DNA of 64,000 nucleotides from NCBI RefSeq assembly GCF_009905215.1, contig NZ_CP047593.1, forward strand, positions 1,616,900 to 1,680,899. Direction: 5' to 3'. The notes beneath the pieces are model-generated. The model was not told the origin of the DNA. It saw only the letters and a list, made by a program, of their open reading frames with translations, and made no database searches. A program made the position numbers and the translations under genes. Positions 1 to 64,000 of the stretch are shown here, in pieces. Source of the DNA: Tichowtungia aerotolerans. Lineage in GTDB: Bacteria > Verrucomicrobiota > Kiritimatiellia > Kiritimatiellales > Tichowtungiaceae. The stretch's first letter is position 1. Each line of letters begins with the position of its first letter.

Positions 1-557
1 CTGTTGATTCGGATTATCCTGAAATGGTTACATTTTTTTCGTCGGTTCCAAATGTCGTAACCGGGACTGTCGCAGGTGTATCCGCAACCAATGCAACACA
101 GTTTTTTAATATGGACATGTGTTCCAGAGGATTTGTTGTTCGGGGTAACAGTTTTGGTCCTCAGCGCCGACATGCTGTTTTGGTCCGAAGTCCGGATGGA
201 TTGATTGAAGGGAATGCGATTAATGGAGTCGGGGGCAATGGAATCATACTTGAGAATGAAAACGTAGCTGGCTGTCGCGAAGGGCCGTTCCCTCAAAATA
301 TCGTTATTCAAAGTAATACGGTTTGTTCTCAATGGACGCCGATTCGCATAGCAGCAGATAGCGGAAGCATATGTACTCAGCCGGTCACAAATATTTATAT
401 CACCGGTAACACGATTGTTGCAGCTGAAGAGATCGCGATTAAGTTGGATAATGTCAGGGATCTATTGATTTCCAGTAATGAATATCTGAATACAAATTTT
501 AATTTCTTGGCTGATCCTGTTTATCAGACAAATTCGATTAATATCATGATTCAATGA
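1..557 (+). CDS. GH110-like beta-helix glycosidase, C-terminal part (5' end outside window)
   Basis: This is the 3' end of a gene that begins before the window; the frame is open from base 3 through to the TGA at 555-557. The visible ~184 residues are the last rungs of a right-handed parallel beta-helix and align closely with residues ~380-575 of the GH110-like protein at 4580-6751. Shared strings include PQRRHA, GVGGNGI and GPFPQNI. The catalytic aspartates seen in that paralogue lie upstream of the window, so activity cannot be judged here. Unlike the paralogue, this protein ends at the helix and has no extra C-terminal beta-sandwich. It sits 22 bases before the GH78 gene on the same strand, so the two are probably co-transcribed. 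The in-frame ATG at 24 is internal and not the start. Confidence 0.8.
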   Translation, partial: VDSDYPEMVTFFSSVPNVVTGTVAGVSATNATQFFNMDMCSRGFVVRGNSFGPQRRHAVLVRSPDGLIEGNAINGVGGNGIILENENVAGCREGPFPQNIVIQSNTVCSQWTPIRIAADSGSICTQPVTNIYITGNTIVAAEEIAIKLDNVRDLLISSNEYLNTNFNFLADPVYQTNSINIMIQ

Positions 558-579
558 GTTTTAAAGGAATAAGGAGTAG

Positions 580-2817
580 ATGGAATCAGACGAAAAAAAT
601 ATTGCAGGCCTATCGCATTGTGACTGGCCTGCAAAATGGATCGGACATGAGTGGGGACAGCCCTGTGCATTGCTTCGTCAATCGGTTTTGGTAAATAAAC
701 CTGTGCGAACCGCTCGCATTCATGCCACAGCATTGGGGTTGTTCGAATTGCGGCTCAACGGAAAAAAAGTCGGAAACAGTGAACTGTTGCCGGGTTGGAC
801 CGATTACCGTAAACGGGTTTACTCTCATTCATTTGATATAACCGATCGGATTGTTTCCGGTGAAAATGTGATCGGCGGCATGGTTGCGCCCGGCTGGTTT
901 GCCGGGCATATCGGCTGCTTCGGCGATAAAGGTTTCTACGGGCGCGATCCGTGGTTTTCCGCTGTGCTCAAACTCGACTATGAGGACGGCACATCCGGGG
1001 AACTTGTCACCGATCCAGCTTGGAAGGCTTCTGCAGGCGCGGTTGTCGGCGCGGACCTGCTGATGGGTGAAGAATACGATGCACGCAAGGAGATAGCCGG
1101 TTGGGACATGCCGGGCTTTGACGATACGGAGTGGAAAAATGCGGTATTGTTTCGTCCCGAAGAGGAAGTGCTGCCCGAGCGAATTGAGCCATACCCCGGC
1201 GTGCCGGTCCAAACAATTGCTGAACTTCCGGCACAAAGCATTACCGAACCAAAACCCGGCGTGTTTGTTTTTGATCTTGGCCAGAATATGGTCGGAGTGG
1301 TTCGTTTGAAATTGAGCGGCGTTCCTCGCGGAACCGAAATTATCTTAAAACACGGGGAGATGATTGAGCCGGAAGGAACCGTTTATACGGCGAACCTGCG
1401 TTCAGCCAGGGCCGTCGACCGTTACTTTGCCAAAGGTGATGACGAAGAAATCTGGCAGCCGCGCTTTACCTTTCACGGATTTCGATATGTTCAGCTTGAA
1501 GGGCTGCCTGCCGGAATCATTCCTCAGCTCGGCACCGTAACCGGTGTGGTGTGGATGTCCGGCCTGAACGAGACGGCATCGTTTGAATGCTCAAACGAAA
1601 AGGTCAACCGTCTGTTTGAAAACATTCGCTGGGGCTTCCGCGGCAACTATCTGGAAGTGCCGACCGACTGTCCGCAGCGCGACGAACGCCTCGGCTGGAC
1701 CGGTGATGTCCAAATCTTCATTCCTTCCGCCGCGTATCTCGCGGATATTCGTCCTTTTTATGAAAAATGGCTGGTGGATCTGCACGATGCACAGTGCCCG
1801 AACGGTGGCTATCCCGATGCTGCGCCGTTTCTCGGCCGTATGCATTATGCCAGTGCCGGGTGGGGTGATGCCGGAATCATCTGTCCGTACACCCTGTGGC
1901 AAATGTACGGCGACCTCGAATTTATCCGTCCGTGGTGGAATTCCATGAAAAAATACATGGAGTTGATCTGCACGGATGACAATCGCCACAATGGCCCGGC
2001 TGCACAATCGTACGGCGACTGGCTGCATTTCGGAGAGGAAACGCCGCAGCGGTTGATCGGACTGGCGTATCGGGCTTACGATGCCCGGCTTATGAGCGAA
2101 ATGGCGGAGGCGCTCGAAAAGTCTGATGATGCAGTGTATTTTAAAAGCGAAGCCGACAAAGGCCGCTTATTATTCCGTAATGAATTTTTCCGCGGTTCGA
2201 AAATTGCGGTGGAAACACAGACCGCCTGTGCGTTGGCAATTCATATGGAACTGCTTTCTGGTGATGATCTGAAGGCGGCGGAAGAGTGTCTCTTCCAATG
2301 CTTGGAAAACTCGAACGGATACCTGACGACCGGGTTCATTGGGACGGCTTACCTTAGTCTGGCATTGTCAAAAGCCGGACGACCGGATTTGGCGGTTCAA
2401 CTTTTATTGAATGAAGACCATCCGTCATGGCTCTACGAAGTCAACAACGGGGCCACGACCATCTGGGAGCGCTGGAACAGTTGGACCAAAGAAAACGGAT
2501 TTGGCGATCCGGCGATGAACTCCTACAACCATTACGCCTTTGGGGCCGTCTGCCAGTGGATGTTTGAATCGCTCGTCGGAATTCGTCCGGCATCGCCCGG
2601 TTTCCAAACCTTGGAAATCAAACCCTGTTTGACGGACCGTTTCGACTTTGTGAAAGGGTCATACGATTCGGTTCAGGGCCGGATTTCCAGTCATTGGAAA
2701 AAAACGTCTGCCGGATGGATCGTAGAGGTTGAAACGCCGGTTCCCGCGGAAGTGGTCCTGCCAACCGGAACATATCGAATCGAAAAAGGAATTTATACAT
2801 TTGAGGTAAACGCATGA
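580..2817 (+). CDS. GH78 alpha-L-rhamnosidase, cytoplasmic
   Basis: A 745-residue GH78 protein, slightly short for the family. An N-terminal beta-sandwich (about 15-160) is followed by a second beta domain, then the (alpha/alpha)6 barrel from about residue 325 and a C-terminal beta-sandwich. The family signature CPQRDERLGWTGD is at 364-376, with E369 as the likely general acid; TTIWERW places E630 as the likely general base. These roles are carried over from characterised GH78 enzymes. There is no signal peptide, so it should remove terminal alpha-L-rhamnose from imported oligosaccharides. AAGGAG stands a few bases before the ATG. Its stop overlaps the transporter ATG (ATGA), suggesting coupled translation. 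Three copies of the TTCCARNNNYTGGAA palindrome lie inside it (2293, 2602, 2685). Confidence 0.93.
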   Translation: MESDEKNIAGLSHCDWPAKWIGHEWGQPCALLRQSVLVNKPVRTARIHATALGLFELRLNGKKVGNSELLPGWTDYRKRVYSHSFDITDRIVSGENVIGGMVAPGWFAGHIGCFGDKGFYGRDPWFSAVLKLDYEDGTSGELVTDPAWKASAGAVVGADLLMGEEYDARKEIAGWDMPGFDDTEWKNAVLFRPEEEVLPERIEPYPGVPVQTIAELPAQSITEPKPGVFVFDLGQNMVGVVRLKLSGVPRGTEIILKHGEMIEPEGTVYTANLRSARAVDRYFAKGDDEEIWQPRFTFHGFRYVQLEGLPAGIIPQLGTVTGVVWMSGLNETASFECSNEKVNRLFENIRWGFRGNYLEVPTDCPQRDERLGWTGDVQIFIPSAAYLADIRPFYEKWLVDLHDAQCPNGGYPDAAPFLGRMHYASAGWGDAGIICPYTLWQMYGDLEFIRPWWNSMKKYMELICTDDNRHNGPAAQSYGDWLHFGEETPQRLIGLAYRAYDARLMSEMAEALEKSDDAVYFKSEADKGRLLFRNEFFRGSKIAVETQTACALAIHMELLSGDDLKAAEECLFQCLENSNGYLTTGFIGTAYLSLALSKAGRPDLAVQLLLNEDHPSWLYEVNNGATTIWERWNSWTKENGFGDPAMNSYNHYAFGAVCQWMFESLVGIRPASPGFQTLEIKPCLTDRFDFVKGSYDSVQGRISSHWKKTSAGWIVEVETPVPAEVVLPTGTYRIEKGIYTFEVNA

Positions 2818-4583
2818 CCCAGAAACATCCAGCACATAAAGCTCCTCAGTCGGAACGTGTTTCGCTGAAAACCCGCATTGGCTGGGGATTCGGCGGGCTG
2901 GCCGACAACTACATCATGAACGTCCTGAACGCGGTCTTTCTGGTTCTTTATGTCCAGTATTTCAAAATGCCGCCGATGCTGGCCGGTGCGGCCTTGGCGA
3001 TCCCGCGGATTTTTGATGCGGTTACTGATCCGCTGATTGGGAACATTTCCGATAACACCCGTTCGCGCTGGGGGCGTCGCCGTCCATATATTGTGGTCGG
3101 CGCCATTCTCTCGGCTATCCTGCTGCCCCTGTTCTGGACTCCGCTGGGCCTCAGTACCGTTTCTAATACGGAATGGTGGCGTAATATCCCGTTCTTGTAC
3201 GTTGTGGTTCTGGGACTCGTTTATGCGCTGACCTACACGCTGTATGTGGTTCCCTACACGGCACTCGGCTATGAGTTGACCAACGACTATGATGAGCGCA
3301 CCCGTGTGCTGGCCTGGCGCATGTATATCGGGCTGTTCGGTTCGCTGACGGTTCCGCTGGTCTATCGCCTTTGCCAGCTTGACTCGTTCGGCAATGAAGC
3401 GCGGGGCGCGGTGATTGTTTCCATGTGCATGGGAATCCTGATTATCGGATCCGGGTTGATTCCGGCATGGGTCTGCAGAGAGCGGGAAGATGGCCAGCAT
3501 CAGGAAACCATCCGTTTTTTTTCTGCGATAAAAGTGACAATGACGAACATTCCGTTTGTCATTATGCTGATTGCTTATCTCATTATTATTATCGGTCTTT
3601 TTTCCGCGCTCAGCCTTCTGTCGTTTCTGAACATTTATTATATCTGTGGCGGCAATAAGGATTTTGCCGGTGTTATTATTGCCGGCAGCGGCATCCTGAT
3701 GGCTCTGGTGGCTTACGGAAGCATGTTTCTGGTGGCGGCTGTGGCGTCGAGGATCGGTAAAAAAACGGCCATGATGGTGGGGCTTGGTTTTGCGCTTGCA
3801 GGTGCACTTGGAGACCTGATTGCCCTGGACCCGCGCTGGCCGATGGCTCAGTTTATTACAAACATCATTGCCGGGATGGGGCTGCAGGGCTGCTGGCTGA
3901 TGGTCAGCTCGATGGTCGCGGATATCTGCGATGAAGATGAACTTAAAACCGGTTTGCGTCGTGAAGGAATGTTCGGTGCCGTAAACGGTTTTGCACTGAA
4001 AGCGGCCTTGGGCCTGACCGCCCTGATCGGTGCTTTTCTTCTGGAAAATTCCGGTTTTAATGCCGAAACAGTTGACCGCTTTGAAGCCGATACGATTGCG
4101 CAGGTGATTGAGCCGCCGCGCACATGGAGTATTGAGGATGAACATTTTGCAGAGGCCGCGAAAATATTTGATCAGGCGGCAAAACGTTTTGAGCTGATTG
4201 CCGATGACAAGTCCGCCGTAAAAAGCGGGAACAGATGGACACTTTTCTGGCGGCTTATCCGCGGTGAAGCGGTTTATTATCGTTGGTATGACTTTGAGAA
4301 AGATGTTCAGGACTGGCTTGCGGAAGTACAGCTTTTTTCTGAACGGACCGATGCGGATACAGAGAAAAAGCTGAATGCATATGCAGGGAGGGTCCATGAA
4401 CAGTTTTTCCAAAGTCTGGAAAAACAGCATTCTGTGGCGAAGTTGATGAAAAAACAGGTGGTGTTTTTCCGCGCAGGCGGTTTTGTATTGGCTCTGGTCC
4501 TGTTTTGTTTCTATCCCATTACTCGCAGTCGGGCTGAAAAAACCCGTCGTATTCTCGATGAGCGAACGTTGTCATCGGAATGA
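2814..4583 (+). CDS. GPH-family sugar:cation symporter (MFS_2) with a large hydrophilic insert
   Basis: A 589-residue inner-membrane transporter of the glycoside-pentoside-hexuronide:cation symporter family, with about 12 hydrophobic segments. It has the family's early DAVTDPLIGNISDNTRSRWG motif followed by RRRP, and the loop DEDELKTGLRREG before the last helices. It is about 100 residues longer than the two other GPH transporters in the window because of a charged, helix-rich insert at about residues 415-548, between the last two membrane segments. The insert is rich in Glu, Lys and Asp and has no hydrophobic stretch. The gene overlaps GH78 upstream and the GH110-like gene downstream by four bases each, so it probably imports the oligosaccharides these enzymes act on. 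One palindrome copy (4407) lies in the insert as FQSLEK codons. Confidence 0.9.
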   Translation: MTQKHPAHKAPQSERVSLKTRIGWGFGGLADNYIMNVLNAVFLVLYVQYFKMPPMLAGAALAIPRIFDAVTDPLIGNISDNTRSRWGRRRPYIVVGAILSAILLPLFWTPLGLSTVSNTEWWRNIPFLYVVVLGLVYALTYTLYVVPYTALGYELTNDYDERTRVLAWRMYIGLFGSLTVPLVYRLCQLDSFGNEARGAVIVSMCMGILIIGSGLIPAWVCREREDGQHQETIRFFSAIKVTMTNIPFVIMLIAYLIIIIGLFSALSLLSFLNIYYICGGNKDFAGVIIAGSGILMALVAYGSMFLVAAVASRIGKKTAMMVGLGFALAGALGDLIALDPRWPMAQFITNIIAGMGLQGCWLMVSSMVADICDEDELKTGLRREGMFGAVNGFALKAALGLTALIGAFLLENSGFNAETVDRFEADTIAQVIEPPRTWSIEDEHFAEAAKIFDQAAKRFELIADDKSAVKSGNRWTLFWRLIRGEAVYYRWYDFEKDVQDWLAEVQLFSERTDADTEKKLNAYAGRVHEQFFQSLEKQHSVAKLMKKQVVFFRAGGFVLALVLFCFYPITRSRAEKTRRILDERTLSSE

Positions 4584-6751
4584 ATGTAATTAAAAAAAAG
4601 ATCTGTTTCTCTTTTGTGCTGGCGGGACTGTTGGTTCCGTCTGTACAGGCTTTTGTCTTTAAAATCAACGCCCCGCCGGCACGGCTGTATGTGGATGATT
4701 TCGGAGCGGTTGGTGACGGAATGCAGGATGATATCTCGGCAGTTGTTGCTTCTATTGAGGCGCTTCGGGATGCAGGCCCTGGAGCCATTCTGGAATTTTC
4801 TTCCGGTAAAACGTATAAACTCGGAATGCGTCCGGACAGCAATTTTCAAGTGGACCTGCAGGGCATGACGAATGTGACGGTGGAAGGAAACGGGGCGATA
4901 TTGCTGAACACTCCTTATCGGGCTTCTGTTCGGATGCAGCATTGTGATGGCGTTACGGTCCGGAATTTTGAAATTGAACAGGCCCCGCTGGGATATACGC
5001 AGGGCATTATCACAAATGTTTCCCCGGCGGGTGGCTTTTTCGAGATGGAAATTATGGAGGGGTACAATCCGATTCCCGCAGGAATGTCTTTTCTGGACTG
5101 GGGAGCGGTGATTGATCCCGACTTGCGACGAATTCGCTGGGATATGAGAGACCATTTCAGGCCGGAAAGTTATATTGCAGTAGGCCCTGAACAGTATCGT
5201 CTTTATATGCAGTCAGGATATATAACAGACTTGAATGATGTTCACGTGGGAGACATCTATTTCCAGCCGCTCATTTTCAATGGGTATGCAAGTAATATTC
5301 ATATTACCAACAGTAAAGACTGTCTGCTGGAAAATGTGACGCTTTACAGCGGTCGCAGTTCCATGTCGAGCCGGGTGGATCTTAATCCCGGGCGGATTAC
5401 GGTGCGTGGGTTTAAGGTGATGGTTCGTCCCGGCTCCGAACGGTTTGTGTCCAATTGGCGGGATGGAGTTCACTGTAAAGACAATCGGATTGGTCCGATT
5501 ATTGAAGATTGCTATTTTGAGGCCTTGCTTGATGACAGTATTAATATGAGCCAGAACACGGTGATGGCTTCAGAAATTATATCGAGCAATACATTCCGGA
5601 TGACCAAGGCTGAAGGGCCGACAAGCTGGACCGAAGATTCCTCGAGTATGCATGCTGGCGACCGGATCATGGTTTTTTATCCGCCGACTGGAGAATACAT
5701 CGGGCCGGTCAGGGTTGCTTCGGTCGATTCAAATTCCCGTGAGATCATCACTTTTGAAGAGCCGATCCTGAACGTGGTAACGGGGCGTGTAGTTTCGGGG
5801 GACACTTTATCGACCCATTTTTATAATCTGGACATGTGCAATGCTAGATACATTATCCGGAACAATGTGTTCAAGCCCCAGCGCCGCCATGCAATCCTTG
5901 CCCGGTCGGTTGACGGAATAATTTGCGGAAACCGGATTGAAGGGGTCGGGGGAAATGGAATCCTGCTCGAGAATGAGTATGGAGGACCGTTCTTTGCCGG
6001 ACCGTTTCCTCAAAACATCCTGGTCAGTAACAATACCATCATTTCCACACATCTGGCTCCTGTCAGAATCCATTCAAGCACTGGAGTCACAAACAGCCGG
6101 CTTGCCCGTAATATTGAGCTGGCAGGCAATCAGATTATCGGTCTGGATACCTCCGCAGTTGAACTGGATAATGCACAGGATGTAGCCATTAGGGAAAACA
6201 ATGTGTTTTATGAGATCAACGGAACGGAAATGCTCGACCCGGTACAGGCTGTTGATTCTGAAAATATATTCTATGTGCCAACTGTTCTGCGGGATGGCGG
6301 ATTTGAGATGACGTTCCTTGATCCGGACAATAACGGCTATGAATACTGTCCGGAAGGCCTTCCGTGGACATTCAGCCCTTTGGCCGGGTACACTGAATCT
6401 TCAACAGCATATACGTCCGGCAACCCGCCTCCGCCAGAGGGCGATCAAGTCCTTCTTTTAAAAGGAGCCGCAAGTGCATTCCAGCCGGTGACTTTGAGTG
6501 AGGGAAGTTATACGGTTGCATTGTATGCCGCTCAGCGAAAAAATTTTGGTGATCAGATTCAGCAAATGAAAGTGCTGTTAAACGGTGTGTCTCTGGGAAC
6601 ATTCCGGCCCGGAACCAGCGGTGACTATGAGCCGTTTGAGTCATCGGTTTATACGGTGCCGGTTCGCAGTACGTGCATTTTAAAACTGGAGGCGCTTCTG
6701 AACATTGATGAGACTCTTTTCATCGATGATGTTCGGATCAATAAGCAGTAG
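4580..6751 (+). CDS. Secreted GH110-like alpha-galactosidase (right-handed beta-helix)
   Basis: A 723-residue exported protein. Residues 1-24 form a signal peptide ending VQA. The opening YVDDFGAVGDGMQDD is the usual start of pectate-lyase-like beta-helices. The family is assigned from the DGVHCK...LLDDS region: D295, D318 and D319 reproduce the 23/24-residue spacing that I recall for the catalytic aspartates D321/D344/D345 of the GH110 enzyme PdGH110B. Characterised GH110 enzymes are inverting exo-alpha-1,3-galactosidases, so terminal alpha-galactose removal outside the cytoplasm is the best guess. From about residue 575 there is an extra beta-sandwich (DGGFE start, DDVRIN end) resembling carbohydrate-binding modules; the paralogue at the window start lacks it. 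The ATG overlaps the transporter stop. The exact linkage is not shown by sequence. Confidence 0.8.
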   Translation: MNVIKKKICFSFVLAGLLVPSVQAFVFKINAPPARLYVDDFGAVGDGMQDDISAVVASIEALRDAGPGAILEFSSGKTYKLGMRPDSNFQVDLQGMTNVTVEGNGAILLNTPYRASVRMQHCDGVTVRNFEIEQAPLGYTQGIITNVSPAGGFFEMEIMEGYNPIPAGMSFLDWGAVIDPDLRRIRWDMRDHFRPESYIAVGPEQYRLYMQSGYITDLNDVHVGDIYFQPLIFNGYASNIHITNSKDCLLENVTLYSGRSSMSSRVDLNPGRITVRGFKVMVRPGSERFVSNWRDGVHCKDNRIGPIIEDCYFEALLDDSINMSQNTVMASEIISSNTFRMTKAEGPTSWTEDSSSMHAGDRIMVFYPPTGEYIGPVRVASVDSNSREIITFEEPILNVVTGRVVSGDTLSTHFYNLDMCNARYIIRNNVFKPQRRHAILARSVDGIICGNRIEGVGGNGILLENEYGGPFFAGPFPQNILVSNNTIISTHLAPVRIHSSTGVTNSRLARNIELAGNQIIGLDTSAVELDNAQDVAIRENNVFYEINGTEMLDPVQAVDSENIFYVPTVLRDGGFEMTFLDPDNNGYEYCPEGLPWTFSPLAGYTESSTAYTSGNPPPPEGDQVLLLKGAASAFQPVTLSEGSYTVALYAAQRKNFGDQIQQMKVLLNGVSLGTFRPGTSGDYEPFESSVYTVPVRSTCILKLEALLNIDETLFIDDVRINKQ

Positions 6752-6889
6752 TTTTGGGGTCGGGCTGTTTTGTCTTTTTGAACAAAAGTTCAGTCTGTGC
6801 ACTGGATGGTTCAGTTGGCGCGTGGTTTTTCAAAGCCTTCTTAATGTTTTTCGCTTGCCGGGAAATGTGGGGCGGTGTATCTGTTCCAT
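6752..6889. other. Intergenic region before the hybrid regulator
   Basis: About 140 bases. I see no strong terminator hairpin or good sigma70 promoter. The alternative GTG start at 6875 of the next gene lies in it. Confidence 0.4.
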
Positions 6890-8068
6890 ATGATGGTGGA
6901 GTCGAAGAAAGTGGCTGTGGTGGTTCCCTGGCACGGGTATGGACAGAATATCCTGCTGGGGGTTTCTAAATATGTGCACGATCATCCTGATTGGGTGATT
7001 CATCTGGTGCAGTCCGACTCGCCGGTTCTGGAGGAAGACCTGCGCAGCTGGGGACCGGACGGGGTGATTTCCGGGATGGTCGATCTGCCGTCCGGAATGC
7101 AGGATCAGCGTTACAGTTTGCCGTGGGTGTCGGTGCTGGCGCAGCCGGATGATGAAACGGTTCCATTTGTTACTATCGACGAAGATGCGGTCGGCCGGAT
7201 GGCCGCGGACTATTTCATCAATCGCCGCTTTCGTCATTTTGCTTATCTGGGAAATGAAGAACATGAGTTTTCTCTTCAGCGCGCCGATGCGTTTGAATAT
7301 GCCTTGAAAGAAAAGGGGATTGATTGTCATACACTGCTGTATCCAACGAAGGTGTACGGCATCGACAAGCGGAAACGCACCAGTATTGACCGCCAGAAAG
7401 CCAAGTGGCTGGCGGCTTTGCCCAAGCCGGTTGCACTGTTTGCCTGCAACGACTGGGAAGCATTTCAGTTTGTTCAGTTCTGCCGCCAGCAGGGCGTGCG
7501 TATTCCGGAGGATGTGGCAATCCTTGGGGTCGGGAACGATGAACTGCTGTGCAATGTCTCGCAGCCGCCGATGTCCAGCATCCGCATGCCGTTTGAAAAA
7601 GTTGGCTACGATGCCGCTGCGCTGCTGGATCGTTTGCTGGAGAAAACAGCCGAGAAGGAGGTGAAACATTTTCTTCCTCCGGCGGGCATGGTGAGTCGTC
7701 AGTCAACCGACGTGATGCAGGTGAGCGACGCGACCGTTGCGAAAGCGCTGTCGTTTATTCAGGATCATATCCAGGAACCGATCAAGGTGGAGGATCTTCT
7801 CAAGCATGTGTATATTTCCCGCACACTGCTGGAACGTAAATTCAAGGTAGAATTGGGCCATACGCCACTGGTCGAGATTCGCCGCCAGCGTATCCGCCGG
7901 GCCCGCCAGCTGCTTGCCGACACCAATCTGTCCGTTGCCGAAATTGCCGAGGCCTGCGGCTTCAGTTCCGATATTCGCCTCAGCACGGTCTTTAAGGAGC
8001 TGACCGGCCAGTCGCCCTCCGCCTTCCGCAAGGCGGTTAAGGCTCCGTCATCCGTGCATGAGCTATAG
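6890..8068 (+). CDS. XylR-type regulator: LacI-like sugar sensor fused to AraC DNA-binding domain
   Basis: A 392-residue transcription factor. The N-terminal ~280 residues (KVAVVVPWHGYGQNILLGV... to VSRQSTD) are a periplasmic-binding-protein-like ligand domain of the LacI/XylR kind. The last ~105 residues hold two helix-turn-helix motifs of AraC type, including DLLKHVYISRTLLERKF and SVAEIAEACGFSSDIRLS. This order matches E. coli XylR and related activators. It probably senses a sugar released from the local polysaccharide and activates the flanking GH78/GH110 or GH65/GH13 genes. I chose ATG 6890 because the homology starts a few residues later; GTG 6875 and ATG 6893 are also possible. No ligand can be read from the sequence. 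Confidence 0.87.
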   Translation: MMVESKKVAVVVPWHGYGQNILLGVSKYVHDHPDWVIHLVQSDSPVLEEDLRSWGPDGVISGMVDLPSGMQDQRYSLPWVSVLAQPDDETVPFVTIDEDAVGRMAADYFINRRFRHFAYLGNEEHEFSLQRADAFEYALKEKGIDCHTLLYPTKVYGIDKRKRTSIDRQKAKWLAALPKPVALFACNDWEAFQFVQFCRQQGVRIPEDVAILGVGNDELLCNVSQPPMSSIRMPFEKVGYDAAALLDRLLEKTAEKEVKHFLPPAGMVSRQSTDVMQVSDATVAKALSFIQDHIQEPIKVEDLLKHVYISRTLLERKFKVELGHTPLVEIRRQRIRRARQLLADTNLSVAEIAEACGFSSDIRLSTVFKELTGQSPSAFRKAVKAPSSVHEL

Positions 8069-8175
8069 TTTTCGGTTTTCATCGAGGGTATGGATTTCAT
8101 TAGGTGAAATACGGTTATGGCTATTCTGTTTCCCGGGGAATAGGAGCATGCTTTCTATTTGATGAGGGGAAACAG

Positions 8176-10323
8176 ATGAGTCAATTTTCAAACGAATGGT
8201 CAATTTCAGAATCGGTGTATCATCCGGCCAATGAACGCACGGGCGGAACGCTGTTCTGCATTGGGAACGGTCTGATGGGGCTGCGCGGCAGCTATGAGGA
8301 ACTCGGCACCAAAGAGGTGCAGGGGTTGTTTGCTGCCGGCGTTTATCGCAAATCCATCGAGCAGCAGTTCTGCATTGCCGATACGTTCTGTCGCAAAAAA
8401 TACATTTTCGATGAAGAGCTGATGCCGACGCCGGAAGAGATGTACCTGATCCAGAACCTGCCGGATCCGCTGTACTGCAAGATCTGGCTGAATGGCGAAC
8501 CGTTTCGCATGTGGGACGGGAACCTGCTGGAATACAACCGCACGCTTGATCTGAAAACCGGCGTGCTGCACCGCACTGTCCGCTGGGATGACGGTAAGGG
8601 AAACATCACCTCGTTGAAATTCCGTCGCTTCTGCTCGATGGACGAACGCCACCTGATCGCTCAGGAAATTTCCATTACGCCGGAAAACTGGTCGGGCGAA
8701 GTGAAGATTGAAAGCGGTATCGATGCCTCACTCAACAATGAATATGCCGAGAGTGTGGTTGCTGAAACGCCGGCGGGACTGACGTTGAAATCCGAGGTGC
8801 AGGGCGGAGCAGTCGCTTTCCAATGTTTGGAAACACGATTGCATCGTGGCGCATCCATTCCGCTGGAATGGGATTCAGAGATAAAGCTTCGGCGTTACAA
8901 AAAGATTGCGACGGTGCGGGCGGAGCAGGGCAAAACGCTGATGCTTGAAAAATTTTCCACGCTCTACTCCACGCAGGACGAAACCCCGCAGGAGGCCGCA
9001 GAGATGCTTGTAAAAAAAGCGGCGGCCGAAGGATTTTCCCAATGTCTGGAAGAAAGTTCCAGGGTTTGGAAAGAGCTGTGGGAGCAGGCGGATATTCGGA
9101 TTGAAGGCGATTCGGAGTCGCAGCGAAAAATCCGCTATGCATTGTTCCATCTGATCATTGCGTCGCCGCAGACGGACTCACGCGTGAGCATCGGTGCCAA
9201 AGCACTGAGCGGACAGGGCTACAGCGGACATGTTTTCTGGGACACGGATATCAACCTCGCGCCGTTCTATCAGTGGGTGTTCCCGGAGTGGGGCGGTGCG
9301 CACGTGCGTTACCGTCATCGCAATCTCGCCGATGCGCGGGCCTATGCGGCATCTGAAGGCCGCAGCGGCGCGCGCTATCCGTGGCAGACGTCGATCGGCG
9401 GATTCGAGCACGCGCCGGTTGCGATCACCTGCAGCCGCACACAGATTCATGTGACGGCGGATATTGCCTACTGCGCGTTGCGCTATGCCGACATCAGTGG
9501 CGATTTCGAGTGGTTGGAAACCGATGGCGCGGAGATGATCCGCGAGTGCGCACGCTATATGGTTGAGCGCGTCGAATATAACGAGGAGAAGGATCGTTTT
9601 GAAATCCACGGAGTTGGCGGGCCCGATGAATATCATCCGCTGACGGATAACAACGCCTACACCAACTGGCTGACGGCGTATGTTCTGCGGCGTGCCGCCG
9701 CGCTGAGCGACGATGCGGATGAACGTTTCCAGTGGATGGACATCGCGGAAAAAATGGTCTGTCCGGTCGATGAAAAAACGGGGCTGATTCCTCAGTGCGA
9801 CGGATTTTTTGATCTGAAAGATTCGTGGGAAATCACCGGCAGCGACTGGGGCGGGCCAGGCGCGGAGTATCATGAGTGTAAGGGTCTGAAGCAGCCGGAT
9901 GTGGTGCTGCTGACAGTGCTTCTGCCGCAGCTTTTTAAGGAAAAATATCTGCGTGCGAACTGGGATTATTACGAGCGGTTTATTCTGCACGGTTCGTCGC
10001 TGAGTCCGTCGATTCATGCGCTGGTGGCGGCGCGGATCGGGCTGATGGATAAGGCCATGGACTATTTTAATCTGTCGGCGGATTTTGACACCCTGGATGT
10101 TAATAAAGATACATGGGCCGGGATTCACATCGGCAACTTCGGCGGCCTGTGGCAGGCCCTGGCCTACGGGTTCGCCGGTCTGCAGGTTCGCGATGGACAG
10201 CTGTGCACAGATCCGCACCTGCCGGAACAGTGGAAATCACTGTCGTTCAATGTCTGGTATCAGGGAACCCAGCACCGGATTGAAGTATGCAACCGACCCG
10301 AAGCAGAGCCTGTTTTGGCGTAA
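8176..10323 (+). CDS. GH65 disaccharide phosphorylase (maltose/kojibiose/nigerose type)
   Basis: A 715-residue GH65 protein. The N-terminal beta-sandwich runs to about 270 and the (alpha/alpha)6 barrel from about 310. Family residues are visible: FWDTD at 354-358, the general acid E485 in GGPDEYHP followed by NNAYTN, KQPDVVLL, and the phosphate-binding loop HGSSLSPSIHA from 605. These indicate an inverting phosphorylase acting on an alpha-glucosyl disaccharide and yielding beta-glucose 1-phosphate; which disaccharide is not clear. There is no signal peptide, so it is cytoplasmic. I chose ATG 8176 because GAGGGG lies six bases upstream and GH65 homology begins there; a longer reading from GTG 8104 lacks support. 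Palindrome copies occur at 8818 and 9057, with a near-copy at 9037. The 3' end overlaps the next gene by 37 bases. Confidence 0.92.
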   Translation: MSQFSNEWSISESVYHPANERTGGTLFCIGNGLMGLRGSYEELGTKEVQGLFAAGVYRKSIEQQFCIADTFCRKKYIFDEELMPTPEEMYLIQNLPDPLYCKIWLNGEPFRMWDGNLLEYNRTLDLKTGVLHRTVRWDDGKGNITSLKFRRFCSMDERHLIAQEISITPENWSGEVKIESGIDASLNNEYAESVVAETPAGLTLKSEVQGGAVAFQCLETRLHRGASIPLEWDSEIKLRRYKKIATVRAEQGKTLMLEKFSTLYSTQDETPQEAAEMLVKKAAAEGFSQCLEESSRVWKELWEQADIRIEGDSESQRKIRYALFHLIIASPQTDSRVSIGAKALSGQGYSGHVFWDTDINLAPFYQWVFPEWGGAHVRYRHRNLADARAYAASEGRSGARYPWQTSIGGFEHAPVAITCSRTQIHVTADIAYCALRYADISGDFEWLETDGAEMIRECARYMVERVEYNEEKDRFEIHGVGGPDEYHPLTDNNAYTNWLTAYVLRRAAALSDDADERFQWMDIAEKMVCPVDEKTGLIPQCDGFFDLKDSWEITGSDWGGPGAEYHECKGLKQPDVVLLTVLLPQLFKEKYLRANWDYYERFILHGSSLSPSIHALVAARIGLMDKAMDYFNLSADFDTLDVNKDTWAGIHIGNFGGLWQALAYGFAGLQVRDGQLCTDPHLPEQWKSLSFNVWYQGTQHRIEVCNRPEAEPVLA

Positions 10324-11936
10324 GGCAGCTGCTGTCGCTGGTTGCACTGACCGCCGGCTGTGCGGTCGGCGCGCAGCTGCAGGCCGACCGGTTTTTTCAG
10401 GACGGAGTGAATCTGCTGGCCCCGGTCGGCGGCGCGGTGGAAGGCCGGCTCCTGTATCAAGATTCCTACGATGAAACTGTTTGGAGTCTGGCCCAGTGGG
10501 GCAGTCGGGGGACGCTCTGGGGGACGGAGCCGTATAGGCTTCCGAGCGGTGCAACGGTCTGGAGCAATGCGTTCAAGCATGTGGTGTTCGGGCCGCTGAC
10601 CCATTCGGACGGCAATGTGGTTCTGGCGGTGAATGCGATCAATGAATATGGCGGGGTATACCGTCAGTCGGGCGAGAGCTGGCCGGCGCTTTTGATTTCG
10701 CAGAGCATCAGCAACCCGAAGGGATGGTTCAAGGAATACGGGCCGTGGATTTCGGATTTGAGTGAAGTGATCGTTGATATCGAACTGAATCTGCGGTACG
10801 CCAATCATATTTATACGACTGGTTATTCCGAGAGTCTTCATGCCGCTCAATTCCTGCTTTATTTTACGATCCAGAATCTGCGGCTTCCGCGGGATACCAA
10901 TCCCGATTATGGGAATTACCTTTGGCTTGGACTGCGTTTTTATGATGATCGGGAAACGCTGCCCGGCCTGTCGGTCAATCATGATATTGGAACCGGTAAG
11001 CTGATCTACAATATCGGCATCGAACCGTTTACGGATGAAGGCCTGCAGGTGGGTGAGTGGAAGCGGATCAAGGGCGACCTCCTTCCGCATATTAAAGCCG
11101 GACTGCAGGAGGCGTGGAGCCGGGGCTATCTGACCAACTCCTTTGATCTGGCCGACTACAAGATCGGCGGCATGAATATGGGCTGGGAAGTTCCGGGGCT
11201 GAGCGATGTGGCGATGCAGGTTCGCAATTTCAGCGTACAGGCCTACGGTCTCGACTTCGCTCGACCGTTTGAGTTTAACAAGGACGGCGATGCTGAAGGC
11301 TGGACATACAGCCGCCTGACCCAATTGAATAACGGGCCATACAACGGCCGCTGGATTTTTAAGGTGCCGGGCGATGATCCGCAGCTGATCGGGCCGGCGT
11401 TGCGGCTGAACGCAGAGCGCTATCAGTCCGTTCTGTTCGGGATTGCCAATGCGGGCAATCCGATCGATGGCAGTGTGGCGACGCTCTTCTGGAAACGCGA
11501 AGGCGATGCGGACTTTTCAACCAACCGCTCGGTTTCGGTGGCCGTCGGTAACGGCGGCGGCTGGCAGATCAAAGAGTTCGACCTGAGTGCGCATCCGCAA
11601 TGGACCGGCGAGATTGTTCAGCTGCGGTTTGATCCGGTTGCCTATGGTGATGATCATGCCATTGGGGTTGATTTTATCCGGCCGATATCCGCTGCAGCAA
11701 TTGCACAGGGCGATGCGCCGGATATTCAGATGAAAAACGATATGCTTTACTGGGTTGGAGCGCCTTATCAGCAGTATACGCTTCAGGTTTCCACGAACCT
11801 TTCTGAAAACAGCTGGACGGATGCAGAAAATGCCGTGAATCTGCCGTGGAGCGATTCAGTGATGTTTCATCCGCTCGCGGCCACGAACCGCCCGGCCCGG
11901 GCTTTTTATCGGCTGCAGGTGTCACCGGGACCGTAA
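10287..11936 (+). CDS. Secreted protein of unknown family (paralogue of 33116-34486) with C-terminal Ig-like module
   Basis: A 549-residue protein that I do not recognise. Residues 1-29 look like a signal peptide (VRQLLSLVALTAGCAVGAQ). The core, about 30-465, is beta-rich with many aromatic residues and aligns along its length with the protein at 33116-34486. Shared strings include NRF/DRFFQ near the start, YANHIYT, HAAQFL, GTGKLIYNIGIEPF, MNMGWEVPGLS and IGPA/E. The last ~80 residues form a separate module with the YTLQVSTNLSENSWT motif, found at the end of several other secreted proteins here. The start lies inside the GH65 gene (37-base overlap) and the GH13-like gene follows directly, so it belongs to that operon. 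A carbohydrate-binding or lyase-like jelly roll is possible, but I can see no catalytic motif. Confidence 0.85.
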   Translation: MQPTRSRACFGVRQLLSLVALTAGCAVGAQLQADRFFQDGVNLLAPVGGAVEGRLLYQDSYDETVWSLAQWGSRGTLWGTEPYRLPSGATVWSNAFKHVVFGPLTHSDGNVVLAVNAINEYGGVYRQSGESWPALLISQSISNPKGWFKEYGPWISDLSEVIVDIELNLRYANHIYTTGYSESLHAAQFLLYFTIQNLRLPRDTNPDYGNYLWLGLRFYDDRETLPGLSVNHDIGTGKLIYNIGIEPFTDEGLQVGEWKRIKGDLLPHIKAGLQEAWSRGYLTNSFDLADYKIGGMNMGWEVPGLSDVAMQVRNFSVQAYGLDFARPFEFNKDGDAEGWTYSRLTQLNNGPYNGRWIFKVPGDDPQLIGPALRLNAERYQSVLFGIANAGNPIDGSVATLFWKREGDADFSTNRSVSVAVGNGGGWQIKEFDLSAHPQWTGEIVQLRFDPVAYGDDHAIGVDFIRPISAAAIAQGDAPDIQMKNDMLYWVGAPYQQYTLQVSTNLSENSWTDAENAVNLPWSDSVMFHPLAATNRPARAFYRLQVSPGP

Positions 11937-13472
11937 ATGATGATTAGACGATTTGTTTTTTTAATGCTGGGAATGCTGCCGTTGGGGACGATGGCGGTAG
12001 ATAATTCAGACCTGCTTCCGTTGGTACGCAATGAGCGGGGCGTCGACATGGAGGGCATGTCGCCCGACTGGGTCAAGTCGCTGATCATGGCGGAGTTCCG
12101 CATTGAAACCGCGACACCGGAAGGGACCTTCTCCGCCGCGGTAAAAGTGCTCGATCATTACGCGGAAACCGGCGTGAACGGTCTGTGGGTCGGGCCGATC
12201 TTCGAGCGTCCGCCGGGCAGGAACGGGTATGGAAATTTCGGGCCGGACACGGTGGAAGCAGCGCTGACCGGTGAAGCCTCTCTTGAGAAATCCTATCGGG
12301 AAATCCGGCGGTTTGTTGATGCGGCCCACGACCGTAACATCCGGGTGATTTTTGATATTGTAGCGTGGGGAGTCACGGAGTCCGCACCGTTTTTTAAGGA
12401 GCGCCCGGAATTTTTTATTCGTCAGGACAACGGAGAATTCAGGCAGGCGTGGGGCGGCTACCTGTTTGACTGGAAGAACCCGGAGTTCCGGGAATGGTTC
12501 AATGCCGCAGCGGTCGCTTTTATCGAAGAAACCGGAGCAGACGGTTTCCGCGTGGATCTGGCCCCGGATACGTCGGGCTATCACTTCAAAGAGATCCGTG
12601 AGGAACTGGTTCGAAAAGGGCATAAGATTCTGATTATGAGTGAAATGCCTTCAAAACCGAGGGGCACATTTGATTGTGCCCAGCTTGGAGTGAATGGCTG
12701 GACCGAGCCGCCGATATACAATCCGAAGGAGAAGTTCGAGGAACAGAAAAAGCGGTTCGGCAGCATGCACGACAGCTCCTTTGTTTTTCGCACGAACATT
12801 GTGGATGCCATTCAAACCGGCGTAGGGATCGGCCCTCCGCAGATCCAGCAGAAGGGTGAAGGCGGCCTCTTCCGTTTTTACGCGGCATCACCGCTCTATC
12901 ACGATGGACATGCGCCGTTTGTAAAAGGAAACCGGGTCCGGTTCGGCTATCTTGCGTTACTGCCGTTTATTCCCGTCTGGTGGATCGGCGAAGAGTGGAA
13001 CAATCCCCGCGACCTGCTCCAGCAGAAAGGAGCCATGTATTACAACCGCATCAACTGGGATGTGAAAAACGAGCCGCAGAATGCCGCGTTTTTTGAGGAC
13101 GTAAAACGCATCCTGCGGGTGCGTCGATCATACCCTGATATTTTTGAGAACTTCCCGGAACATCTTAGAGACGCCAGTATCTGCAAGGTGGAATCTTTTC
13201 GGGACGGCCATCCGAACCCGCTGCAGGCCTATCTGCGTTTTTCGGATCGTCGTGCCGTGCTGGTTGTTCCCAATTACATGGCGGCATCGTCCTCATCTCA
13301 TTTTTCGGTTGAGCTGCCTTGGGACGAATGGCCGGCGAAAGGCTCGTCATTTATTGTGACAGACCTGATGAGCGGCAATATCATTGCTGAGGCCGATCGG
13401 GCGGAGCTGAGATCATTTGAGGTCGAACTCCCGGCGGAACATCTTGGGATATATCTGCTGGAGCGCAGATAA
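11937..13472 (+). CDS. Secreted GH13-like alpha-amylase family protein with divergent motifs
   Basis: A 511-residue protein with a signal peptide (1-20, LGTMA). The TIM-barrel order of GH13 is visible: LWVGPIFE, YGNFGPD, then GFRVD with the likely nucleophile D207, and ILIMSEM with the likely acid E236. Two usual GH13 regions deviate: region I reads FDIVAWG in place of the common DxVxNH, and I cannot find a clean NHD region IV, although YHDGH at ~320 might replace it. The C-terminal beta domain is present. It may cleave alpha-glucan or an alpha-glucosidic linkage outside the cell and feed the GH65 phosphorylase. It begins directly after the stop of the preceding gene. Because of the altered motifs, specificity or even activity is uncertain. 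Confidence 0.82.
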   Translation: MMIRRFVFLMLGMLPLGTMAVDNSDLLPLVRNERGVDMEGMSPDWVKSLIMAEFRIETATPEGTFSAAVKVLDHYAETGVNGLWVGPIFERPPGRNGYGNFGPDTVEAALTGEASLEKSYREIRRFVDAAHDRNIRVIFDIVAWGVTESAPFFKERPEFFIRQDNGEFRQAWGGYLFDWKNPEFREWFNAAAVAFIEETGADGFRVDLAPDTSGYHFKEIREELVRKGHKILIMSEMPSKPRGTFDCAQLGVNGWTEPPIYNPKEKFEEQKKRFGSMHDSSFVFRTNIVDAIQTGVGIGPPQIQQKGEGGLFRFYAASPLYHDGHAPFVKGNRVRFGYLALLPFIPVWWIGEEWNNPRDLLQQKGAMYYNRINWDVKNEPQNAAFFEDVKRILRVRRSYPDIFENFPEHLRDASICKVESFRDGHPNPLQAYLRFSDRRAVLVVPNYMAASSSSHFSVELPWDEWPAKGSSFIVTDLMSGNIIAEADRAELRSFEVELPAEHLGIYLLERR

Positions 13473-13642
13473 CTTTTTCCAATCCCTGGAAACAGGCCGA
13501 GCCCGCATATTTTCATTTTTCCAAAAGCCGGAAACAGGACTGTTTTTCACGGCTTTGGCGTAATTGTGATGAAATTAGTCTGATATTTTTACTGCACCTC
13601 TTGACGGTCGCGTTACAATTCCCCGTGGAAGGGGAGGATAAC
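13473..13642. other. Intergenic region with two palindrome copies
   Basis: This gap holds one exact copy of the dispersed palindrome at 13478-13492 and a one-mismatch copy at 13519-13533, about 41 bases apart, directly after the GH13-like stop codon. They could form weak hairpins, but neither is followed by a clear T-run. A GGGGAGG ribosome-binding site for the next gene is at 13631-13637. Confidence 0.7.
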
Positions 13643-14143
13643 ATGAAAACGGTAGTTCTTGTTCGACATGGCAAAGCCGGTTTGAGCCATCCTGACTTGG
13701 ATGATATGGACCGGCCGCTCCAGCATCGCGGGAAGAAAGATTCCATTAAAATGGCCGAACGGTTTGCGGATCTGGACGTAGAGGTTGATATGCTGATCAG
13801 CAGTCCGGCGCTGCGGTCGCAGACGACCGCCAAAGCATTTTCGAATCAGCTCTCGCTGCGGGTGGAAACAGATGAGCGGCTTTATGACGGCACAGATTCC
13901 GAACTGCTCGACGTTATTCAGGAGACCGATGAAGAGTGCTCCTGCATCCTGCTGGTAGGGCATAATCCGAGTCTCAGTGATCTGCTGCGCGATCTGCTGG
14001 ATGCGGAGTGCGAAGATCTCTGTGCGGGATCGGTCGCGGTTGTTGATTGCGACGTTTCGGAGTGGGAAGATGTCCATTCCGGCTCGGGAACGCTTGAGCA
14101 GCTCCTGACTCCCGCAGCATACGATACACCGCACGCGGCCTAA
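13643..14143 (+). CDS. sixA: SixA-type phosphohistidine phosphatase
   Basis: A 166-residue histidine phosphatase of the SixA branch, the normal length for the family. The catalytic RHG is at residues 8-10 (VLVRHGKAG, H9 being the phospho-acceptor), and the second histidine lies in LLVGHNPSLSDL. SSPALRSQTT is also typical. In E. coli SixA removes phosphate from histidine phosphotransfer proteins; here the substrate is unknown. It has no signal peptide. The ATG at 13643 is preceded by GGGGAGG at a good distance; an upstream in-frame start would add residues before the beta strand that normally opens the fold. It appears unrelated to carbohydrate use and separates the two carbohydrate blocks. 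Confidence 0.9.
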   Translation: MKTVVLVRHGKAGLSHPDLDDMDRPLQHRGKKDSIKMAERFADLDVEVDMLISSPALRSQTTAKAFSNQLSLRVETDERLYDGTDSELLDVIQETDEECSCILLVGHNPSLSDLLRDLLDAECEDLCAGSVAVVDCDVSEWEDVHSGSGTLEQLLTPAAYDTPHAA

Positions 14144-14235
14144 GAAAAATGGGCAGGTTTTCGAGAGGGTTTCCGGAAACAGTTCCGGGGCAGTTTATGT
14201 TTTTGTGGTTACTCCCGTCCGATGTGATTCAAGCC

Positions 14236-14310
14236 GATGGAAAGAATTCCTGCATTTTGCTGATTGGGCAGAATTCCTGTCTGTGCGACCTGTCTCTGCA
14301 CAGTACTTTT
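14236..14310 (+). pseudogene. Possible decayed SixA fragment
   Basis: Just after sixA, the bases around 14244-14300 resemble the sixA stretch around 13935-13995. In the frame beginning at 14149 they read NSCILLIGQNSCLCDL, against CSCILLVGHNPSLSDL in SixA (10 of 16 identical); the catalytic His is replaced by Gln. No RHG motif or intact frame surrounds it. It looks like the remnant of a partial duplication. A 9-base direct repeat GAATTCCTG (14244 and 14271) also lies here. Confidence 0.45.
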
Positions 14311-14311
14311 G

Positions 14312-14352
14312 TTGCATCTTTCACGGTTTTTGCTTATAGGATGACCTTACAA
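14312..14352 (+). promoter_or_regulatory. Promoter and candidate operator of the GntR/LacI hybrid gene
   Basis: TTGCAT (14312-14317) and TATAGG (14335-14340), 17 bases apart, could be the -35 and -10 boxes. Directly downstream lies ACCTTACAA (14344-14352), one base off the ATCCTACAA motif found before neighbouring carbohydrate genes. This arrangement would suit autorepression. Confidence 0.4.
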
Positions 14353-14405
14353 CTGGTATTTTTATCAAATTCTCTGCAATCCCGTGAAATGACAGGATCA
14401 ATAAT

Positions 14406-15503
14406 ATGCTTCCATCAAAAATTTATTCGAAATCGGAACAGGTTAGAAATCTTCTTATAGAAGGGATTGAGTCCGGGCAGTTTAATGAAAAGGACCTTAT
14501 CCCTTCTGAAAATGTGCTGACCGAAAAATTTGGTATCAGTCGTAATACGATTCGGGAAGCAGTGGCTGCTCTTGTGAATGAGGGAATTTTAACCCGGATT
14601 CAGGGGAAGGGTACGTTTGTTCAGGAAGGTGCCCGGGATTTGCTGGCTACGCGGGAGATTCGCTCCTTCTGTCTGGTTGGTTGTGAACATTCTGTTTCAT
14701 ACAGCCTGGGCGGGTTTATGTCGACGATGGTTCTGGGAATGCATGCCGTATTGGATGAATTAAGTATTCCGGTACGTGTTGTCAATCTAGGGGCAGGAGA
14801 CTCGCTTCTGTCTTATTTACAGAAGCCGGGACGGTCTCTAGAGCAGCTGGAGTGCAGCGGAGTTCTGTTTGCCGGGTACCAGTGTTCGGAAGACGAACTG
14901 AATTTGCTGGAGGAGTCGGGCATCAGGTGTGTGTCAGTTGGCCCACAGCAAGCAGATTCCAGGATGTCATTCGCCGATGAAGATCATGAATTCGGGGCTT
15001 ATCTGGCAATTCAGCATTTAACGGAGCAGGGGCATCGGCGAATTGCTATGGTGGACAGCGAAGTTTATTCAGCTTTCGGTCGCCGGAAGAAAGGTGCTGA
15101 AAAAGCCTTGAGAGATGCGGGCATATCCATCAGCCAACCCTGGAACTTTCCAGTTTCAGAACGTTTTTCGGTTGAAGAAGTTATGGATGAAATTCTGGAA
15201 AAGGTTCCGGATATTAGTGGATTAGTGATTTATCCAGGGATTGTGCCGGTATTTTACCGTGAGTTGGAACGGCGCAAAAAATTAATTCCGGACGAAATTT
15301 CACTGGTCGGATGTATGACCAGCGAGCATCCGGCAGATATTATTCAGGCGACAGAAGTGCGTCAGTCTTTGCGTGAGGTTTCCAAGGAGGCAACACGGTT
15401 GCTGTTGGATGCAGTTTCCGGCAAAACAAAAAGCTGCCAGAAGAAAATAGTGAAACCGGAACTGGTGATCGGGGAAACGTCCGGGCCGGTGACAAAAAAA
15501 TGA
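14406..15503 (+). CDS. AraR-type regulator: GntR winged helix fused to LacI-like sensor
   Basis: A 365-residue regulator. Residues 5-75 are a GntR winged helix-turn-helix with the typical strings LIPSENVLTEKFGISRNTIR and GILTRIQGKGTFV. Residues from about 85 are a LacI/periplasmic-binding-like ligand domain. This domain order is that of AraR of Bacillus subtilis, an arabinose-responsive repressor whose operators carry TACAA half-sites. A motif with TACAA recurs before this gene and before nearby carbohydrate genes (see 18766-18797, 24489, 28379), so it probably represses the 14-32 kb block until a sugar ligand binds. The ligand is unknown. ATG 14406 fits the conserved start (YSKSEQVRNLL). Confidence 0.88.
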   Translation: MLPSKIYSKSEQVRNLLIEGIESGQFNEKDLIPSENVLTEKFGISRNTIREAVAALVNEGILTRIQGKGTFVQEGARDLLATREIRSFCLVGCEHSVSYSLGGFMSTMVLGMHAVLDELSIPVRVVNLGAGDSLLSYLQKPGRSLEQLECSGVLFAGYQCSEDELNLLEESGIRCVSVGPQQADSRMSFADEDHEFGAYLAIQHLTEQGHRRIAMVDSEVYSAFGRRKKGAEKALRDAGISISQPWNFPVSERFSVEEVMDEILEKVPDISGLVIYPGIVPVFYRELERRKKLIPDEISLVGCMTSEHPADIIQATEVRQSLREVSKEATRLLLDAVSGKTKSCQKKIVKPELVIGETSGPVTKK

Positions 15504-15505
15504 AA

Positions 15506-15528
15506 CCGGGCAGAACTGTTCTGCCCGG
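15506..15528 (-). terminator. Rho-independent terminator of the GH3 operon
   Basis: A perfect inverted repeat, CCGGGCAGAAC and GTTCTGCCCGG around one base. Reading on the minus strand it follows the GH3 stop and is itself followed by TTTCATTTTTTTG, so it should end minus-strand transcription. It begins within three bases of the stop of the convergent regulator gene. Confidence 0.8.
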
Positions 15529-15539
15529 TGCTGGTTTGA

Positions 15540-17240
15540 TTATTCTTTGCTGAAAAGGACGTTCGCTGCGGCATCCAGACATTCCGGAACGACGCCGTAG
15601 GTGCAGATAACGGTTTTCATGGTATCCTGAACCGTGAACGGGAAGGGCGAGTTGGTGATAACGATGACCGGCTTTCCGGTTTCGATGACGCGGTTGACGG
15701 AGCGCTGCTCGTAGGTGCCGCGCCGGTCGAAGTAGTTGGTCATGACGACCACATCGGCATCCTCCACGCGGGCAAGGATGCGTTCGATTTCAGTATCGTC
15801 GCATTCGCCGTGCACTTCGATGCAGGAGACGTTTTCGGAGTATTTAAGCATCCGCTCCCAGAAGCAGCACGGATGACACTTCTGCGAGTTGGTTTTTTCG
15901 TGGAGCGGCGCCACCTGTTCAACGAGCAGGACTTTGGTTTCCGGTTTGAGCGGAAGCAGGTTCTGCTCGTCGCGCATCACTTTCAGAACGCGCTCGGCAG
16001 CAGTCTTGGCAATCTCCGCGACTTTCGGGTCGGCAATGCCGCTGCCTGCTTTTTCGACCGGCATGATGTTGCCGTTTTCGAAGAGGCCGTAGTCCATTTT
16101 TACTTTGAGCGTGCGGCGGATGGCATCGTTGAGGCGCTCTTCCGGCAGGCGGCCGGAACGGGCGGCTTCGACCATGTCGTTGAAAACGTCGTCGAGAAGC
16201 GGGCTCTCGTCGCGCAGCAAAATGAGGTCGCAGCCGGCATTGATCGCTTCGATACAGGCGTCGGCGACTTCGTGTTTCTCAACGATTCCGCCCATGGTGA
16301 TGTCGTCGGAGGTAATCACACCTTCAAAGCCCCACTCGTTTTTCAACAGGTCGGTGAGAATCGGTTTTGAAAGCGTAGCGGCGGTTCCGGACGGGTCGAG
16401 AGCCGGATACGCGGTATGAGCCGTCATAATGCTCGGGATGCCGGCATCAACCAGAGCTTTAAACGGCTTGAGGTGCTCTTCCATCTCTTCGCGGGAGAGG
16501 TCGATGGTCGGCAGACTGTGGTGGGCATCCTTGGTGGAGTGTCCGCGACCGGGGAAGTGTTTGCCGGTCGTGATCATGTTGGCATCGCGGAATCCGTCGA
16601 AAGCTTTCTTGCCATAGGTTTCAACGGTTTCGGCGTTGTCACCGTAGCTGCGGATGCCGATCTCTTTGTTGAGCGGCTCGGTGTTGGTGTCGAGCACCGG
16701 AGAGTGCAGCCAGTTGACGCCGAGGGCGGTCAGCTGGCGGCCGGTGGCCCATGCGCAGTCATAGGCGACCTGCGGATCATTGGTTTCGGCCTGTCCGAGG
16801 CAGGAGGGGAGGTAGAAGGTTCCGGCGCGCATGAAGTCGCAGCTCTGATCGCCTTCCATATCCATGGTGGTGTGCAGCGGAATGCCGGCACCGTTGTTGA
16901 GTGCTTCCTGCTTCATGGTGTTGAGGAATTCGCAGAACTCTTCGGCCGTGCAGTAGGGCGGCTCCTTGCCGGGGATGTAGTCTTTCACCGTGTCCTTCGG
17001 CTGGCGCAGCACGCGGTGGACGCAGTCCTGATTGTACGCATAAGGATCGTGCAGTGCGGTCTTCACCCGCATGGTCATGCCGACGCGCACGCCGGCCGGA
17101 TGATAGCTGCGGATGCGTTTGAGGATTTCAGGGGTGATGACGGTGCCGACGTAGCCGATGACGAGGCACTGGCCGACCTTCTGTTCGAGGGTCATTTTTT
17201 GGATAGTTTTATCGATCCATTGGGTTTCTTCGGTGGACAT
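15540..17240 (-). CDS. GH3 enzyme, beta-N-acetylhexosaminidase/NagZ-like, cytoplasmic
   Basis: A 566-residue GH3 protein. The TIM barrel shows KHFPGRGHS (227-235) followed by DAHHSLP, with D238 and H240 in the place of the NagZ Asp-His acid/base pair, and TSDDITM with D312 as the likely nucleophile. This His-type arrangement marks beta-N-acetylglucosaminidases and some related phosphorylases rather than beta-glucosidases. A shorter C-terminal alpha/beta domain follows (about 400-566). There is no signal peptide. GGAG lies just before the ATG. It is downstream of a GPH transporter on the same strand with a 41-base gap, so it probably splits an imported oligosaccharide. Whether the substrate is an N-acetylhexosaminide or another beta-glycoside is not settled. 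Confidence 0.9.
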   Translation of the reverse strand: MSTEETQWIDKTIQKMTLEQKVGQCLVIGYVGTVITPEILKRIRSYHPAGVRVGMTMRVKTALHDPYAYNQDCVHRVLRQPKDTVKDYIPGKEPPYCTAEEFCEFLNTMKQEALNNGAGIPLHTTMDMEGDQSCDFMRAGTFYLPSCLGQAETNDPQVAYDCAWATGRQLTALGVNWLHSPVLDTNTEPLNKEIGIRSYGDNAETVETYGKKAFDGFRDANMITTGKHFPGRGHSTKDAHHSLPTIDLSREEMEEHLKPFKALVDAGIPSIMTAHTAYPALDPSGTAATLSKPILTDLLKNEWGFEGVITSDDITMGGIVEKHEVADACIEAINAGCDLILLRDESPLLDDVFNDMVEAARSGRLPEERLNDAIRRTLKVKMDYGLFENGNIMPVEKAGSGIADPKVAEIAKTAAERVLKVMRDEQNLLPLKPETKVLLVEQVAPLHEKTNSQKCHPCCFWERMLKYSENVSCIEVHGECDDTEIERILARVEDADVVVMTNYFDRRGTYEQRSVNRVIETGKPVIVITNSPFPFTVQDTMKTVICTYGVVPECLDAAANVLFSKE

Positions 17241-17281
17241 AAGGGTCTCCTGTTTCGGTTAACACGAAGTGTATGAAAAAA

Positions 17282-18706
17282 TCAGACTTTGCCGCGGCGA
17301 GCTTCCAGCTGTTCCCGGATTTCGGCCATGCGCTTGCGGGAAAGCGGATAGAGAATGACCATCAGCAGGGCCAGCGACCACATCACCACGGGAAGTGAAA
17401 TAAACAGGGTAAACATACGTGAGAGCACTTCGGGTGGCTGTTCTCCAATTGCTGCATCAAAGCCGGACACGGTTAGAACCAGTCCGCCTACTCCCATGGC
17501 GCCGGTCATGGCCGCTTTCATAAACCAGGAGAAAAAGGCGTTGAGTGACCCTTCGCGGCGACGGTGCGTTTTCAATTCGTCGTAGTCTGCCACATCCGCT
17601 TTCATAGAGGGCAGAAACAGCCAGATCGCGGTGATGGAGGCTGCTTCGAACACGGCGGGAATTAATTGTAGATAAGGCATGTCCGGCCGCAGGCAGAAGA
17701 TATTCAGTAACTGTCCGATGATGGCCAGCGCCAGCATGCAGAGCAGGGTGGTGCGCTTGTCCAGTATCTCGCCTACTTTGGTCCAGAGCGGAATGCAGCA
17801 GATTCCGGTGACGACCAGGACGGTGGTTTTCCAGCCGACGAGTGTTGCGCCGACGCTGATTTCGCCGCCGCTGATAAAGTAGATGTTGATGTATTGCACC
17901 AGACTGCTGATGGAGTAAGAGCCCAGGGTCAGGAAGAAGGCGACGCCGATCAGGCACCACATCGGTCCACAGGTAACGGATTCTTTCAGGCTTTTACTGA
18001 AAGGATCTTTGGCCTGTTTGGAGGCGTCTTTTTGGTAGTATCGTTCTTTTCCGACGATCGCCGGGAGTATACCCATGAATACAATCATGCCGGCAATGAA
18101 CCAGCAGGCGACCTGCATGCCGTGCACAATGTCCGGTTCGCCGGTTTCCGGGTTGGCAAAGAGGGAGGAGCTGAGCAGGGAGAGCATCCAGCCTCCGGCC
18201 AGTGCGGTAAGCTTTCCGAAGAACGTGAACCATGCCATCAGGCGGGTTCGCTCATCGTAATTGGGTGTAAGCTCCATCTGCATGCTGTAGTACGGCATGG
18301 ACCATACGGTGAAGCAGGTGAAAAAGGAGATGCCGATAAGAATCAGATAAGTTATTTTTCCGGTTTCGCTCAGTGTTTCCGGCATAAACCAGAATGCGGG
18401 GAAAAAACAGGCAGTGAGAATGGCGCCAAGAAGAATGAAGGGGCGCCGCCGGCCCCAGCGAGTGCGGGTGTTATCGGAAATGTTGCCCATAATCGGGTCG
18501 GTGATGGCATCCCATCCGCGCAATGCCATCAGAATTAAACCCAGCGTCGCAGGTTTCATGCCCAGGCCGATATTGAAGAAAGGCATCCAGAGAATCCCTG
18601 TCAGCATGCCGGTGGCGATGTAATCCATTTTTCCTCCAAAAGAGAACAGAACTTTCTGATATTGAGGAATTCGGTCCTCCGGAGGAATGTGCACGCGTTT
18701 TCTCAT
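17282..18706 (-). CDS. GPH-family sugar:cation symporter (MFS_2)
   Basis: A 474-residue transporter with about 12 membrane segments and the GPH motifs DAITDPIMGNISDNTRTRWG plus RRRP (N-terminal half) and DYDELKTHRRREGSLNAFF (C-terminal half). It is of ordinary length and lacks the long insert of the transporter at 2814. It should import a sugar or oligosaccharide with Na+ or H+. I chose the start at 18706 (MRKRVHIPPED) because AGG lies about eight bases upstream; ATG 18712 and a longer form from 18763 are possible. It forms a unit with the GH3 gene and diverges from the multidomain GH-A gene, with a pair of ATCCTACAA motifs in the shared promoter region. Confidence 0.9.
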   Translation of the reverse strand: MRKRVHIPPEDRIPQYQKVLFSFGGKMDYIATGMLTGILWMPFFNIGLGMKPATLGLILMALRGWDAITDPIMGNISDNTRTRWGRRRPFILLGAILTACFFPAFWFMPETLSETGKITYLILIGISFFTCFTVWSMPYYSMQMELTPNYDERTRLMAWFTFFGKLTALAGGWMLSLLSSSLFANPETGEPDIVHGMQVACWFIAGMIVFMGILPAIVGKERYYQKDASKQAKDPFSKSLKESVTCGPMWCLIGVAFFLTLGSYSISSLVQYINIYFISGGEISVGATLVGWKTTVLVVTGICCIPLWTKVGEILDKRTTLLCMLALAIIGQLLNIFCLRPDMPYLQLIPAVFEAASITAIWLFLPSMKADVADYDELKTHRRREGSLNAFFSWFMKAAMTGAMGVGGLVLTVSGFDAAIGEQPPEVLSRMFTLFISLPVVMWSLALLMVILYPLSRKRMAEIREQLEARRGKV

Positions 18707-18765
18707 GGTCATATCCTGTCTTTTTAAAATTGCGGCTTTTAAGCCTGCATCATTTTTTAACATTC

Positions 18766-18797
18766 AACTTGTAGGATGATGCGACAAGTTGTAGGAT
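18766..18797. promoter_or_regulatory. Candidate double operator in the divergent promoter region
   Basis: TTGTAGGAT occurs twice, at 18769-18777 and 18789-18797, exactly 20 bases apart (two helical turns). The same stretch is a perfect inverted repeat AACTTGT-11 bases-ACAAGTT (18766-18790). It lies between the GPH/GH3 unit and the GH-A/sulfatase unit. The reverse complement ATCCTACAA recurs before other genes of the block. Likely binding site of the GntR/LacI hybrid encoded at 14406. Confidence 0.55.
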
Positions 18798-18913
18798 CTC
18801 TTCCGAAAATTGTCAAGGCAATATATTGGTTGCAGGTGCTGACCGGAGAGGCCGAACCTTTCCTGAAGCAATAGAAAGTGATACAGTTTAACAGCAGACA
18901 GGAGAGCACGTTC

Positions 18914-21900
18914 ATGATGACTACACGATACACCCGCTGGCTTCAGTTGACCATCTGTAGTTTGCTGCTTGCCGGACCATTCGGGCGCGCAAGAGCGCAG
19001 GACTTCTTTGTCGGCCGTGAGCGGGCGGGTGCGCGCGTTTCATTGAGCTCCACGGTTTCTTTACCGCCCTTTGCGCTGCTGGAGGCTGACGAAAAAACCT
19101 ATCTGAAAGTTGAGGGCCGCGGCGGAAGTGCGTACGAGTTGGATAACTGCCTGCAGGGTAGTGAAGGATCCGTTTCCATGGATCTGGCGATGATCGATGA
19201 TGAAAAGCCCGGCCTCACACGGCAGGATTTTTTGACGATGACCGGTGCTGATGGGTTCGGGTTTACTGCGGCCTATCTTCATGTTGAGCAGGTGGTGCTG
19301 GTGTCGTTCTGGAGCCGTGAATCCTTTGGCGGCCATTACCATAAAATCAAAATTCCGTTTGAGTGGACAAAGGGAACCAGTCATCAGCTGGTCATGAACT
19401 GGAAGCAGCAGGCCGACGGGAAAATGGAGCTTACGCTGTCAGCCGGTGACGAGATTCGCACAGCGAAAATTCCTTTTGGGTTTCCACCGTTCAAACGGCT
19501 GCTGGTCGGGTTCACTCCCTATAAGAAAAGTGCGGAGTATCAGGGGCTGGCGCTGGCGGACATTGTGTTCCGCGACAAGGCAGTGAAAATTGAGCCTCGC
19601 ACGCAGGTCGGTTTTGTTCCGACCGAAGCCGCGGATGCCGGTCCGGTCAACAGCGTGGCGGTTCTTTACGCCCCCCCGGGACGGGTGCAGGATAATCACC
19701 TGTTGCGCGATGTCCGTTATGCCTTTAACGATGATCTGAATTCATCGTGGCGGCAGCCGCGCAATCAGGCGAATATCTTCATTACGATAGATCTGCGCAT
19801 GCCGACGAAGGTAACGGGCTGGCGAATGGCGGCGACGCTGCCCCGGCCGTTTTCCAGTCCCAGATGGGACCGTGATGAAAATCGCAATCTCTGTCGTGAC
19901 TTAGGTCCGGCCGCCTACGTTGCCCAGTATTCTGAAGACGGCATTAATTGGAAAACCTTTTACCAGCCGCCGAAAACCATGAAGGTGTATCCCAAACGCC
20001 ATCATGAAATTGTTTTGCCGCAGCCGATTACGACCCGTTTCCTGCGCCTGGGGTATCCCAATAAGTCTCAGCTCGGCTTCGGGGTGGTGGCAGATATCGT
20101 TATTCGCGGAGAGGGTGGAAAGGAAATCGACTCCTGTCGCCGGCGTCGTGATATCAACCGCATGTGGCGTCAGCTCGAATATACGGAGCAGAAACTTTCG
20201 TATGTCCGGAAAGCATCGGCTGAACTGGAGGAAAAATATGATCTGGTTTTTGTGCCGGCGGAACTGTCTGTACTGGAAACTCAGACTGCGGAGCTTGTCG
20301 AAAAACTGGCCGGGATAAGGCAGGTTTCGGATTCCCCTCTTGACGCGTTTCGGCAAACGAGCGAAGAGCTGGTTGCAAAGACGGAAGCGCTTCATGCGCA
20401 AGCCAACCAGTGGCTGGCGGTCGCGGCATTTCCTTCGCGGGTAAAAATTGCCGAGCGCCGCGTCGGTATCATGGGAACTCCGGCGGAGCTGCAGGCAACG
20501 CTGGAGGAGTTGACGCAGATTTCCGTCCGGCGCGATTTCCGTGATCGGGATCGGTTTGAAGAGTTGGCGGAAAGCATTAATGAGGCCTTTCGGTCCTATG
20601 CGCTCGAGCACAAGGCATTTGCCTATCGCGACGGCCGCTTTTTCCATCATCCGGACGGCAGCAAGCTGATCCCGTGGGGCCTTAACTACAATCTGGTCGG
20701 TGCACCGGTGCAGACGATCCTGGAGCGTCCGTGTGATTTCGATATGGGGAGTCTGATAGAGTATGATGAGTCGGATTTTCGGAACCTCCATCTGATGGGC
20801 TTCAATACGATCCGTCTGGTGACGCGTTCGCATGTGATGGAGATTGACTGTGATACGGGCGAGTACGACAAGGAGTATTTTGATCACCTGCAGAAAGTCC
20901 TCGATTATTGCACTAAGTATGAAATTTACGTGATCATGGATCTCCACCATTGGTATGCCGGGCTGGATCGCTTTGTCGGCTCTCCGAATGCGTCAGGGCC
21001 GTTCCTCTCTATGGTCTTTGACCGGCTGGTTGATCTCTGTTACGACGAGCCGATGCTGCTCGTCTACGAAATTATTGCCAATGAGCCCAATCTCGACGAA
21101 AACACCCCGCTGATGTTTGACCATCCCGATCGCAGCAATGTGTCGGATGCGTATCTGTTGCGGACGGCATGGAACCAGTGGCTGAAGAATAAATATGGAA
21201 CTCGCGAGGTTCTGCAGGCTGCGTGGAGCCGGACCGGGAAATTCCAGCCTGAAAACAGCCTGGGAGACAATGAAAGCTGGGACGATGAAACCATTTTTGC
21301 TCCGCACGAGCTGCTGCGAAAATACCCCTATATGAGTTTTAAGGACATGACCCGGCTTCGTGATTTCTATGCCTATTGTATGTCTGTCTACAACGGGATT
21401 GCTAAAGATTTGGTGGAGCAGATCAAAGCGAAGGATCCCGACCATCTGATTAATTACAATGTGTCGCACGACCTGCAGCGCGTGACGCGGGTTAAGGGCA
21501 TCAGCGAAAACTTTCCCACATACTGTCGCTGGTGGTTTGATAACCCGCCGGAGGGTGCCGACTCGATTACCGATCACTATGAGATTGTGGGCATGTCCCA
21601 TAAGTTCCGTCCGACGGGGATGCCGTGGTATGCCGGGGAAATGTGGATCTTTCAGGATAATGCCAAATATTTTTCCGAGATGCTTGCCTGTGGCGGCGGG
21701 ATTATCGGCTGGCAGTATTTCCCCGGGCGGAAATTTGAACACGCTCTGGGATTTGACCGCTGGCTTCGTGATCATTGGAAAATCTGGCCGGAGGTCTCCT
21801 GGTTTTTCAACAATGCCGATGGGTTCCAGAAGGCAAGGCTGGCCATCGTTGTTTCTTCATTAACTCCGGAGTCCGGCTTTACAGGTATCGCCGGCCTGCT

Positions 21901-23161
21901 GGGACAAATGGATGTCGATTATGACCTTTTTACAGGCCAGACAATTCTTCGTGATCCAACGGTTTTAAATGACTATGAGGCGATTGTGCTGAACCTGACC
22001 CGAATGGATCTTGGTGCGGTGAGTAATGTCCTGAGTACATGCACTCAGCCGGTATTGATGGCCGGACGCATGGATGTGGATGCCTTGGCCAATTACGGAA
22101 CCGGGGTTCGTCCGGCGCTCGAAAACATGTTGCTTCGTCCGCGTGTCGAGCTGGCGGCCGAGCAGAGCGGGCTATCCGGCTGTTCTGTGAATCTTTCCCG
22201 GAAATGGTTTTTTACCACCGATCCGGAGGAGGCTGGCGAGACAAAAGGATTTCCTGCGCTGGAGGACTTTTCCGGATGGGATTCGCTGGCGGTTCCGGGT
22301 GCCTGGGAAGATGAGGCGATCAGTCGGGGACGCTACACCGGCTATGATGGGGTCGGCTGGTATGCTGTGCAGTTTGAAATTCCAGACTCCCTGTCCGATG
22401 CGGACCTTACGTTTTATGCTCGTGCCATTGACGATCAGGATGAGGCTTTTTTCAATGGTGTGTCGATTGGTAAAACCGATACCTCGGTTCCGAACTACTG
22501 GAAGGCGGCGCGCAAGTATCGAATTCCACAAAAGCTGGTTCGGGAAGGCGTGAATACACTGGTGGTCCGCGTTATCGATAACAAAGGGAACGGAGGAATG
22601 GTTCAGGGGCCGGTGGAAATCGGTCCGTGGGAGTATCAGGACTGCGAGATTGTTTTGCAGCGGCCGCTCGGAAAAGTTGCCGCGGGCCTTCTTGGAAACA
22701 TTTCCGTGGCGGCGTCCCAGGAAAGTGTGACGCGGGATCAGCTGTTGCCGGGAGTTGAGGAGGTTGCCACATTCGGAGATTCTGCGGCGCTGATTAAAAA
22801 AGATAACTTCTATCTTTATTTCGGCGGTGACGGCATTGCGCTGAACGCGCTGAATGACGCCGAGGCGAAAGTGCTGGCAGCCTTTTTGACGAGCACAGAT
22901 GTCGGAGCCGTTTATCCGGTAACGCCCGAGAGCCGCGACCTGAACATTCGTCGTTTCACAAAATTCGCCTTTGTTGAAAACGAAGCACAGGATGCAGTTC
23001 CGGTCAACCTGACCACCCTGTTCCCGGAGAAGGAAATTCTCTGGTACCAGATCTTGGAGGAACCGTTCGAAACCAGAACAGATCTGGGTGAAAACATCGT
23101 CATCCCGGCATCGGGACTCCTCGGAGTTGCATTTAAAGCGGAACAGGCCGTCGCACAATGA
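18914..23161 (+). CDS. Secreted multidomain clan GH-A glycosidase (GH5/GH42-like) with LamG-like and F5/8 type C domains
   Basis: A 1415-residue exported protein. After a signal peptide (about 1-28, ending ARA) come a LamG-like beta-sandwich (about 30-220), an F5/8 type C-like domain (about 250-400), a charged helical linker (about 405-560), a TIM barrel (about 585-930), a flavodoxin-like domain as in GH42 trimerisation modules (about 940-1060) and a GH2-type sugar-binding beta-sandwich (about 1085-1215), then a tail. In the barrel, IIANEPN gives a likely acid/base glutamate near 724 and WYAGEMW a likely nucleophile near 909. The domain set suggests an exo-acting beta-galactosidase or beta-mannanase-like enzyme; exact family and substrate are open. 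CAGGAGAG precedes ATG 18914. Its stop overlaps the sulfatase ATG. Confidence 0.85.
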   Translation: MMTTRYTRWLQLTICSLLLAGPFGRARAQDFFVGRERAGARVSLSSTVSLPPFALLEADEKTYLKVEGRGGSAYELDNCLQGSEGSVSMDLAMIDDEKPGLTRQDFLTMTGADGFGFTAAYLHVEQVVLVSFWSRESFGGHYHKIKIPFEWTKGTSHQLVMNWKQQADGKMELTLSAGDEIRTAKIPFGFPPFKRLLVGFTPYKKSAEYQGLALADIVFRDKAVKIEPRTQVGFVPTEAADAGPVNSVAVLYAPPGRVQDNHLLRDVRYAFNDDLNSSWRQPRNQANIFITIDLRMPTKVTGWRMAATLPRPFSSPRWDRDENRNLCRDLGPAAYVAQYSEDGINWKTFYQPPKTMKVYPKRHHEIVLPQPITTRFLRLGYPNKSQLGFGVVADIVIRGEGGKEIDSCRRRRDINRMWRQLEYTEQKLSYVRKASAELEEKYDLVFVPAELSVLETQTAELVEKLAGIRQVSDSPLDAFRQTSEELVAKTEALHAQANQWLAVAAFPSRVKIAERRVGIMGTPAELQATLEELTQISVRRDFRDRDRFEELAESINEAFRSYALEHKAFAYRDGRFFHHPDGSKLIPWGLNYNLVGAPVQTILERPCDFDMGSLIEYDESDFRNLHLMGFNTIRLVTRSHVMEIDCDTGEYDKEYFDHLQKVLDYCTKYEIYVIMDLHHWYAGLDRFVGSPNASGPFLSMVFDRLVDLCYDEPMLLVYEIIANEPNLDENTPLMFDHPDRSNVSDAYLLRTAWNQWLKNKYGTREVLQAAWSRTGKFQPENSLGDNESWDDETIFAPHELLRKYPYMSFKDMTRLRDFYAYCMSVYNGIAKDLVEQIKAKDPDHLINYNVSHDLQRVTRVKGISENFPTYCRWWFDNPPEGADSITDHYEIVGMSHKFRPTGMPWYAGEMWIFQDNAKYFSEMLACGGGIIGWQYFPGRKFEHALGFDRWLRDHWKIWPEVSWFFNNADGFQKARLAIVVSSLTPESGFTGIAGLLGQMDVDYDLFTGQTILRDPTVLNDYEAIVLNLTRMDLGAVSNVLSTCTQPVLMAGRMDVDALANYGTGVRPALENMLLRPRVELAAEQSGLSGCSVNLSRKWFFTTDPEEAGETKGFPALEDFSGWDSLAVPGAWEDEAISRGRYTGYDGVGWYAVQFEIPDSLSDADLTFYARAIDDQDEAFFNGVSIGKTDTSVPNYWKAARKYRIPQKLVREGVNTLVVRVIDNKGNGGMVQGPVEIGPWEYQDCEIVLQRPLGKVAAGLLGNISVAASQESVTRDQLLPGVEEVATFGDSAALIKKDNFYLYFGGDGIALNALNDAEAKVLAAFLTSTDVGAVYPVTPESRDLNIRRFTKFAFVENEAQDAVPVNLTTLFPEKEILWYQILEEPFETRTDLGENIVIPASGLLGVAFKAEQAVAQ

Positions 23162-24426
23162 AACCTTTGAATATTATCTATATCCACTCGCATGATACCG
23201 GTCGGTATATCCAGCCTTACGGGTATTCGGTAAAGAGTCCGGCGATGCAGGCATTTGCCGAAGAGGGGGTGTTGTTCCGTAACGCGTTTTGCCAGTCGCC
23301 CACCTGTTCGCCAAGTCGTGCATCCCTGCTTACCGGGCAGCCGGCGCATTGTGCGGGGATGTATGATCTGGCGCACTTTGGATTCCGGCTCAACGACTAC
23401 AGCGAGCACATACTGCACACGTTGCGGCGGGCAGGGTACAAGTCCGCCCTGTTCGGGTTTCAGCACATCACCGACTGGGCTGCGCCGGAGGCGATCGGGT
23501 ACGATGAAATCAATGTGACCAAAGACTGTCGCGCTTTGGAAGTCGTCCCTATGGCGCAGGCCTATCTTGAGCGCCATCACGAAGCCCCCTTCTTTTTGGA
23601 TATCGGCATCGCTGAAACGCACCGCCTTGGGGGAGGATTTTTTAGTGACGCCGGCAAGGCTCTCGGCGATGCGCGCTATTGTCGTCCTCCCGCTCCGCTT
23701 CCCGATACGCTCGAAATCCGGCAAGACTACGCCGACTATGCCCGGGCGGTCGAAGTCTACGATCAGGCGGTGGCGAACCTGATGAGTACTTTGGAAAAAA
23801 CCGGCTTGTCTGAGCAGACGCTGGTTATCATTACGACGGATCACGGATCGCCGTTTCCGAACATGAAATGTTCGCTGAGCGATCAGGGTACCGGCGTCAT
23901 GCTGATGATGCGTGGACCGACTGGCTCGGTCTTCCGGGGTGGCAAAGTGATCGATGCTATAGTCACGCAGATGGACCTGTTTCCAACCCTCTGCGAATTG
24001 GCGGGTGTGGAAAAACCGGTTTGGCTTGCCGGAAAAAGTCTCCATCCGCTGGTGGCCGGGACGGTCGATCGGTTGCACGAATCCATCTTTTTCGAAATCA
24101 ACTATCATGGCGGGGTCTGTTTCCCGCATCGCAGCATCCGAACCGATCGGTATAAGCTTATTCATTTTTATCGCGAATTAGCCGCTGCTCCGCACTGCTG
24201 CGATGCGGGGCTCTCCCGGGAATTGTTCGATGCGCACGACTGGGGTGCGTACTGGGAGGAGGATGTGCAGCTCTATGATCTGTTTTTCGACCCGTTGGAG
24301 CAGAGGAATCTGGCGGAAAATCCTTCTGTTGCAGACGTTAAGAATAACCTGACTGACCGGTTGGTTCAGTGGCAAAAGACTACAGGGGACCCCCTGCTGG
24401 AGGGCGGACTGCCCGACAGGAAATAG
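23158..24426 (+). CDS. S1 sulfatase without signal peptide (sulfamidase-like)
   Basis: A 422-residue sulfatase. The formylglycine motif is C50-S-P-S-R in TCSPSRASLLTGQ. The surrounding string, followed by a GMYDL, resembles human N-sulfoglucosamine sulfohydrolase and the S1_8 subfamily. Metal-binding residues are visible as HD near residue 12 and TTDHG near 225. The N terminus (MKPLNIIYIHSHD) goes straight into the first beta strand with no signal peptide, and no upstream in-frame extension is possible because the gene is coupled by ATGA to the preceding GH gene. It should therefore act in the cytoplasm on imported sulfated oligosaccharides, which is unusual for this class. An anaerobic-type maturase would be needed; none lies in the window. 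Confidence 0.9.
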   Translation: MKPLNIIYIHSHDTGRYIQPYGYSVKSPAMQAFAEEGVLFRNAFCQSPTCSPSRASLLTGQPAHCAGMYDLAHFGFRLNDYSEHILHTLRRAGYKSALFGFQHITDWAAPEAIGYDEINVTKDCRALEVVPMAQAYLERHHEAPFFLDIGIAETHRLGGGFFSDAGKALGDARYCRPPAPLPDTLEIRQDYADYARAVEVYDQAVANLMSTLEKTGLSEQTLVIITTDHGSPFPNMKCSLSDQGTGVMLMMRGPTGSVFRGGKVIDAIVTQMDLFPTLCELAGVEKPVWLAGKSLHPLVAGTVDRLHESIFFEINYHGGVCFPHRSIRTDRYKLIHFYRELAAAPHCCDAGLSRELFDAHDWGAYWEEDVQLYDLFFDPLEQRNLAENPSVADVKNNLTDRLVQWQKTTGDPLLEGGLPDRK

Positions 24427-24474
24427 GTCTCGAAGTTTATGGGTTGGAGTGGTTTTTGGTTGACTGTTGCCAGA

Positions 24475-24497
24475 TATAATGTCATATTATCCTACAA
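24475..24497 (+). promoter_or_regulatory. Promoter -10 box with candidate operator
   Basis: TATAAT at 24475-24480 is followed by ATCCTACAA at 24489-24497, about where transcription would begin. Same motif as at 18769/18789 and 28379. No convincing -35 box at 17 bases is seen. Confidence 0.45.
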
Positions 24498-24578
24498 CCT
24501 TAGGGGGCGCTGCGATGTGCGCATATCGAGAAAAACCGATTTCATTTGACTGAAAATAAAGATGAGGAGGACGGGAAT

Positions 24579-26426
24579 ATGAAGATGTACAGCACCTTAA
24601 TTATATTGTGTTTGTTCGCTCTTAGCCACGCCGGAGCTGCTGTTACAGATGGGTTTGACAATGGAGTGGTTGCGGACAGCGATACTCTTACGGGATTCTG
24701 GAGTTTGTCCACAAATATCAATGCTACTGCCCAGGAAGATGCGTCAACACTGACGCTTACTGCAGCCGAAGCAAGCAGCCAAAGGGCAACGCTGCTGTCA
24801 GCGAGCGATGGTGTTATGAATTTCTGGGCCGATCCGGTTTCCCTGGCTGTAAATGAGTTTTCATTTTCTCACACGTCCGGTGTGACGGATTCGGATACGA
24901 TTTTTCATTTCGGCTTCAGTGATCATGGAGTCGCCACCTCCATGCGTAACATGAAGGACGTGTTTGCGGTCAGTCTGCGTCGCAGCGGAAGTCTGATCGT
25001 CGGCTGGAAAACGACAGTTTCGGTGAATCCCGAGGATGGGAATGATGTCCTGGATACCACGATTGCAGATCCGCTGTTGGTGGATTCGATTGAATTGCAG
25101 CTGGACGGGACGGGTTCGCAGCTGGCGTGGTCTGTCGTTATCGGCCGCGGTGGAGTGTATGAAACTTATTCCAACACGCTCAGCGTTGCTGATACGGCAA
25201 CCCTGAAAACAGAATGGGATGCCGCAGGCCGCTATCGGGTTGCTCTGGAAGGGCAGAGCGGAGGTTCGGTCGGCGCCGGGGAATCGGTGCAGGTCGATAT
25301 CGGGGCGATTGTGATTTCTCCTGTCGTTGCAGCTTCGGGGCCGGGAACCGATATTACAGATGGGTTTGACAATGGAGTCGTCGAGAACAGCGATACCCTT
25401 TCAGGATTCTGGGGTTTGTCCACAAATGTTAATGCGACCGCTGAGGAAGTTGCGTCAACACTGACGCTTACTGCAGCCGAAGCAAGCAGCCAAAGGGCAA
25501 CGCTGCTGTCAGCGAGCGATGGTGTTATGAATTTATGGGCCGACCCGGTTTCCCTGGCTGTAAATGAATTTTCATTTTCTCACACGCCTGGTGTGACGGA
25601 TTCGGATACGATTTTTCATTTCGGATTCACAGATCATGGAGTTGCCACCTCCATGCGTAATATGAAGGACGCATTTGCGGTCAGTCTGCGTCGTAGCGGA
25701 AGTCTGATCGTCGGCTGGAAAACGTCAGTTTCGGTGAATCCCGAGGATGGGAATGATGTCCTGGATACCACGATTGCAGATCCGCTGTTGGTGGATTCCA
25801 TTGAGTTGCAGCTGGACGGGACGGGTTCGCAGCTGGCGTGGTCTGTCGTTATCGGCCGCGGTGGAGTGTATGAAACTTATTCCAACACGCTCAGCGTTGC
25901 TGATACGGCAACCCTGAAAACAGAATGGGATGCCGCAGGCCGCTATCGGGTTGCTCTGGAAGGGCAGAGCGGAGGTTCGGTCGGCGCCGGGGAATCGGTG
26001 CAGATCGATATCGGAGAGGTTATCATTTCCATGATTGTTTCCGACTCTCAGACAACCCGCGGAACTCCTCATTCATGGCTGGATACCTATTATTCCGGAT
26101 TGGTGTCTGATGCTGATTATGAGAACGCTGATCTGACGGATTCGGACGGGGACGGTCTCCTGGCCTGGGAGGAGTATCTGGCGGGAACGAATCCAGCCGA
26201 TGAAACTTCCGTATTTGCTGTTTCTTCGACCGTTCCGGACGGGAACAGTTTGATTGTGACCTGGTATTCCGTTGCGGGCAAAAAGTACAGCATCTTGACC
26301 AATCTGGACCTGGTTTCTCCGGCGTGGGGAGTGGCTGAGTCTAATATTGTCGGACAGGCCGGTGAAACCTCGTACACCACCACGGTCAACAATGCTTCCG
26401 CCTTTTACCGGATCGGGCTGGAGTAG
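24579..26426 (+). CDS. Exported protein with two tandem 'FDNG' domains, TSP3-like Ca2+ motif and C-terminal Ig-like module
   Basis: A 615-residue secreted protein of no recognised family. Signal peptide 1-20 (LSHAGAA). Two domains of about 225 residues follow, each opening TDGFDNGVV and running through AVSLRRSGSLIVGWK to QVDIG or QIDIG. They are nearly identical in protein and DNA, with a 711-base period. The same domain occurs once each in the proteins at 26557 and 30191. A short segment DSDGDGLLAWEEYLAGTNP resembles thrombospondin-3 calcium repeats, and the end (KKYSILTNLDLVSPAW...FYRIGLE) is the Ig-like module shared by other secreted proteins here. A carbohydrate-binding or surface-attachment role is possible; no catalytic residues are evident. 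GAGGAGG precedes ATG 24579. Confidence 0.85.
   Translation: MKMYSTLIILCLFALSHAGAAVTDGFDNGVVADSDTLTGFWSLSTNINATAQEDASTLTLTAAEASSQRATLLSASDGVMNFWADPVSLAVNEFSFSHTSGVTDSDTIFHFGFSDHGVATSMRNMKDVFAVSLRRSGSLIVGWKTTVSVNPEDGNDVLDTTIADPLLVDSIELQLDGTGSQLAWSVVIGRGGVYETYSNTLSVADTATLKTEWDAAGRYRVALEGQSGGSVGAGESVQVDIGAIVISPVVAASGPGTDITDGFDNGVVENSDTLSGFWGLSTNVNATAEEVASTLTLTAAEASSQRATLLSASDGVMNLWADPVSLAVNEFSFSHTPGVTDSDTIFHFGFTDHGVATSMRNMKDAFAVSLRRSGSLIVGWKTSVSVNPEDGNDVLDTTIADPLLVDSIELQLDGTGSQLAWSVVIGRGGVYETYSNTLSVADTATLKTEWDAAGRYRVALEGQSGGSVGAGESVQIDIGEVIISMIVSDSQTTRGTPHSWLDTYYSGLVSDADYENADLTDSDGDGLLAWEEYLAGTNPADETSVFAVSSTVPDGNSLIVTWYSVAGKKYSILTNLDLVSPAWGVAESNIVGQAGETSYTTTVNNASAFYRIGLE
24645..25313 (+). repeat. 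Tandem domain repeat, copy 1
   Basis: First of two long, nearly identical direct repeats coding for the 'FDNG' domain. The second copy is at 25356-26024 (period 711 bases, 237 codons, frame kept). Long runs are identical, for example around 24749-24828 and 25460-25539, pointing to recent duplication or gene conversion. Confidence 0.85.
25356..26024 (+). repeat. Tandem domain repeat, copy 2
   Basis: Second copy of the repeat beginning at 24645. Differences are mostly single-base and often silent. Confidence 0.85.
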
Positions 26427-26556
26427 CCCGATGGTCTGAAGCCCGGTTGTGGTGCGTTTGTCCGGCACATGAATGGGAAGCAGGACCGGTCGGAAAGTTT
26501 GCAGCGGAAATCCGGTTGGTATGTATCGATTGAGGGTTTGAGTCCGGTGGAGTTTT

Positions 26557-28263
26557 ATGAGCGTGTCTCGATATATCTTAACCGGTCCGGTGGGTTCAAA
26601 ATCCGGGTTGATGGTTTTAGTGGGACTGGTGGTCGTCCTGCTTTTCTCCCGGGAGGTCCGGGGGCAGTCACTGATTGAAACAATCGACTATGAAACCGGC
26701 GATTTATCCCAGTGGAAAAATCCGAGCAGCAGCAACCATGACGGCTCCATCACGCCAGCTGTCGTTGCCTCGCCGGTTCGTTCCGGTTTTTTTTCGGGAC
26801 ACTATGTGATGCTGGATGGCCGCACGGAAAGTGCGGCGCAACGGATCCCCCTGGAGACAGAAATCTGGGCCGGGTGGTCGCTGTTTATTCCTCAAAGCCT
26901 GCCGGATGCGGAGACCGGGACAGTTTCGCAGTTTATCGGTTATCAGCCGCCGGATTTTGAAGGCGGGAATTATCACGTCAAAATAAGCGGCGGCAGCTGG
27001 GGAGTTTGGATGCGCAATATCGGCGCGAACAGTGCGGATGTTTTGGGCTTGCGCCCGGTGCAGAAAGAAGAGTGGACCGATCTGTTTGTCCATGCACGGT
27101 TTTCTTATACCAACGGTTTTTTCACCTTGTACATTCGTGATTCTGAAGGAGAACAGCGGTTCGACCTGATTGAATCCGGGCAGACATTTGTCGATGCCCC
27201 GCTGGGGCCGTATTTTAAAGCCGGATTGTATGCCGGATTTTCCGAAGGGTCGGACATTTTTGTTGATGAATATCGTGTTTGTATCGCCGGACAGCGCAGG
27301 GATGTTGATCCCGCGATGAGGGTTTCGGCCGGGGTGCCGGAGCTTCTGTCCATTCAGCCGGAGTCCCGGTCCCGGTTTGTTCGCTTGGCATGGAGCTCGA
27401 TTCCCGGAGCCGCTTATCAGGTTTTTGGATCGCGCAGTCTGTCGCCGTGGACCCCTTCTTTGCTGACGGCGGTCAGTGCAAATGACAACTTCGCTGGCAC
27501 GTCGATCCCGATGGGGGGAGATTCCTCATGGTTTTTTACAGTCACTCCGTTTTTTACCGGAGTGGTTGATCGGTTTGATAACGGCGCGGTAGAAGACAGC
27601 GATTCCATCGCCGGATTCTGGAGCGTGTATGCAAATGCCGGGTATTCAGCTGCGACCGAGTCTGGATCAGCGCTGACATTGTCGGCGTTCGACGCCTCCA
27701 GCAAAAGAGCAACACTTCTTTCCGACAGTGTTTCCGCCGCCGATTTCTGGTCCAATCCGGTGTCTCTTAAAATTAATGAATTTTCGTACTCTCACGCAGC
27801 AGGTGTTCAGGACGGCGACACGATTTTTCACTTTGGGCTCACGGCTCATGGGGTCGCTGTCAGCATGCGCAACATGAAAACTGTGTTCTCCGTCAGTTTG
27901 CGGGCGAACGGCAGTTTGGTTGTCGGCTGGAAAGCCGAAGTCGGACTGAACCCCGAGGATGGCACAGATCTGCTGGACACGGTGGTTTTGGATACGGCTT
28001 TGATTGATTCGGTTGAGTTGCAGCTCGATGGCACCGGATCTCAATTGGTGTGGAGTATTACCTTGGGCCGGGATGGAGTCTATGAGACGTACAGCGATAT
28101 GATGAGTGCGACCGATACGTTTGCTCTGAAAACCGAGTGGGCTTCTGCGGAACGCTATCGTGTTGCTGTTGAAGGACAGAGCGGCGGTTCAGTGAATACT
28201 TCTGGCGAGTATGTTCGGTTCGAGATCGGTGAGGTGATTCTTGAGGCGGGCTTGAGTCCTTAG
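26557..28263 (+). CDS. Exported polysaccharide-lyase-like jelly roll (PF14099-like) fused to an 'FDNG' domain
   Basis: A 568-residue protein. A hydrophobic segment at 18-31 (LMVLVGLVVVLLF) followed by VRGQ is a likely signal peptide. Residues ~38-250 resemble the PF14099 jelly roll of PL20 glucuronan lyases and heparin lyase I relatives: the IDYETGDLSQW start, the ETEIWAGWSLFIPQSLP strand, HARFSYTNGFFTLYI, and FKAGLYAGF followed by VDEYRV. I could not place catalytic residues with certainty. Residues ~262-330 form the Ig-like module (YQVFGSRSLSPW), and ~340-568 hold the same 'FDNG' domain as the preceding protein. GGTGGAG lies five bases before the ATG. It could cleave uronic-acid-containing glycan, or just bind it. 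Confidence 0.75.
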   Translation: MSVSRYILTGPVGSKSGLMVLVGLVVVLLFSREVRGQSLIETIDYETGDLSQWKNPSSSNHDGSITPAVVASPVRSGFFSGHYVMLDGRTESAAQRIPLETEIWAGWSLFIPQSLPDAETGTVSQFIGYQPPDFEGGNYHVKISGGSWGVWMRNIGANSADVLGLRPVQKEEWTDLFVHARFSYTNGFFTLYIRDSEGEQRFDLIESGQTFVDAPLGPYFKAGLYAGFSEGSDIFVDEYRVCIAGQRRDVDPAMRVSAGVPELLSIQPESRSRFVRLAWSSIPGAAYQVFGSRSLSPWTPSLLTAVSANDNFAGTSIPMGGDSSWFFTVTPFFTGVVDRFDNGAVEDSDSIAGFWSVYANAGYSAATESGSALTLSAFDASSKRATLLSDSVSAADFWSNPVSLKINEFSYSHAAGVQDGDTIFHFGLTAHGVAVSMRNMKTVFSVSLRANGSLVVGWKAEVGLNPEDGTDLLDTVVLDTALIDSVELQLDGTGSQLVWSITLGRDGVYETYSDMMSATDTFALKTEWASAERYRVAVEGQSGGSVNTSGEYVRFEIGEVILEAGLSP

Positions 28264-28378
28264 GGTGATGTTTATCGCAGAGCCCCTTGCTGTTTGCGCT
28301 AAAAGCGATCGTTTGGAGATAGGTGGTTCGGGACAGACCGCTTTTCGTCTGGACAACCGCCGGGCATATGGTAGGGTT

Positions 28379-28387
28379 ATCCTACAA
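28379..28387 (+). promoter_or_regulatory. Candidate operator ATCCTACAA
   Basis: Exact copy of the motif at 24489, about 60 bases before the GH127-like gene. With the preceding GTAGG (28371-28375) it forms GTAGG-5 bases-CCTAC. Confidence 0.45.
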
Positions 28388-28446
28388 GCTGGGTTGAGGG
28401 CATATCCGCTCCGAACTTCTGATGGATTTAAATGAAAGGAAATCGA

Positions 28447-30147
28447 ATGACAGTTGTTTACGACAAGTACGATCTGCGTGCCACCGCATCGCGGGCACTT
28501 CATTATCTGACTTCTATGGTCGACCCGGACTATGATAACCTGCCGTACTGGTTGATCGGCATTAATGAAAATCCGGCATGGGCGGAGCACTGCCGGGTGG
28601 ATGATGCTGAACTGGTTGCATCGTGGTACGAAGCAATTGTTTCGGTCCGCGACATTCTGGGAGAAGAAAAAGGGGCGGATGTTGAAGCTTCCTTTCGCCG
28701 GCATATTATGAAGTCATGGGGAGAGCACGGATTGCGTTACCATGAAGACTACCCCTGGAGCAAAACCAACCATAGCTCCTTTCATGAAATGGCCTATATT
28801 CTATCAGCGCTTAACCGTATGCTGGCTAACAATCCGGACGATAAAGAGGCCGAACGACGTGCGTCAGAATTGGTGCGGGGAATGCGTAAGCTGATCATTC
28901 AGCGCAAGACCAAAACATTCTGGTCCGGGGATTATGAAGAGCCGGAGGTGATTTATGAGTTTCCCAACGATGTTTATTTGCGGGATGGCGGGTTTGATCA
29001 GAGTTGTCATACCGGTCGTGGCGAGCTCTCCATTCGCAACGGCATGATGCTGCATGCGTTGACGGTACGTTATGATCAGGCTGGGGATGAAATCGCTCTG
29101 GATCTGGCGATTGGTATTGCCAACCATCTGCTGGGCGTCAGCCGCTATTTTAACTGGAAAATGGAATTCTTCGGGCACGTTCACTCAGCGGTTTGGGTCG
29201 CTAGCGGATTGGTTCGTCTCGGGCGTATTGCCAAAGAGAGTCGATATATTGAAAAAGGGAAAGCGATTTACGATTATGTCCGTTCCCTGTCCTCCTCTTT
29301 TGGTTGGGTTCCGGAATATGCGCAGTGGCATCCGATGGATGAGGAGCATTGTGAGACCTGCTGTATCAAAGATATGATTGAGTGCTGTACGGAACTGATT
29401 GAAGCCGGATATGATGAATGCTGGAACGATCTGAACCTTTTTATCCGCAATCAGTTGGAGGAAAATCAGGTTAAAGACGGTAAGTTTGTTGCGGTCGACA
29501 ATACTCAGGAAGCTACCGTAGCCCGAACCTATCAGGACATTGATGAACGAGTGATCGGCGGCTGGTCCGGCGGCGCGCTGCCTAATTCAATCTCTCTGAG
29601 CCGTTTTCGATCGATTGCCGGCTGTTGTGTCGGGACGGCTCCGCAGGCCCTGAAGCTGGTCTGGGATCGCGTGATCTCTGAGACGCCGGATATGCTGGTG
29701 GTTAACCTGCCGATTGAAAAAGAGACGGAAAGCGTGTCGGTTGAAGTCGGCTATCCGAACGAAGGGTACATCTGTGCAAAAGTGAAGCAGGACGGCGTCG
29801 TAGCAATCCGCCTGCATCCCTGGATGCCGGAAAAGGTGACGTTTTCAGTCGATGGCAACCCGGTAGAATGCCGTGTGGAAAACGGGCTGGCGATTTTTCC
29901 GACCGTTTCCGAGGGCAGTGCGGTGGAACTGAGTCATGAACTCGAAACTGTGGAGCATACAGAAGAGGTGGCCGGCGGCGAATACACCGGAATCTGGCGT
30001 GGTCCCGATGTGGTGGATCTGCTTCCACACGGCGACCCGCTTCGTCTCTATCAGCGTCGGGCCGATATGCCAAAAGAATATCCGGAGGCGTCTCAAAGGG
30101 GTGGCGGTAAAGGGTTTAATATGGCGCCGACGGAACAGAAACGATAG
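28447..30147 (+). CDS. GH127/GH146-like glycosidase (DUF1680-type), cytoplasmic
   Basis: A 566-residue alpha/alpha-barrel protein. The cysteine pattern suggests GH127: E290 in WVPEY, C302/C305/C306 in HCETCC, and the pair C393-C394 in AGCCVGTAPQAL. In the beta-L-arabinofuranosidase HypBA1 a glutamate and three cysteines, including a CC pair, hold zinc, and one cysteine is the nucleophile. The spacings here are similar but not the same, so this could be a sister family with different specificity. A C-terminal beta domain (about 410-530) is present, as in GH127. There is no signal peptide. I chose ATG 28447 since AAAGGA lies upstream at the right distance; ATG 28432 is in frame. It carries an ATCCTACAA site upstream. 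Confidence 0.72.
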   Translation: MTVVYDKYDLRATASRALHYLTSMVDPDYDNLPYWLIGINENPAWAEHCRVDDAELVASWYEAIVSVRDILGEEKGADVEASFRRHIMKSWGEHGLRYHEDYPWSKTNHSSFHEMAYILSALNRMLANNPDDKEAERRASELVRGMRKLIIQRKTKTFWSGDYEEPEVIYEFPNDVYLRDGGFDQSCHTGRGELSIRNGMMLHALTVRYDQAGDEIALDLAIGIANHLLGVSRYFNWKMEFFGHVHSAVWVASGLVRLGRIAKESRYIEKGKAIYDYVRSLSSSFGWVPEYAQWHPMDEEHCETCCIKDMIECCTELIEAGYDECWNDLNLFIRNQLEENQVKDGKFVAVDNTQEATVARTYQDIDERVIGGWSGGALPNSISLSRFRSIAGCCVGTAPQALKLVWDRVISETPDMLVVNLPIEKETESVSVEVGYPNEGYICAKVKQDGVVAIRLHPWMPEKVTFSVDGNPVECRVENGLAIFPTVSEGSAVELSHELETVEHTEEVAGGEYTGIWRGPDVVDLLPHGDPLRLYQRRADMPKEYPEASQRGGGKGFNMAPTEQKR

Positions 30148-30190
30148 CGGTAGTTCCGGGAGGGAAGCCGTCGTGTTCAAAAGAGGAAAC

Positions 30191-30958
30191 ATGATGAAAA
30201 AATATAATGCTGTTGGTTGTGCCGCAATCGCGGCCGGTCTATGTGTGGTTTCGGCTGCTGCGCAGTCTTTTGTCGACTGCTTCGACAATGGCGTCGTAGC
30301 AGAGAGTGATTCGATCTCACGATTTTGGCGTGAGGCGAAGTCTGCGGACTGCGCGGTTTCGGAAAATGCTTCCGCGCTGATTTTGCGTTCAGAAGGAGCT
30401 CCCAGTCGTCGCGCCACGATTCTTTCCAAAAACATGGATGAGGCCGATTTTTGGTCTGCTCCGGTTTCATTGAAAATCATCGGTTTTTCGTTTGATCAAT
30501 ACGGCGTGACTGCGGCGGATACCATCTTTCACTTCGGATTCACGGCTCACCACACTGAAATGGCCATGCGAAATATGAAGGACCTTTTTGTCGTCAGTTT
30601 TCGCAAGAGCGGCGACCTGAAACTTGCTTGGAATACGGTTGAAGGAGTTAATCCGGAAGACGGGAATATATTACGATCGGAAACCGTTTCGGATGGAGCA
30701 GATGTGGATTCGTTCGACTTGCAGGTTAACGGCTCCGGCAAAAAACTGGTGTGGAAACTGATTCTGGGACGCAATGGCAAATTGGAGGCCTTTTCGGGAG
30801 AACTGAGTGCTCCCGATACGGAGACGTTGAAGGAGGCGTGGCAATCTGCCGGACGCAGCCGGATTGTTCTGGAGTCTCAAACCGGCGGATCTGCCGGCCC
30901 TGGCGAATATGTTGAAGTGCGCATTGATCAGGTTACGGTCGATCTCGGAAGTGAGTAA
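30191..30958 (+). CDS. Small exported protein made of one 'FDNG' domain
   Basis: A 255-residue protein: signal peptide 1-24 (VVSAAAQ) followed by one complete copy of the ~225-residue 'FDNG' domain (DCFDNGVVAESDSISRFW to VEVRIDQVTVDLGS). It keeps the strings DTIFHFGFT, AMRNMKD and NPEDGN shared with the copies in the proteins at 24579 and 26557 but is more diverged. A protein of this domain alone shows that the domain can fold and act by itself. AGAGGAAAC precedes the ATG; a longer in-frame reading from 29936 lies inside the GH127-like gene and is not credible. The HAD gene follows after two bases. Function unknown. Confidence 0.82.
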   Translation: MMKKYNAVGCAAIAAGLCVVSAAAQSFVDCFDNGVVAESDSISRFWREAKSADCAVSENASALILRSEGAPSRRATILSKNMDEADFWSAPVSLKIIGFSFDQYGVTAADTIFHFGFTAHHTEMAMRNMKDLFVVSFRKSGDLKLAWNTVEGVNPEDGNILRSETVSDGADVDSFDLQVNGSGKKLVWKLILGRNGKLEAFSGELSAPDTETLKEAWQSAGRSRIVLESQTGGSAGPGEYVEVRIDQVTVDLGSE

Positions 30959-30960
30959 AG

Positions 30961-31839
30961 ATGGATTATATTTCTCAACTGAGGAGTTTTCCCCGGGAAA
31001 ACGACTTCTTTATTGGCTTTGACAGCGATGGTTGCGTATTTGACTCAATGGAGCTGAAGCACAAAGAATGCTTTTGTCCGGCTGTAATCAAACATATGCG
31101 TTGTCAGCCGGTCAGTAAAGCTGCCCGGGAAGTATGGGACTTTGTCAACCTCTACAGTAAAACCCGTGGATGCAATCGCTTTCTTGCTCTTCAGTATTTC
31201 CGCGACCTGCTCAATGCGCGGCCAGACGTGAACGCCCGCGGATTCCAGCCATTGGAACTCCCTGAACTGGATGCGTGGGTTAAACGTGAGAGCAGGTTGG
31301 GCAACCCGGCGCTGGAAAAGGAAGTTGAACGGACCGGGAATGAAGAGCTCAGGAAGCTGTTCGACTGGAGTCTCGAAGTCAATGGGCGTGTACTCGATAT
31401 GGTTGACGGTGTGCTGCCGTTCCCTGGAGTCATGGATGTTTTAAGACAGGGCAAAGGTCGTGCGGACATGATGGTTATTTCCCAAACGCCGCTCGATGCT
31501 ATCGAGCGCGAATGGGAAGAGAATGGAATGACCGGATATGTCCGTCTGATCGCTGCTCAGGAACACGGCACTAAAACAGAACACATTCGTTTTGCGACAG
31601 AGGGAAAAGGGTACGGTCCCGACAGCGTGCTGATGATCGGTGATGCCCCCGGTGATGCTCAGGCCGCCGCCGATAACAATGCTCTCTTTTATCCAATCCT
31701 TCCCGGACATGAAGAGTCTTCCTGGGCTCAACTGGCTGGAGAAGGACTGTCCCGGTTTTTTGACGGAACCTATAACGGAAACTACCAGCAGATGCTGCTT
31801 CAAAAGTTTGATGCTTCCTTGCCCGAAAACCCGGTTTGA
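30961..31839 (+). CDS. HAD-superfamily hydrolase (sugar-phosphatase-like)
   Basis: A 292-residue cytoplasmic HAD phosphatase-type protein. Motif I is FDSDGCVFD with D21 as nucleophile and D23 as acid/base; motif II is the SQT of VISQTP; motif IV is GDAPGD. A helical cap insert lies between about 35 and 150, which suits a C1-cap enzyme of the phosphoglycolate/beta-phosphoglucomutase group. The motif IV string GDAPGDAQAAADN is common in phosphatases. The substrate cannot be read. It is the last gene of the block, two bases after the preceding stop. A palindrome copy (31243-31257) is read as FQPLEL. It may dephosphorylate a sugar phosphate from the local pathway. Confidence 0.85.
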   Translation: MDYISQLRSFPRENDFFIGFDSDGCVFDSMELKHKECFCPAVIKHMRCQPVSKAAREVWDFVNLYSKTRGCNRFLALQYFRDLLNARPDVNARGFQPLELPELDAWVKRESRLGNPALEKEVERTGNEELRKLFDWSLEVNGRVLDMVDGVLPFPGVMDVLRQGKGRADMMVISQTPLDAIEREWEENGMTGYVRLIAAQEHGTKTEHIRFATEGKGYGPDSVLMIGDAPGDAQAAADNNALFYPILPGHEESSWAQLAGEGLSRFFDGTYNGNYQQMLLQKFDASLPENPV

Positions 31840-32114
31840 TGTCACGATCTGTTTTAACGAAACCCTTCTCAGAATTCACCGGGTCCGTTCAGGTCTGCGC
31901 CATGGTGGCCCAGGTCCATGCCGCCCACCGTAACAGGTTCGCTTGATCGCGCGCAGTTCGACATGAGCCGGGATCCTGAATGGCTGAATAGGAACAGTGT
32001 TGCAGTGAACTGATCTTTTTGTTTGGTTTCTATTAATTTTTATACGCAGATCTGCGGCGCGAACTTTTAGAACCCCGATTATCATCCTGCCTCGCAACAA
32101 AAAAGGAGGTATTG
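31840..32114. other. Intergenic region
   Basis: About 275 bases with no gene I can support. GCAGATCTGC (32046-32055) is a perfect 10-base palindrome. AGGAGGT just before 32111 is a strong ribosome-binding site for the next gene. Confidence 0.5.
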
Positions 32115-33080
32115 ATGAGGTCGGTGTTTCGCCTGTTCTGTCTAATTCCCGTTTTGGGGGTTTCTTTTGTCTTTTCACTGACATCTCTGGCGACGGATGA
32201 TGATCATCTGGTTAGCGGAGATATTGGGTCGGTTACTTCGGATTTCTATTATGAAGGAAACCCGCCTTATGGCGATGAGACCGTTGCCGGATGGGATCTG
32301 ATTTCTGAACCGACAAATGCAATTACAGGCCTGTGGGGTAATAAAACCGGGCTGTTTGTTCCTTCGCCGTATGGGAACTACGGAGTGGGTCGCAGTTCAA
32401 CCCAACCGACGACCTATGTGCAGATTTATGGGAACCAGACCGGAATCTGCCTCGATGTTCAGCCGGGGGAAGTGGCCAGCCAGACCTATAATCCAAACGT
32501 CAAATATTATTAGAAATGGAACAAAGACTATTATATGGGAAGTCAGGGCGTAAAGACATGGCTTTATCCATATCATACCGCTTATTCCAATTCGAATCCA
32601 CGTCTACAGTGTTCATTTGATGCGGCCGTCAAGACGTCAACCGGCTCTGGGGTACGGCATGCGAATACTGCGTTTCAGTGGCTGGATGAAGAGTCCGGAA
32701 CCATCATTTATGTTCAACATTATATCTATGACAGCCGCAGTACAATCAACGCGGTCAGTTCCGGCTACGATCCGAAAATTAATCAGCTCTGGATTGCGCA
32801 GAAACTCGGAGCGGCCGGCACCTATCACGGTACTCTCTCGAGCTCGTCAGTTTTCACCAACGGAGTGTGGTTGGATTATGAGTATTTCGGAATCGATCAA
32901 TCATGGAACCATTTTTCCACCATGATCAGCTATCTGAACAACAAGCACGGCATCAGTCTCGGAACCGACCGGGACAAATGGCGGCTGGTATATGCCACAT
33001 TGAATCTGGAAATGCAGCAGGGCTACGAAGGATGCCTCGCCGGCAAGTTCAGGAATATGGAGGTATGGACCCGTTATTGA
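32115..33080 (+). pseudogene. Exported protein of unknown family interrupted by an in-frame TAG
   Basis: One reading frame runs from ATG 32115 (strong AGGAGGT upstream) to 33080, but codon 133 is TAG (32511-32513). On both sides the frame is the same and the composition alike: ...NPNVKYY, stop, KWNKDYYMGSQGVKTW... The N terminus is a signal peptide (LGVSFVFSLTSLA). The whole, about 320 residues, is rich in Tyr, Trp, Asn and Ser and looks like a secreted beta-sandwich, with no motif that I recognise; ATTLNLEM-type strands near the end and IYVQHYIYD recall jelly-roll glycan-active proteins. No ribosome-binding site precedes the next Met (32544), so the second part is unlikely to be made alone. 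Recent nonsense mutation, readthrough or a sequencing error are all possible. Confidence 0.75.
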
Positions 33081-33115
33081 GTCGAACATAAAAGAATAAA
33101 GAAAGAAGTACAGTG

Positions 33116-34486
33116 ATGAAAAAACAGAGTATTGGTGCAGTATTGTTTATCGCGGCCGGATGGTGCTCAGCATTTGAGCTGATTACAGATAACCGGTTTC
33201 AGACCGGGCTTAATGCGCTGGATCCGGATACCGGTGCCGTGGAGGGGGAAATTCAGTATACAACCGCCAATGGCGATCCCGCATGGAAACTGGCTCAGTG
33301 GAACAGCCAGGCCAGTGTTTATGGTCAGAGTCCAAGCGTTCTGCAATCCGGAGCATACCAGTGGGCGAACCTTTACAAAGCAATTGTGATGGGCCCGACC
33401 AATACTGCAGACAGTGACCTGAAGCTAACCGTTAATTCAATCAATGAGCATAATGGAGTGTATCAGACGAATAATGATGAGCGCCCGGCAATGCTTGTGT
33501 CTCAAAAAATCAGCGAACCAAATGGACATATTGGAGTGGCATCTCCCTGGATTTCCGAGATGACCGAGTTGAACTTTAATGTGGATGCAAAGCTCTGTTA
33601 TGCAAATCATATTTACACAAATGGTTATAATTCCCTGATACATGCTGCGCAATTCCTTGTATATTTCACCGTTCAAAACCTGAATACATCATCCTTGGAT
33701 TACGGCGAATATCTGTGGTTTGGATTACGGCTGTATGACGACCGGGTTGACCTTCCAGGACTGGCTGTCAAAGAGGACATTGGAACCGGCAAGCTGATTT
33801 ATAATATTGGAATTGAGCCGTTTTGCACAAATGGCTTGGCTCTGGGTGCGTGGAAGAACATTTCCGGAGACCTGCTTCCTTATGTGGAAGATGCTTTAGA
33901 TGCAGCATGGCAACTGGGTTACCTGACCAACTCCATGACATATAACGATTATAAAATTGGAGCCATGAATATGGGCTGGGAAGTGCCGGGCCTAAGTTGT
34001 GTAGCGATGCAGGTTAAAAATTTCGGGCTGGAAACCTACGGTCTTTATTTTCCCAAACCCTATGAGTTCAATGTAAATGGTGATCGGGAAGATTGGGCGT
34101 TCGCCAACCTGACGGAAGTTTATGACGGTCCATATAACGGGGTGTGGATTTTTACTGCTTCACAGTCCGGGCCTCAGCTTATCGGGCCTGAAATTCTGGT
34201 CGATGCGGAAATGTATCCGAAAGTGATCGTGAAAATGGCGAATGCCGGCAATCCGGCGGCGGCGAGCGTGGCCCAGCTGTTCTGGAAATGCACGGGCGAT
34301 ACTTCATTTTCAGAAGCCCGGTCGAAAAAGGTCAATATCGGCAATGGCGGCGGATGGGTGGAGTACACCTTCGATATGACGAATGACCCGGACTGGCATG
34401 ATGAAATCATCCAGCTGCGACTCGATCCCATCTACTACGGGGATGGGCATGCCGTTGGTATCGATTATATAAGGTTTTCGGAATAA
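33116..34486 (+). CDS. Secreted protein of unknown family (paralogue of 10287-11936)
   Basis: A 456-residue exported protein, signal peptide about 1-19 (GWCSAF). It is the second member of the unrecognised family seen at 10287 and matches its core from end to end: DNRFQTGLN, AVEGEIQY, VNSINEHNGVYQ, YANHIYTNGY, HAAQFLVYFTVQNL, LWFGLRLYDDR, GTGKLIYNIGIEPF, MNMGWEVPGLS and GDGHAVGIDYIRF. It lacks the Ig-like tail of the other protein and stops at the end of the core, which defines the natural domain limits. Its beta-rich, aromatic-rich make-up suggests one or two jelly rolls acting on a glycan; nothing more specific can be said. It follows the interrupted exported gene closely and is followed by sulfatases. 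Confidence 0.85.
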   Translation: MKKQSIGAVLFIAAGWCSAFELITDNRFQTGLNALDPDTGAVEGEIQYTTANGDPAWKLAQWNSQASVYGQSPSVLQSGAYQWANLYKAIVMGPTNTADSDLKLTVNSINEHNGVYQTNNDERPAMLVSQKISEPNGHIGVASPWISEMTELNFNVDAKLCYANHIYTNGYNSLIHAAQFLVYFTVQNLNTSSLDYGEYLWFGLRLYDDRVDLPGLAVKEDIGTGKLIYNIGIEPFCTNGLALGAWKNISGDLLPYVEDALDAAWQLGYLTNSMTYNDYKIGAMNMGWEVPGLSCVAMQVKNFGLETYGLYFPKPYEFNVNGDREDWAFANLTEVYDGPYNGVWIFTASQSGPQLIGPEILVDAEMYPKVIVKMANAGNPAAASVAQLFWKCTGDTSFSEARSKKVNIGNGGGWVEYTFDMTNDPDWHDEIIQLRLDPIYYGDGHAVGIDYIRFSE

Positions 34487-34511
34487 ACCGTTTTTTCGGA
34501 ATTTTTGAAAA

Positions 34512-34531
34512 GGCCGGGCGAAAGTCCGGCC
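34512..34531. terminator. Hairpin after the unknown secreted protein gene
   Basis: GGCCGGGC-GAAA-GTCCGGCC, an eight-pair stem (one G-T) with a GNRA-type loop. On the plus strand no T-run follows directly, so it is a weak intrinsic terminator or a transcript-stabilising hairpin. Confidence 0.5.
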
Positions 34532-34542
34532 CTATCGATTCC

Positions 34543-34570
34543 ATTAAGTTTTATGCGTTTTTCATGATTC
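34543..34570 (+). repeat. 28-bp element upstream of a sulfatase, copy 1
   Basis: ATTAAGTTTTATGCGTTTTT continuing CATGATTC. It matches 63016-63043 at 25 of 28 bases. Both copies lie 60-90 bases before the ATG of an exported sulfatase. Confidence 0.65.
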
Positions 34571-34628
34571 AGCTCGCGGTCATTGTTTGAAACCCTGTGG
34601 AGTAGTAAACTCTTCGGGAAGGAAGGTA

Positions 34629-36005
34629 ATGAGGCGGACTGTTTCAATCTGGATATTATGCGTGGGGATTGCGGCTGCAGTGCAGGCTCGGCAGGCTCCG
34701 AACAGACCCAACATTGTAGTGCTGCTGGCCGATGATTTAGGCTACGGCGACCTGAGCATCCACGGTGCCACCGATGTCCAGACGCCGAACATCGATGCCC
34801 TGGCCCAAAGCGGCGCGCAGTTCAACGAAGCCTATGTCTGCTATCCCGCCTGCGGGCCGTCGCGCGCCGGCCTGATGACCGGCCGTCACCATCTTCGTTT
34901 CGGTTTCCCGTCCAATCCTGACCAGGTGGTTCCGACCGAACCCGGCAACCTGGTCGGTTTGCCGTCTGAGGAACTGACGTTGTCCGAGCTGCTGAAAGAG
35001 CAGGGCTATGCGACCGGCCTGTTCGGGAAATGGCATCTCGGATTCCAGCCGGAATGTCATCCGCAGAACAACGGGTTCGATGAGTATTTCGGGTTTCTCG
35101 GGTCGCTCTATCGCTATTTCGACCTCGGCAATATGAAGCCGCCGAAGTGCTTTATGCGCGGATTCGAACGCTGGCATGAAAAGGACTATCAGACCGACGC
35201 AATCGCCCGCGAAAGCGCTGCATTTATTGAACAGCACAAAGACGAACCGTTTCTGCTCTATGCGTCATTCGGTGCGGTACATACGCCGCTGATGTGGGAT
35301 AAAGATCCCGGCAAGGCAAACATTCCGCTCAACGGCACCGATGATGTTGCGGAAAACCGCCGCATGCTGGTTAACATGATTCAGGGTCTCGATCGCGGCG
35401 TGGGAACGATTCTGAACCAGCTTAAAGAATCCGGGCTGGACAAAAACACGCTGGTCTTTTTCCTGAGCGACAACGGCGGGCCGAAAGCAACCGGTGCCTA
35501 CAGCAACGGCCCGCTGCGCGATTTCAAAGGCTCATCGTATGAAGGCGGGATTCGCGTGCCGCTGTTTATTCGCTGGCCGGAACATATTGAACCGGGGCAG
35601 ACCTTTCAGCAGCCGGTCAGCGCGCTGGACATGTTCGCGACGTCCGTCGCGGCGGCAGGCGGCAAACTGCCGTCGGATCGGGTCTATGACTCCGTTGACC
35701 TGATGCCCGTTATTAATGGACAGCATGAGGAAAGGGCGCTTTTCTGGGATGCGCTCGGCATGCAGGCGGTGCGGCTCGGCGACTGGAAGCTGGTGCTTAA
35801 AAACGGCGGACGCGTTAAAGAGCTGTACAACATCCGCAATGACACCGGCGAGCAGAACAATCTGATCGCCGCGTATCCGGAACGGGCGGCGGACCTCGAA
35901 AAACGGCTGCGCCGCTGGCAGGGCGAGCTTCCGCCATGGAAATTTAAATGGCTGCCGCCCGCCGAATACAAAGCCTGGACTGCGGAACATGGAGAATTGG
36001 AGTGA
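34629..36005 (+). CDS. Exported S1-family sulfatase
   Basis: A 458-residue arylsulfatase-type enzyme. Signal peptide 1-20 (GIAAAVQA). The metal site begins with LADDLGYGD; the formylglycine motif is C75-G-P-S-R in PACGPSRAGLMTG. GKWHLG, HTP and FLSDNGG are all present, so the active site looks complete. The chemistry is hydrolysis of a sulfate ester on a sugar, after conversion of C75 by a maturase not in this window. The subfamily and sulfate position are unclear. I chose ATG 34629 (GGAAGG upstream) for its clear signal peptide. It is the first of three consecutive sulfatase genes with translational coupling, and the 28-bp element at 34543 lies upstream. Confidence 0.92.
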   Translation: MRRTVSIWILCVGIAAAVQARQAPNRPNIVVLLADDLGYGDLSIHGATDVQTPNIDALAQSGAQFNEAYVCYPACGPSRAGLMTGRHHLRFGFPSNPDQVVPTEPGNLVGLPSEELTLSELLKEQGYATGLFGKWHLGFQPECHPQNNGFDEYFGFLGSLYRYFDLGNMKPPKCFMRGFERWHEKDYQTDAIARESAAFIEQHKDEPFLLYASFGAVHTPLMWDKDPGKANIPLNGTDDVAENRRMLVNMIQGLDRGVGTILNQLKESGLDKNTLVFFLSDNGGPKATGAYSNGPLRDFKGSSYEGGIRVPLFIRWPEHIEPGQTFQQPVSALDMFATSVAAAGGKLPSDRVYDSVDLMPVINGQHEERALFWDALGMQAVRLGDWKLVLKNGGRVKELYNIRNDTGEQNNLIAAYPERAADLEKRLRRWQGELPPWKFKWLPPAEYKAWTAEHGELE

Positions 36006-37456
36006 GTACTTTTAGCCATAAAAAACACAAGAAGGCACAAAAACAGATTCTGAAAACCTTTTGCGGGTTTTCGTGTTTTTTGTGGTCATTTATTTTTCCA
36101 ATGGCTGGAAATGCCAAGCCGGTAATGCCCAACATTCTCCTGATCACCGCTGATGACATGGGCACGACGGCTGGATGCTATGGCGATAAACTTGCTGCGA
36201 CTCCAAACCTTGACCAGCTTGCCGCAGAAGGCGTTCTGTTCGAGAACGCGTATGTAACACACGCCTCGTGCAGCCCGTCGCGCAGCTCGATTCTGACCGG
36301 ACTCTATCCGCATCAGAACGGCCATATCGGTCTGGCCGGACTGCATCCGGAATATAAGCTGCATCCGGACATCCGAACGCTTCCGGCAATTCTTAAGGAT
36401 GCCGGATATCACACCGGCATCCTCGGCAAGCTGCATGTCTCTGCTGCACCGGGGCAGGCTCCGTTTGATTTTGAATGGGCATCGCACGGGAATCCGGTTG
36501 TCACCCGCGATGTGCGAATGGTCGCTCAAAAGGCGGAGGAGTTTCTGGGGCAGGTCGGCAAAAGACCGTTTTTCCTGTATGTAAACTATTTTGATCCACA
36601 TCGTCCGTACGATGCGGAATCCAACCAGTGCAAAGGGCTGCCCGAAAAGCCGTACGGTCCGAATGATATCGAGCCGTTTGCCTATCTCGGCCTCGACGGC
36701 TTGCCGGTACGTCAGGAAGTGGCTTCCTACTACAACTGCGTCAACCGGTTGGATGTTGGTCTCGGCATGCTTTTCCAAACATTGGAAAAAGCCGGCATGC
36801 TGGACGATACACTGATTATTTTTCTCGGCGATCACGGCGTACCGTTTAGCCGCGCGAAAACCACCTGTTATGAAGCGGGAGAACAGGTTCCGTTTTTTGT
36901 GAAATGGCCGGGCGTCAGCCGGGCCGGGCTGCGCTGTACGGACTTTATTTCTTCGGTGGACATTATGCCGACCCTTCTGGATGCCGCAGGGATCGCCTGC
37001 CCGCCGGTTGCCGGACGTTCGCTTCGTGAGGTGGTGACGGGCAGCACGCCGAACGACTGGCGCAAGGAGCTTTGTTCGGAATATACATCGCATGCCCAGC
37101 AGCATCTTTATCCGAGGCGCTCGGTCCGCAATGAACGCTATAAGCTGGTTCACAACCTCGACTCCTCCCGCAAAAATCCGGTCCCGTATATCGGCGCCAC
37201 CCGGCCGAAGCCCGGCGTGGTGGAAATCAAGCCGGGCATGGAGGCCGCTTATAGAACCACGGAAGCTCCTCCGGAATTTGAACTGTACGACCTCAGCAAA
37301 GATCCGCACGAAACCGTCAATATTGTCGGCAATCCGGAGGTGGCCGAGGTGCTGAAACGACTGAAAGCCGACCTTCTGAAATGGCGGCGGAACACCGCTG
37401 ACCCGCTGCTCGATCCCGCGGAACTGCAGCGTTTGAAAAAGGCACATGGATTATGA
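36002..37456 (+). CDS. Exported S1-family sulfatase with a repeat-encoded signal peptide
   Basis: A 484-residue sulfatase, reading from GTG 36002, which overlaps the previous stop (GTGA) and has GGAG upstream. The N terminus (HKKHKKAQK, then CGFSCFLWSFIFP, then GNAKP) has the charge and hydrophobicity of a signal peptide, yet its DNA is an imperfect inverted repeat plus one palindrome copy (36016-36110). The enzyme proper begins at MPNILLITADDMG. The formylglycine motif is C90-S-P-S-R in SCSPSRSSILTG. FDPHRPYD and FLGDHGVPF supply other active-site parts. The GH-like neighbours and the CSPSRSSILTGLYPHQNG region again resemble sulfamidase-like S1 enzymes. An alternative start at Met 34 (36101) would give a signal-less protein. 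Confidence 0.88.
   Translation: MSTFSHKKHKKAQKQILKTFCGFSCFLWSFIFPMAGNAKPVMPNILLITADDMGTTAGCYGDKLAATPNLDQLAAEGVLFENAYVTHASCSPSRSSILTGLYPHQNGHIGLAGLHPEYKLHPDIRTLPAILKDAGYHTGILGKLHVSAAPGQAPFDFEWASHGNPVVTRDVRMVAQKAEEFLGQVGKRPFFLYVNYFDPHRPYDAESNQCKGLPEKPYGPNDIEPFAYLGLDGLPVRQEVASYYNCVNRLDVGLGMLFQTLEKAGMLDDTLIIFLGDHGVPFSRAKTTCYEAGEQVPFFVKWPGVSRAGLRCTDFISSVDIMPTLLDAAGIACPPVAGRSLREVVTGSTPNDWRKELCSEYTSHAQQHLYPRRSVRNERYKLVHNLDSSRKNPVPYIGATRPKPGVVEIKPGMEAAYRTTEAPPEFELYDLSKDPHETVNIVGNPEVAEVLKRLKADLLKWRRNTADPLLDPAELQRLKKAHGL
36016..36085. repeat. Imperfect inverted repeat inside the sulfatase 5' end
   Basis: The left arm CCATAAAAAACACAAGAA and right arm TTTTCGTGTTTTTTGTGG pair at 15 of 18 positions. The A-rich/T-rich arms look like an intergenic repeat element rather than ordinary coding sequence. 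Directly after it lies a palindrome copy at 36096-36110. Confidence 0.7.
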
Positions 37457-38928
37457 TATCGAAGAAAAACTTTCCAATCATTGGAACCCTGTTGGCCGCG
37501 TTGTCCTGTTCCGCTGCAGAGCAGGCTCAGGACAGACCCAACATTCTGTTTATTTGCGTGGATGATCTGCGCCCCCAGCTGGGTTGCTATGGCAATATCC
37601 AAATGAAAACCCCGAACATGGATGCTTTGGCCGCGCAAGGGGTTCTGTTTGAACGCGCCTATTGTCAGTTCGCCATTTGCGGTCCGTCTCGGTCGAGTGT
37701 GCTGTCCGGCATGTACCCCGAGCACAGCGGGTTGAAGGATAACGCGGTATCATTTCGCGGTAAACTGGCGGATGGAGTTTCTCTTCCACAGTATTTTCGG
37801 GAACAGGGCTATCATACGGTCGGAACGGGCAAGATTTTTCATCACGCAGCCAACACCGATCCGGCATCGTGGGACCGCTGGGTGGACATCAAAGGCCGCG
37901 GCTATTTTCTGCCGAAAAACATTGAGGATCAGAAAAAGCGGCGGGCGAATATTGCCGCGCGTGAGGCTGCCGGTGAGACGTTCACTGAACATCAGAAATA
38001 TGTCTATACCGTCGGCCCGTTCAGCGAAGCGGCCGATGCCGACGAACATCTTTATCCGGACGGACAGCTTGCCGACCGTTCCATTCAGGTGCTGCGCGAA
38101 GTCCGCAAGGATAATCAGCCGTTTTTCCTAGCGATCGGCTTTATGAAGCCGCACCTGCCGCTGGTGGTTCCCAAAAAATACTGGGACCTCTATGAGGCGA
38201 AAGATTTTGAATTGCCGGAGATGACGGAACTGCCGGACGGATCCCCTTCTTATGCCGGGCACGATTCCTTTGAACTGCGCAGTTACTGCGACGTGCCGAA
38301 GCAGGGGCCGGTCGGTGATGATATTCTGCGCCGGGCGATTCACGGCTACTATGCGGGATGCTCATTCGTCGATGCGCAGATCGGGCGCGTGCTGGACGAG
38401 TTGACGGCACTGGGGCTCGATGACAATACGGTTGTGCTGCTGTGGGGCGACCATGGATTTCACCTGGGCGAGCACGGCATCATTTGTAAAGACACCAACT
38501 ACGAAGTGGCGGCTCGTGCCCCGCTGATTATCCGGGCACCGTCCGAGGCTCCTGACCGGACGGATCGTCTCGTGGAATTTGTGGACATTTTTCCAACGCT
38601 GTGCAATCTGGCCGGGCTGGAAGTTCCTGCACAGTGCGATGGGCAGAGCATTTTTTCCGAACCTTGGAAAACCGCGGCGTTTACCATGAACGAGCGCAAA
38701 TGGAACCATCCGAACTCCGGATATTCGATGCGCACGGACCGCTATCGCTATACCCGCTGGCTGAATCCGGCGGGAGAACCCGTCGCTGAAGAGCTGTACG
38801 ACTATCAGAAAGCTCCGGAGGAAACCGTCAATCTGAATTCCGATCCGGAATACCGGTCGGAACTGAACAAGCTGCGCCGTAAATTTGATGCAGAGAGTCC
38901 CGTCATGAAATTCAGGGAGAACAGATGA
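37453..38928 (+). CDS. Exported S1 sulfatase, iduronate-2-sulfatase-like
   Basis: A 491-residue sulfatase with a signal peptide (1-22, LSCSAAE). Strings typical of the iduronate-2-sulfatase group (S1_7) are visible: ILFICVDDLRPQLGCYG, ICGPSRSSVLSG with C76 as formylglycine precursor, TGKIFHH, FLAIGFMKPHLPL, and LWGDHGFHLGEHG with CKDTNYE. The group removes 2-O-sulfate from uronic or related sugars, so a sulfated uronate or rhamnose unit is a possible target; this is inference. The ATG overlaps the stop of the preceding sulfatase, and its own stop overlaps the esterase ATG. An exact palindrome copy (37472-37486) falls in the signal-peptide codons in a different frame from most copies. Confidence 0.92.
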   Translation: MISKKNFPIIGTLLAALSCSAAEQAQDRPNILFICVDDLRPQLGCYGNIQMKTPNMDALAAQGVLFERAYCQFAICGPSRSSVLSGMYPEHSGLKDNAVSFRGKLADGVSLPQYFREQGYHTVGTGKIFHHAANTDPASWDRWVDIKGRGYFLPKNIEDQKKRRANIAAREAAGETFTEHQKYVYTVGPFSEAADADEHLYPDGQLADRSIQVLREVRKDNQPFFLAIGFMKPHLPLVVPKKYWDLYEAKDFELPEMTELPDGSPSYAGHDSFELRSYCDVPKQGPVGDDILRRAIHGYYAGCSFVDAQIGRVLDELTALGLDDNTVVLLWGDHGFHLGEHGIICKDTNYEVAARAPLIIRAPSEAPDRTDRLVEFVDIFPTLCNLAGLEVPAQCDGQSIFSEPWKTAAFTMNERKWNHPNSGYSMRTDRYRYTRWLNPAGEPVAEELYDYQKAPEETVNLNSDPEYRSELNKLRRKFDAESPVMKFRENR

Positions 38929-39848
38929 AGCGAATCATGATGCTGATTTGTGCCGGGATGTTCTGTTCGTCGGCAGTTCATGCGGCGCTGGATATTCCGG
39001 GTTTTGTGCCGGACCGGATTGTTGTCTATAAAACCGTGGATGGCATCGAATTGACGCTGCATGTTTTCAATCCACCGGACCTGAAAAAGGGCGATGCCCG
39101 GCCCGCGGCGCTTTTCTTTTTCGGCGGCGGCTGGTTTGACGGGAATCAATCACAGTTTCATGCGCAGTGCCGTTATCTGGCAAACCGCGGCATGGTGGCC
39201 TGTTCGGCCGATTATCGGGTGAAAGCCCGTCATCATACGACGCCGTATGAATCGGTGGAGGACGCCCGTTCCGCGATCCGCTGGATGCGGGAGCACGCCA
39301 CAGAACTTTGTATTGACCCGAACCGCATTGCGGCCGGCGGTGGATCGGCCGGCGGGCATCTGGCTGCCATGCTCGGCAACGAGACCGATTGCGATGAGAC
39401 GACCGATGACCTGTCCGTCAGTGCCCGGGCCGATGCGCTGCTTCTTTTCAATCCGCCGACCGATATGACAGCGGAGCGCTATGCGGATAAGAAGAGCGGA
39501 TCGAATGAAGAGTGGCGGAAGATTTCTCCGCTGCATACGCTGACGGAGAATACACCGCCGATGATTCTGTTTCACGGCATCAATGACAGTGCTGTGCCGG
39601 TCGACGAGTCGAAAGCGTACAAGCAGAAGGCGGATGCGCAGGGCGTGCGCTGTGAACTGTATTTGTATCCCCACCGCAATCACGGTTTTTTCAATTATCT
39701 CGGTGACAAAAAAGATTTCAATTCAACCATGATGAAGACCGATCAGTTTCTGGAGAACCTCGGATGGCTTTCCGGAACATCAACTCTGGATACAAATCCG
39801 CTTGAGCCGGATGTGAAAAACGATACTGCTGAAAAACAGAACCATTAA
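38925..39848 (+). CDS. Exported alpha/beta-hydrolase, carbohydrate-esterase-like
   Basis: A 307-residue protein with a signal peptide (1-20, SSAVHA). The alpha/beta-hydrolase fold of the BD-FAE / acetyl-esterase kind is shown by the oxyanion loop FFFGGGW, the nucleophile S141 in GGGSAGGH, the acid in HGINDSAVP and the His in YPHRNHGFF. It probably removes acetyl or another acyl group from a polysaccharide outside the cytoplasm. It is coupled by ATGA to the sulfatase upstream and precedes a GPH transporter by 10 bases, so desulfation, deacylation and import genes share one operon. The exact ester cannot be read from the sequence. Confidence 0.88.
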   Translation: MKRIMMLICAGMFCSSAVHAALDIPGFVPDRIVVYKTVDGIELTLHVFNPPDLKKGDARPAALFFFGGGWFDGNQSQFHAQCRYLANRGMVACSADYRVKARHHTTPYESVEDARSAIRWMREHATELCIDPNRIAAGGGSAGGHLAAMLGNETDCDETTDDLSVSARADALLLFNPPTDMTAERYADKKSGSNEEWRKISPLHTLTENTPPMILFHGINDSAVPVDESKAYKQKADAQGVRCELYLYPHRNHGFFNYLGDKKDFNSTMMKTDQFLENLGWLSGTSTLDTNPLEPDVKNDTAEKQNH

Positions 39849-39858
39849 AGGAAACGGA

Positions 39859-41253
39859 ATGAGCATGCCTGAAAAAGCGGAGAAAAAGGGGACTCTCAGT
39901 AAAGTCGAAAAAACAGCCTGGGGTGTCAGCGGGAGTTCCGAAAACATTCTGCATAATACGACGAATATTATGGCCAACCCGATTCTGAATATCGGGCTGG
40001 GGGTGAGCCCGGTGCTGGTCAGCGCGGCCCTGACGATCCCCCGTATTTGGGATGCGTTTACTGATCCTCTGATGGGAAAAATCAGCGATAATTTCAAGTC
40101 AAAGATGGGGCGTCGCCGTCCGTTTGTTTTGTTTGGCGGGATTTTGACCGGGTTGGCGTTCGCGATGATCTGGATGCTGCCGCGCGGCTGGAGTCAGATG
40201 GCTACGTTCAGCCTGTTTCTGTTTTACATGCTGATCTTCTACACCTGCTTTACGGTTTTTATTGTGCCGTATCTCGCGCTCGGGTTTGAAATGAGTCCCG
40301 ATTACAACGAGCGCACAACGCTGATGAGTTACCGCAGTTTTTTCAGTCTGCTCGGCGGCATCATTATGCAGTGGATTTACTGGGGATGCACGCGCCCCTG
40401 TTTTGATGACACGGTTCAGGGAATGAAGGTTGTGGGATCGGTGATCGGCGGGCTGGTGATCCTGACCAGTGTGATCACGGCTCTGTTCTGTAAGGAGCGC
40501 GCGCCGCAAGGGAAAAAAGATGAGCCGAAGAAAAAAATCTCATTTTATGAAAGCGTTTCGGTTGCGTGGAAAGTGGATCCGTTTATCCGTGTGATTTCGG
40601 TCTGTGTGCTGATCATTGTCGGTCAGCTGTCGATCATGCAGCTGGGGATGTATCTCAACATCTATTATGTCTGCAAAGGGTCCCAGGAATTTGCCGGACG
40701 GCTGCAGGGAGTCATCGGCACAGGGTACACACTCAGTTCGCTTGTTATCATTCCGGCTGTGGCCTGGTGCAGTAACCGTTTCGGCAAGCAAATCACATTG
40801 CGCGGGCTGATGCTGATGGGAACCGCCGGGAGTCTGCTTTCGTGGGTACTCATCAATCCGGATTATCCGTATCTTCAGATGGTCGGATTGTTCCTGGGCG
40901 GCCCGGCAGTGACCGGCCTGTGGATTGTTGCTCCGTCCATGATTGCCGATGTTTGCGACTGGGACGAGTGGAAAAACGGGCTGCGCCGCGAAGGCGCATT
41001 CGGTGCCGTATACGGCTGGTTCACAAAAATCGGCAGTTCCCTGTCCGTGCTGGTCTCCGGCTTTGTTCTGGTTCTGACCGGATTCAGCGCGGATCTGGGA
41101 GTTGATCAGCCAGAAGGAACGATCATTGGTATGCGTGTGTTGGTGGCGCTGGTTCCTGCGGCCACATTTATTATCGCATTCCTGATTTTACGTCGCTACG
41201 ACCTTTCCGCGGATCTGATCAACCGAATCAAACAGGAAAAAGCGGAAGCGTGA
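39859..41253 (+). CDS. GPH-family sugar:cation symporter (MFS_2)
   Basis: A 464-residue transporter with about 12 membrane segments. GPH motifs: DAFTDPLMGKISDNFKSKMG with RRRP, and DWDEWKNGLRREGAFGAVYG. The length is normal for the family and there is no long insert. It presumably imports a desulfated sugar or oligosaccharide made by the upstream sulfatases and esterase. The GGAAACGG before ATG 39859 is a reasonable ribosome-binding site. The stop overlaps the GTG start of the next gene, a GH42-like secreted enzyme. Confidence 0.9.
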   Translation: MSMPEKAEKKGTLSKVEKTAWGVSGSSENILHNTTNIMANPILNIGLGVSPVLVSAALTIPRIWDAFTDPLMGKISDNFKSKMGRRRPFVLFGGILTGLAFAMIWMLPRGWSQMATFSLFLFYMLIFYTCFTVFIVPYLALGFEMSPDYNERTTLMSYRSFFSLLGGIIMQWIYWGCTRPCFDDTVQGMKVVGSVIGGLVILTSVITALFCKERAPQGKKDEPKKKISFYESVSVAWKVDPFIRVISVCVLIIVGQLSIMQLGMYLNIYYVCKGSQEFAGRLQGVIGTGYTLSSLVIIPAVAWCSNRFGKQITLRGLMLMGTAGSLLSWVLINPDYPYLQMVGLFLGGPAVTGLWIVAPSMIADVCDWDEWKNGLRREGAFGAVYGWFTKIGSSLSVLVSGFVLVLTGFSADLGVDQPEGTIIGMRVLVALVPAATFIIAFLILRRYDLSADLINRIKQEKAEA

Positions 41254-44200
41254 AAACAGCCTTACAGATCGGTGCGCTTTGGATGCTGCCGACAGCGGCT
41301 TTGTTTGCCGGACTGGAAATCACCGTTCGTTCCGGCGAACTTCAAACGGAAATCATGACGTCGCTTGTTCGCGATGAGTTTGCCCGTGACGATACTGCGT
41401 GGGAAACCAACGCCGGGCCGTGTGAGGTCGGACTGTACAGTAACGACTGGAACATCGTATCGCAAAGTTGGCGGCTTCGGGATGAAGCGGTGGCAATGGA
41501 CCGTATTTCCGGTGCGGGACTGCTTCTGTGGGAGCCGCAGCAAACGGTTGCCGCGGGAGACCGCGCATTTGATCTGCAGGCGGATATTACGCTGAACACA
41601 ACGGCGAGTACGGCCTGGGCCGGAATTGCCTTTCATGCTTTTGATTCCACCAACTATCACACGTTGCGCTGTTCCGGAAATGGGGTGCTGCATCTGCTCC
41701 AGTACAGGAACGGGACTCCGGCGGTATTGTCTGCGGAGACATTTCCGCATGTTTCCGGTCACGCATATCATCTGACGGTTTCCTCCGGTGAGCTCGGCGT
41801 GTTCGAATGGAGCCTCGCAAATGCAGATGACGGATCGCTGATCCTTTCGGGGACGGTAACCAATGCCAATGCGGTTGATGGCGGAGCCGCCGGAATCTAT
41901 AGCAGCACCAGCGTGATGCAGGCCGATAATTTCCGACTGGAGCAGACGGAGGCGCTGGCTCTGTCGAGAATCATCAGAGGAACCCCGGCGCTTCTGGAGG
42001 ATGGAACGGTTACGGCTCAGGATGCATTTAATGCAGTGGCTGATGAGAATCCGGTTACCTCCAATGAATTTCTGATGGCGGCGAGCAACGGGATCGATCT
42101 GGTTTTCCTGCGCGGCATCTGTGCATCCGTGGATCAGGGCGACGGAACCTTCACATTCAACACCAACCTGCTCGATAAGGGGATTGCAGATATTCTTGCG
42201 GACAATCCGGATGCGAAAATTTTTCTGAACATCGGCGGACTTCATCCGCCGTGGAGCTGGTACAGCTATTACGGTCACGAGCCGAAACTTCTGAATTACG
42301 AGGGAACCCGCAGCGCGTTTCCCGATCCGTCTTCGCCGGTCTATCGCAGCTGTTCCAAACGGTATATTTCCAATCTGGTGTCATATGTTGAAAGCCGGCC
42401 GTATGCGGATGCCGTCGAGGGATACCGCATCGGGGTTTTCGGCGGCAGCGAATGGGTGATGCCGGCCGGCTACTGGGGATATTCGGTGGCCAGTCAAAGC
42501 GGCTTTCAGGAATGGCTGCAGGGAAAATATGGAACGGTTGCCGCTCTGGAAACGGCGTGGAGCACCAATGGAATCGGTTCATTTGATTCGGTAGCGGTTC
42601 CGCCCCCTTCGGAATTTTCTGCTGCGGACTGGGGTCCGTTTCGCGACCCGGATGCCCGGCGAAGTGTCATTGACTTTACGGAATTCTGGCAGGAAAACTG
42701 CGCGGACTGCCTGATTGATTTCTGCCGAACCGCCAAAGAGGCTTCGGGGCGGGATGTTAAACCGTTGGTCGGATCGTTCTACGGCTACATGCTTGAGACT
42801 GGGCAGAATGCATATACTGGACATCACGCACTGCATAGCGTGCTCAGCAGTCCATGGGTCGATTTCCTGGCTGCACCGTATTCCTACGTCTATCGCAGTG
42901 CTGCATGGCTGGGTGAAACCAATGCGGACATCAGTGCGGGCATGTTCCACGGTCCGGTCGACTCCATCCTTTCCAACGGAAAGCTGTTCTATACCGAGGA
43001 TGACAGCCGCACGTATTTAACCGAGGACGATGCCGCCAAATCGTTTTTTACCAATGTCGTCGACACCATTGCTGATCTTCGGCGCAACCAGCTGGCCGGC
43101 CTGACCCGCGGTGCGGGAATCTGGCGGCTCGACCTGTTTGGAACCGGCTGGTACAACTCCCCTGAACTGATGCAGGAACTCGGGCTGCAGCGGCACCTCA
43201 ACAACCTGTTCGTCAGCGATCCATCCTATGCCGCCGGCTATGTTCCGGAAGTAGCGCTCATTTTCGATGAGCAGGCCACATTTTATGTGGCCACCGTCAG
43301 CGAGAGCAATGCGGCTGTTCGCACATCGATCAACATGTTTCTGCGCGACCATCTTGCCCGCTCCGGAATCAGTTACGGGGTGTACCTCTTGAGCGACCTG
43401 ATTGCCGGCCGCGTTCCCGACTGCTCCGCCTACCTGTTTGCAGGTACCTATCACCTCGACCGCACTGCCCGCAACTGGATCGACGAAAACCTCAAGCGGG
43501 ACGGAAAGACACTGTTCTGGTTCTACGGCTCCGGGCTCTATGATGAAAACGGCTGGGGACTGGACCGCATCTCTTCGTTGACCGGCTTCAATGTCGAAGA
43601 AGCCCCTGATGCCGTGCTGACCGGAATTCAGCCGACGTCTGTTCTGACTGCAGCAATGGACGAGACCGTCTGGAACAACCCCGGCATCGCCGGACTTCCG
43701 GAATGGTACGTCGCCGGATCAGGGGCCGGAGCGCAGGTTCTCGCCTGGTACACGCACGGGAGTACGCAGCGCCCGGCTATTGTCATGGAGAACATGGGAG
43801 ACTGGACGAGTGTTTATGCCGGAGTCCAGCGGCTGGAGGCAGTCTGGCTGCTTGGCCTGATGCGGCTGGCCGGAGTTCGTCAGGTGCTGGACTCCGATGT
43901 GACCGTGCCGGTCTATGCCGGCCACGGTGTCGTTGGAATCTGGCCCACCGAAAACACAATCGGAACCGTTCAGCTCGACGAGGTTTCCGATGTATACGAC
44001 CTCTACAGCGCCGAACTGCTTTTCCGGAACGTCACCGGATTTCCCGTCAACCTGCCGCAGTGGCAGATGACCGGCTATAAAATCCAGCCGGCGGGTGAAC
44101 CGTGGCGGGGAGGGCAGCTGCTGCAGTGGCAGATGGACAACTTTTCCACCAACGAAATCACCGGCGGTGTCGCGGATGAGGACGCCGATGCCGACGGAGA

Positions 44201-44471
44201 CGGCGACCCGAACCTCCGCGAATATGTTGCCGGAACCGATCCAAATGATTCGTCATCCCGGTTCGTTCTGAAACAGACCGTTCTGAATGACGGCATCCGC
44301 TTTTCTTTCGATACTGCTGAAGATCGGACCTACCAGCTCTATCAAAGCACCCATTTGCAGAACAGCACCTGGAGCCTTGTAACCAACGTGACCGGCTCCG
44401 GATTCGAAGAAACCATTGAAGCCGATCAGAGCAGTCAGGCATTTTTTCAATTAAGAGCTTTTATCGAGTAA
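41250..44471 (+). CDS. Secreted GH42-like clan GH-A glycosidase with LamG-like N-terminus and TSP3/Ig-like tail
   Basis: A 1073-residue exported protein from GTG 41250 (GTGA overlap with the transporter stop). Signal peptide about 1-20 (TAALFAG). A LamG-like beta-sandwich (about 40-235) precedes a TIM barrel (about 250-640). GGSEW gives a likely acid/base glutamate near 401, and the GFQEWLQGKYG...AWS string is like that of GH42 beta-galactosidases; YTEDDSR offers a nucleophile near 583. A flavodoxin-like domain (about 660-830) resembles the GH42 trimerisation domain. The tail holds a thrombospondin-3-like segment (DEDADADGDGDPN) and the Ig-like module (YQLYQSTHLQNSTW). A galactose- or related exo-glycosidase is likely, but the family is not certain. 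Confidence 0.82.
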   Translation: MKTALQIGALWMLPTAALFAGLEITVRSGELQTEIMTSLVRDEFARDDTAWETNAGPCEVGLYSNDWNIVSQSWRLRDEAVAMDRISGAGLLLWEPQQTVAAGDRAFDLQADITLNTTASTAWAGIAFHAFDSTNYHTLRCSGNGVLHLLQYRNGTPAVLSAETFPHVSGHAYHLTVSSGELGVFEWSLANADDGSLILSGTVTNANAVDGGAAGIYSSTSVMQADNFRLEQTEALALSRIIRGTPALLEDGTVTAQDAFNAVADENPVTSNEFLMAASNGIDLVFLRGICASVDQGDGTFTFNTNLLDKGIADILADNPDAKIFLNIGGLHPPWSWYSYYGHEPKLLNYEGTRSAFPDPSSPVYRSCSKRYISNLVSYVESRPYADAVEGYRIGVFGGSEWVMPAGYWGYSVASQSGFQEWLQGKYGTVAALETAWSTNGIGSFDSVAVPPPSEFSAADWGPFRDPDARRSVIDFTEFWQENCADCLIDFCRTAKEASGRDVKPLVGSFYGYMLETGQNAYTGHHALHSVLSSPWVDFLAAPYSYVYRSAAWLGETNADISAGMFHGPVDSILSNGKLFYTEDDSRTYLTEDDAAKSFFTNVVDTIADLRRNQLAGLTRGAGIWRLDLFGTGWYNSPELMQELGLQRHLNNLFVSDPSYAAGYVPEVALIFDEQATFYVATVSESNAAVRTSINMFLRDHLARSGISYGVYLLSDLIAGRVPDCSAYLFAGTYHLDRTARNWIDENLKRDGKTLFWFYGSGLYDENGWGLDRISSLTGFNVEEAPDAVLTGIQPTSVLTAAMDETVWNNPGIAGLPEWYVAGSGAGAQVLAWYTHGSTQRPAIVMENMGDWTSVYAGVQRLEAVWLLGLMRLAGVRQVLDSDVTVPVYAGHGVVGIWPTENTIGTVQLDEVSDVYDLYSAELLFRNVTGFPVNLPQWQMTGYKIQPAGEPWRGGQLLQWQMDNFSTNEITGGVADEDADADGDGDPNLREYVAGTDPNDSSSRFVLKQTVLNDGIRFSFDTAEDRTYQLYQSTHLQNSTWSLVTNVTGSGFEETIEADQSSQAFFQLRAFIE

Positions 44472-44483
44472 ATAACGGATTTA

Positions 44484-44509
44484 AAGAAGGCAGCAGTCGC
44501 TGCCTTCTT
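44484..44509. terminator. Bidirectional terminator hairpin between convergent genes
   Basis: AAGAAGGCAGC-AGTC-GCTGCCTTCTT, an 11-pair perfect stem with a four-base loop, between the stop of the GH42-like gene and the stop of the minus-strand gene at 44515. Confidence 0.8.
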
Positions 44510-44514
44510 CGGGA

Positions 44515-45159
44515 TCAGTTGCTTTCCGTTTTGCTGTGTTTTGTGTTCAGTGTCTCGGAGATAATCTGTCCGCACATGCGGTCCAGATAGATGGCCTGTT
44601 CCAGTACGGTCGGAACGTTGGCCGGCCGCAGTTTTTCTGAGGAATCCTTCGGCAGGCTTCCCGCCAGTATTGTGTAGCGCCTGCTGACTTCAGTGATGCG
44701 TCGGCGAATAACGCTGGCCTGCTTGGAAACCGTGCTGCTCCAGCTGACTTCGCCGTTGGACCAGATCAGCTGGCTGAGATCCCATGTAACCGACGCGCCA
44801 TAGTTTATTCGATCACGGTAGTCGCCGTTTACGGCGTGGATTCCGTCTGTAGCTATTAGATTGTTGTCTTTAACTGTTTCGCTGAAGTCTTCGATGAAGC
44901 CGTATTGAGGTACGGTGCCTTCGGCGATGGATCCGCTTACCCTGAATCGGGGCAGCAGTGCGGCCCGCCGGGTCCGTTTGCGGAGTGCTTCCAGATTGCT
45001 CTGATTCAGGTCGATCCGGTCCAGCGCCGCCTGAATGACTGACTGGATGTGCGGAAGGTCTTCCCGGGTCAGGGACAGATAATCGGCGGTTTCCACTGCG
45101 TACGCAGTGCCGGAAAGAATGGCAATTGCGATGGTAATGCTGAGTTTAAAATGTTTCAT
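44515..45159 (-). CDS. Small exported protein, paralogue of the next gene; TolC-like signature
   Basis: A 214-residue exported protein with signal peptide 1-21 (GTAYA). Family unknown to me. It resembles the neighbour at 45163-45960: both open with a signal peptide and DYLSLTREDLPHIQSVIQAA or EYLKLNRKNVPNAQTIIAA, both have an R-K/R-A-x-L-x-P-x-x segment after a helix, a VPQY/VPHY string, and a WDLSQLIWSNGEVS or WNLENLIMNPYEVS segment. That last pattern is like a strand-turn region of TolC-type outer-membrane proteins, so these may be periplasmic or outer-membrane proteins with a partial TolC-like fold. The gene is three bases after its neighbour, so they form one unit. Confidence 0.75.
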   Translation of the reverse strand: MKHFKLSITIAIAILSGTAYAVETADYLSLTREDLPHIQSVIQAALDRIDLNQSNLEALRKRTRRAALLPRFRVSGSIAEGTVPQYGFIEDFSETVKDNNLIATDGIHAVNGDYRDRINYGASVTWDLSQLIWSNGEVSWSSTVSKQASVIRRRITEVSRRYTILAGSLPKDSSEKLRPANVPTVLEQAIYLDRMCGQIISETLNTKHSKTESN

Positions 45160-45162
45160 GGG

Positions 45163-45960
45163 TTATTCCTCTTCTCCGATTTTTTCAACGGTATCGTCCT
45201 GTCCGTCCGACACCTCCAGGATTTTGCCGGTCTCAAGATTTGTTTTTATCTGCTGAATCTCCTTTTCGAGGGCGGGACCGTTTCCGGTGACGACCGGAGC
45301 AGGAGCTTCTGTTTCCATGAGGAATTCCGTGATTGCTCCACCGCTCATCGCGTCCAGAATTCCCGCCTTTTCAACCACCTTCAGGGCTGCCGCGGTCGAG
45401 AGTTTGGTGTCCGCGTGTTCGGGCAGGGCCCGCCACAGTTCGGCGTAGTGTTTGGCAATGTCGTTGACCAGAAAGTGAACCTGGTCCTCCTGGGTTACTT
45501 TGGCGGTTTCAATGGAGACCTCGTAGGGATTCATGATCAGGTTTTCGAGGTTCCATTCGAGGTAGGCATCGTAAGTGGTCACGTTGTCGAAACCGGTGGC
45601 GGTGAATCGGCTGCTTTGTTGGTTATATGATGGATCACCATATGATGGTGAGTTCGGATTTGTGTCGTATCCGGTCCGGTATGAATATTGGTCCACCTTG
45701 TCGTAGTGCGGCACGCTGTTTTCGGAGAGTGAGTACCCGATTTTCGCGATCGGCATCAGGGCCGACAGGCGGGCCTTCCTGTGCTGAGTTTCCGAGCTGA
45801 TTGTGTCGAACCGGAGATTCTTTTCGCAGGCAGCAATAATGGTCTGTGCATTCGGTACATTTTTTCGGTTCAGTTTCAGGTATTCAACCTGCTCCGATGC
45901 GGCGGCCAGCAGGGATATTCCGCACAGTGCAATGATACACCGGATAGAGTGTATTTTCAT
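45163..45960 (-). CDS. Exported protein, paralogue of the preceding entry
   Basis: A 265-residue exported protein with a signal peptide (1-21, SLLAAAS). It shares the N-terminal YLKLNRKNVPN region, the RKARLSALMPIAKI segment, and WNLENLIMNPYEVSIETAK with the 214-residue protein just downstream, then adds an acidic C-terminal tail (KILEVSDGQDD...GEEE). The stretch before WNLE holds many Tyr, Asn and Ser residues. Function unknown; an outer-membrane TolC-like role is possible. AAGGAGAG stands before the ATG. It lies 36 bases after the SSS symporter stop and may belong to the same transcript. The pair probably arose by tandem duplication. Confidence 0.78.
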   Translation of the reverse strand: MKIHSIRCIIALCGISLLAAASEQVEYLKLNRKNVPNAQTIIAACEKNLRFDTISSETQHRKARLSALMPIAKIGYSLSENSVPHYDKVDQYSYRTGYDTNPNSPSYGDPSYNQQSSRFTATGFDNVTTYDAYLEWNLENLIMNPYEVSIETAKVTQEDQVHFLVNDIAKHYAELWRALPEHADTKLSTAAALKVVEKAGILDAMSGGAITEFLMETEAPAPVVTGNGPALEKEIQQIKTNLETGKILEVSDGQDDTVEKIGEEE

Positions 45961-45996
45961 GGTCTCTCCTTGGTTAGATGTTTTCTGAAAGCAGAT

Positions 45997-47520
45997 TTAT
46001 TTGTTGGTCATTTTCCGGGTCAGGGCTGCCGCAGAGAATGAGACGAGGAACATGACGAGATTGCCGATGATCATGGTGTAATAAAGTTCGAAGGGAATGT
46101 TCATGGATTCCGGCAGCACGCCGCTCTTTGCCAAAATGGTCCAGAGGGTGAACAGGACGGTGCAGGTAATTCCAATCCATACACAACGGGCATCGCCGAT
46201 TTTTGTGAAGAAACCCAGCGCATAGATCCCGAAGAGCCCGCCGGCGACAATGGAACTGAGGATGGTTCCGGCATCCTGCAGGGTTTGGGTTTCGCTTCCG
46301 GCCAGAACGATGGCACCGGCGATCATGAGGGTGCTGGTGGCGACTCCGGCGATCTTGGCCATTGTGAGGCAGCGACGGTCGTCGGCGGTCTTGTTGAAGT
46401 AGCGTTTATAGAGGTCGACAACGCTGATCGTTGAAATGGAGTTGATGCTGGAGGAGAGGGAGCTCATCGCCGCGGCCAGGGCGGCGGAGATGACGAGGCC
46501 TTTGATTCCGATCGGAACGTATTTCATGATGAAAAACGGAAGCACCTGTTCGGCTTCGCGGGTTCCGTTCAGCATTTCTGCCGCTTCGGTGGATGGGAAC
46601 ACCTGAAAGAAGACGAACAGCGCGGTTCCGAGCAGCATGTAGAAGGCCCAGATCGGAAGGCTGGACAGGACGCAGACGAGCATGGCCTGTCGTGCGTGCG
46701 TGGTGCTTTTGGCGGCGGCGTAGCGCTGGATGGTGCACTGGTTGCCGGAGTATTCGGTGAGCCATCCGGTGAGGCCGAGGAAGAACAGCATCGCTCCGGT
46801 TTTTTCGGTCAGCGAGAGGCCCCAGCCGATCGGGCGGGCCTGCCCGTCGATGACGTCGTTAAAGCTGAATTTTCCGGCGGCGATTCCGTCATGGAAGATC
46901 TGCCCGAGTCCGCCGGGGAGGGTGTTCGCGATGATGACCAGGCAGGCGACGCCGCCGAGGAACAGAATGATGGTCTGGCAGACGTCGGTCCAGATCACCG
47001 CATCGAATCCGCCGGCGATGGTGTACCCGGAAACGAGGAGGCCGGAGATGACAATGCTCCAGTAGATATTCAGACCGGTCATTTCGAAGATCAGCAGGGA
47101 GACCAGATAGAGGATGATGCTGACGCGAACGAGCTGTCCGATGATGAAGCACACCGCGGCATAGCCGCGGATCGACGGGCCGAAGCGGTCTTCGAGAAAC
47201 TCGTAGGCGGACGTGACCCGGTTGCGGCGGAAGTACGGCAGGAACAGGTAGGCGGACATCAGAACCGCAACGGGCAGGGCCAGGTTGGGGATGAAGCGGA
47301 TCCAGGATGTTTTGAAGGCGTCAGCCGGATAAGCCAGAAACGTTACGGAGCTGATGCTGGTTCCGACCAGGGAGAGGCCGATGGCCCATCCCGAGAAGGA
47401 TCGTCCGCCCAGAAAGTACTCTTCTGTGTTTTTATTTCGTTTGGAAAAGTAATAGCCAATAAAGGCCATGACGCCGAAGTAAATGGCAATGACGATGATA
47501 TCAACGGGATGGATGCTCAT
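45997..47520 (-). CDS. SSS-family sodium:solute symporter
   Basis: A 507-residue inner-membrane symporter of the sodium:solute symporter family with about 13 membrane segments. Typical strings include NTEEYFLGGRSFSGWAIGLSLVGTSIS (near residue 29, first part), TAGGFDAVIWTD-like GYTIAGGFDAVIWTDV, and AAAMSSLSSSINS, which contributes to the Na+ site. The substrate is probably a sugar, sugar acid or sialic-acid-like compound, given the DapA-family gene 17 bases upstream. I chose ATG 47520 (AAAGGAA upstream) because the longer reading from 47655 runs into the DapA gene and has no membrane-protein character. It is part of the GH106-DapA-SSS unit. Confidence 0.9.
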   Translation of the reverse strand: MSIHPVDIIVIAIYFGVMAFIGYYFSKRNKNTEEYFLGGRSFSGWAIGLSLVGTSISSVTFLAYPADAFKTSWIRFIPNLALPVAVLMSAYLFLPYFRRNRVTSAYEFLEDRFGPSIRGYAAVCFIIGQLVRVSIILYLVSLLIFEMTGLNIYWSIVISGLLVSGYTIAGGFDAVIWTDVCQTIILFLGGVACLVIIANTLPGGLGQIFHDGIAAGKFSFNDVIDGQARPIGWGLSLTEKTGAMLFFLGLTGWLTEYSGNQCTIQRYAAAKSTTHARQAMLVCVLSSLPIWAFYMLLGTALFVFFQVFPSTEAAEMLNGTREAEQVLPFFIMKYVPIGIKGLVISAALAAAMSSLSSSINSISTISVVDLYKRYFNKTADDRRCLTMAKIAGVATSTLMIAGAIVLAGSETQTLQDAGTILSSIVAGGLFGIYALGFFTKIGDARCVWIGITCTVLFTLWTILAKSGVLPESMNIPFELYYTMIIGNLVMFLVSFSAAALTRKMTNK

Positions 47521-47537
47521 AGTGTTCCTTTTCCGGG

Positions 47538-48440
47538 TTAGAGAAGTCCGAGATCGAGAAGGTGTTTGCGGACTTCCTCCCGCTCTTTCTCGCGGAAGTG
47601 ATGGAACGGTTCGGAGATGAAATCGTTGCAGATTCCCATCAGGCTGAGGGCGCATTTGACACCTTTGAGGAAGCTGGAGCCGTATTTGCCCACGCAGTAA
47701 ATGGTGGAACTGATTTTGATAATTTGTCTGTGCAGTTCAGCGACCGTATCGAGGTCTTTGTTTTTACAGGCCTGATAGAGCGAAACATAGAGCGATGGGA
47801 AGAAGTTGGCTCCGCCGCAGACGCCGCCGTTGCCGCCCAGCAGGACGCTTTCGGCCAGCAGTTCTTCCGGTCCGGTGAAGAGGGCGAAGTCCGGGTGATT
47901 GCGCAGGGTGTATTTCAGTTTGTGGAAATACATCATGTTTGCGGAGCTGTCTTTAAGCCCGGCGATTTTCGGGTTGTCGGCCAGTTGAAGAACGGTTTCC
48001 GGTTCAAAGGTTGTTTTGGTGAGGCCGGGCATGTTGTAGAGGTAGAGCGGAAGCGGCAGTTGGCCGGTTATGTGGTTGATATATTCAATCAGCTCCTGCT
48101 GGCTGGTGGTGAAATAATAGGGCGGCGCCAGCACCACGGAGTCCGCTCCGTGCTCGCTGGCGGCGTTGGCGATGGTCAGCGATTCTTCGAATGAGGTGTC
48201 GGTGATGCCGACCTGGATTTTCACGCGGTCGGCAACGAGGCGGGCGGTTCTTTCGATGAGTTCCAGCCGCAGTTTATAGCTCAGCGCCGGCGCTTCGCCG
48301 GTGCTCCCCAGAATGAAGACGGCGTCGACGCCGTTTCCGATGACGTGTTCGATGAGGCGTTCAAGCCCTTCTGTATCGAGGGTGTTGCGATCCTGCAGCG
48401 GCGTGACCAGCGGGACAATGATTCCGTTTAAGTTGCTCAT
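47538..48440 (-). CDS. DapA/NanA-family aldolase or lyase
   Basis: A 300-residue (beta/alpha)8 enzyme of the dihydrodipicolinate synthase / N-acetylneuraminate lyase family. K163 in GLKDSS is the Schiff-base lysine and Y135 in YLYNMP the partner tyrosine, with the usual 28-residue spacing. GSTGE (44-48) is the carboxylate-binding motif. Members act in lysine synthesis, sialic acid breakdown or cleavage of 2-keto-3-deoxy sugar acids. Next to a GH106-like rhamnosidase and an SSS symporter, a 2-keto-3-deoxy-rhamnonate or related sugar-acid aldolase is a reasonable guess, but a rhamnose dehydrogenase or dehydratase is not visible here. I chose ATG 48440 (AAAGGA upstream). Confidence 0.87.
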   Translation of the reverse strand: MSNLNGIIVPLVTPLQDRNTLDTEGLERLIEHVIGNGVDAVFILGSTGEAPALSYKLRLELIERTARLVADRVKIQVGITDTSFEESLTIANAASEHGADSVVLAPPYYFTTSQQELIEYINHITGQLPLPLYLYNMPGLTKTTFEPETVLQLADNPKIAGLKDSSANMMYFHKLKYTLRNHPDFALFTGPEELLAESVLLGGNGGVCGGANFFPSLYVSLYQACKNKDLDTVAELHRQIIKISSTIYCVGKYGSSFLKGVKCALSLMGICNDFISEPFHHFREKEREEVRKHLLDLGLL

Positions 48441-48444
48441 AAAT

Positions 48445-51400
48445 TTAGTTCCTTTCATTATTAAAAAAATGAACGTCCGGCGCTTCCGTAATGCCAAACG
48501 GGATTAAGGTGTATTCATTCGATGGGCTGAATTCAGGACAGGTGTAGTCGCGGGGATCGGTCCAGCCCTCTCCGCGGAACGGCGTCGCGCAGTGAAACGG
48601 CCCAAAAAGATTTCTGGCGGTGGAGGACAGCGTGATTTCGATCCGGTTTTCTCCGTCGGTCAAACGGTTTCCGAGTTCCAGCGTGTACGGCTTGAATGCA
48701 ATGTCGCCGGCCGGTTCGCCATTGATTTTTATGGAGCAGGCTGCTCCATCCCATTGCGGGAGTGAGAGGACCGCTTTGTCATGCGACGGCGCTGTCAGCG
48801 TGTAGCAGTACGTTGCGGAGCCGCAGAAGAACGGATTGCCCGATGCGGTCAGGTCGGCATGGGCCGGCAGGACGGACGGGGCGCTGATCCGCGCTTCGCT
48901 CTCTTCGAGAGTTACGTTGAAATCACCCAGCAGGCAGATGTTTTCCAGCCCATCGGATTTGCGGTAGTCGATGTTCATTTCAATCGTGTTCAACCCCTCT
49001 GTCAGGCAGCCGGTGTCTACAGGAACGGTTTTCAGGGAATGATCCATCAGGGAGCCGTCGGGGTTGCCGGTAAGCGGGACGGAGTTGATCCGGATGTCGA
49101 ACCGCTCCGGGGTTTCCATCGCCAGATGAAGCGTTTCCGGAATGGTGTCAAACCGGACCTGAAAACGAAGGGTCACCGGGATGCTTTGGGGGCCGTGCCA
49201 GTCCGGGTCGGCCCAGGGCTGGCGCATGTTGAAGCGGCGGCGGGCCCATCCCATCCGGGAGCGGATTTCGATGTCCGCGTTATAGAGATACTCTTTTTTC
49301 CAAGGCTGGGAATCGATGCAGATATCAGCTGCGTCCAGGACGAGAATGTTGGCGTTGTCGCGCTCAATCGAAACCAGCTTGCAGCTTTCGGCGCCGGACG
49401 GGATGGGCCGGGGCCGTTCCGGAACGTCCGCTTCGCCGGGGGTGATTCGGAACAGTTTGAGTTCGAGCGGTTCGAGGTCGACCGGGATGGAGATGCTGTC
49501 GCTGTTTGTGTCGGCAGGAACCGGGTGCTGTTCTCCGGTGAACGGGTCGGCTTCAAAAACCGCGGCAGCAGAGTGAGAACAGGGCAGGGAGATGCGGATG
49601 TTCTGCAATTTCCGGTTCCGGTCGGTGTTGTGCACAACAAGGTATGAGTTTTCGTCGTCGTCCCGGCAGCTGCACAGCAGGCTTTCGGCAGGCTGGTCGG
49701 AGGTGACGGTGATCGCTTTGAACTCCGAAAGGGCCGGGATGATTTCCCCTTTTGTGTGGGCCGTACAGGTGCAGCGCCCGGCCAGCTCTTCGGGCAGGAC
49801 GGACGGTTCGCCCTGGACATGCGTCGGGATACGACCGGTGAAAATCACGGTTCCGCCCTGGTCGCGGAATTCCTGCAGAAGGTTCTGGGTGCTTTCGCGC
49901 AGGGTGAGCAGGTCGGGCACGATGACGCAGTGGTAGGATGCCTGTGCGATCTCAAATGCGGTTCCGTTGACCTTCCCTCGGCGGGCAATGATTTCTTCAT
50001 CGCCGTAATCGAAGTCCATCTGCTCTTCCAGCAGCCACTGCAGGAGCTGTTCATAGGCGGTTTCCACCGGCTTGTACTCTTCGGTTTCAGTCCAGTCCGC
50101 TTTGATGTGCTGCCACATGGTTTCGTTGGGATGCAGGACGAGAATTTTCCGGAGGGGCTGTCCGAGGGAGATAAACGCATTGATTCGTGCGTAGTAGTCT
50201 TCGATCCGGGCGAACGTTTTTTTCCACGGGACATGGAAGTAAGAAGGCGGGAAGTCCCTTTTGCCGTCGTTGGCGGTCGTGTAGGCAAAGCAGCTTTGGC
50301 AGCGGCAGTTGACGCCCAGCACGGCCTGCCAGTCGCCGAGTCGCTTCATGTCTTCCGGCGTAAATTCCCAGCCGCAGCAGGCGTAGGTTTCGGATAGAAT
50401 ATGTGTTTTTCGGAACTGGTTGGCGACCGAGGCGCACTGTTTGACGCTGTCATATTCGTTCCGCCCGTCTGTGAAAACGGCGGTTGTGCTGAGAATGTCG
50501 ACACCGGGCATCTGCATGTGTTCCATATAGCGCAGCATGGAGCCGACATAGGATGCCATTTTGTTGAGCGGGGATTCCCAGAAAATGTGTCCGGTATCAA
50601 TCAGTCCGTGTTCTTTGGCCCAGTCGCTGACCTGTTTTGCATAGGCGTCGGTAAACAGGTGCGTGATGCAGTCGTGGAAATCATGGCGCACCCGGTTGGC
50701 GCACTGCCCGGTTCGGTCAAAGATAACGAGCGGCAGCTGGTCGAGGAGATCATAGCCGTATTTTTCTTCGAAAAAGGCGGGGAGGGCGGTGGTCCACGGG
50801 AGTTCGTATGTTTTGCCTTCTTCCGAGGAATTGTTCTGCACGGAAAAAATGGTGGGGGCCAGGACGGACTCGTGGTGCGGTTCGTCGGTGAACACCGACG
50901 TGATCGGATTGCCGAAATACTGTCCGCAGTGTTCGGCGTATTTTCTGTGCGTGGAGTTGATGAACGCTTTGACCGACTCATGGCTGAGGGTGTCGAGGTA
51001 GGCGCCGCCGTTGTACCAGTCGGTGCAGGGCATTACCAGCAGTTCAAACGCGAGGATCGTGCTGCCTTTTTCCAGGGGTTGGAAAGGTTCAATCCGCTCG
51101 AAGCGTTCGATCTGTCCGTCTGCGAACTGCACGGAGAAAACGGCAATTTGGTTCTCTTTAAACTCAAAGGACTCGGCGGGAACGGCCGTCATGGACAGCC
51201 GTTTTTGGCGGTTCGCGGGATCTTTGGTTACGATTCCGCCGGCGGTGCCGCTCGGCCAGCGGTCTTCGTCGTAAATCCAGAGGGTGAAGTCCTGGGCGAG
51301 CGCTTCTTCACAGATTTCATTGACGAGGTCGAACCACTCTTTTTCGAGGTAGGGGGTGATCAGGCCGGAGCGGGAGTGGACGAGGGCGCCGGAGATTCCC

Positions 51401-51549
51401 ATCTCTTTGAGCTGCTGGATCTGGTTTTTAAGTTCATCCGCGTTGAGATCATGGTTCCATGACCAAAACGGTTTTGCCCGGTTGGTCGGTGACGGAGAGC
51501 GGAAGCTGTCCGAAAATGCCTGTTTAAGATGGTCTGTTGTCGTTTTCAT
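48445..51549 (-). CDS. GH106-like alpha-L-rhamnosidase family protein, cytoplasmic
   Basis: A 1034-residue protein. The start of the barrel reads KPFWSWNHDLNADELKNQI, then GALVHSRSGLITPYL and LWIYDEDRWPSGTAGG, strings typical of GH106 and its close relatives. Further on, SVFTDEPHHE and LSETYACCGWEFT supply acidic residues likely to be catalytic. C-terminal beta-sandwiches (about 730-1010) include a GH2-type sugar-binding domain (INGEPAGDIAFKPY). There is no signal peptide, so it acts on imported oligosaccharides. ATG 51549 is chosen; a TTG 9 bases upstream is in frame. The DapA gene starts four bases after its stop, so they are co-transcribed. A palindrome copy (51070) is read as FQPLEK and a near-copy sits at 49298. 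Rhamnose specificity is inferred. Confidence 0.85.
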   Translation of the reverse strand: MKTTTDHLKQAFSDSFRSPSPTNRAKPFWSWNHDLNADELKNQIQQLKEMGISGALVHSRSGLITPYLEKEWFDLVNEICEEALAQDFTLWIYDEDRWPSGTAGGIVTKDPANRQKRLSMTAVPAESFEFKENQIAVFSVQFADGQIERFERIEPFQPLEKGSTILAFELLVMPCTDWYNGGAYLDTLSHESVKAFINSTHRKYAEHCGQYFGNPITSVFTDEPHHESVLAPTIFSVQNNSSEEGKTYELPWTTALPAFFEEKYGYDLLDQLPLVIFDRTGQCANRVRHDFHDCITHLFTDAYAKQVSDWAKEHGLIDTGHIFWESPLNKMASYVGSMLRYMEHMQMPGVDILSTTAVFTDGRNEYDSVKQCASVANQFRKTHILSETYACCGWEFTPEDMKRLGDWQAVLGVNCRCQSCFAYTTANDGKRDFPPSYFHVPWKKTFARIEDYYARINAFISLGQPLRKILVLHPNETMWQHIKADWTETEEYKPVETAYEQLLQWLLEEQMDFDYGDEEIIARRGKVNGTAFEIAQASYHCVIVPDLLTLRESTQNLLQEFRDQGGTVIFTGRIPTHVQGEPSVLPEELAGRCTCTAHTKGEIIPALSEFKAITVTSDQPAESLLCSCRDDDENSYLVVHNTDRNRKLQNIRISLPCSHSAAAVFEADPFTGEQHPVPADTNSDSISIPVDLEPLELKLFRITPGEADVPERPRPIPSGAESCKLVSIERDNANILVLDAADICIDSQPWKKEYLYNADIEIRSRMGWARRRFNMRQPWADPDWHGPQSIPVTLRFQVRFDTIPETLHLAMETPERFDIRINSVPLTGNPDGSLMDHSLKTVPVDTGCLTEGLNTIEMNIDYRKSDGLENICLLGDFNVTLEESEARISAPSVLPAHADLTASGNPFFCGSATYCYTLTAPSHDKAVLSLPQWDGAACSIKINGEPAGDIAFKPYTLELGNRLTDGENRIEITLSSTARNLFGPFHCATPFRGEGWTDPRDYTCPEFSPSNEYTLIPFGITEAPDVHFFNNERN

Positions 51550-51558
51550 AGTTTGCAA

Positions 51559-51749
51559 AAAGGATTTTTCTAAATGGGACTGTTAGCAATATTCACTCGC
51601 CGGGGCGGATGCAAGTGGAAAATGAATATTTATGATTATTTCCTCTTGTAAAACGGGGGAAATGGTTTCTTTTCCAAAAGGCTTGCATTAACGGATCCGC
51701 AGATGATAAGTATCTGCTAATTCGTTTTTTTTATGAAGGTTGATAGCTA
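51559..51749. promoter_or_regulatory. Divergent promoter region with a candidate LacI operator
   Basis: About 190 bases between the GH106-like unit and the LacI gene. A perfect inverted repeat GCAGAT-7 bases-ATCTGC lies at 51699-51717, with the 8-base palindrome CGGATCCG just before it (51692-51699). Such IRs close to a divergent lacI gene are typical operators. A TTCCAA half-site at 51680 is not a full copy of the dispersed palindrome. Confidence 0.5.
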
Positions 51750-52760
51750 ATGATTACTCTGGAAGAATTTGCGGCCAAAATCGGGGTTTCCGCAGCGACT
51801 GTCTCGTCGGTTTTTAATAACCGCAGCCGGGAACGCCGGATCTCGGAAAAAACGGTCGATTACGTCAATGCGCAATCCAGGAAATACGGTTATCAGCCCA
51901 ATGTGGCCGCCCGGCGCCTGCGGGTGCACAAAGATATGCAGGTTTGCGAGCTGGCTGTTTTGACCGCTTATGAATCTCCTGCCGCAGTTTCGACCAATAT
52001 CGTACATGCTCTCGAGCAGGCTGTCAGCCGCAATTATCCGCACATTACTTCGTTTGTGGAGATTGTGATGTTTCACCGCAACCGGATTAAGGACATTCCC
52101 GGAATTCTGGATGGAAGCCGCTACAACGGCGCGGTGATTACGAATACAGGTTTTGACGATGATCGTTTTTTTGAGGAAAACAATATTTCCTATCCCGTGG
52201 TTTTCCTGGGACGGGATCTTCCGGGATATAACTGCGTAAGTGAGGACGCCCGTCATATCGGCCGGGAAGCGGCCCGTGAACTGCTCGAAGGGAGCCGCTG
52301 CCGCCGACCGGTGGTGCTGGCGCCGCGGGAAGAGCTGCTGACCCAGACAACCAAAGCCCGGGTCGATGGGTTTATGGAACGTTGCGAAGAGGCCGGTGTT
52401 CCCGGTGAAATTCTTTGGGCGGAGGATGTCAGTGTTCCGGCCGGCCTGTCCGCCGTGGGCGGGTTCCTGCCGTCAAAACAGATGGATGGATTGTTTTGTG
52501 TTTCGGATTATTTAGCTGTCGGCGCCTACTCTGCCATAAAAGAAAAAGGGCTTGGGATTGCGTCGGATATTGCGGTGATCGGTGTCGGTGATTTTGCGCT
52601 GGGCGAGTATCTCGACCCTTCGCTGACGGCATTTCTGCGGGTGGATAAAGATGAATGTGCCGCCCGGATGCTGCTGGAACAGCTGTTTGATGCCGATGCG
52701 AGACTGGTATCCCGTGTTTTTAACGCTTCGCTGGTTCCGCGGGCATCCAGCCTTCGCTAG
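51750..52760 (+). CDS. LacI-family transcriptional regulator
   Basis: A 336-residue LacI regulator. The N-terminal helix-turn-helix (TLEEFAAKIGVSAATVSSVF) and hinge helix (YQPNVAARRLR) are complete, and the rest is the sugar-binding domain. The C-terminal string IAVIGVGDFALGEYLDPSLT is the usual ligand-domain region. It diverges from the GH106-DapA-SSS unit and precedes the FG-GAP genes, so it probably controls one or both in response to a sugar such as rhamnose or a derivative. No clear Shine-Dalgarno sequence precedes the ATG, though GAAGG at 51735 is close. The ligand is unknown. Confidence 0.92.
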   Translation: MITLEEFAAKIGVSAATVSSVFNNRSRERRISEKTVDYVNAQSRKYGYQPNVAARRLRVHKDMQVCELAVLTAYESPAAVSTNIVHALEQAVSRNYPHITSFVEIVMFHRNRIKDIPGILDGSRYNGAVITNTGFDDDRFFEENNISYPVVFLGRDLPGYNCVSEDARHIGREAARELLEGSRCRRPVVLAPREELLTQTTKARVDGFMERCEEAGVPGEILWAEDVSVPAGLSAVGGFLPSKQMDGLFCVSDYLAVGAYSAIKEKGLGIASDIAVIGVGDFALGEYLDPSLTAFLRVDKDECAARMLLEQLFDADARLVSRVFNASLVPRASSLR

Positions 52761-52839
52761 TTTTTCGGTAAATGAAATACGGTGGTATTTTTTCAGATTA
52801 GAAAAATCGATTTTGCACTTATTATTGAGGAGATGAAAA

Positions 52840-55800
52840 ATGAGATTAGGCCTGTGTTTCCTGTTTGTATTCTTTGCGGGAGTCGTTTTTGCGGGGGGCG
52901 TCGATGATGGCGTGCTGATTTGGTCCGATTCAAATACGTCTGCAGTATCCTCGGATGTCTTTTCGGTGAGTGAAGATATGGCGTTTGCGGGGAAAGAGTC
53001 CCTGAATTTCTTAACTGAAAGCAATGATAATACGGTTGCTGAAATCGACCTTGCCTCGGCGGCAGTAATCGGAAAAAACCGCTTTCTGCAAATGCGGGTA
53101 AACTTTGATCCGAAAGCGAAATGCCCCGCGGCAAAAATAGGCTGGATAGAGATTTTAACGAGTCAGAGTATGACGGTGGCGTATACGCCGAACACCGCGG
53201 TTTACTATATTGACGAACTGCCGGCCTCGATTCTGGACGAGCGACTGAGTTTTGATGCGGATCCGGGAACCTGGCAGTTGCTGACGCTTGATCTGGGCAG
53301 TGTCGATCAGCTGGATTTTTCCGAAGTGGATATCAGCCGGATCTCCATTGTTTTTCAGGATGCGGTGAATGTGTACATTGATGATGTCCGCCTGGTGGCA
53401 GATGCTCCCGGCAGAATGCTTTTTGATGAAGAAGCTTCTATCGGTACGGTGGATTGTGATGGAAAAATATCTGCCCGGGAAGCTTCTGCGGGGGAGATGT
53501 CGTTGACCGGATCCTTTCGAGGTGGTGCAGAGAAAGTGATCGGCATTTCCTTTGATCCGGCGATACAGGTTGGAGCCTTTCGCCGACTGAAAATGAAAAT
53601 CAATTTTATTCCGAAAGGGGAATATCAGGATGCTGCAGTTTACGGGATTCGGGTTCGTAATGGGGAGGGCGTTGCAGATTATAATCTGAGGGATACGCAG
53701 CGTTCCCGGTTTTATATCGATGGACAGGCGTGTGCTGAGACCAATCAGATTCCCTTTGATCGCGATCCGGAAACCTGGCAGGAACTGGCCCTGGATCTGG
53801 ACAGCGGCCCCGGATTGAGCGGGCCGCGTATCAGCGACGTTGAGGTGGTTTTTGAGAACAGCGTCCGGGTGTATATCGATGAAGTGATGCTTCTGGAAAA
53901 TCCTGACAGGAACCCTGCAGCACTCTGCGCGCCTGATCCGACCGGAACGCTGGATCTGATGCCGGTAGAGTCGGTTGATTCACCGGGAGACTGGGAATGG
54001 ATGACTGAGAACCGGTACCGCGTTGTATTGCAGTGCCAGCCTCCGGTTCCGGGGGTTGCGCACCAGCTGGCCTGGGCCGAGCTCGATTTTGACGGAGCAT
54101 ATGACGCGGGCCTGATCGATTCGTCCCAGTGGAATCCGGATTCGATACGGGTTGTTGAGTATGACGCCAAAACGAAGAAGCCGGTGAAATATGATGATAC
54201 GAAGCCGGGAAATGAGGCGTGGTTTGCTCCGGCTAAAATTGATGAATGGCGGCGGAGACACATCAAGCACTATATTTTCAGAAAGCCGCATCTTTCATGG
54301 ATTCGTCGCAACGGGAACGCTTCAAATGCGGTTTATATCTGCTACTTTGATGTGCAGGGCCGCGGGGAGCAGCAGAAGCTGCTGATGCCGGCATTTGTCG
54401 GCAGCGGCGATGCCCTTTCGTTCGGTGCTCCGGCTGTGCTGGATACGGTGCGAGGAGTTCCGCTTGTTTTTGACTGGGATGACGACGGCGATCTGGATCT
54501 GCTGGGCGGACTGGGGTCGGTTCCGGAGCGTGCCATTTACCTGTATGAAAACAAAGGCAATGCGCTGGTGGATGGGTTTGCCAAGCCGGTCAGCATGAAA
54601 GGAAAAGAGATGCTGACGTTCTGCTCGCAGGTCATGGATGTGAACGGCGATGGCAAACTCGATGCGGTCAGCGGCAGTAGCTACTATTCCGACTTCCGGG
54701 CCAACGGCTTTGTTGAGAAGACCCCTATCGGGGTGCCGCTCGATTCAGAGGCCGGCGAGCTGATTCGAAACAGTCGCATCAAAAGCTTTGCAGTCGCCGA
54801 CTGGGACGGCGATGGAGTTAATGACCTGATTGCCAACGCCTGTTATTGGAAGGAGTACGGTTTTTCTGATGCTTATAACAGTGATGGGGTGTGGACCAAC
54901 GGACCGCTGCGGGGATGGTTCTTCTTCTTTAAGAACCAGGGAAGCAATCAGAGTTTTGATCTGGCCGCTCCTGTCCAGCTGATGACGATCGAGCAGGAGC
55001 CCGCAGACATGTTCGGCAACCTCAATGTCGTGGTTAACGATATCGACAGGGACGGCGACCTGGACATACTTTCCGGAGACTTTATCAGCAAAATCATGGT
55101 GTTTAAAAACATCGGAACTGCAACGGAACCGCAGCTGGATATCGGGAGAGCGTTGCAGACGACGAACGGAGTGTACGAGTCGACCTTTCAGGCCAATATG
55201 ATTTCTCTCGCCGATTTTAACGGCGACGGCTATGACGACCTGTTCACCCGCACCGAAAACGACTGGACCGGATATCTGGAGAATACCGGCACGACCGACA
55301 CCAATGGGCTGCCTGTTTTTAAACCGGTGCAGTACCTGAAAAGTCGAAACGACTATCTGACCCGGGGACAGCTTCCGGTACTGGATATTTGCGACTTTAA
55401 TCAGGATGGCAAATGGGACCTGCTGGTGGGGGACAGCCCTGGAATGCTGGGATATTTTGCCGGTGACGCGCTTTATCCGAATCTGCGGTTTCACCCCTAT
55501 CAGCCGCTGGCATCCGAAAGCGGACCGTTGCGCATTGTCGCCGGAAAGAACGGGTCTATTCAGGGGCCTGCGGAAGCGCTGTGGGGATACACGGTTCCCG
55601 CGTCAGCTGATTGGGACGGCGATGGCAGAAACGATGTTTTGATGAACAGCATCTGGGGAAGGATTGAGTGGGCCCGGAATCTGGGTAACGGGCTGTATTC
55701 CGAATTGGAGCCGGTGAAAGTCCAGTGGGACGGTGCCGCTCCGAAACCGGAATGGCGCTGGTGGAATCCGGAGCCGGATGAGTGGTCCACGCAGTGGCGC

Positions 55801-56883
55801 TGCATGGTCCAGCCGATCGACTGGGATGAAGATGGACTGCTTGATGCCGTTACGATGGATTACGAAGGCTATATGGTGCTTCATCGCCGCCGCAAAGTGG
55901 ATGGCCGGCTGGTGCTCGGCCCGGGGGAACGGATTTTCCGGGACTATAAGGGTGATCCCTGGCAGATCACGACGAACCGCGGCGGAGGCAGCGGACGGCG
56001 AAAATTTGAATTTGCCGATTGGGATAATGACGGCGATCGTGACCTGGTTGTGGATCGCAAAGAGATCGGCGGCAATGTGGTGCTGTATGAAAATGTAACA
56101 AATGACGAAGCTCCGCAGATGGTGATGGTGGATAACCTCGCTGACATTGTGGTGCAGGGGCACACCTGCTCTCCGGCGCTGGTGGACCTGGACTCCGACG
56201 GGAAGCTGGACCTGGTGATGGCGGCCGAAGACGGACACTTCTATGTATTCCACCGTTCATATATCGAAAACAAACAGCAGCTCCAGGCCCGTTTCCTGAC
56301 GGAGGACGGACCCGTTCGTACTGAGGAAGAGATCGTGCTGTTTGATGACAAGCTTGCGATTGGGAAGCTGGGCGGAGGGACTGTGTCCGGGGAGATGGTG
56401 CGCAGTGGACGGTTGGCGATTAAAAAAGTCAGTGAAGGAGCGGACTATTTCAACATCATGCTCGACCTCCGGGGATGCTGGGATGTTGAGAATTCCCGGT
56501 ATATGAAATTCTTCATTAATTTTGTGCCGGACGTGGAGCATGCAAACCGTCGCCTGAAATATGTTCGTGTTTATGAGTACAACGGCTACCGGAAAGATAA
56601 TGACGTTGTCGTTTATGATTCGATGTCGCGGGATTGCCCGGCGCAGTTCTATATTGACGGCCGGGTGGTTTGGCCGGGAGATCCGGTTGAGCTGGATGCT
56701 GACCCGGAGACCTGGCAGTCGGTGATCGTTGATCTTCACGGCGGTGCGCGCACACATGGCATCAACACGCGGGCACCTTCTGGTATTTACCGCCGGGTGG
56801 ACATCATCTTCAAAAACGCCTCCAGAGTTTATTTGGATGACATAAGCTTCTTTTCTGACTCTCCGGATATCTTTGAGCAATAA
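52840..56883 (+). CDS. Secreted FG-GAP/VCBS beta-propeller protein with three CBM-like sandwiches
   Basis: A 1347-residue exported protein; signal peptide 1-18 (FFAGVVFA). Two related beta-sandwiches (about 25-185 and 190-350; both end with VYIDDV or VYIDEV) precede a conserved region from MPVESVDSPGDWEW, then about ten FG-GAP-type repeats (about 544-1125) with calcium-binding DxDxDGxxD loops such as DWDDDGDLD, DVNGDGKLD and DFNGDGYDD. A third sandwich closes the protein (VYLDDISFF). Seven- or eight-bladed FG-GAP propellers occur in ulvan and rhamnogalacturonan lyases and in binding proteins; I cannot assign an active site here. It is nearly duplicated by the next gene. GGAG lies before the ATG. 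Confidence 0.82.
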   Translation: MRLGLCFLFVFFAGVVFAGGVDDGVLIWSDSNTSAVSSDVFSVSEDMAFAGKESLNFLTESNDNTVAEIDLASAAVIGKNRFLQMRVNFDPKAKCPAAKIGWIEILTSQSMTVAYTPNTAVYYIDELPASILDERLSFDADPGTWQLLTLDLGSVDQLDFSEVDISRISIVFQDAVNVYIDDVRLVADAPGRMLFDEEASIGTVDCDGKISAREASAGEMSLTGSFRGGAEKVIGISFDPAIQVGAFRRLKMKINFIPKGEYQDAAVYGIRVRNGEGVADYNLRDTQRSRFYIDGQACAETNQIPFDRDPETWQELALDLDSGPGLSGPRISDVEVVFENSVRVYIDEVMLLENPDRNPAALCAPDPTGTLDLMPVESVDSPGDWEWMTENRYRVVLQCQPPVPGVAHQLAWAELDFDGAYDAGLIDSSQWNPDSIRVVEYDAKTKKPVKYDDTKPGNEAWFAPAKIDEWRRRHIKHYIFRKPHLSWIRRNGNASNAVYICYFDVQGRGEQQKLLMPAFVGSGDALSFGAPAVLDTVRGVPLVFDWDDDGDLDLLGGLGSVPERAIYLYENKGNALVDGFAKPVSMKGKEMLTFCSQVMDVNGDGKLDAVSGSSYYSDFRANGFVEKTPIGVPLDSEAGELIRNSRIKSFAVADWDGDGVNDLIANACYWKEYGFSDAYNSDGVWTNGPLRGWFFFFKNQGSNQSFDLAAPVQLMTIEQEPADMFGNLNVVVNDIDRDGDLDILSGDFISKIMVFKNIGTATEPQLDIGRALQTTNGVYESTFQANMISLADFNGDGYDDLFTRTENDWTGYLENTGTTDTNGLPVFKPVQYLKSRNDYLTRGQLPVLDICDFNQDGKWDLLVGDSPGMLGYFAGDALYPNLRFHPYQPLASESGPLRIVAGKNGSIQGPAEALWGYTVPASADWDGDGRNDVLMNSIWGRIEWARNLGNGLYSELEPVKVQWDGAAPKPEWRWWNPEPDEWSTQWRCMVQPIDWDEDGLLDAVTMDYEGYMVLHRRRKVDGRLVLGPGERIFRDYKGDPWQITTNRGGGSGRRKFEFADWDNDGDRDLVVDRKEIGGNVVLYENVTNDEAPQMVMVDNLADIVVQGHTCSPALVDLDSDGKLDLVMAAEDGHFYVFHRSYIENKQQLQARFLTEDGPVRTEEEIVLFDDKLAIGKLGGGTVSGEMVRSGRLAIKKVSEGADYFNIMLDLRGCWDVENSRYMKFFINFVPDVEHANRRLKYVRVYEYNGYRKDNDVVVYDSMSRDCPAQFYIDGRVVWPGDPVELDADPETWQSVIVDLHGGARTHGINTRAPSGIYRRVDIIFKNASRVYLDDISFFSDSPDIFEQ

Positions 56884-56916
56884 ACCCAAAACGGATGGTG
56901 CCGGGGGGAGATAGCA

Positions 56917-59900
56917 ATGAGGTCTGTCCTGTGTTTTCTCGTGGTTCTTTCCGTCAGTAGGATGGAGCCCGGCCTGGAAGGAGATCCTTTTGGAATGCTG
57001 GGTCGGATGCCGGTTGAATCGGTCAGCTCCCCCGGCGATTGGCAGTGGATGACTGCCAACCGCTACCGTGTTGTGCTGCAGTGTCAATCTCCGCTGCCGG
57101 GGTTTTCGCACAAACTGGCGTGGGCGGAGCTGGATTTTGACGGGGCTTATGCCGAGGGCCTGATCGATTCGTCCCAGTGGAATCCCGATTCCATCCGGGT
57201 GATCGAATACGATGCATGGACCAAAAAACCGATCAAGTACGACCCTTCCAGGGAAGGGGATGAAGCCTATTTCGTTCCCGCGAAAATTGATGAATGGCCC
57301 CGGCGGCACATCAAAGACTATCTCTTTCGAAAGCCGCATCTTTCCTGGCTGCGCCGGAGTCGGGATGCCGCGCTTGCGGTTTATATCTGCTACTTCGATG
57401 TGCGAGGGTGCGGGGAGCAGCAGGCGCTGGACACGCCCGCTTTTATCGGCAGTGGCGATGCGCTGTGCTTCGGCGGGTCGGGCGGGACGGGGCCGGTTCG
57501 AGGGCTTCCGCTGGTCTTTGACTGGGATCTGGACGGAGACATGGATTTGGTCGGAGCGGTGAGCACGGTTCCGGAGCGCGCCATGTATCTCTATGAAAAC
57601 CGGGGCAGTCCGCTGACGAATGGATTCGCCGCGCCGGTCAGCATGAAAGGGGAGGAGATGCGGACCGGGTGTTCGCAGATTATGGATGTCGATGGCGATG
57701 GACAGCTTGATGCGGTGAGCGGCAGTGGCTACTACTCCGGGTTCCGGACAAACGGGTTTGTGCAGAAAACCTCCATTGCTCTGCCGTTGGATTCTGAAGC
57801 GGGATCCCTGATTCAGGACAGCCGGATCAAAGGATTTGCAATCGCCGACTGGGATGGCGATGGCGTAAACGATCTTATTGCCAGTGCCTGCTACTGGAAA
57901 GAGTACGGGTTTTCCGATGCCTTTAACAGCGACGGTGTGTGGACGAACGGCCCGCTTCAGGGATGGTTTTTCTTTTTTAAAAATCAGGGCAGCAATCAGA
58001 GTTTTGATCTGGCCGATCCTGTCCAGCTGATGACCGTAGATCAGGAACCGACCGATATGTTCGGGAACCTCAATGTGGCGGTTAACGATATCGACAGGGA
58101 TGGTGATCTGGATATCGTTTCCGGCGACTTTATCAGTAAAATCATTGTGTTTAAAAACATCGGAACTGCGACGGCGCCGCAGTTGGATGTCGGGCGGGCG
58201 TTGCAGACGACAAACGGGATCTACGAATCCCGTTTTCAGGCTAACATGGTTTCTTTTGCCGATTTCAACGGTGACGGGCTTGACGATCTGTTTACTCGTA
58301 CGGAAAACGACCGGACCGCCTATCTTGAAAACACCGGCACCACCGACACGAACGGACTTCCTGTTTTTAAACCGGCGCGGTTCCTGAAATGCAGAAGTGA
58401 TTATCCGGTTCGGGGACAGTTGCCGGCGATTGACATCTGCGATTTCAATCAGGACGGAAAATGGGATCTGCTGGTGGGAGACAGCCCCGGAACCGTAGGG
58501 TACTTTCCCGGGGAGTCGTTGTATCCGGACCTTCGGTTCGGGGCGTATTTACCGCTGGAAACCTCAAATGGAGCGGTGCGAATTGTTGCCGGCCGGAACG
58601 GGTCGATCCAGGGTCCTGCCGAAGCGTTGTGGGGCTACACGGTTCCCTCTGCAGTCGACTGGGACGGTGACGGGCGGATGGATGTCATCATGAACAGCAT
58701 TTGGGGAAGGATCGAGTGGACGAGAAACCTGGGGAACGGCCTGTATTCCGAATTGAAGCCGGTGAAAGTGCAATGGGACGGGGCTGCGCCGAAACCGGAA
58801 TGGAACTGGTGGAATCCAGAGCCGGACGAATGGTCCACCCAGTGGCGCTGTACGGTGCAGTCGATTGACTGGGACCGCGATGGGTTGACAGATGTGGTTG
58901 CTTTGGATGCGGAAGGGTATCTGGTTCTTCACCGGCGCAGCAGCACGAACGGCGTGCTGATGCTGGGCGGCGGTGAGCGGATCTTCCGGGACTACACGGG
59001 GGATCCCTGGCAGATCAACGCGCATGATGCCGGAGGAAGCGGGCGCCGAAAGTTTGAATTTGCCGACTGGGATAATGACGGCGATCGAGATCTGCTTGTC
59101 GACCGCAAAGAGATCGGCGGAAGTATCGTTTGGTACGAAAATATCACCAATGATGATAGTCCGCAGTTGGTCATGGTGAATGATCTTCCGGATATTGTGG
59201 TTCAGGGACATACCTGTTCTCCGGGTGTGGTCGACATAGATTCAGACGGAAAACTCGATCTGATTATGGCTGCGGAAGACGGACACTTCTATGTGTTCCA
59301 TCGGTCATATATTGATCATAAACAGCAGCTTCAGGCCCGCTTCCTGAAGGATGGCAGTCTATCAAGAACCGCTGAGGATGTCGTGCTGTTTGATGATCAA
59401 TTGATTATTGGAAACCTGCAGGGAGGTACGGTTACCAACGGAGTGGCTCGCAGTGGAAAAGCGTCGATTTTTGGCACCTGCGAAGGAGATGTTTATCTCA
59501 GTGTCACGCTGGATCTGCTGGGGAATGTGGATATTGAAAACGCCCGCTATCTTAAATTCTTCATGAACTTTGCTGTGGATGACACGCATGCCAACCGGAC
59601 GTTGAAGTATGTCCGTATTTATGAATATAACGGGTACGGTCTCAGCAACGATGTCGTCATCTACAACTCTGCACTGACAAACTCCTGTGGGGTTTTCTAT
59701 CTTGACGGCCGGGCGGTTTCTCCCGGCTCTTCAGTAGAACTGGATGCAGATCCGTCGACCTGGCAGTCGGTTGTGCTCGACCTGCAAAGCGGCGACAGGA
59801 CCCCGGGGATTCCAACGATGGCGGCATCGGGCGTGATTCGTCGAATTGATTTCATTTTTAAAAATGCCACGCAGGTATATATGGACGACATCAGCGCTTT

Positions 59901-59940
59901 TGCTGAATCGCCGGATATGGTGGATGCCTTGAGCCAATAG
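56917..59940 (+). CDS. FG-GAP/VCBS beta-propeller protein, shortened paralogue of the preceding gene
   Basis: A 1007-residue protein matching residues ~368-1347 of the preceding protein over its whole length (DWQWMTANRYRVVLQ start, propeller with about ten DxDxDG loops at ~202-780, and the closing beta-sandwich ending VYMDDIS). The two N-terminal sandwiches of its neighbour are missing; what precedes the shared part is only about 28 residues, with a short hydrophobic run (SVLCFLVVLSV) that may be a weak signal peptide. The likely history is tandem duplication with loss or gain of the N-terminal domains. It starts 34 bases after the neighbour's stop with GGGGGAG upstream, so the two are co-transcribed. 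Confidence 0.82.
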   Translation: MRSVLCFLVVLSVSRMEPGLEGDPFGMLGRMPVESVSSPGDWQWMTANRYRVVLQCQSPLPGFSHKLAWAELDFDGAYAEGLIDSSQWNPDSIRVIEYDAWTKKPIKYDPSREGDEAYFVPAKIDEWPRRHIKDYLFRKPHLSWLRRSRDAALAVYICYFDVRGCGEQQALDTPAFIGSGDALCFGGSGGTGPVRGLPLVFDWDLDGDMDLVGAVSTVPERAMYLYENRGSPLTNGFAAPVSMKGEEMRTGCSQIMDVDGDGQLDAVSGSGYYSGFRTNGFVQKTSIALPLDSEAGSLIQDSRIKGFAIADWDGDGVNDLIASACYWKEYGFSDAFNSDGVWTNGPLQGWFFFFKNQGSNQSFDLADPVQLMTVDQEPTDMFGNLNVAVNDIDRDGDLDIVSGDFISKIIVFKNIGTATAPQLDVGRALQTTNGIYESRFQANMVSFADFNGDGLDDLFTRTENDRTAYLENTGTTDTNGLPVFKPARFLKCRSDYPVRGQLPAIDICDFNQDGKWDLLVGDSPGTVGYFPGESLYPDLRFGAYLPLETSNGAVRIVAGRNGSIQGPAEALWGYTVPSAVDWDGDGRMDVIMNSIWGRIEWTRNLGNGLYSELKPVKVQWDGAAPKPEWNWWNPEPDEWSTQWRCTVQSIDWDRDGLTDVVALDAEGYLVLHRRSSTNGVLMLGGGERIFRDYTGDPWQINAHDAGGSGRRKFEFADWDNDGDRDLLVDRKEIGGSIVWYENITNDDSPQLVMVNDLPDIVVQGHTCSPGVVDIDSDGKLDLIMAAEDGHFYVFHRSYIDHKQQLQARFLKDGSLSRTAEDVVLFDDQLIIGNLQGGTVTNGVARSGKASIFGTCEGDVYLSVTLDLLGNVDIENARYLKFFMNFAVDDTHANRTLKYVRIYEYNGYGLSNDVVIYNSALTNSCGVFYLDGRAVSPGSSVELDADPSTWQSVVLDLQSGDRTPGIPTMAASGVIRRIDFIFKNATQVYMDDISAFAESPDMVDALSQ

Positions 59941-60053
59941 GAGAGTTTCAATGTCTGGAAGGCAGCAATCCATGTTTTTCCAGACCTTGGAAAAAATCTG
60001 TGCCGCCGCGCTGCGGCTTTCCGGGGGCAGGAACGTCCAGGCAGGATGTTGTA
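59941..60053. other. Intergenic region with a palindrome copy
   Basis: Holds an exact palindrome copy TTCCAGACCTTGGAA at 59978-59992 flanked by T-run and A-run, which would form a stem-loop suited to bidirectional termination between the convergent FG-GAP and esterase genes. Confidence 0.6.
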
Positions 60054-60788
60054 TCACTGCAGTTCGTTAACCCACCGGCAGCACTCTTCGGCCCACTGGA
60101 AGGGAGTGTTCAGTCCGAGGCCGTGGGATCCTTTTTCGTAGATGTGCAGCTCGAACGGGATGTTTTTTTTGCGCAGTGCGGACGCGAAGAGAAGACTGTT
60201 TTCGAACGGGACCAAAGCATCCTCCTGTGTATGCCACATGAAGCAGGGCGGTGTGCGTTCGTGCACGAGGAGTTCGGTTGAGACGGTGCGGCGCAGATCA
60301 GAGGAATCATGGTCCCCCAGCAGGTTCTTAAAGCTGTCGTCATGTGTGTGAGAAATTCCGGAGATGACCGGATAACAGAGGATGCCGAAGTCCGGCCGCA
60401 GCGAGACCGATCCGCTCGATTCGGGGTAACGGGTGAGCAGCAGGCTGACCAGATGCCCGCCGGCCGAGGAGCCGATCACTCCGATTTTATCGAGGTCGAA
60501 TTCTTCCGATTTTTTGCGCACGGTTTTGATGGCGGCCAATGCGTCTTCGAACATGGCCGGATGCTGGTTTGGAGCAACGCGGTAGTGCGTCACGAAGCAG
60601 GTGAACCCTTTTTTTGAAAAGAAATCTGCGTAGTTGCCGCCTTCATGGTCGGCGGTTACTGCATACGCCCCTCCTGAAAAAATGATCAATCCGATGCCGT
60701 TGGCTGTGCCGTTTGCGGGCGGAACAAGGGTTATTGCAGGAGATGGGTTGGTTGTGCCGTTACTGAAAGAACCTGTGAGCTGTATCAT
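60054..60788 (-). CDS. Cytoplasmic alpha/beta-hydrolase (acetyl-esterase-like)
   Basis: A 244-residue alpha/beta-hydrolase without a signal peptide. The oxyanion region is FSGGAY, the nucleophile S108 lies in IGSSAGGH, the acid is in HTQEDALVP and the His in KGSHGLG. It resembles BD-FAE / acetylxylan-esterase-type proteins that deacylate imported oligosaccharides; it differs from the exported esterase at 38925, giving one esterase on each side of the membrane. It is a single gene, convergent with the FG-GAP genes and divergent from the T5SS-type protein. The ester substrate is unknown. Confidence 0.87.
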   Translation of the reverse strand: MIQLTGSFSNGTTNPSPAITLVPPANGTANGIGLIIFSGGAYAVTADHEGGNYADFFSKKGFTCFVTHYRVAPNQHPAMFEDALAAIKTVRKKSEEFDLDKIGVIGSSAGGHLVSLLLTRYPESSGSVSLRPDFGILCYPVISGISHTHDDSFKNLLGDHDSSDLRRTVSTELLVHERTPPCFMWHTQEDALVPFENSLLFASALRKKNIPFELHIYEKGSHGLGLNTPFQWAEECCRWVNELQ

Positions 60789-61090
60789 TTGTCGTTTCCT
60801 GTTTCGCCTGAGCTTTCTTTGATGGAGATCTCGCTATTCTATAGAAGATATTTCCTGCAAAAAGCTAAAAGCTTTTTTCTCTGCCGGACAAAGAGTCATA
60901 GATATTCGGTAAATGTCAGCAAACCAATGCTTTATAGGTATGTTGTTTTATCTGTATATGAGTCATTAAAGGTATGAATATCATCAGTGCCGATATTTGC
61001 TAAATCCTTTTTTCTTTTGTTGACACCGATAGGTTGTGATGTTACGACTAATCTGTTCAGCATTAATAATGAGCGGAAAAGGAGGAGTCA
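60789..61090. promoter_or_regulatory. Divergent promoter region before the repeat protein
   Basis: About 300 bases without a gene. TTGACA at 61021-61026 and TACGAC at 61044-61049, 17 bases apart, are a fair sigma70-like promoter for the gene at 61091; GGAGGAG at 61081 is its ribosome-binding site. No copy of the ATCCTACAA motif is seen. Confidence 0.5.
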
Positions 61091-62866
61091 GTGAATAAGT
61101 TGAAAGTAGGCGTGTGCATTCTGATTATGGGCTTCGGAAGCGGTGTGTGGGCGTATAACCCGGGAAACCCGACCGGTGGTGTGGTTTTCACCAATGACAA
61201 CGCGGTTTGGGATTATTCAACGGCCACGGAGTATATTGGAATCAGTGACAGCGGGAACGGCGTCCTGATCATGAACGGCGGCTCTGTGACGGCTGCGAAC
61301 CTGAATCTGGGGCAGAATGCCGGAGCGAGTAACAATACGGGTACGGTTACCGGTACGGGGTCAACCTGGAGTATCGGCAGCAACCTGACACTGGGGCGTT
61401 ACGGAGATTTCAATACCGTGCGCGTAGAGAATGGTGCATTGATGTCTATCGGTGCTCGTACATATCTCGGGGCCAATGCGGGCTCTGAGAGTAACTCGCT
61501 TTTTGTTACCGGTTCCGGTTCGGTTTTTTCAAATGGGACTCATTTGTATATCGGTTACAACGCGGATGGAAATGGTCAATCTGTAACGCTTTCGGACCAC
61601 GGCCTTGTTTCGGTTGGGGACGGCCTGTTTGTGGGATATGGAAGTGACCAGAATACGCTGCGGGTGGAGTCCGGTGCTGAGATGACTGTGGCTTCGAGTG
61701 CTGCTATTGGACAGCTCACCGGATCTGAAAGTAACTCGCTGGTTGTGACGGGAAGCGGTTCGACTTTATCGGCAGTTTCTCATCTTTATATTGGGTACGG
61801 TGCCGGAGAAGGGCAGTCGGGAACGGTTTCAGACAGCGGCAATATTATCCTTGGTGACAGCCTGTTTCTCGGGAATATCAGCGGCTCGAATACACTGCGG
61901 GTGGAATCTGGTGCATCGGTGACGGTTTCCAATCGCGCTTATATCGGGCAGAACGCTTCGGCGGCAGGGAATACGCTTGTTGTAACCGGCAGCGGTTCGG
62001 TTCTTTCGACGGTTTCTCATCTTTATGTTGGAAACAGTGCTGCATCGGGACAGTCGGTAACGATTTCGGACGGCGGACAGCTGACGGTTGGCGGAACGAC
62101 CTACCTTTCGTATTCTACCGGAGGAAATCATACTCTTGAAGTGACGGGGTCTAATTCCGTATTCCAGTCTGCCGGGGCTGTGTATGTCGGCGGGCATCAG
62201 GCGGCAGCTCAGGCAACCGGAGATACGCTGATCATTGGGGCCGGAGCGCTGTTGGATGCCCCCCGTCTTACTGTGTATGACGGCAATACGGTGGTTCTGC
62301 AGGATGGCGGCCGGATGGAGCCGGGAAATATTATACTTCAGGGGCGTCTGGAACTCGACGGCGGCAGCGTGATCGACGGCGGATTCAATGCCGCAACCAA
62401 TCTGGCTGTTGTTGCGATGGATATCGGCAGCGGATTTACTCCGGTACAGCTCCTCGGGACGGTTCTTTTGACCGGTGCAAATCTGGAACTCACATTTAAT
62501 GAGCCGGTTTCCGGAGTGCAGACCATTGATCTGTTCGACTGGACTCCCGGCAACATTATCGGGACGTTCTCGATAACATCCAATCTCGGCGATGGATATG
62601 TGATTAACACGGACGATCTCTATACAACGGGAGAAATCACTGTAAGCCCGGCAGAAGTTGGCGAAGTCGGCTATGAACTTACTGGCTCGGATGTCGTTGT
62701 CAGCTGGCAGGGGGTCAATGGATTGTCCTATACATTGCAGCGCACAACCAACCTGGTTGCCGGCAGCTGGAGCAATGTTGTGGAGGGGCTTTCCGGGGCC
62801 GGGGCGCTGTGGGCCACCAACGAGACAACCGAGCCTGTGGCCTTCTACCGGATCACCGTTGAATAG
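61091..62866 (+). CDS. Secreted T5SS/PEP-CTERM-type repeat protein with C-terminal Ig-like module
   Basis: A 591-residue exported protein starting at GTG 61091 (strong GGAGGAG upstream). Signal peptide about 1-21 (GSGVWA). Residues ~40-400 form a beta-solenoid made of units of ~48 residues with the pattern NTLRVESGAxxTV..., YIGQ..., NSLVVTGSGS and SHLYIGY; this is the repeat type associated with T5SS passengers and PEP-CTERM proteins. Four or five units can be counted. The end (LSYTLQRTTNLVAGSWSNVV...FYRITVE) is the Ig-like module shared with other secreted proteins here, and no autotransporter barrel or PEP-CTERM anchor is visible. A surface adhesin or extracellular matrix role is likely. 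It stands alone between a divergent esterase gene and a strong terminator. Confidence 0.85.
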   Translation: MNKLKVGVCILIMGFGSGVWAYNPGNPTGGVVFTNDNAVWDYSTATEYIGISDSGNGVLIMNGGSVTAANLNLGQNAGASNNTGTVTGTGSTWSIGSNLTLGRYGDFNTVRVENGALMSIGARTYLGANAGSESNSLFVTGSGSVFSNGTHLYIGYNADGNGQSVTLSDHGLVSVGDGLFVGYGSDQNTLRVESGAEMTVASSAAIGQLTGSESNSLVVTGSGSTLSAVSHLYIGYGAGEGQSGTVSDSGNIILGDSLFLGNISGSNTLRVESGASVTVSNRAYIGQNASAAGNTLVVTGSGSVLSTVSHLYVGNSAASGQSVTISDGGQLTVGGTTYLSYSTGGNHTLEVTGSNSVFQSAGAVYVGGHQAAAQATGDTLIIGAGALLDAPRLTVYDGNTVVLQDGGRMEPGNIILQGRLELDGGSVIDGGFNAATNLAVVAMDIGSGFTPVQLLGTVLLTGANLELTFNEPVSGVQTIDLFDWTPGNIIGTFSITSNLGDGYVINTDDLYTTGEITVSPAEVGEVGYELTGSDVVVSWQGVNGLSYTLQRTTNLVAGSWSNVVEGLSGAGALWATNETTEPVAFYRITVE

Positions 62867-62898
62867 TCCTGAATGACTGAGGGCCCGGAACTCCAATA

Positions 62899-62938
62899 AA
62901 AACAGCTCTCCTTGCTGCATGCAACGGAGAGCTGTTTT
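62899..62938 (+). terminator. Strong rho-independent terminator
   Basis: AAAACAGCTCTCC and GGAGAGCTGTTTT, a perfect 13-pair stem with a 14-base loop, 32 bases after the stop of the repeat protein gene. Confidence 0.88.
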
Positions 62939-63015
62939 GCTCAACGCCTCTTCCGGGAAGAGCGGTCGAAAAAGATTCCGGGAATTTTGTCGCGATCTGT
63001 GACGTTGTGGATTTT

Positions 63016-63043
63016 ATTAGGTTTTATCCGTTTTTCGTGATTC
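63016..63043 (+). repeat. 28-bp element upstream of a sulfatase, copy 2
   Basis: ATTAGGTTTTATCCGTTTTT continuing CGTGATTC, matching 34543-34570 at 25 of 28 bases. It lies 63 bases before the ATG of the last sulfatase. Confidence 0.65.
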
Positions 63044-63105
63044 TCAGGGTTGGTATTTTCATAGAATATCATGTTGCTTTCAAATGTTGAGAGGAACCAA
63101 GCCCT

Positions 63106-64000
63106 ATGAAAAAGACCGCTTTTGCTGCTGCAACCCTGATCTGCACATTGTCGGCGCAGGCCGCATCGCCGAATTTCCTGGTGATTCTGCTCGATGATGC
63201 GGGCTGGCGCGATCTCGGATTCACCGGCAACACATACATCGAAACGCCGAACCTTGACCGGTTGGCGGAGCAGTCCATCCAGTTTCCGACCGCCTATGCC
63301 ACCCATCCGTTCTGTGCGCCGAGCCGCCAGAGCCTGGTGACCGGCCAGTGGCCCGCCCGCACGGCATGGACGCAGCGCTCGGAAGTGGCTCATCCCGATG
63401 CGCCGCGCGGCGCGGCGGCGTATGCGGCGGCGGGCGCATATGCATGGAGCGGCCGTCCTCTCGAATTCACCAGTCTGGCCGAGGCGCTCAAAGGCGCGGG
63501 CTATGCCACAGCCCATATCGGCAAATGGCACTTCGGCGAAGTGAAGGCCCGAGTGACTCCGGAGAGTGAAGGCTTTGACGTTAACTTTGGCGGCGGGCAG
63601 GGTGTCGGTGCTGTCAAAAACTTTTTTGCGCCCTACCAGGGGATGCCCGGCAATGTGGAAGCACCCGAAGGCGAATATCTTACCGATCGTCTGACGCAGG
63701 AAACCATCGACTTTATTCGCGACCATAAAACCGAACCGTTTTACGTGCAGCTCTGGCACTATGCTCCGCACACGCCGATTATGGCGCCTGAAAAGATCGT
63801 TCAGAAATACCGGAAAAAACGTGAAGCGCTTGGTGACAACTCGCTCAACCCGACCTATGCGGCGATGATTGATGTGGTCGACCAGGGCGTCGGCCGGATT
63901 TTCCAAACCTTGGAAAAACTGGGGTTGGCCGACAACACCGTCATTCTCTTTGCTTCCGACAACGGCGGTGTGCAGTCGCTCGGCTCGGTCCCGGTTACGT
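63106..64000 (+). CDS. Exported S1-family sulfatase, N-terminal part (3' end outside window)
   Basis: The first 298 residues of a sulfatase; the frame is open to the window end. Signal peptide 1-19 (LICTLSAQA). NFLVILLDDAGWRDLGFTG begins the metal site, the formylglycine motif is C70-A-P-S-R in FCAPSRQSLVTGQ, and GKWHFG, HYAPHTPI and FASDNGG follow. The sequence has a Gly/Ala-rich insert at ~98-112 (RGAAAYAAAGAYAWSG), longer than usual for this region. Formylglycine formation would be required. A palindrome copy (63901-63915) is read as FQTLEK. The 28-bp element shared with the sulfatase at 34629 lies upstream. The subfamily is not assigned. Confidence 0.92.
   Translation, partial: MKKTAFAAATLICTLSAQAASPNFLVILLDDAGWRDLGFTGNTYIETPNLDRLAEQSIQFPTAYATHPFCAPSRQSLVTGQWPARTAWTQRSEVAHPDAPRGAAAYAAAGAYAWSGRPLEFTSLAEALKGAGYATAHIGKWHFGEVKARVTPESEGFDVNFGGGQGVGAVKNFFAPYQGMPGNVEAPEGEYLTDRLTQETIDFIRDHKTEPFYVQLWHYAPHTPIMAPEKIVQKYRKKREALGDNSLNPTYAAMIDVVDQGVGRIFQTLEKLGLADNTVILFASDNGGVQSLGSVPVT

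Follow-up and report, generated by a model that had tools for sequence, protein, structure and literature searches.

Two genes of Tichowtungia aerotolerans, P0001 and P0002, are predicted to encode members of an undescribed family of secreted proteins that is remotely related to the GH12 cellulases. Both lie in a window of 64,000 nucleotides (positions 1,616,900 to 1,680,899 of contig NZ_CP047593.1), which is the whole stretch of DNA analyzed in this work. From their sequences we infer glycan cleavage, its mechanism and a catalytic base, and give the two proteins close to an even chance of being extracellular, non-retaining glycan-active enzymes, a putative role that is preferred narrowly over pure glycan binding.

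P0001 (549 amino acids; 10287..11936, forward strand) and P0002 (456 amino acids; 33116..34486, forward strand) are identical at 235 of 449 positions (52%; 489 bits, E 1e-174 in BLASTP), far above chance, and the strings GTGKLIYNIGIEPF, MNMGWEVPGLS and HAAQFL occur unchanged in both, in agreement with the original prediction of a pair of strongly similar secreted proteins. The signal peptides claimed for the two are recognizable by eye as hydrophobic leaders. AAGAAAGAAG precedes the start codon of P0002 (ATG, 33116), and the ORF finder begins at GTG 33113. A genome-wide search found exactly two full-length copies, the remaining matches covering the C-terminal domain only. Searches run against the genome and the phylum split the match between P0001 and P0002 at about residue 310, and the ~430 aligned residues that had been taken as one family are instead two domains: a family-specific core (N-domain, ~290 amino acids, residues ~20-310 of P0002 and ~31-322 of P0001) and a widespread, putatively CBM-like module (C-domain, ~140 amino acids, ~315-455 of P0002 and ~327-466 of P0001). 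The extra tail ascribed to P0001 is present as ~80 residues (~467-549) absent from P0002, and no family was found for it. A polysaccharide-lyase-type protein (PF14099) is encoded nearby, at 26557-28263.

That the secreted family is new was borne out by sequence comparison, since neither Pfam, NCBIfam nor PDB sequences provided a match to a described family. P0001 and P0002 matched no Pfam family at E up to 10, and NCBIfam contained no relevant model for them, its single match (to P0002, 0.27) being irrelevant; PDB sequences were matched neither by P0002 alone nor by the family profile. Seventeen family members showed no relevant Pfam family and no PF01670 (GH12) at E up to 1, the lone match being to an unrelated ABC family (0.076), and the genome carrying P0001 and P0002 has no PF01670 match of its own. 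The GH11 Pfam profile matched neither P0001 and P0002 nor the family members. No N-domain match was found in PLSDB plasmids, the scan of viral contigs gave no match, and the scan of genome contigs with P0002 returned only a C-domain relative. The N-domain defines the family, which is present in 15 of the 387 sampled genomes of the phylum (~4%) and in 18 of 346 genomes of the class, usually as one copy per genome; most members consist of a lone domain of ~300 residues, secreted or lipoprotein-like. The short single-domain members L020-L022 have lipobox-like leaders, and in one locus (L088) the family domain is fused to long autotransporter-type repeats, the only such fusion found.

The C-domain recurs in large proteins across the phylum with 25-37% identity. 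Nine of its carriers were scanned and contained, among others, a sulfatase with LamG, CEMIP/G8, WbsX, DUF5722 and BNR-like stretches. The C-domain model matched CBM-type beta sandwiches with Z of 10.8-11.5 over ~130-140 residues (VIA-align); it has no Pfam or NCBIfam match, so no named CBM family follows from these profiles. As modeled, the C-domain is an unnamed CBM-like accessory module, attached to diverse carbohydrate-active domains.

The AlphaFold2 model of mature P0002, built from a 24-sequence alignment, reached pLDDT 88 and pTM 0.85, with N-domain blocks mostly above 90. Its best PDB matches in Foldseek were the GH11 xylanase XynJ, GH12 enzymes and a CBM pair, GH12 and GH11 being dominant. 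In VIA-align, for which the best Z is typically 7-8 for models without a clear match, the N-domain was aligned with many GH12 enzymes at Z 11-12 over ~180-210 residues (3.6-4.3 A); the ends of these matches are consistent with a shared last strand, and the model contains a single helix ahead of the acid/base strand in the position found in GH12. We conclude that the predicted fold of the N-domain is the GH12/GH11 (clan GH-C) jelly roll. The original prediction saw no CAZy signature, which holds for the sequence searches but not for the comparisons of fold and profile, in which the core is a GH12-type jelly roll.

Common descent with GH12 was assessed using GH12 sequences gathered from the phylum, plasmids and PDB, the Thermotoga maritima Cel12A sequence being identical to that of PDB 3amh. 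When the 24 family sequences were compared with 11 GH12 sequences, hhalign gave a probability of 78%, P of 1.9e-5 and a score of 43.4, against a maximum of 22.2 for 200 column-shuffled GH12 profiles. Support rose with the diversity of the GH12 profile: six sequences gave a weak P of 0.013, ten gave 9e-4 (score 31.8 versus a shuffle maximum of 20.0), and the addition of Cel12A, the last, led to 1.9e-5, each P value referring to a single comparison; global hhalign was uninformative. The C-domain, the PF14099 protein and a sulfatase, used as controls against the family profile, scored 13-18 (18.4 for the PF14099 protein). These results support a distant common ancestry of the N-domain and GH12. 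The check by structure prediction and profile comparison, proposed at the outset, thus yielded a GH12/GH11 jelly roll and remote GH12 homology, while the PF01670 match failed to appear. Because two defining tests failed, the PF01670 match and the nucleophile, strict GH12 membership is denied to the family, which is best described as a probable nucleophile-less relative of GH12 that seemingly acts, or formerly acted, in the manner of a GH12 protein.

GH12 enzymes are configuration-retaining and use two catalytic glutamates. The acid/base glutamate of Cel12A, number 232 in the sequence employed, is paired with E270 of mature P0002 at a posterior of 0.997. This residue (Glu289 in P0002, codon 33980..33982; Glu301 in P0001, codon 11187..11189; both forward strand) lies in an invariant GWE motif and is Glu in 24/24 members, down to 18% identity. 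The nucleophile motif of Cel12A, EIMVW, aligns with G178 of mature P0002 with a posterior of 0.71 (Gly197 in P0002, codon 33704..33706; Gly209 in P0001, codon 10911..10913; both forward strand), a glycine in all 24 members, and the Trp of the ExMxW motif of GH12 strand B6 aligns with W182 (posterior 0.84; Trp in 23/24). No conserved acid was found among the 24 members at the nucleophile position in any register considered. The register in which B6 corresponds to residues 160-169, with Q160 at the nucleophile position, agrees with the number of strands but disagrees with the spacing and with the pairing at W182, and the residue is mostly Gln or His. Residue 180 is Tyr, Phe or Met, none of them an acid, and residue 179 (D/N/R/E), which is N in P0001 as well as in its orthologues and R in the two members that diverge most, does not fit the alternation of sides along the strand. 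Further near-invariant polar residues of mature P0002 are H157 (21/24), Q168 (22/24), D189 (23/24), R191 (22/24), D202 (24/24) and D259 (21/24), with Q or H at position 160 in 22/24 and Tyr or Phe at 188 in 24/24. The search for invariant acidic and His/Tyr residues recommended by the original prediction was in this way successful for the acids Glu270 and D202 but not for the others, His157 being kept in 21 of 24 and no tyrosine being invariant.

The invariant glycine in place of the GH12 nucleophile gives the family the look of a pseudoenzyme, which speaks against catalysis. The proteins might be descendants of GH12 that act as secreted or surface-located glycan binders, hold a polysaccharide chain on the jelly roll without cutting it and keep the substrate near other enzymes, an alternative to which we assign a substantial probability, somewhat below that of an enzyme. 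The lipoprotein-like single-domain members and the fusion to autotransporter-type repeats fit such a role, and acid/base glutamates can also bind sugar hydroxyls directly, as does Glu216 of NopAA (PMC7303141). A pure binder, however, would not obviously need to keep the acid glutamate in all members together with D202, D189 and R191 down to 18% identity, and a core joined to a CBM-like module is an arrangement typical of enzymes; both points argue for the enzyme.

The conserved residues could alternatively serve a jelly-roll polysaccharide lyase or another non-hydrolytic enzyme that, in place of a glutamate, employs His157, Tyr188, Arg191 and Gln residues. Conservation at H157, Q160 (as Q/H), Y/F188, R191 and Q168 and the vicinity of the PF14099 protein would agree with it, but the fold is matched best by GH12 and GH11, the PF14099 protein does not rise above the background in the profile comparison, and the invariant candidate for a catalytic residue is Glu270, Tyr188 being replaceable by Phe. 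We regard such an enzyme as highly improbable. The 50 VIA-align matches listed for the P0002 model include no polysaccharide lyase, a result that still leaves room for a relation of this kind.

P0001 starts inside the final 37 bases of a GH65 phosphorylase-type gene (8104..10323, forward strand), which confirms the phosphorylase gene reported upstream, and this is preceded by a gene for an AraC-type regulator with a Peripla_BP_3 sensor domain (6875..8068, forward strand). Two other genomes share with the window the order regulator, GH65, family member, with identities of 66-71%, 75% and 58-61%, respectively. Among solved structures, the closest to the GH65 protein is a kojibiose phosphorylase (3wiq), which suggests an alpha-glucoside without fixing the substrate. 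P0002, as had been noticed, precedes sulfatases: three such genes follow it, the adjoining one at 34587..36005 and the second at 35948..37456 (both forward strand). Their relatives, 64% and 69% identical, respectively, lie four and five genes beyond the P0001 orthologue in one of these two genomes (locus L087 of G405), so that both settings of the window are combined there. Single-domain members elsewhere adjoin a GH29 fucosidase, a GH2-like gene or sulfatases. The sulfatases carry little weight as functional evidence because they are so many: PF00884 has 138 matches in the 3.88 Mb genome (about 137 sulfatase genes), and the Kiritimatiellota isolate NLcol2 encodes 165, or 4.6% of its ORFs (PMC10880615). 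The abundance of sulfatases in the genome suggests a marine Kiritimatiellota bacterium. Of the carbohydrate setting originally perceived, the neighbours are real and the GH65 order is conserved, while the adjacency of sulfatases says little.

Other neighbours of single-domain members have no link to carbohydrates, namely heme-synthesis-like genes (G405 contig 81), a proB-like gene (G007), a CoA-disulfide-reductase-like gene (G004) and, in one family, a xylose-isomerase-type TIM-barrel gene, and such settings count against an enzyme. Several members adjoin housekeeping genes and the family is sporadic, occurring in ~4% of genomes, as might be the case for a structural or envelope protein that uses the jelly roll and has no sugar ligand. 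The CBM-like domain of the window copies and their closest relatives, the conserved GH65 order, the conserved polar residues and a homology that is specifically to GH12 make this reading equally as improbable as the lyase.

For the preferred reading, that of a glycan-active enzyme, the following course may be proposed. The concave sheet of the jelly roll would take up a polysaccharide chain lying across it and gripped by W182, Q168, H157, D189, R191 and D202 together with the CBM-like domain, and E270 of the GWE motif would protonate the leaving group. Since glycine replaces the nucleophile, the classical two-step retaining mechanism of GH12 would be unavailable and is excluded; the most likely chemistry would be a single-step cleavage performed by water in the room that the glycine leaves free, D189, D202 or H157 being the putative base. 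The nearest precedent for a nucleophile exchanged for glycine along with a change of mechanism comes from GH97 (Gly469 of the inverting BtGH97a, PMC2670981). The carbohydrate setting, i.e. the conserved order of regulator, GH65 and P0001 and the GH29, GH2-like and sulfatase neighbours, supports the enzyme. Against it count the posterior of only 0.71 for the nucleophile strand and the incomplete conservation of D189 and H157, two of the candidate bases. The original suggestion of an enzyme rather than a filler has stood insofar as the conservation resembles that of an active or binding site; catalysis itself is unproved, the GH12 nucleophile being missing. A more specific proposal, that the family is a natural non-retaining branch of GH12 (clan GH-C) in which the nucleophile gave way to an invariant glycine, another residue took over as base and the mechanism switched from retaining to inverting, appears rather unlikely. 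To our knowledge clan GH-C is known only as retaining.

In sulfatase-rich bacteria of this kind ~4% of genes encode sulfatases, yet many secreted proteins have no assignment. Should the family be catalytic, the GH12 fold would gain a new mechanism and, probably, a new substrate; otherwise the family would be a clean example of how a cellulase fold was converted into a binding protein. Both outcomes provide testable residues for a family missed by automatic annotation and draw attention to an unnamed CBM-like module present on many enzymes.

Among known systems the closest are the GH12 enzymes (PF01670), such as Cel12A of T. maritima (3amh) and XG12 of Bacillus licheniformis (2jem), which share with the N-domain the jelly roll in which one helix precedes the acid/base strand, the acid/base Glu in a GxE motif, the Trp of ExMxW and a profile homology across the last 165 residues. 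They differ from it in sequence (~10% identity), in the PF01670 match and in the nucleophile Glu, which is an invariant Gly in the N-domain; the latter also has an extra N-terminal segment, an apparently reduced strand B7 and invariant YDDR, D202 and HAAQ of its own. The GH11 xylanase XynJ of Bacillus (2dck) has the same clan fold and, like P0002, a jelly roll followed by a C-terminal binding module; the match to the P0002 model spans both domains (Z 12.4, rmsd 6.3) at 9% identity, and the family has no GH11 profile match. The CBM sandwiches of the 2q1f N-domain, the 1wky module, CBM X584 (8qx6) and CBM28 (1uww) have a fold in common with the C-domain (Z ~11), although identity is 11-15% and the C-domain matches no Pfam CBM profile. 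In GH97 the inverting members bear a glycine at the site of the nucleophile of the retaining members, Gly469 of BtGH97a (PMC2670981). This inverting alpha-glucosidase, which differs from the N-domain family in its unrelated fold, calcium dependence and known base, is a mechanistic analogue only, resembling the family in the glycine at the nucleophile site.

The C-terminal part of P0002 (33116-34486), a secreted protein with a GH12-fold N-domain, is an unnamed CBM-like module (residues 315-455) for which there is no Pfam model. It contains the motifs DPQL, LRLDP and IDYI in that order, further copies were found at loci L119-L131, and phylum-wide the module is carried by sulfatase, CEMIP/G8, WbsX, DUF5722 and BNR-like proteins. 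The whole genome (G000, 3.88 Mb) has 138 matches to the sulfatase model PF00884.

The interval from the sulfatase at 23158 to P0002 holds four more ORFs (24546-26426, 28432-30147, 29936-30958 and 32535-33080) without above-threshold Pfam matches, the GH127 match of 28432-30147 being very weak (E 0.22); they may encode more undescribed carbohydrate-active proteins. The polysaccharide-lyase-type PF14099 protein encoded at 26557-28263 has one paralogue elsewhere in the genome (G000:C1:476150-476728, locus L112). The window also encodes a divergent GH106-like protein (48445-51558) and a GH42-like protein (41250-44471) with a marginal, sub-threshold Pfam match.

In other genomes, one member of the GH12-like family (L088:5276-8815) continues into a long fused tail made up of beta-strand repeats of the autotransporter type. 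In four genomes from one family of the class (loci L099, L105, L106 and L107) a GH12-like lipoprotein gene is found near a gene for a xylose-isomerase-type TIM-barrel protein that resembles EboE.
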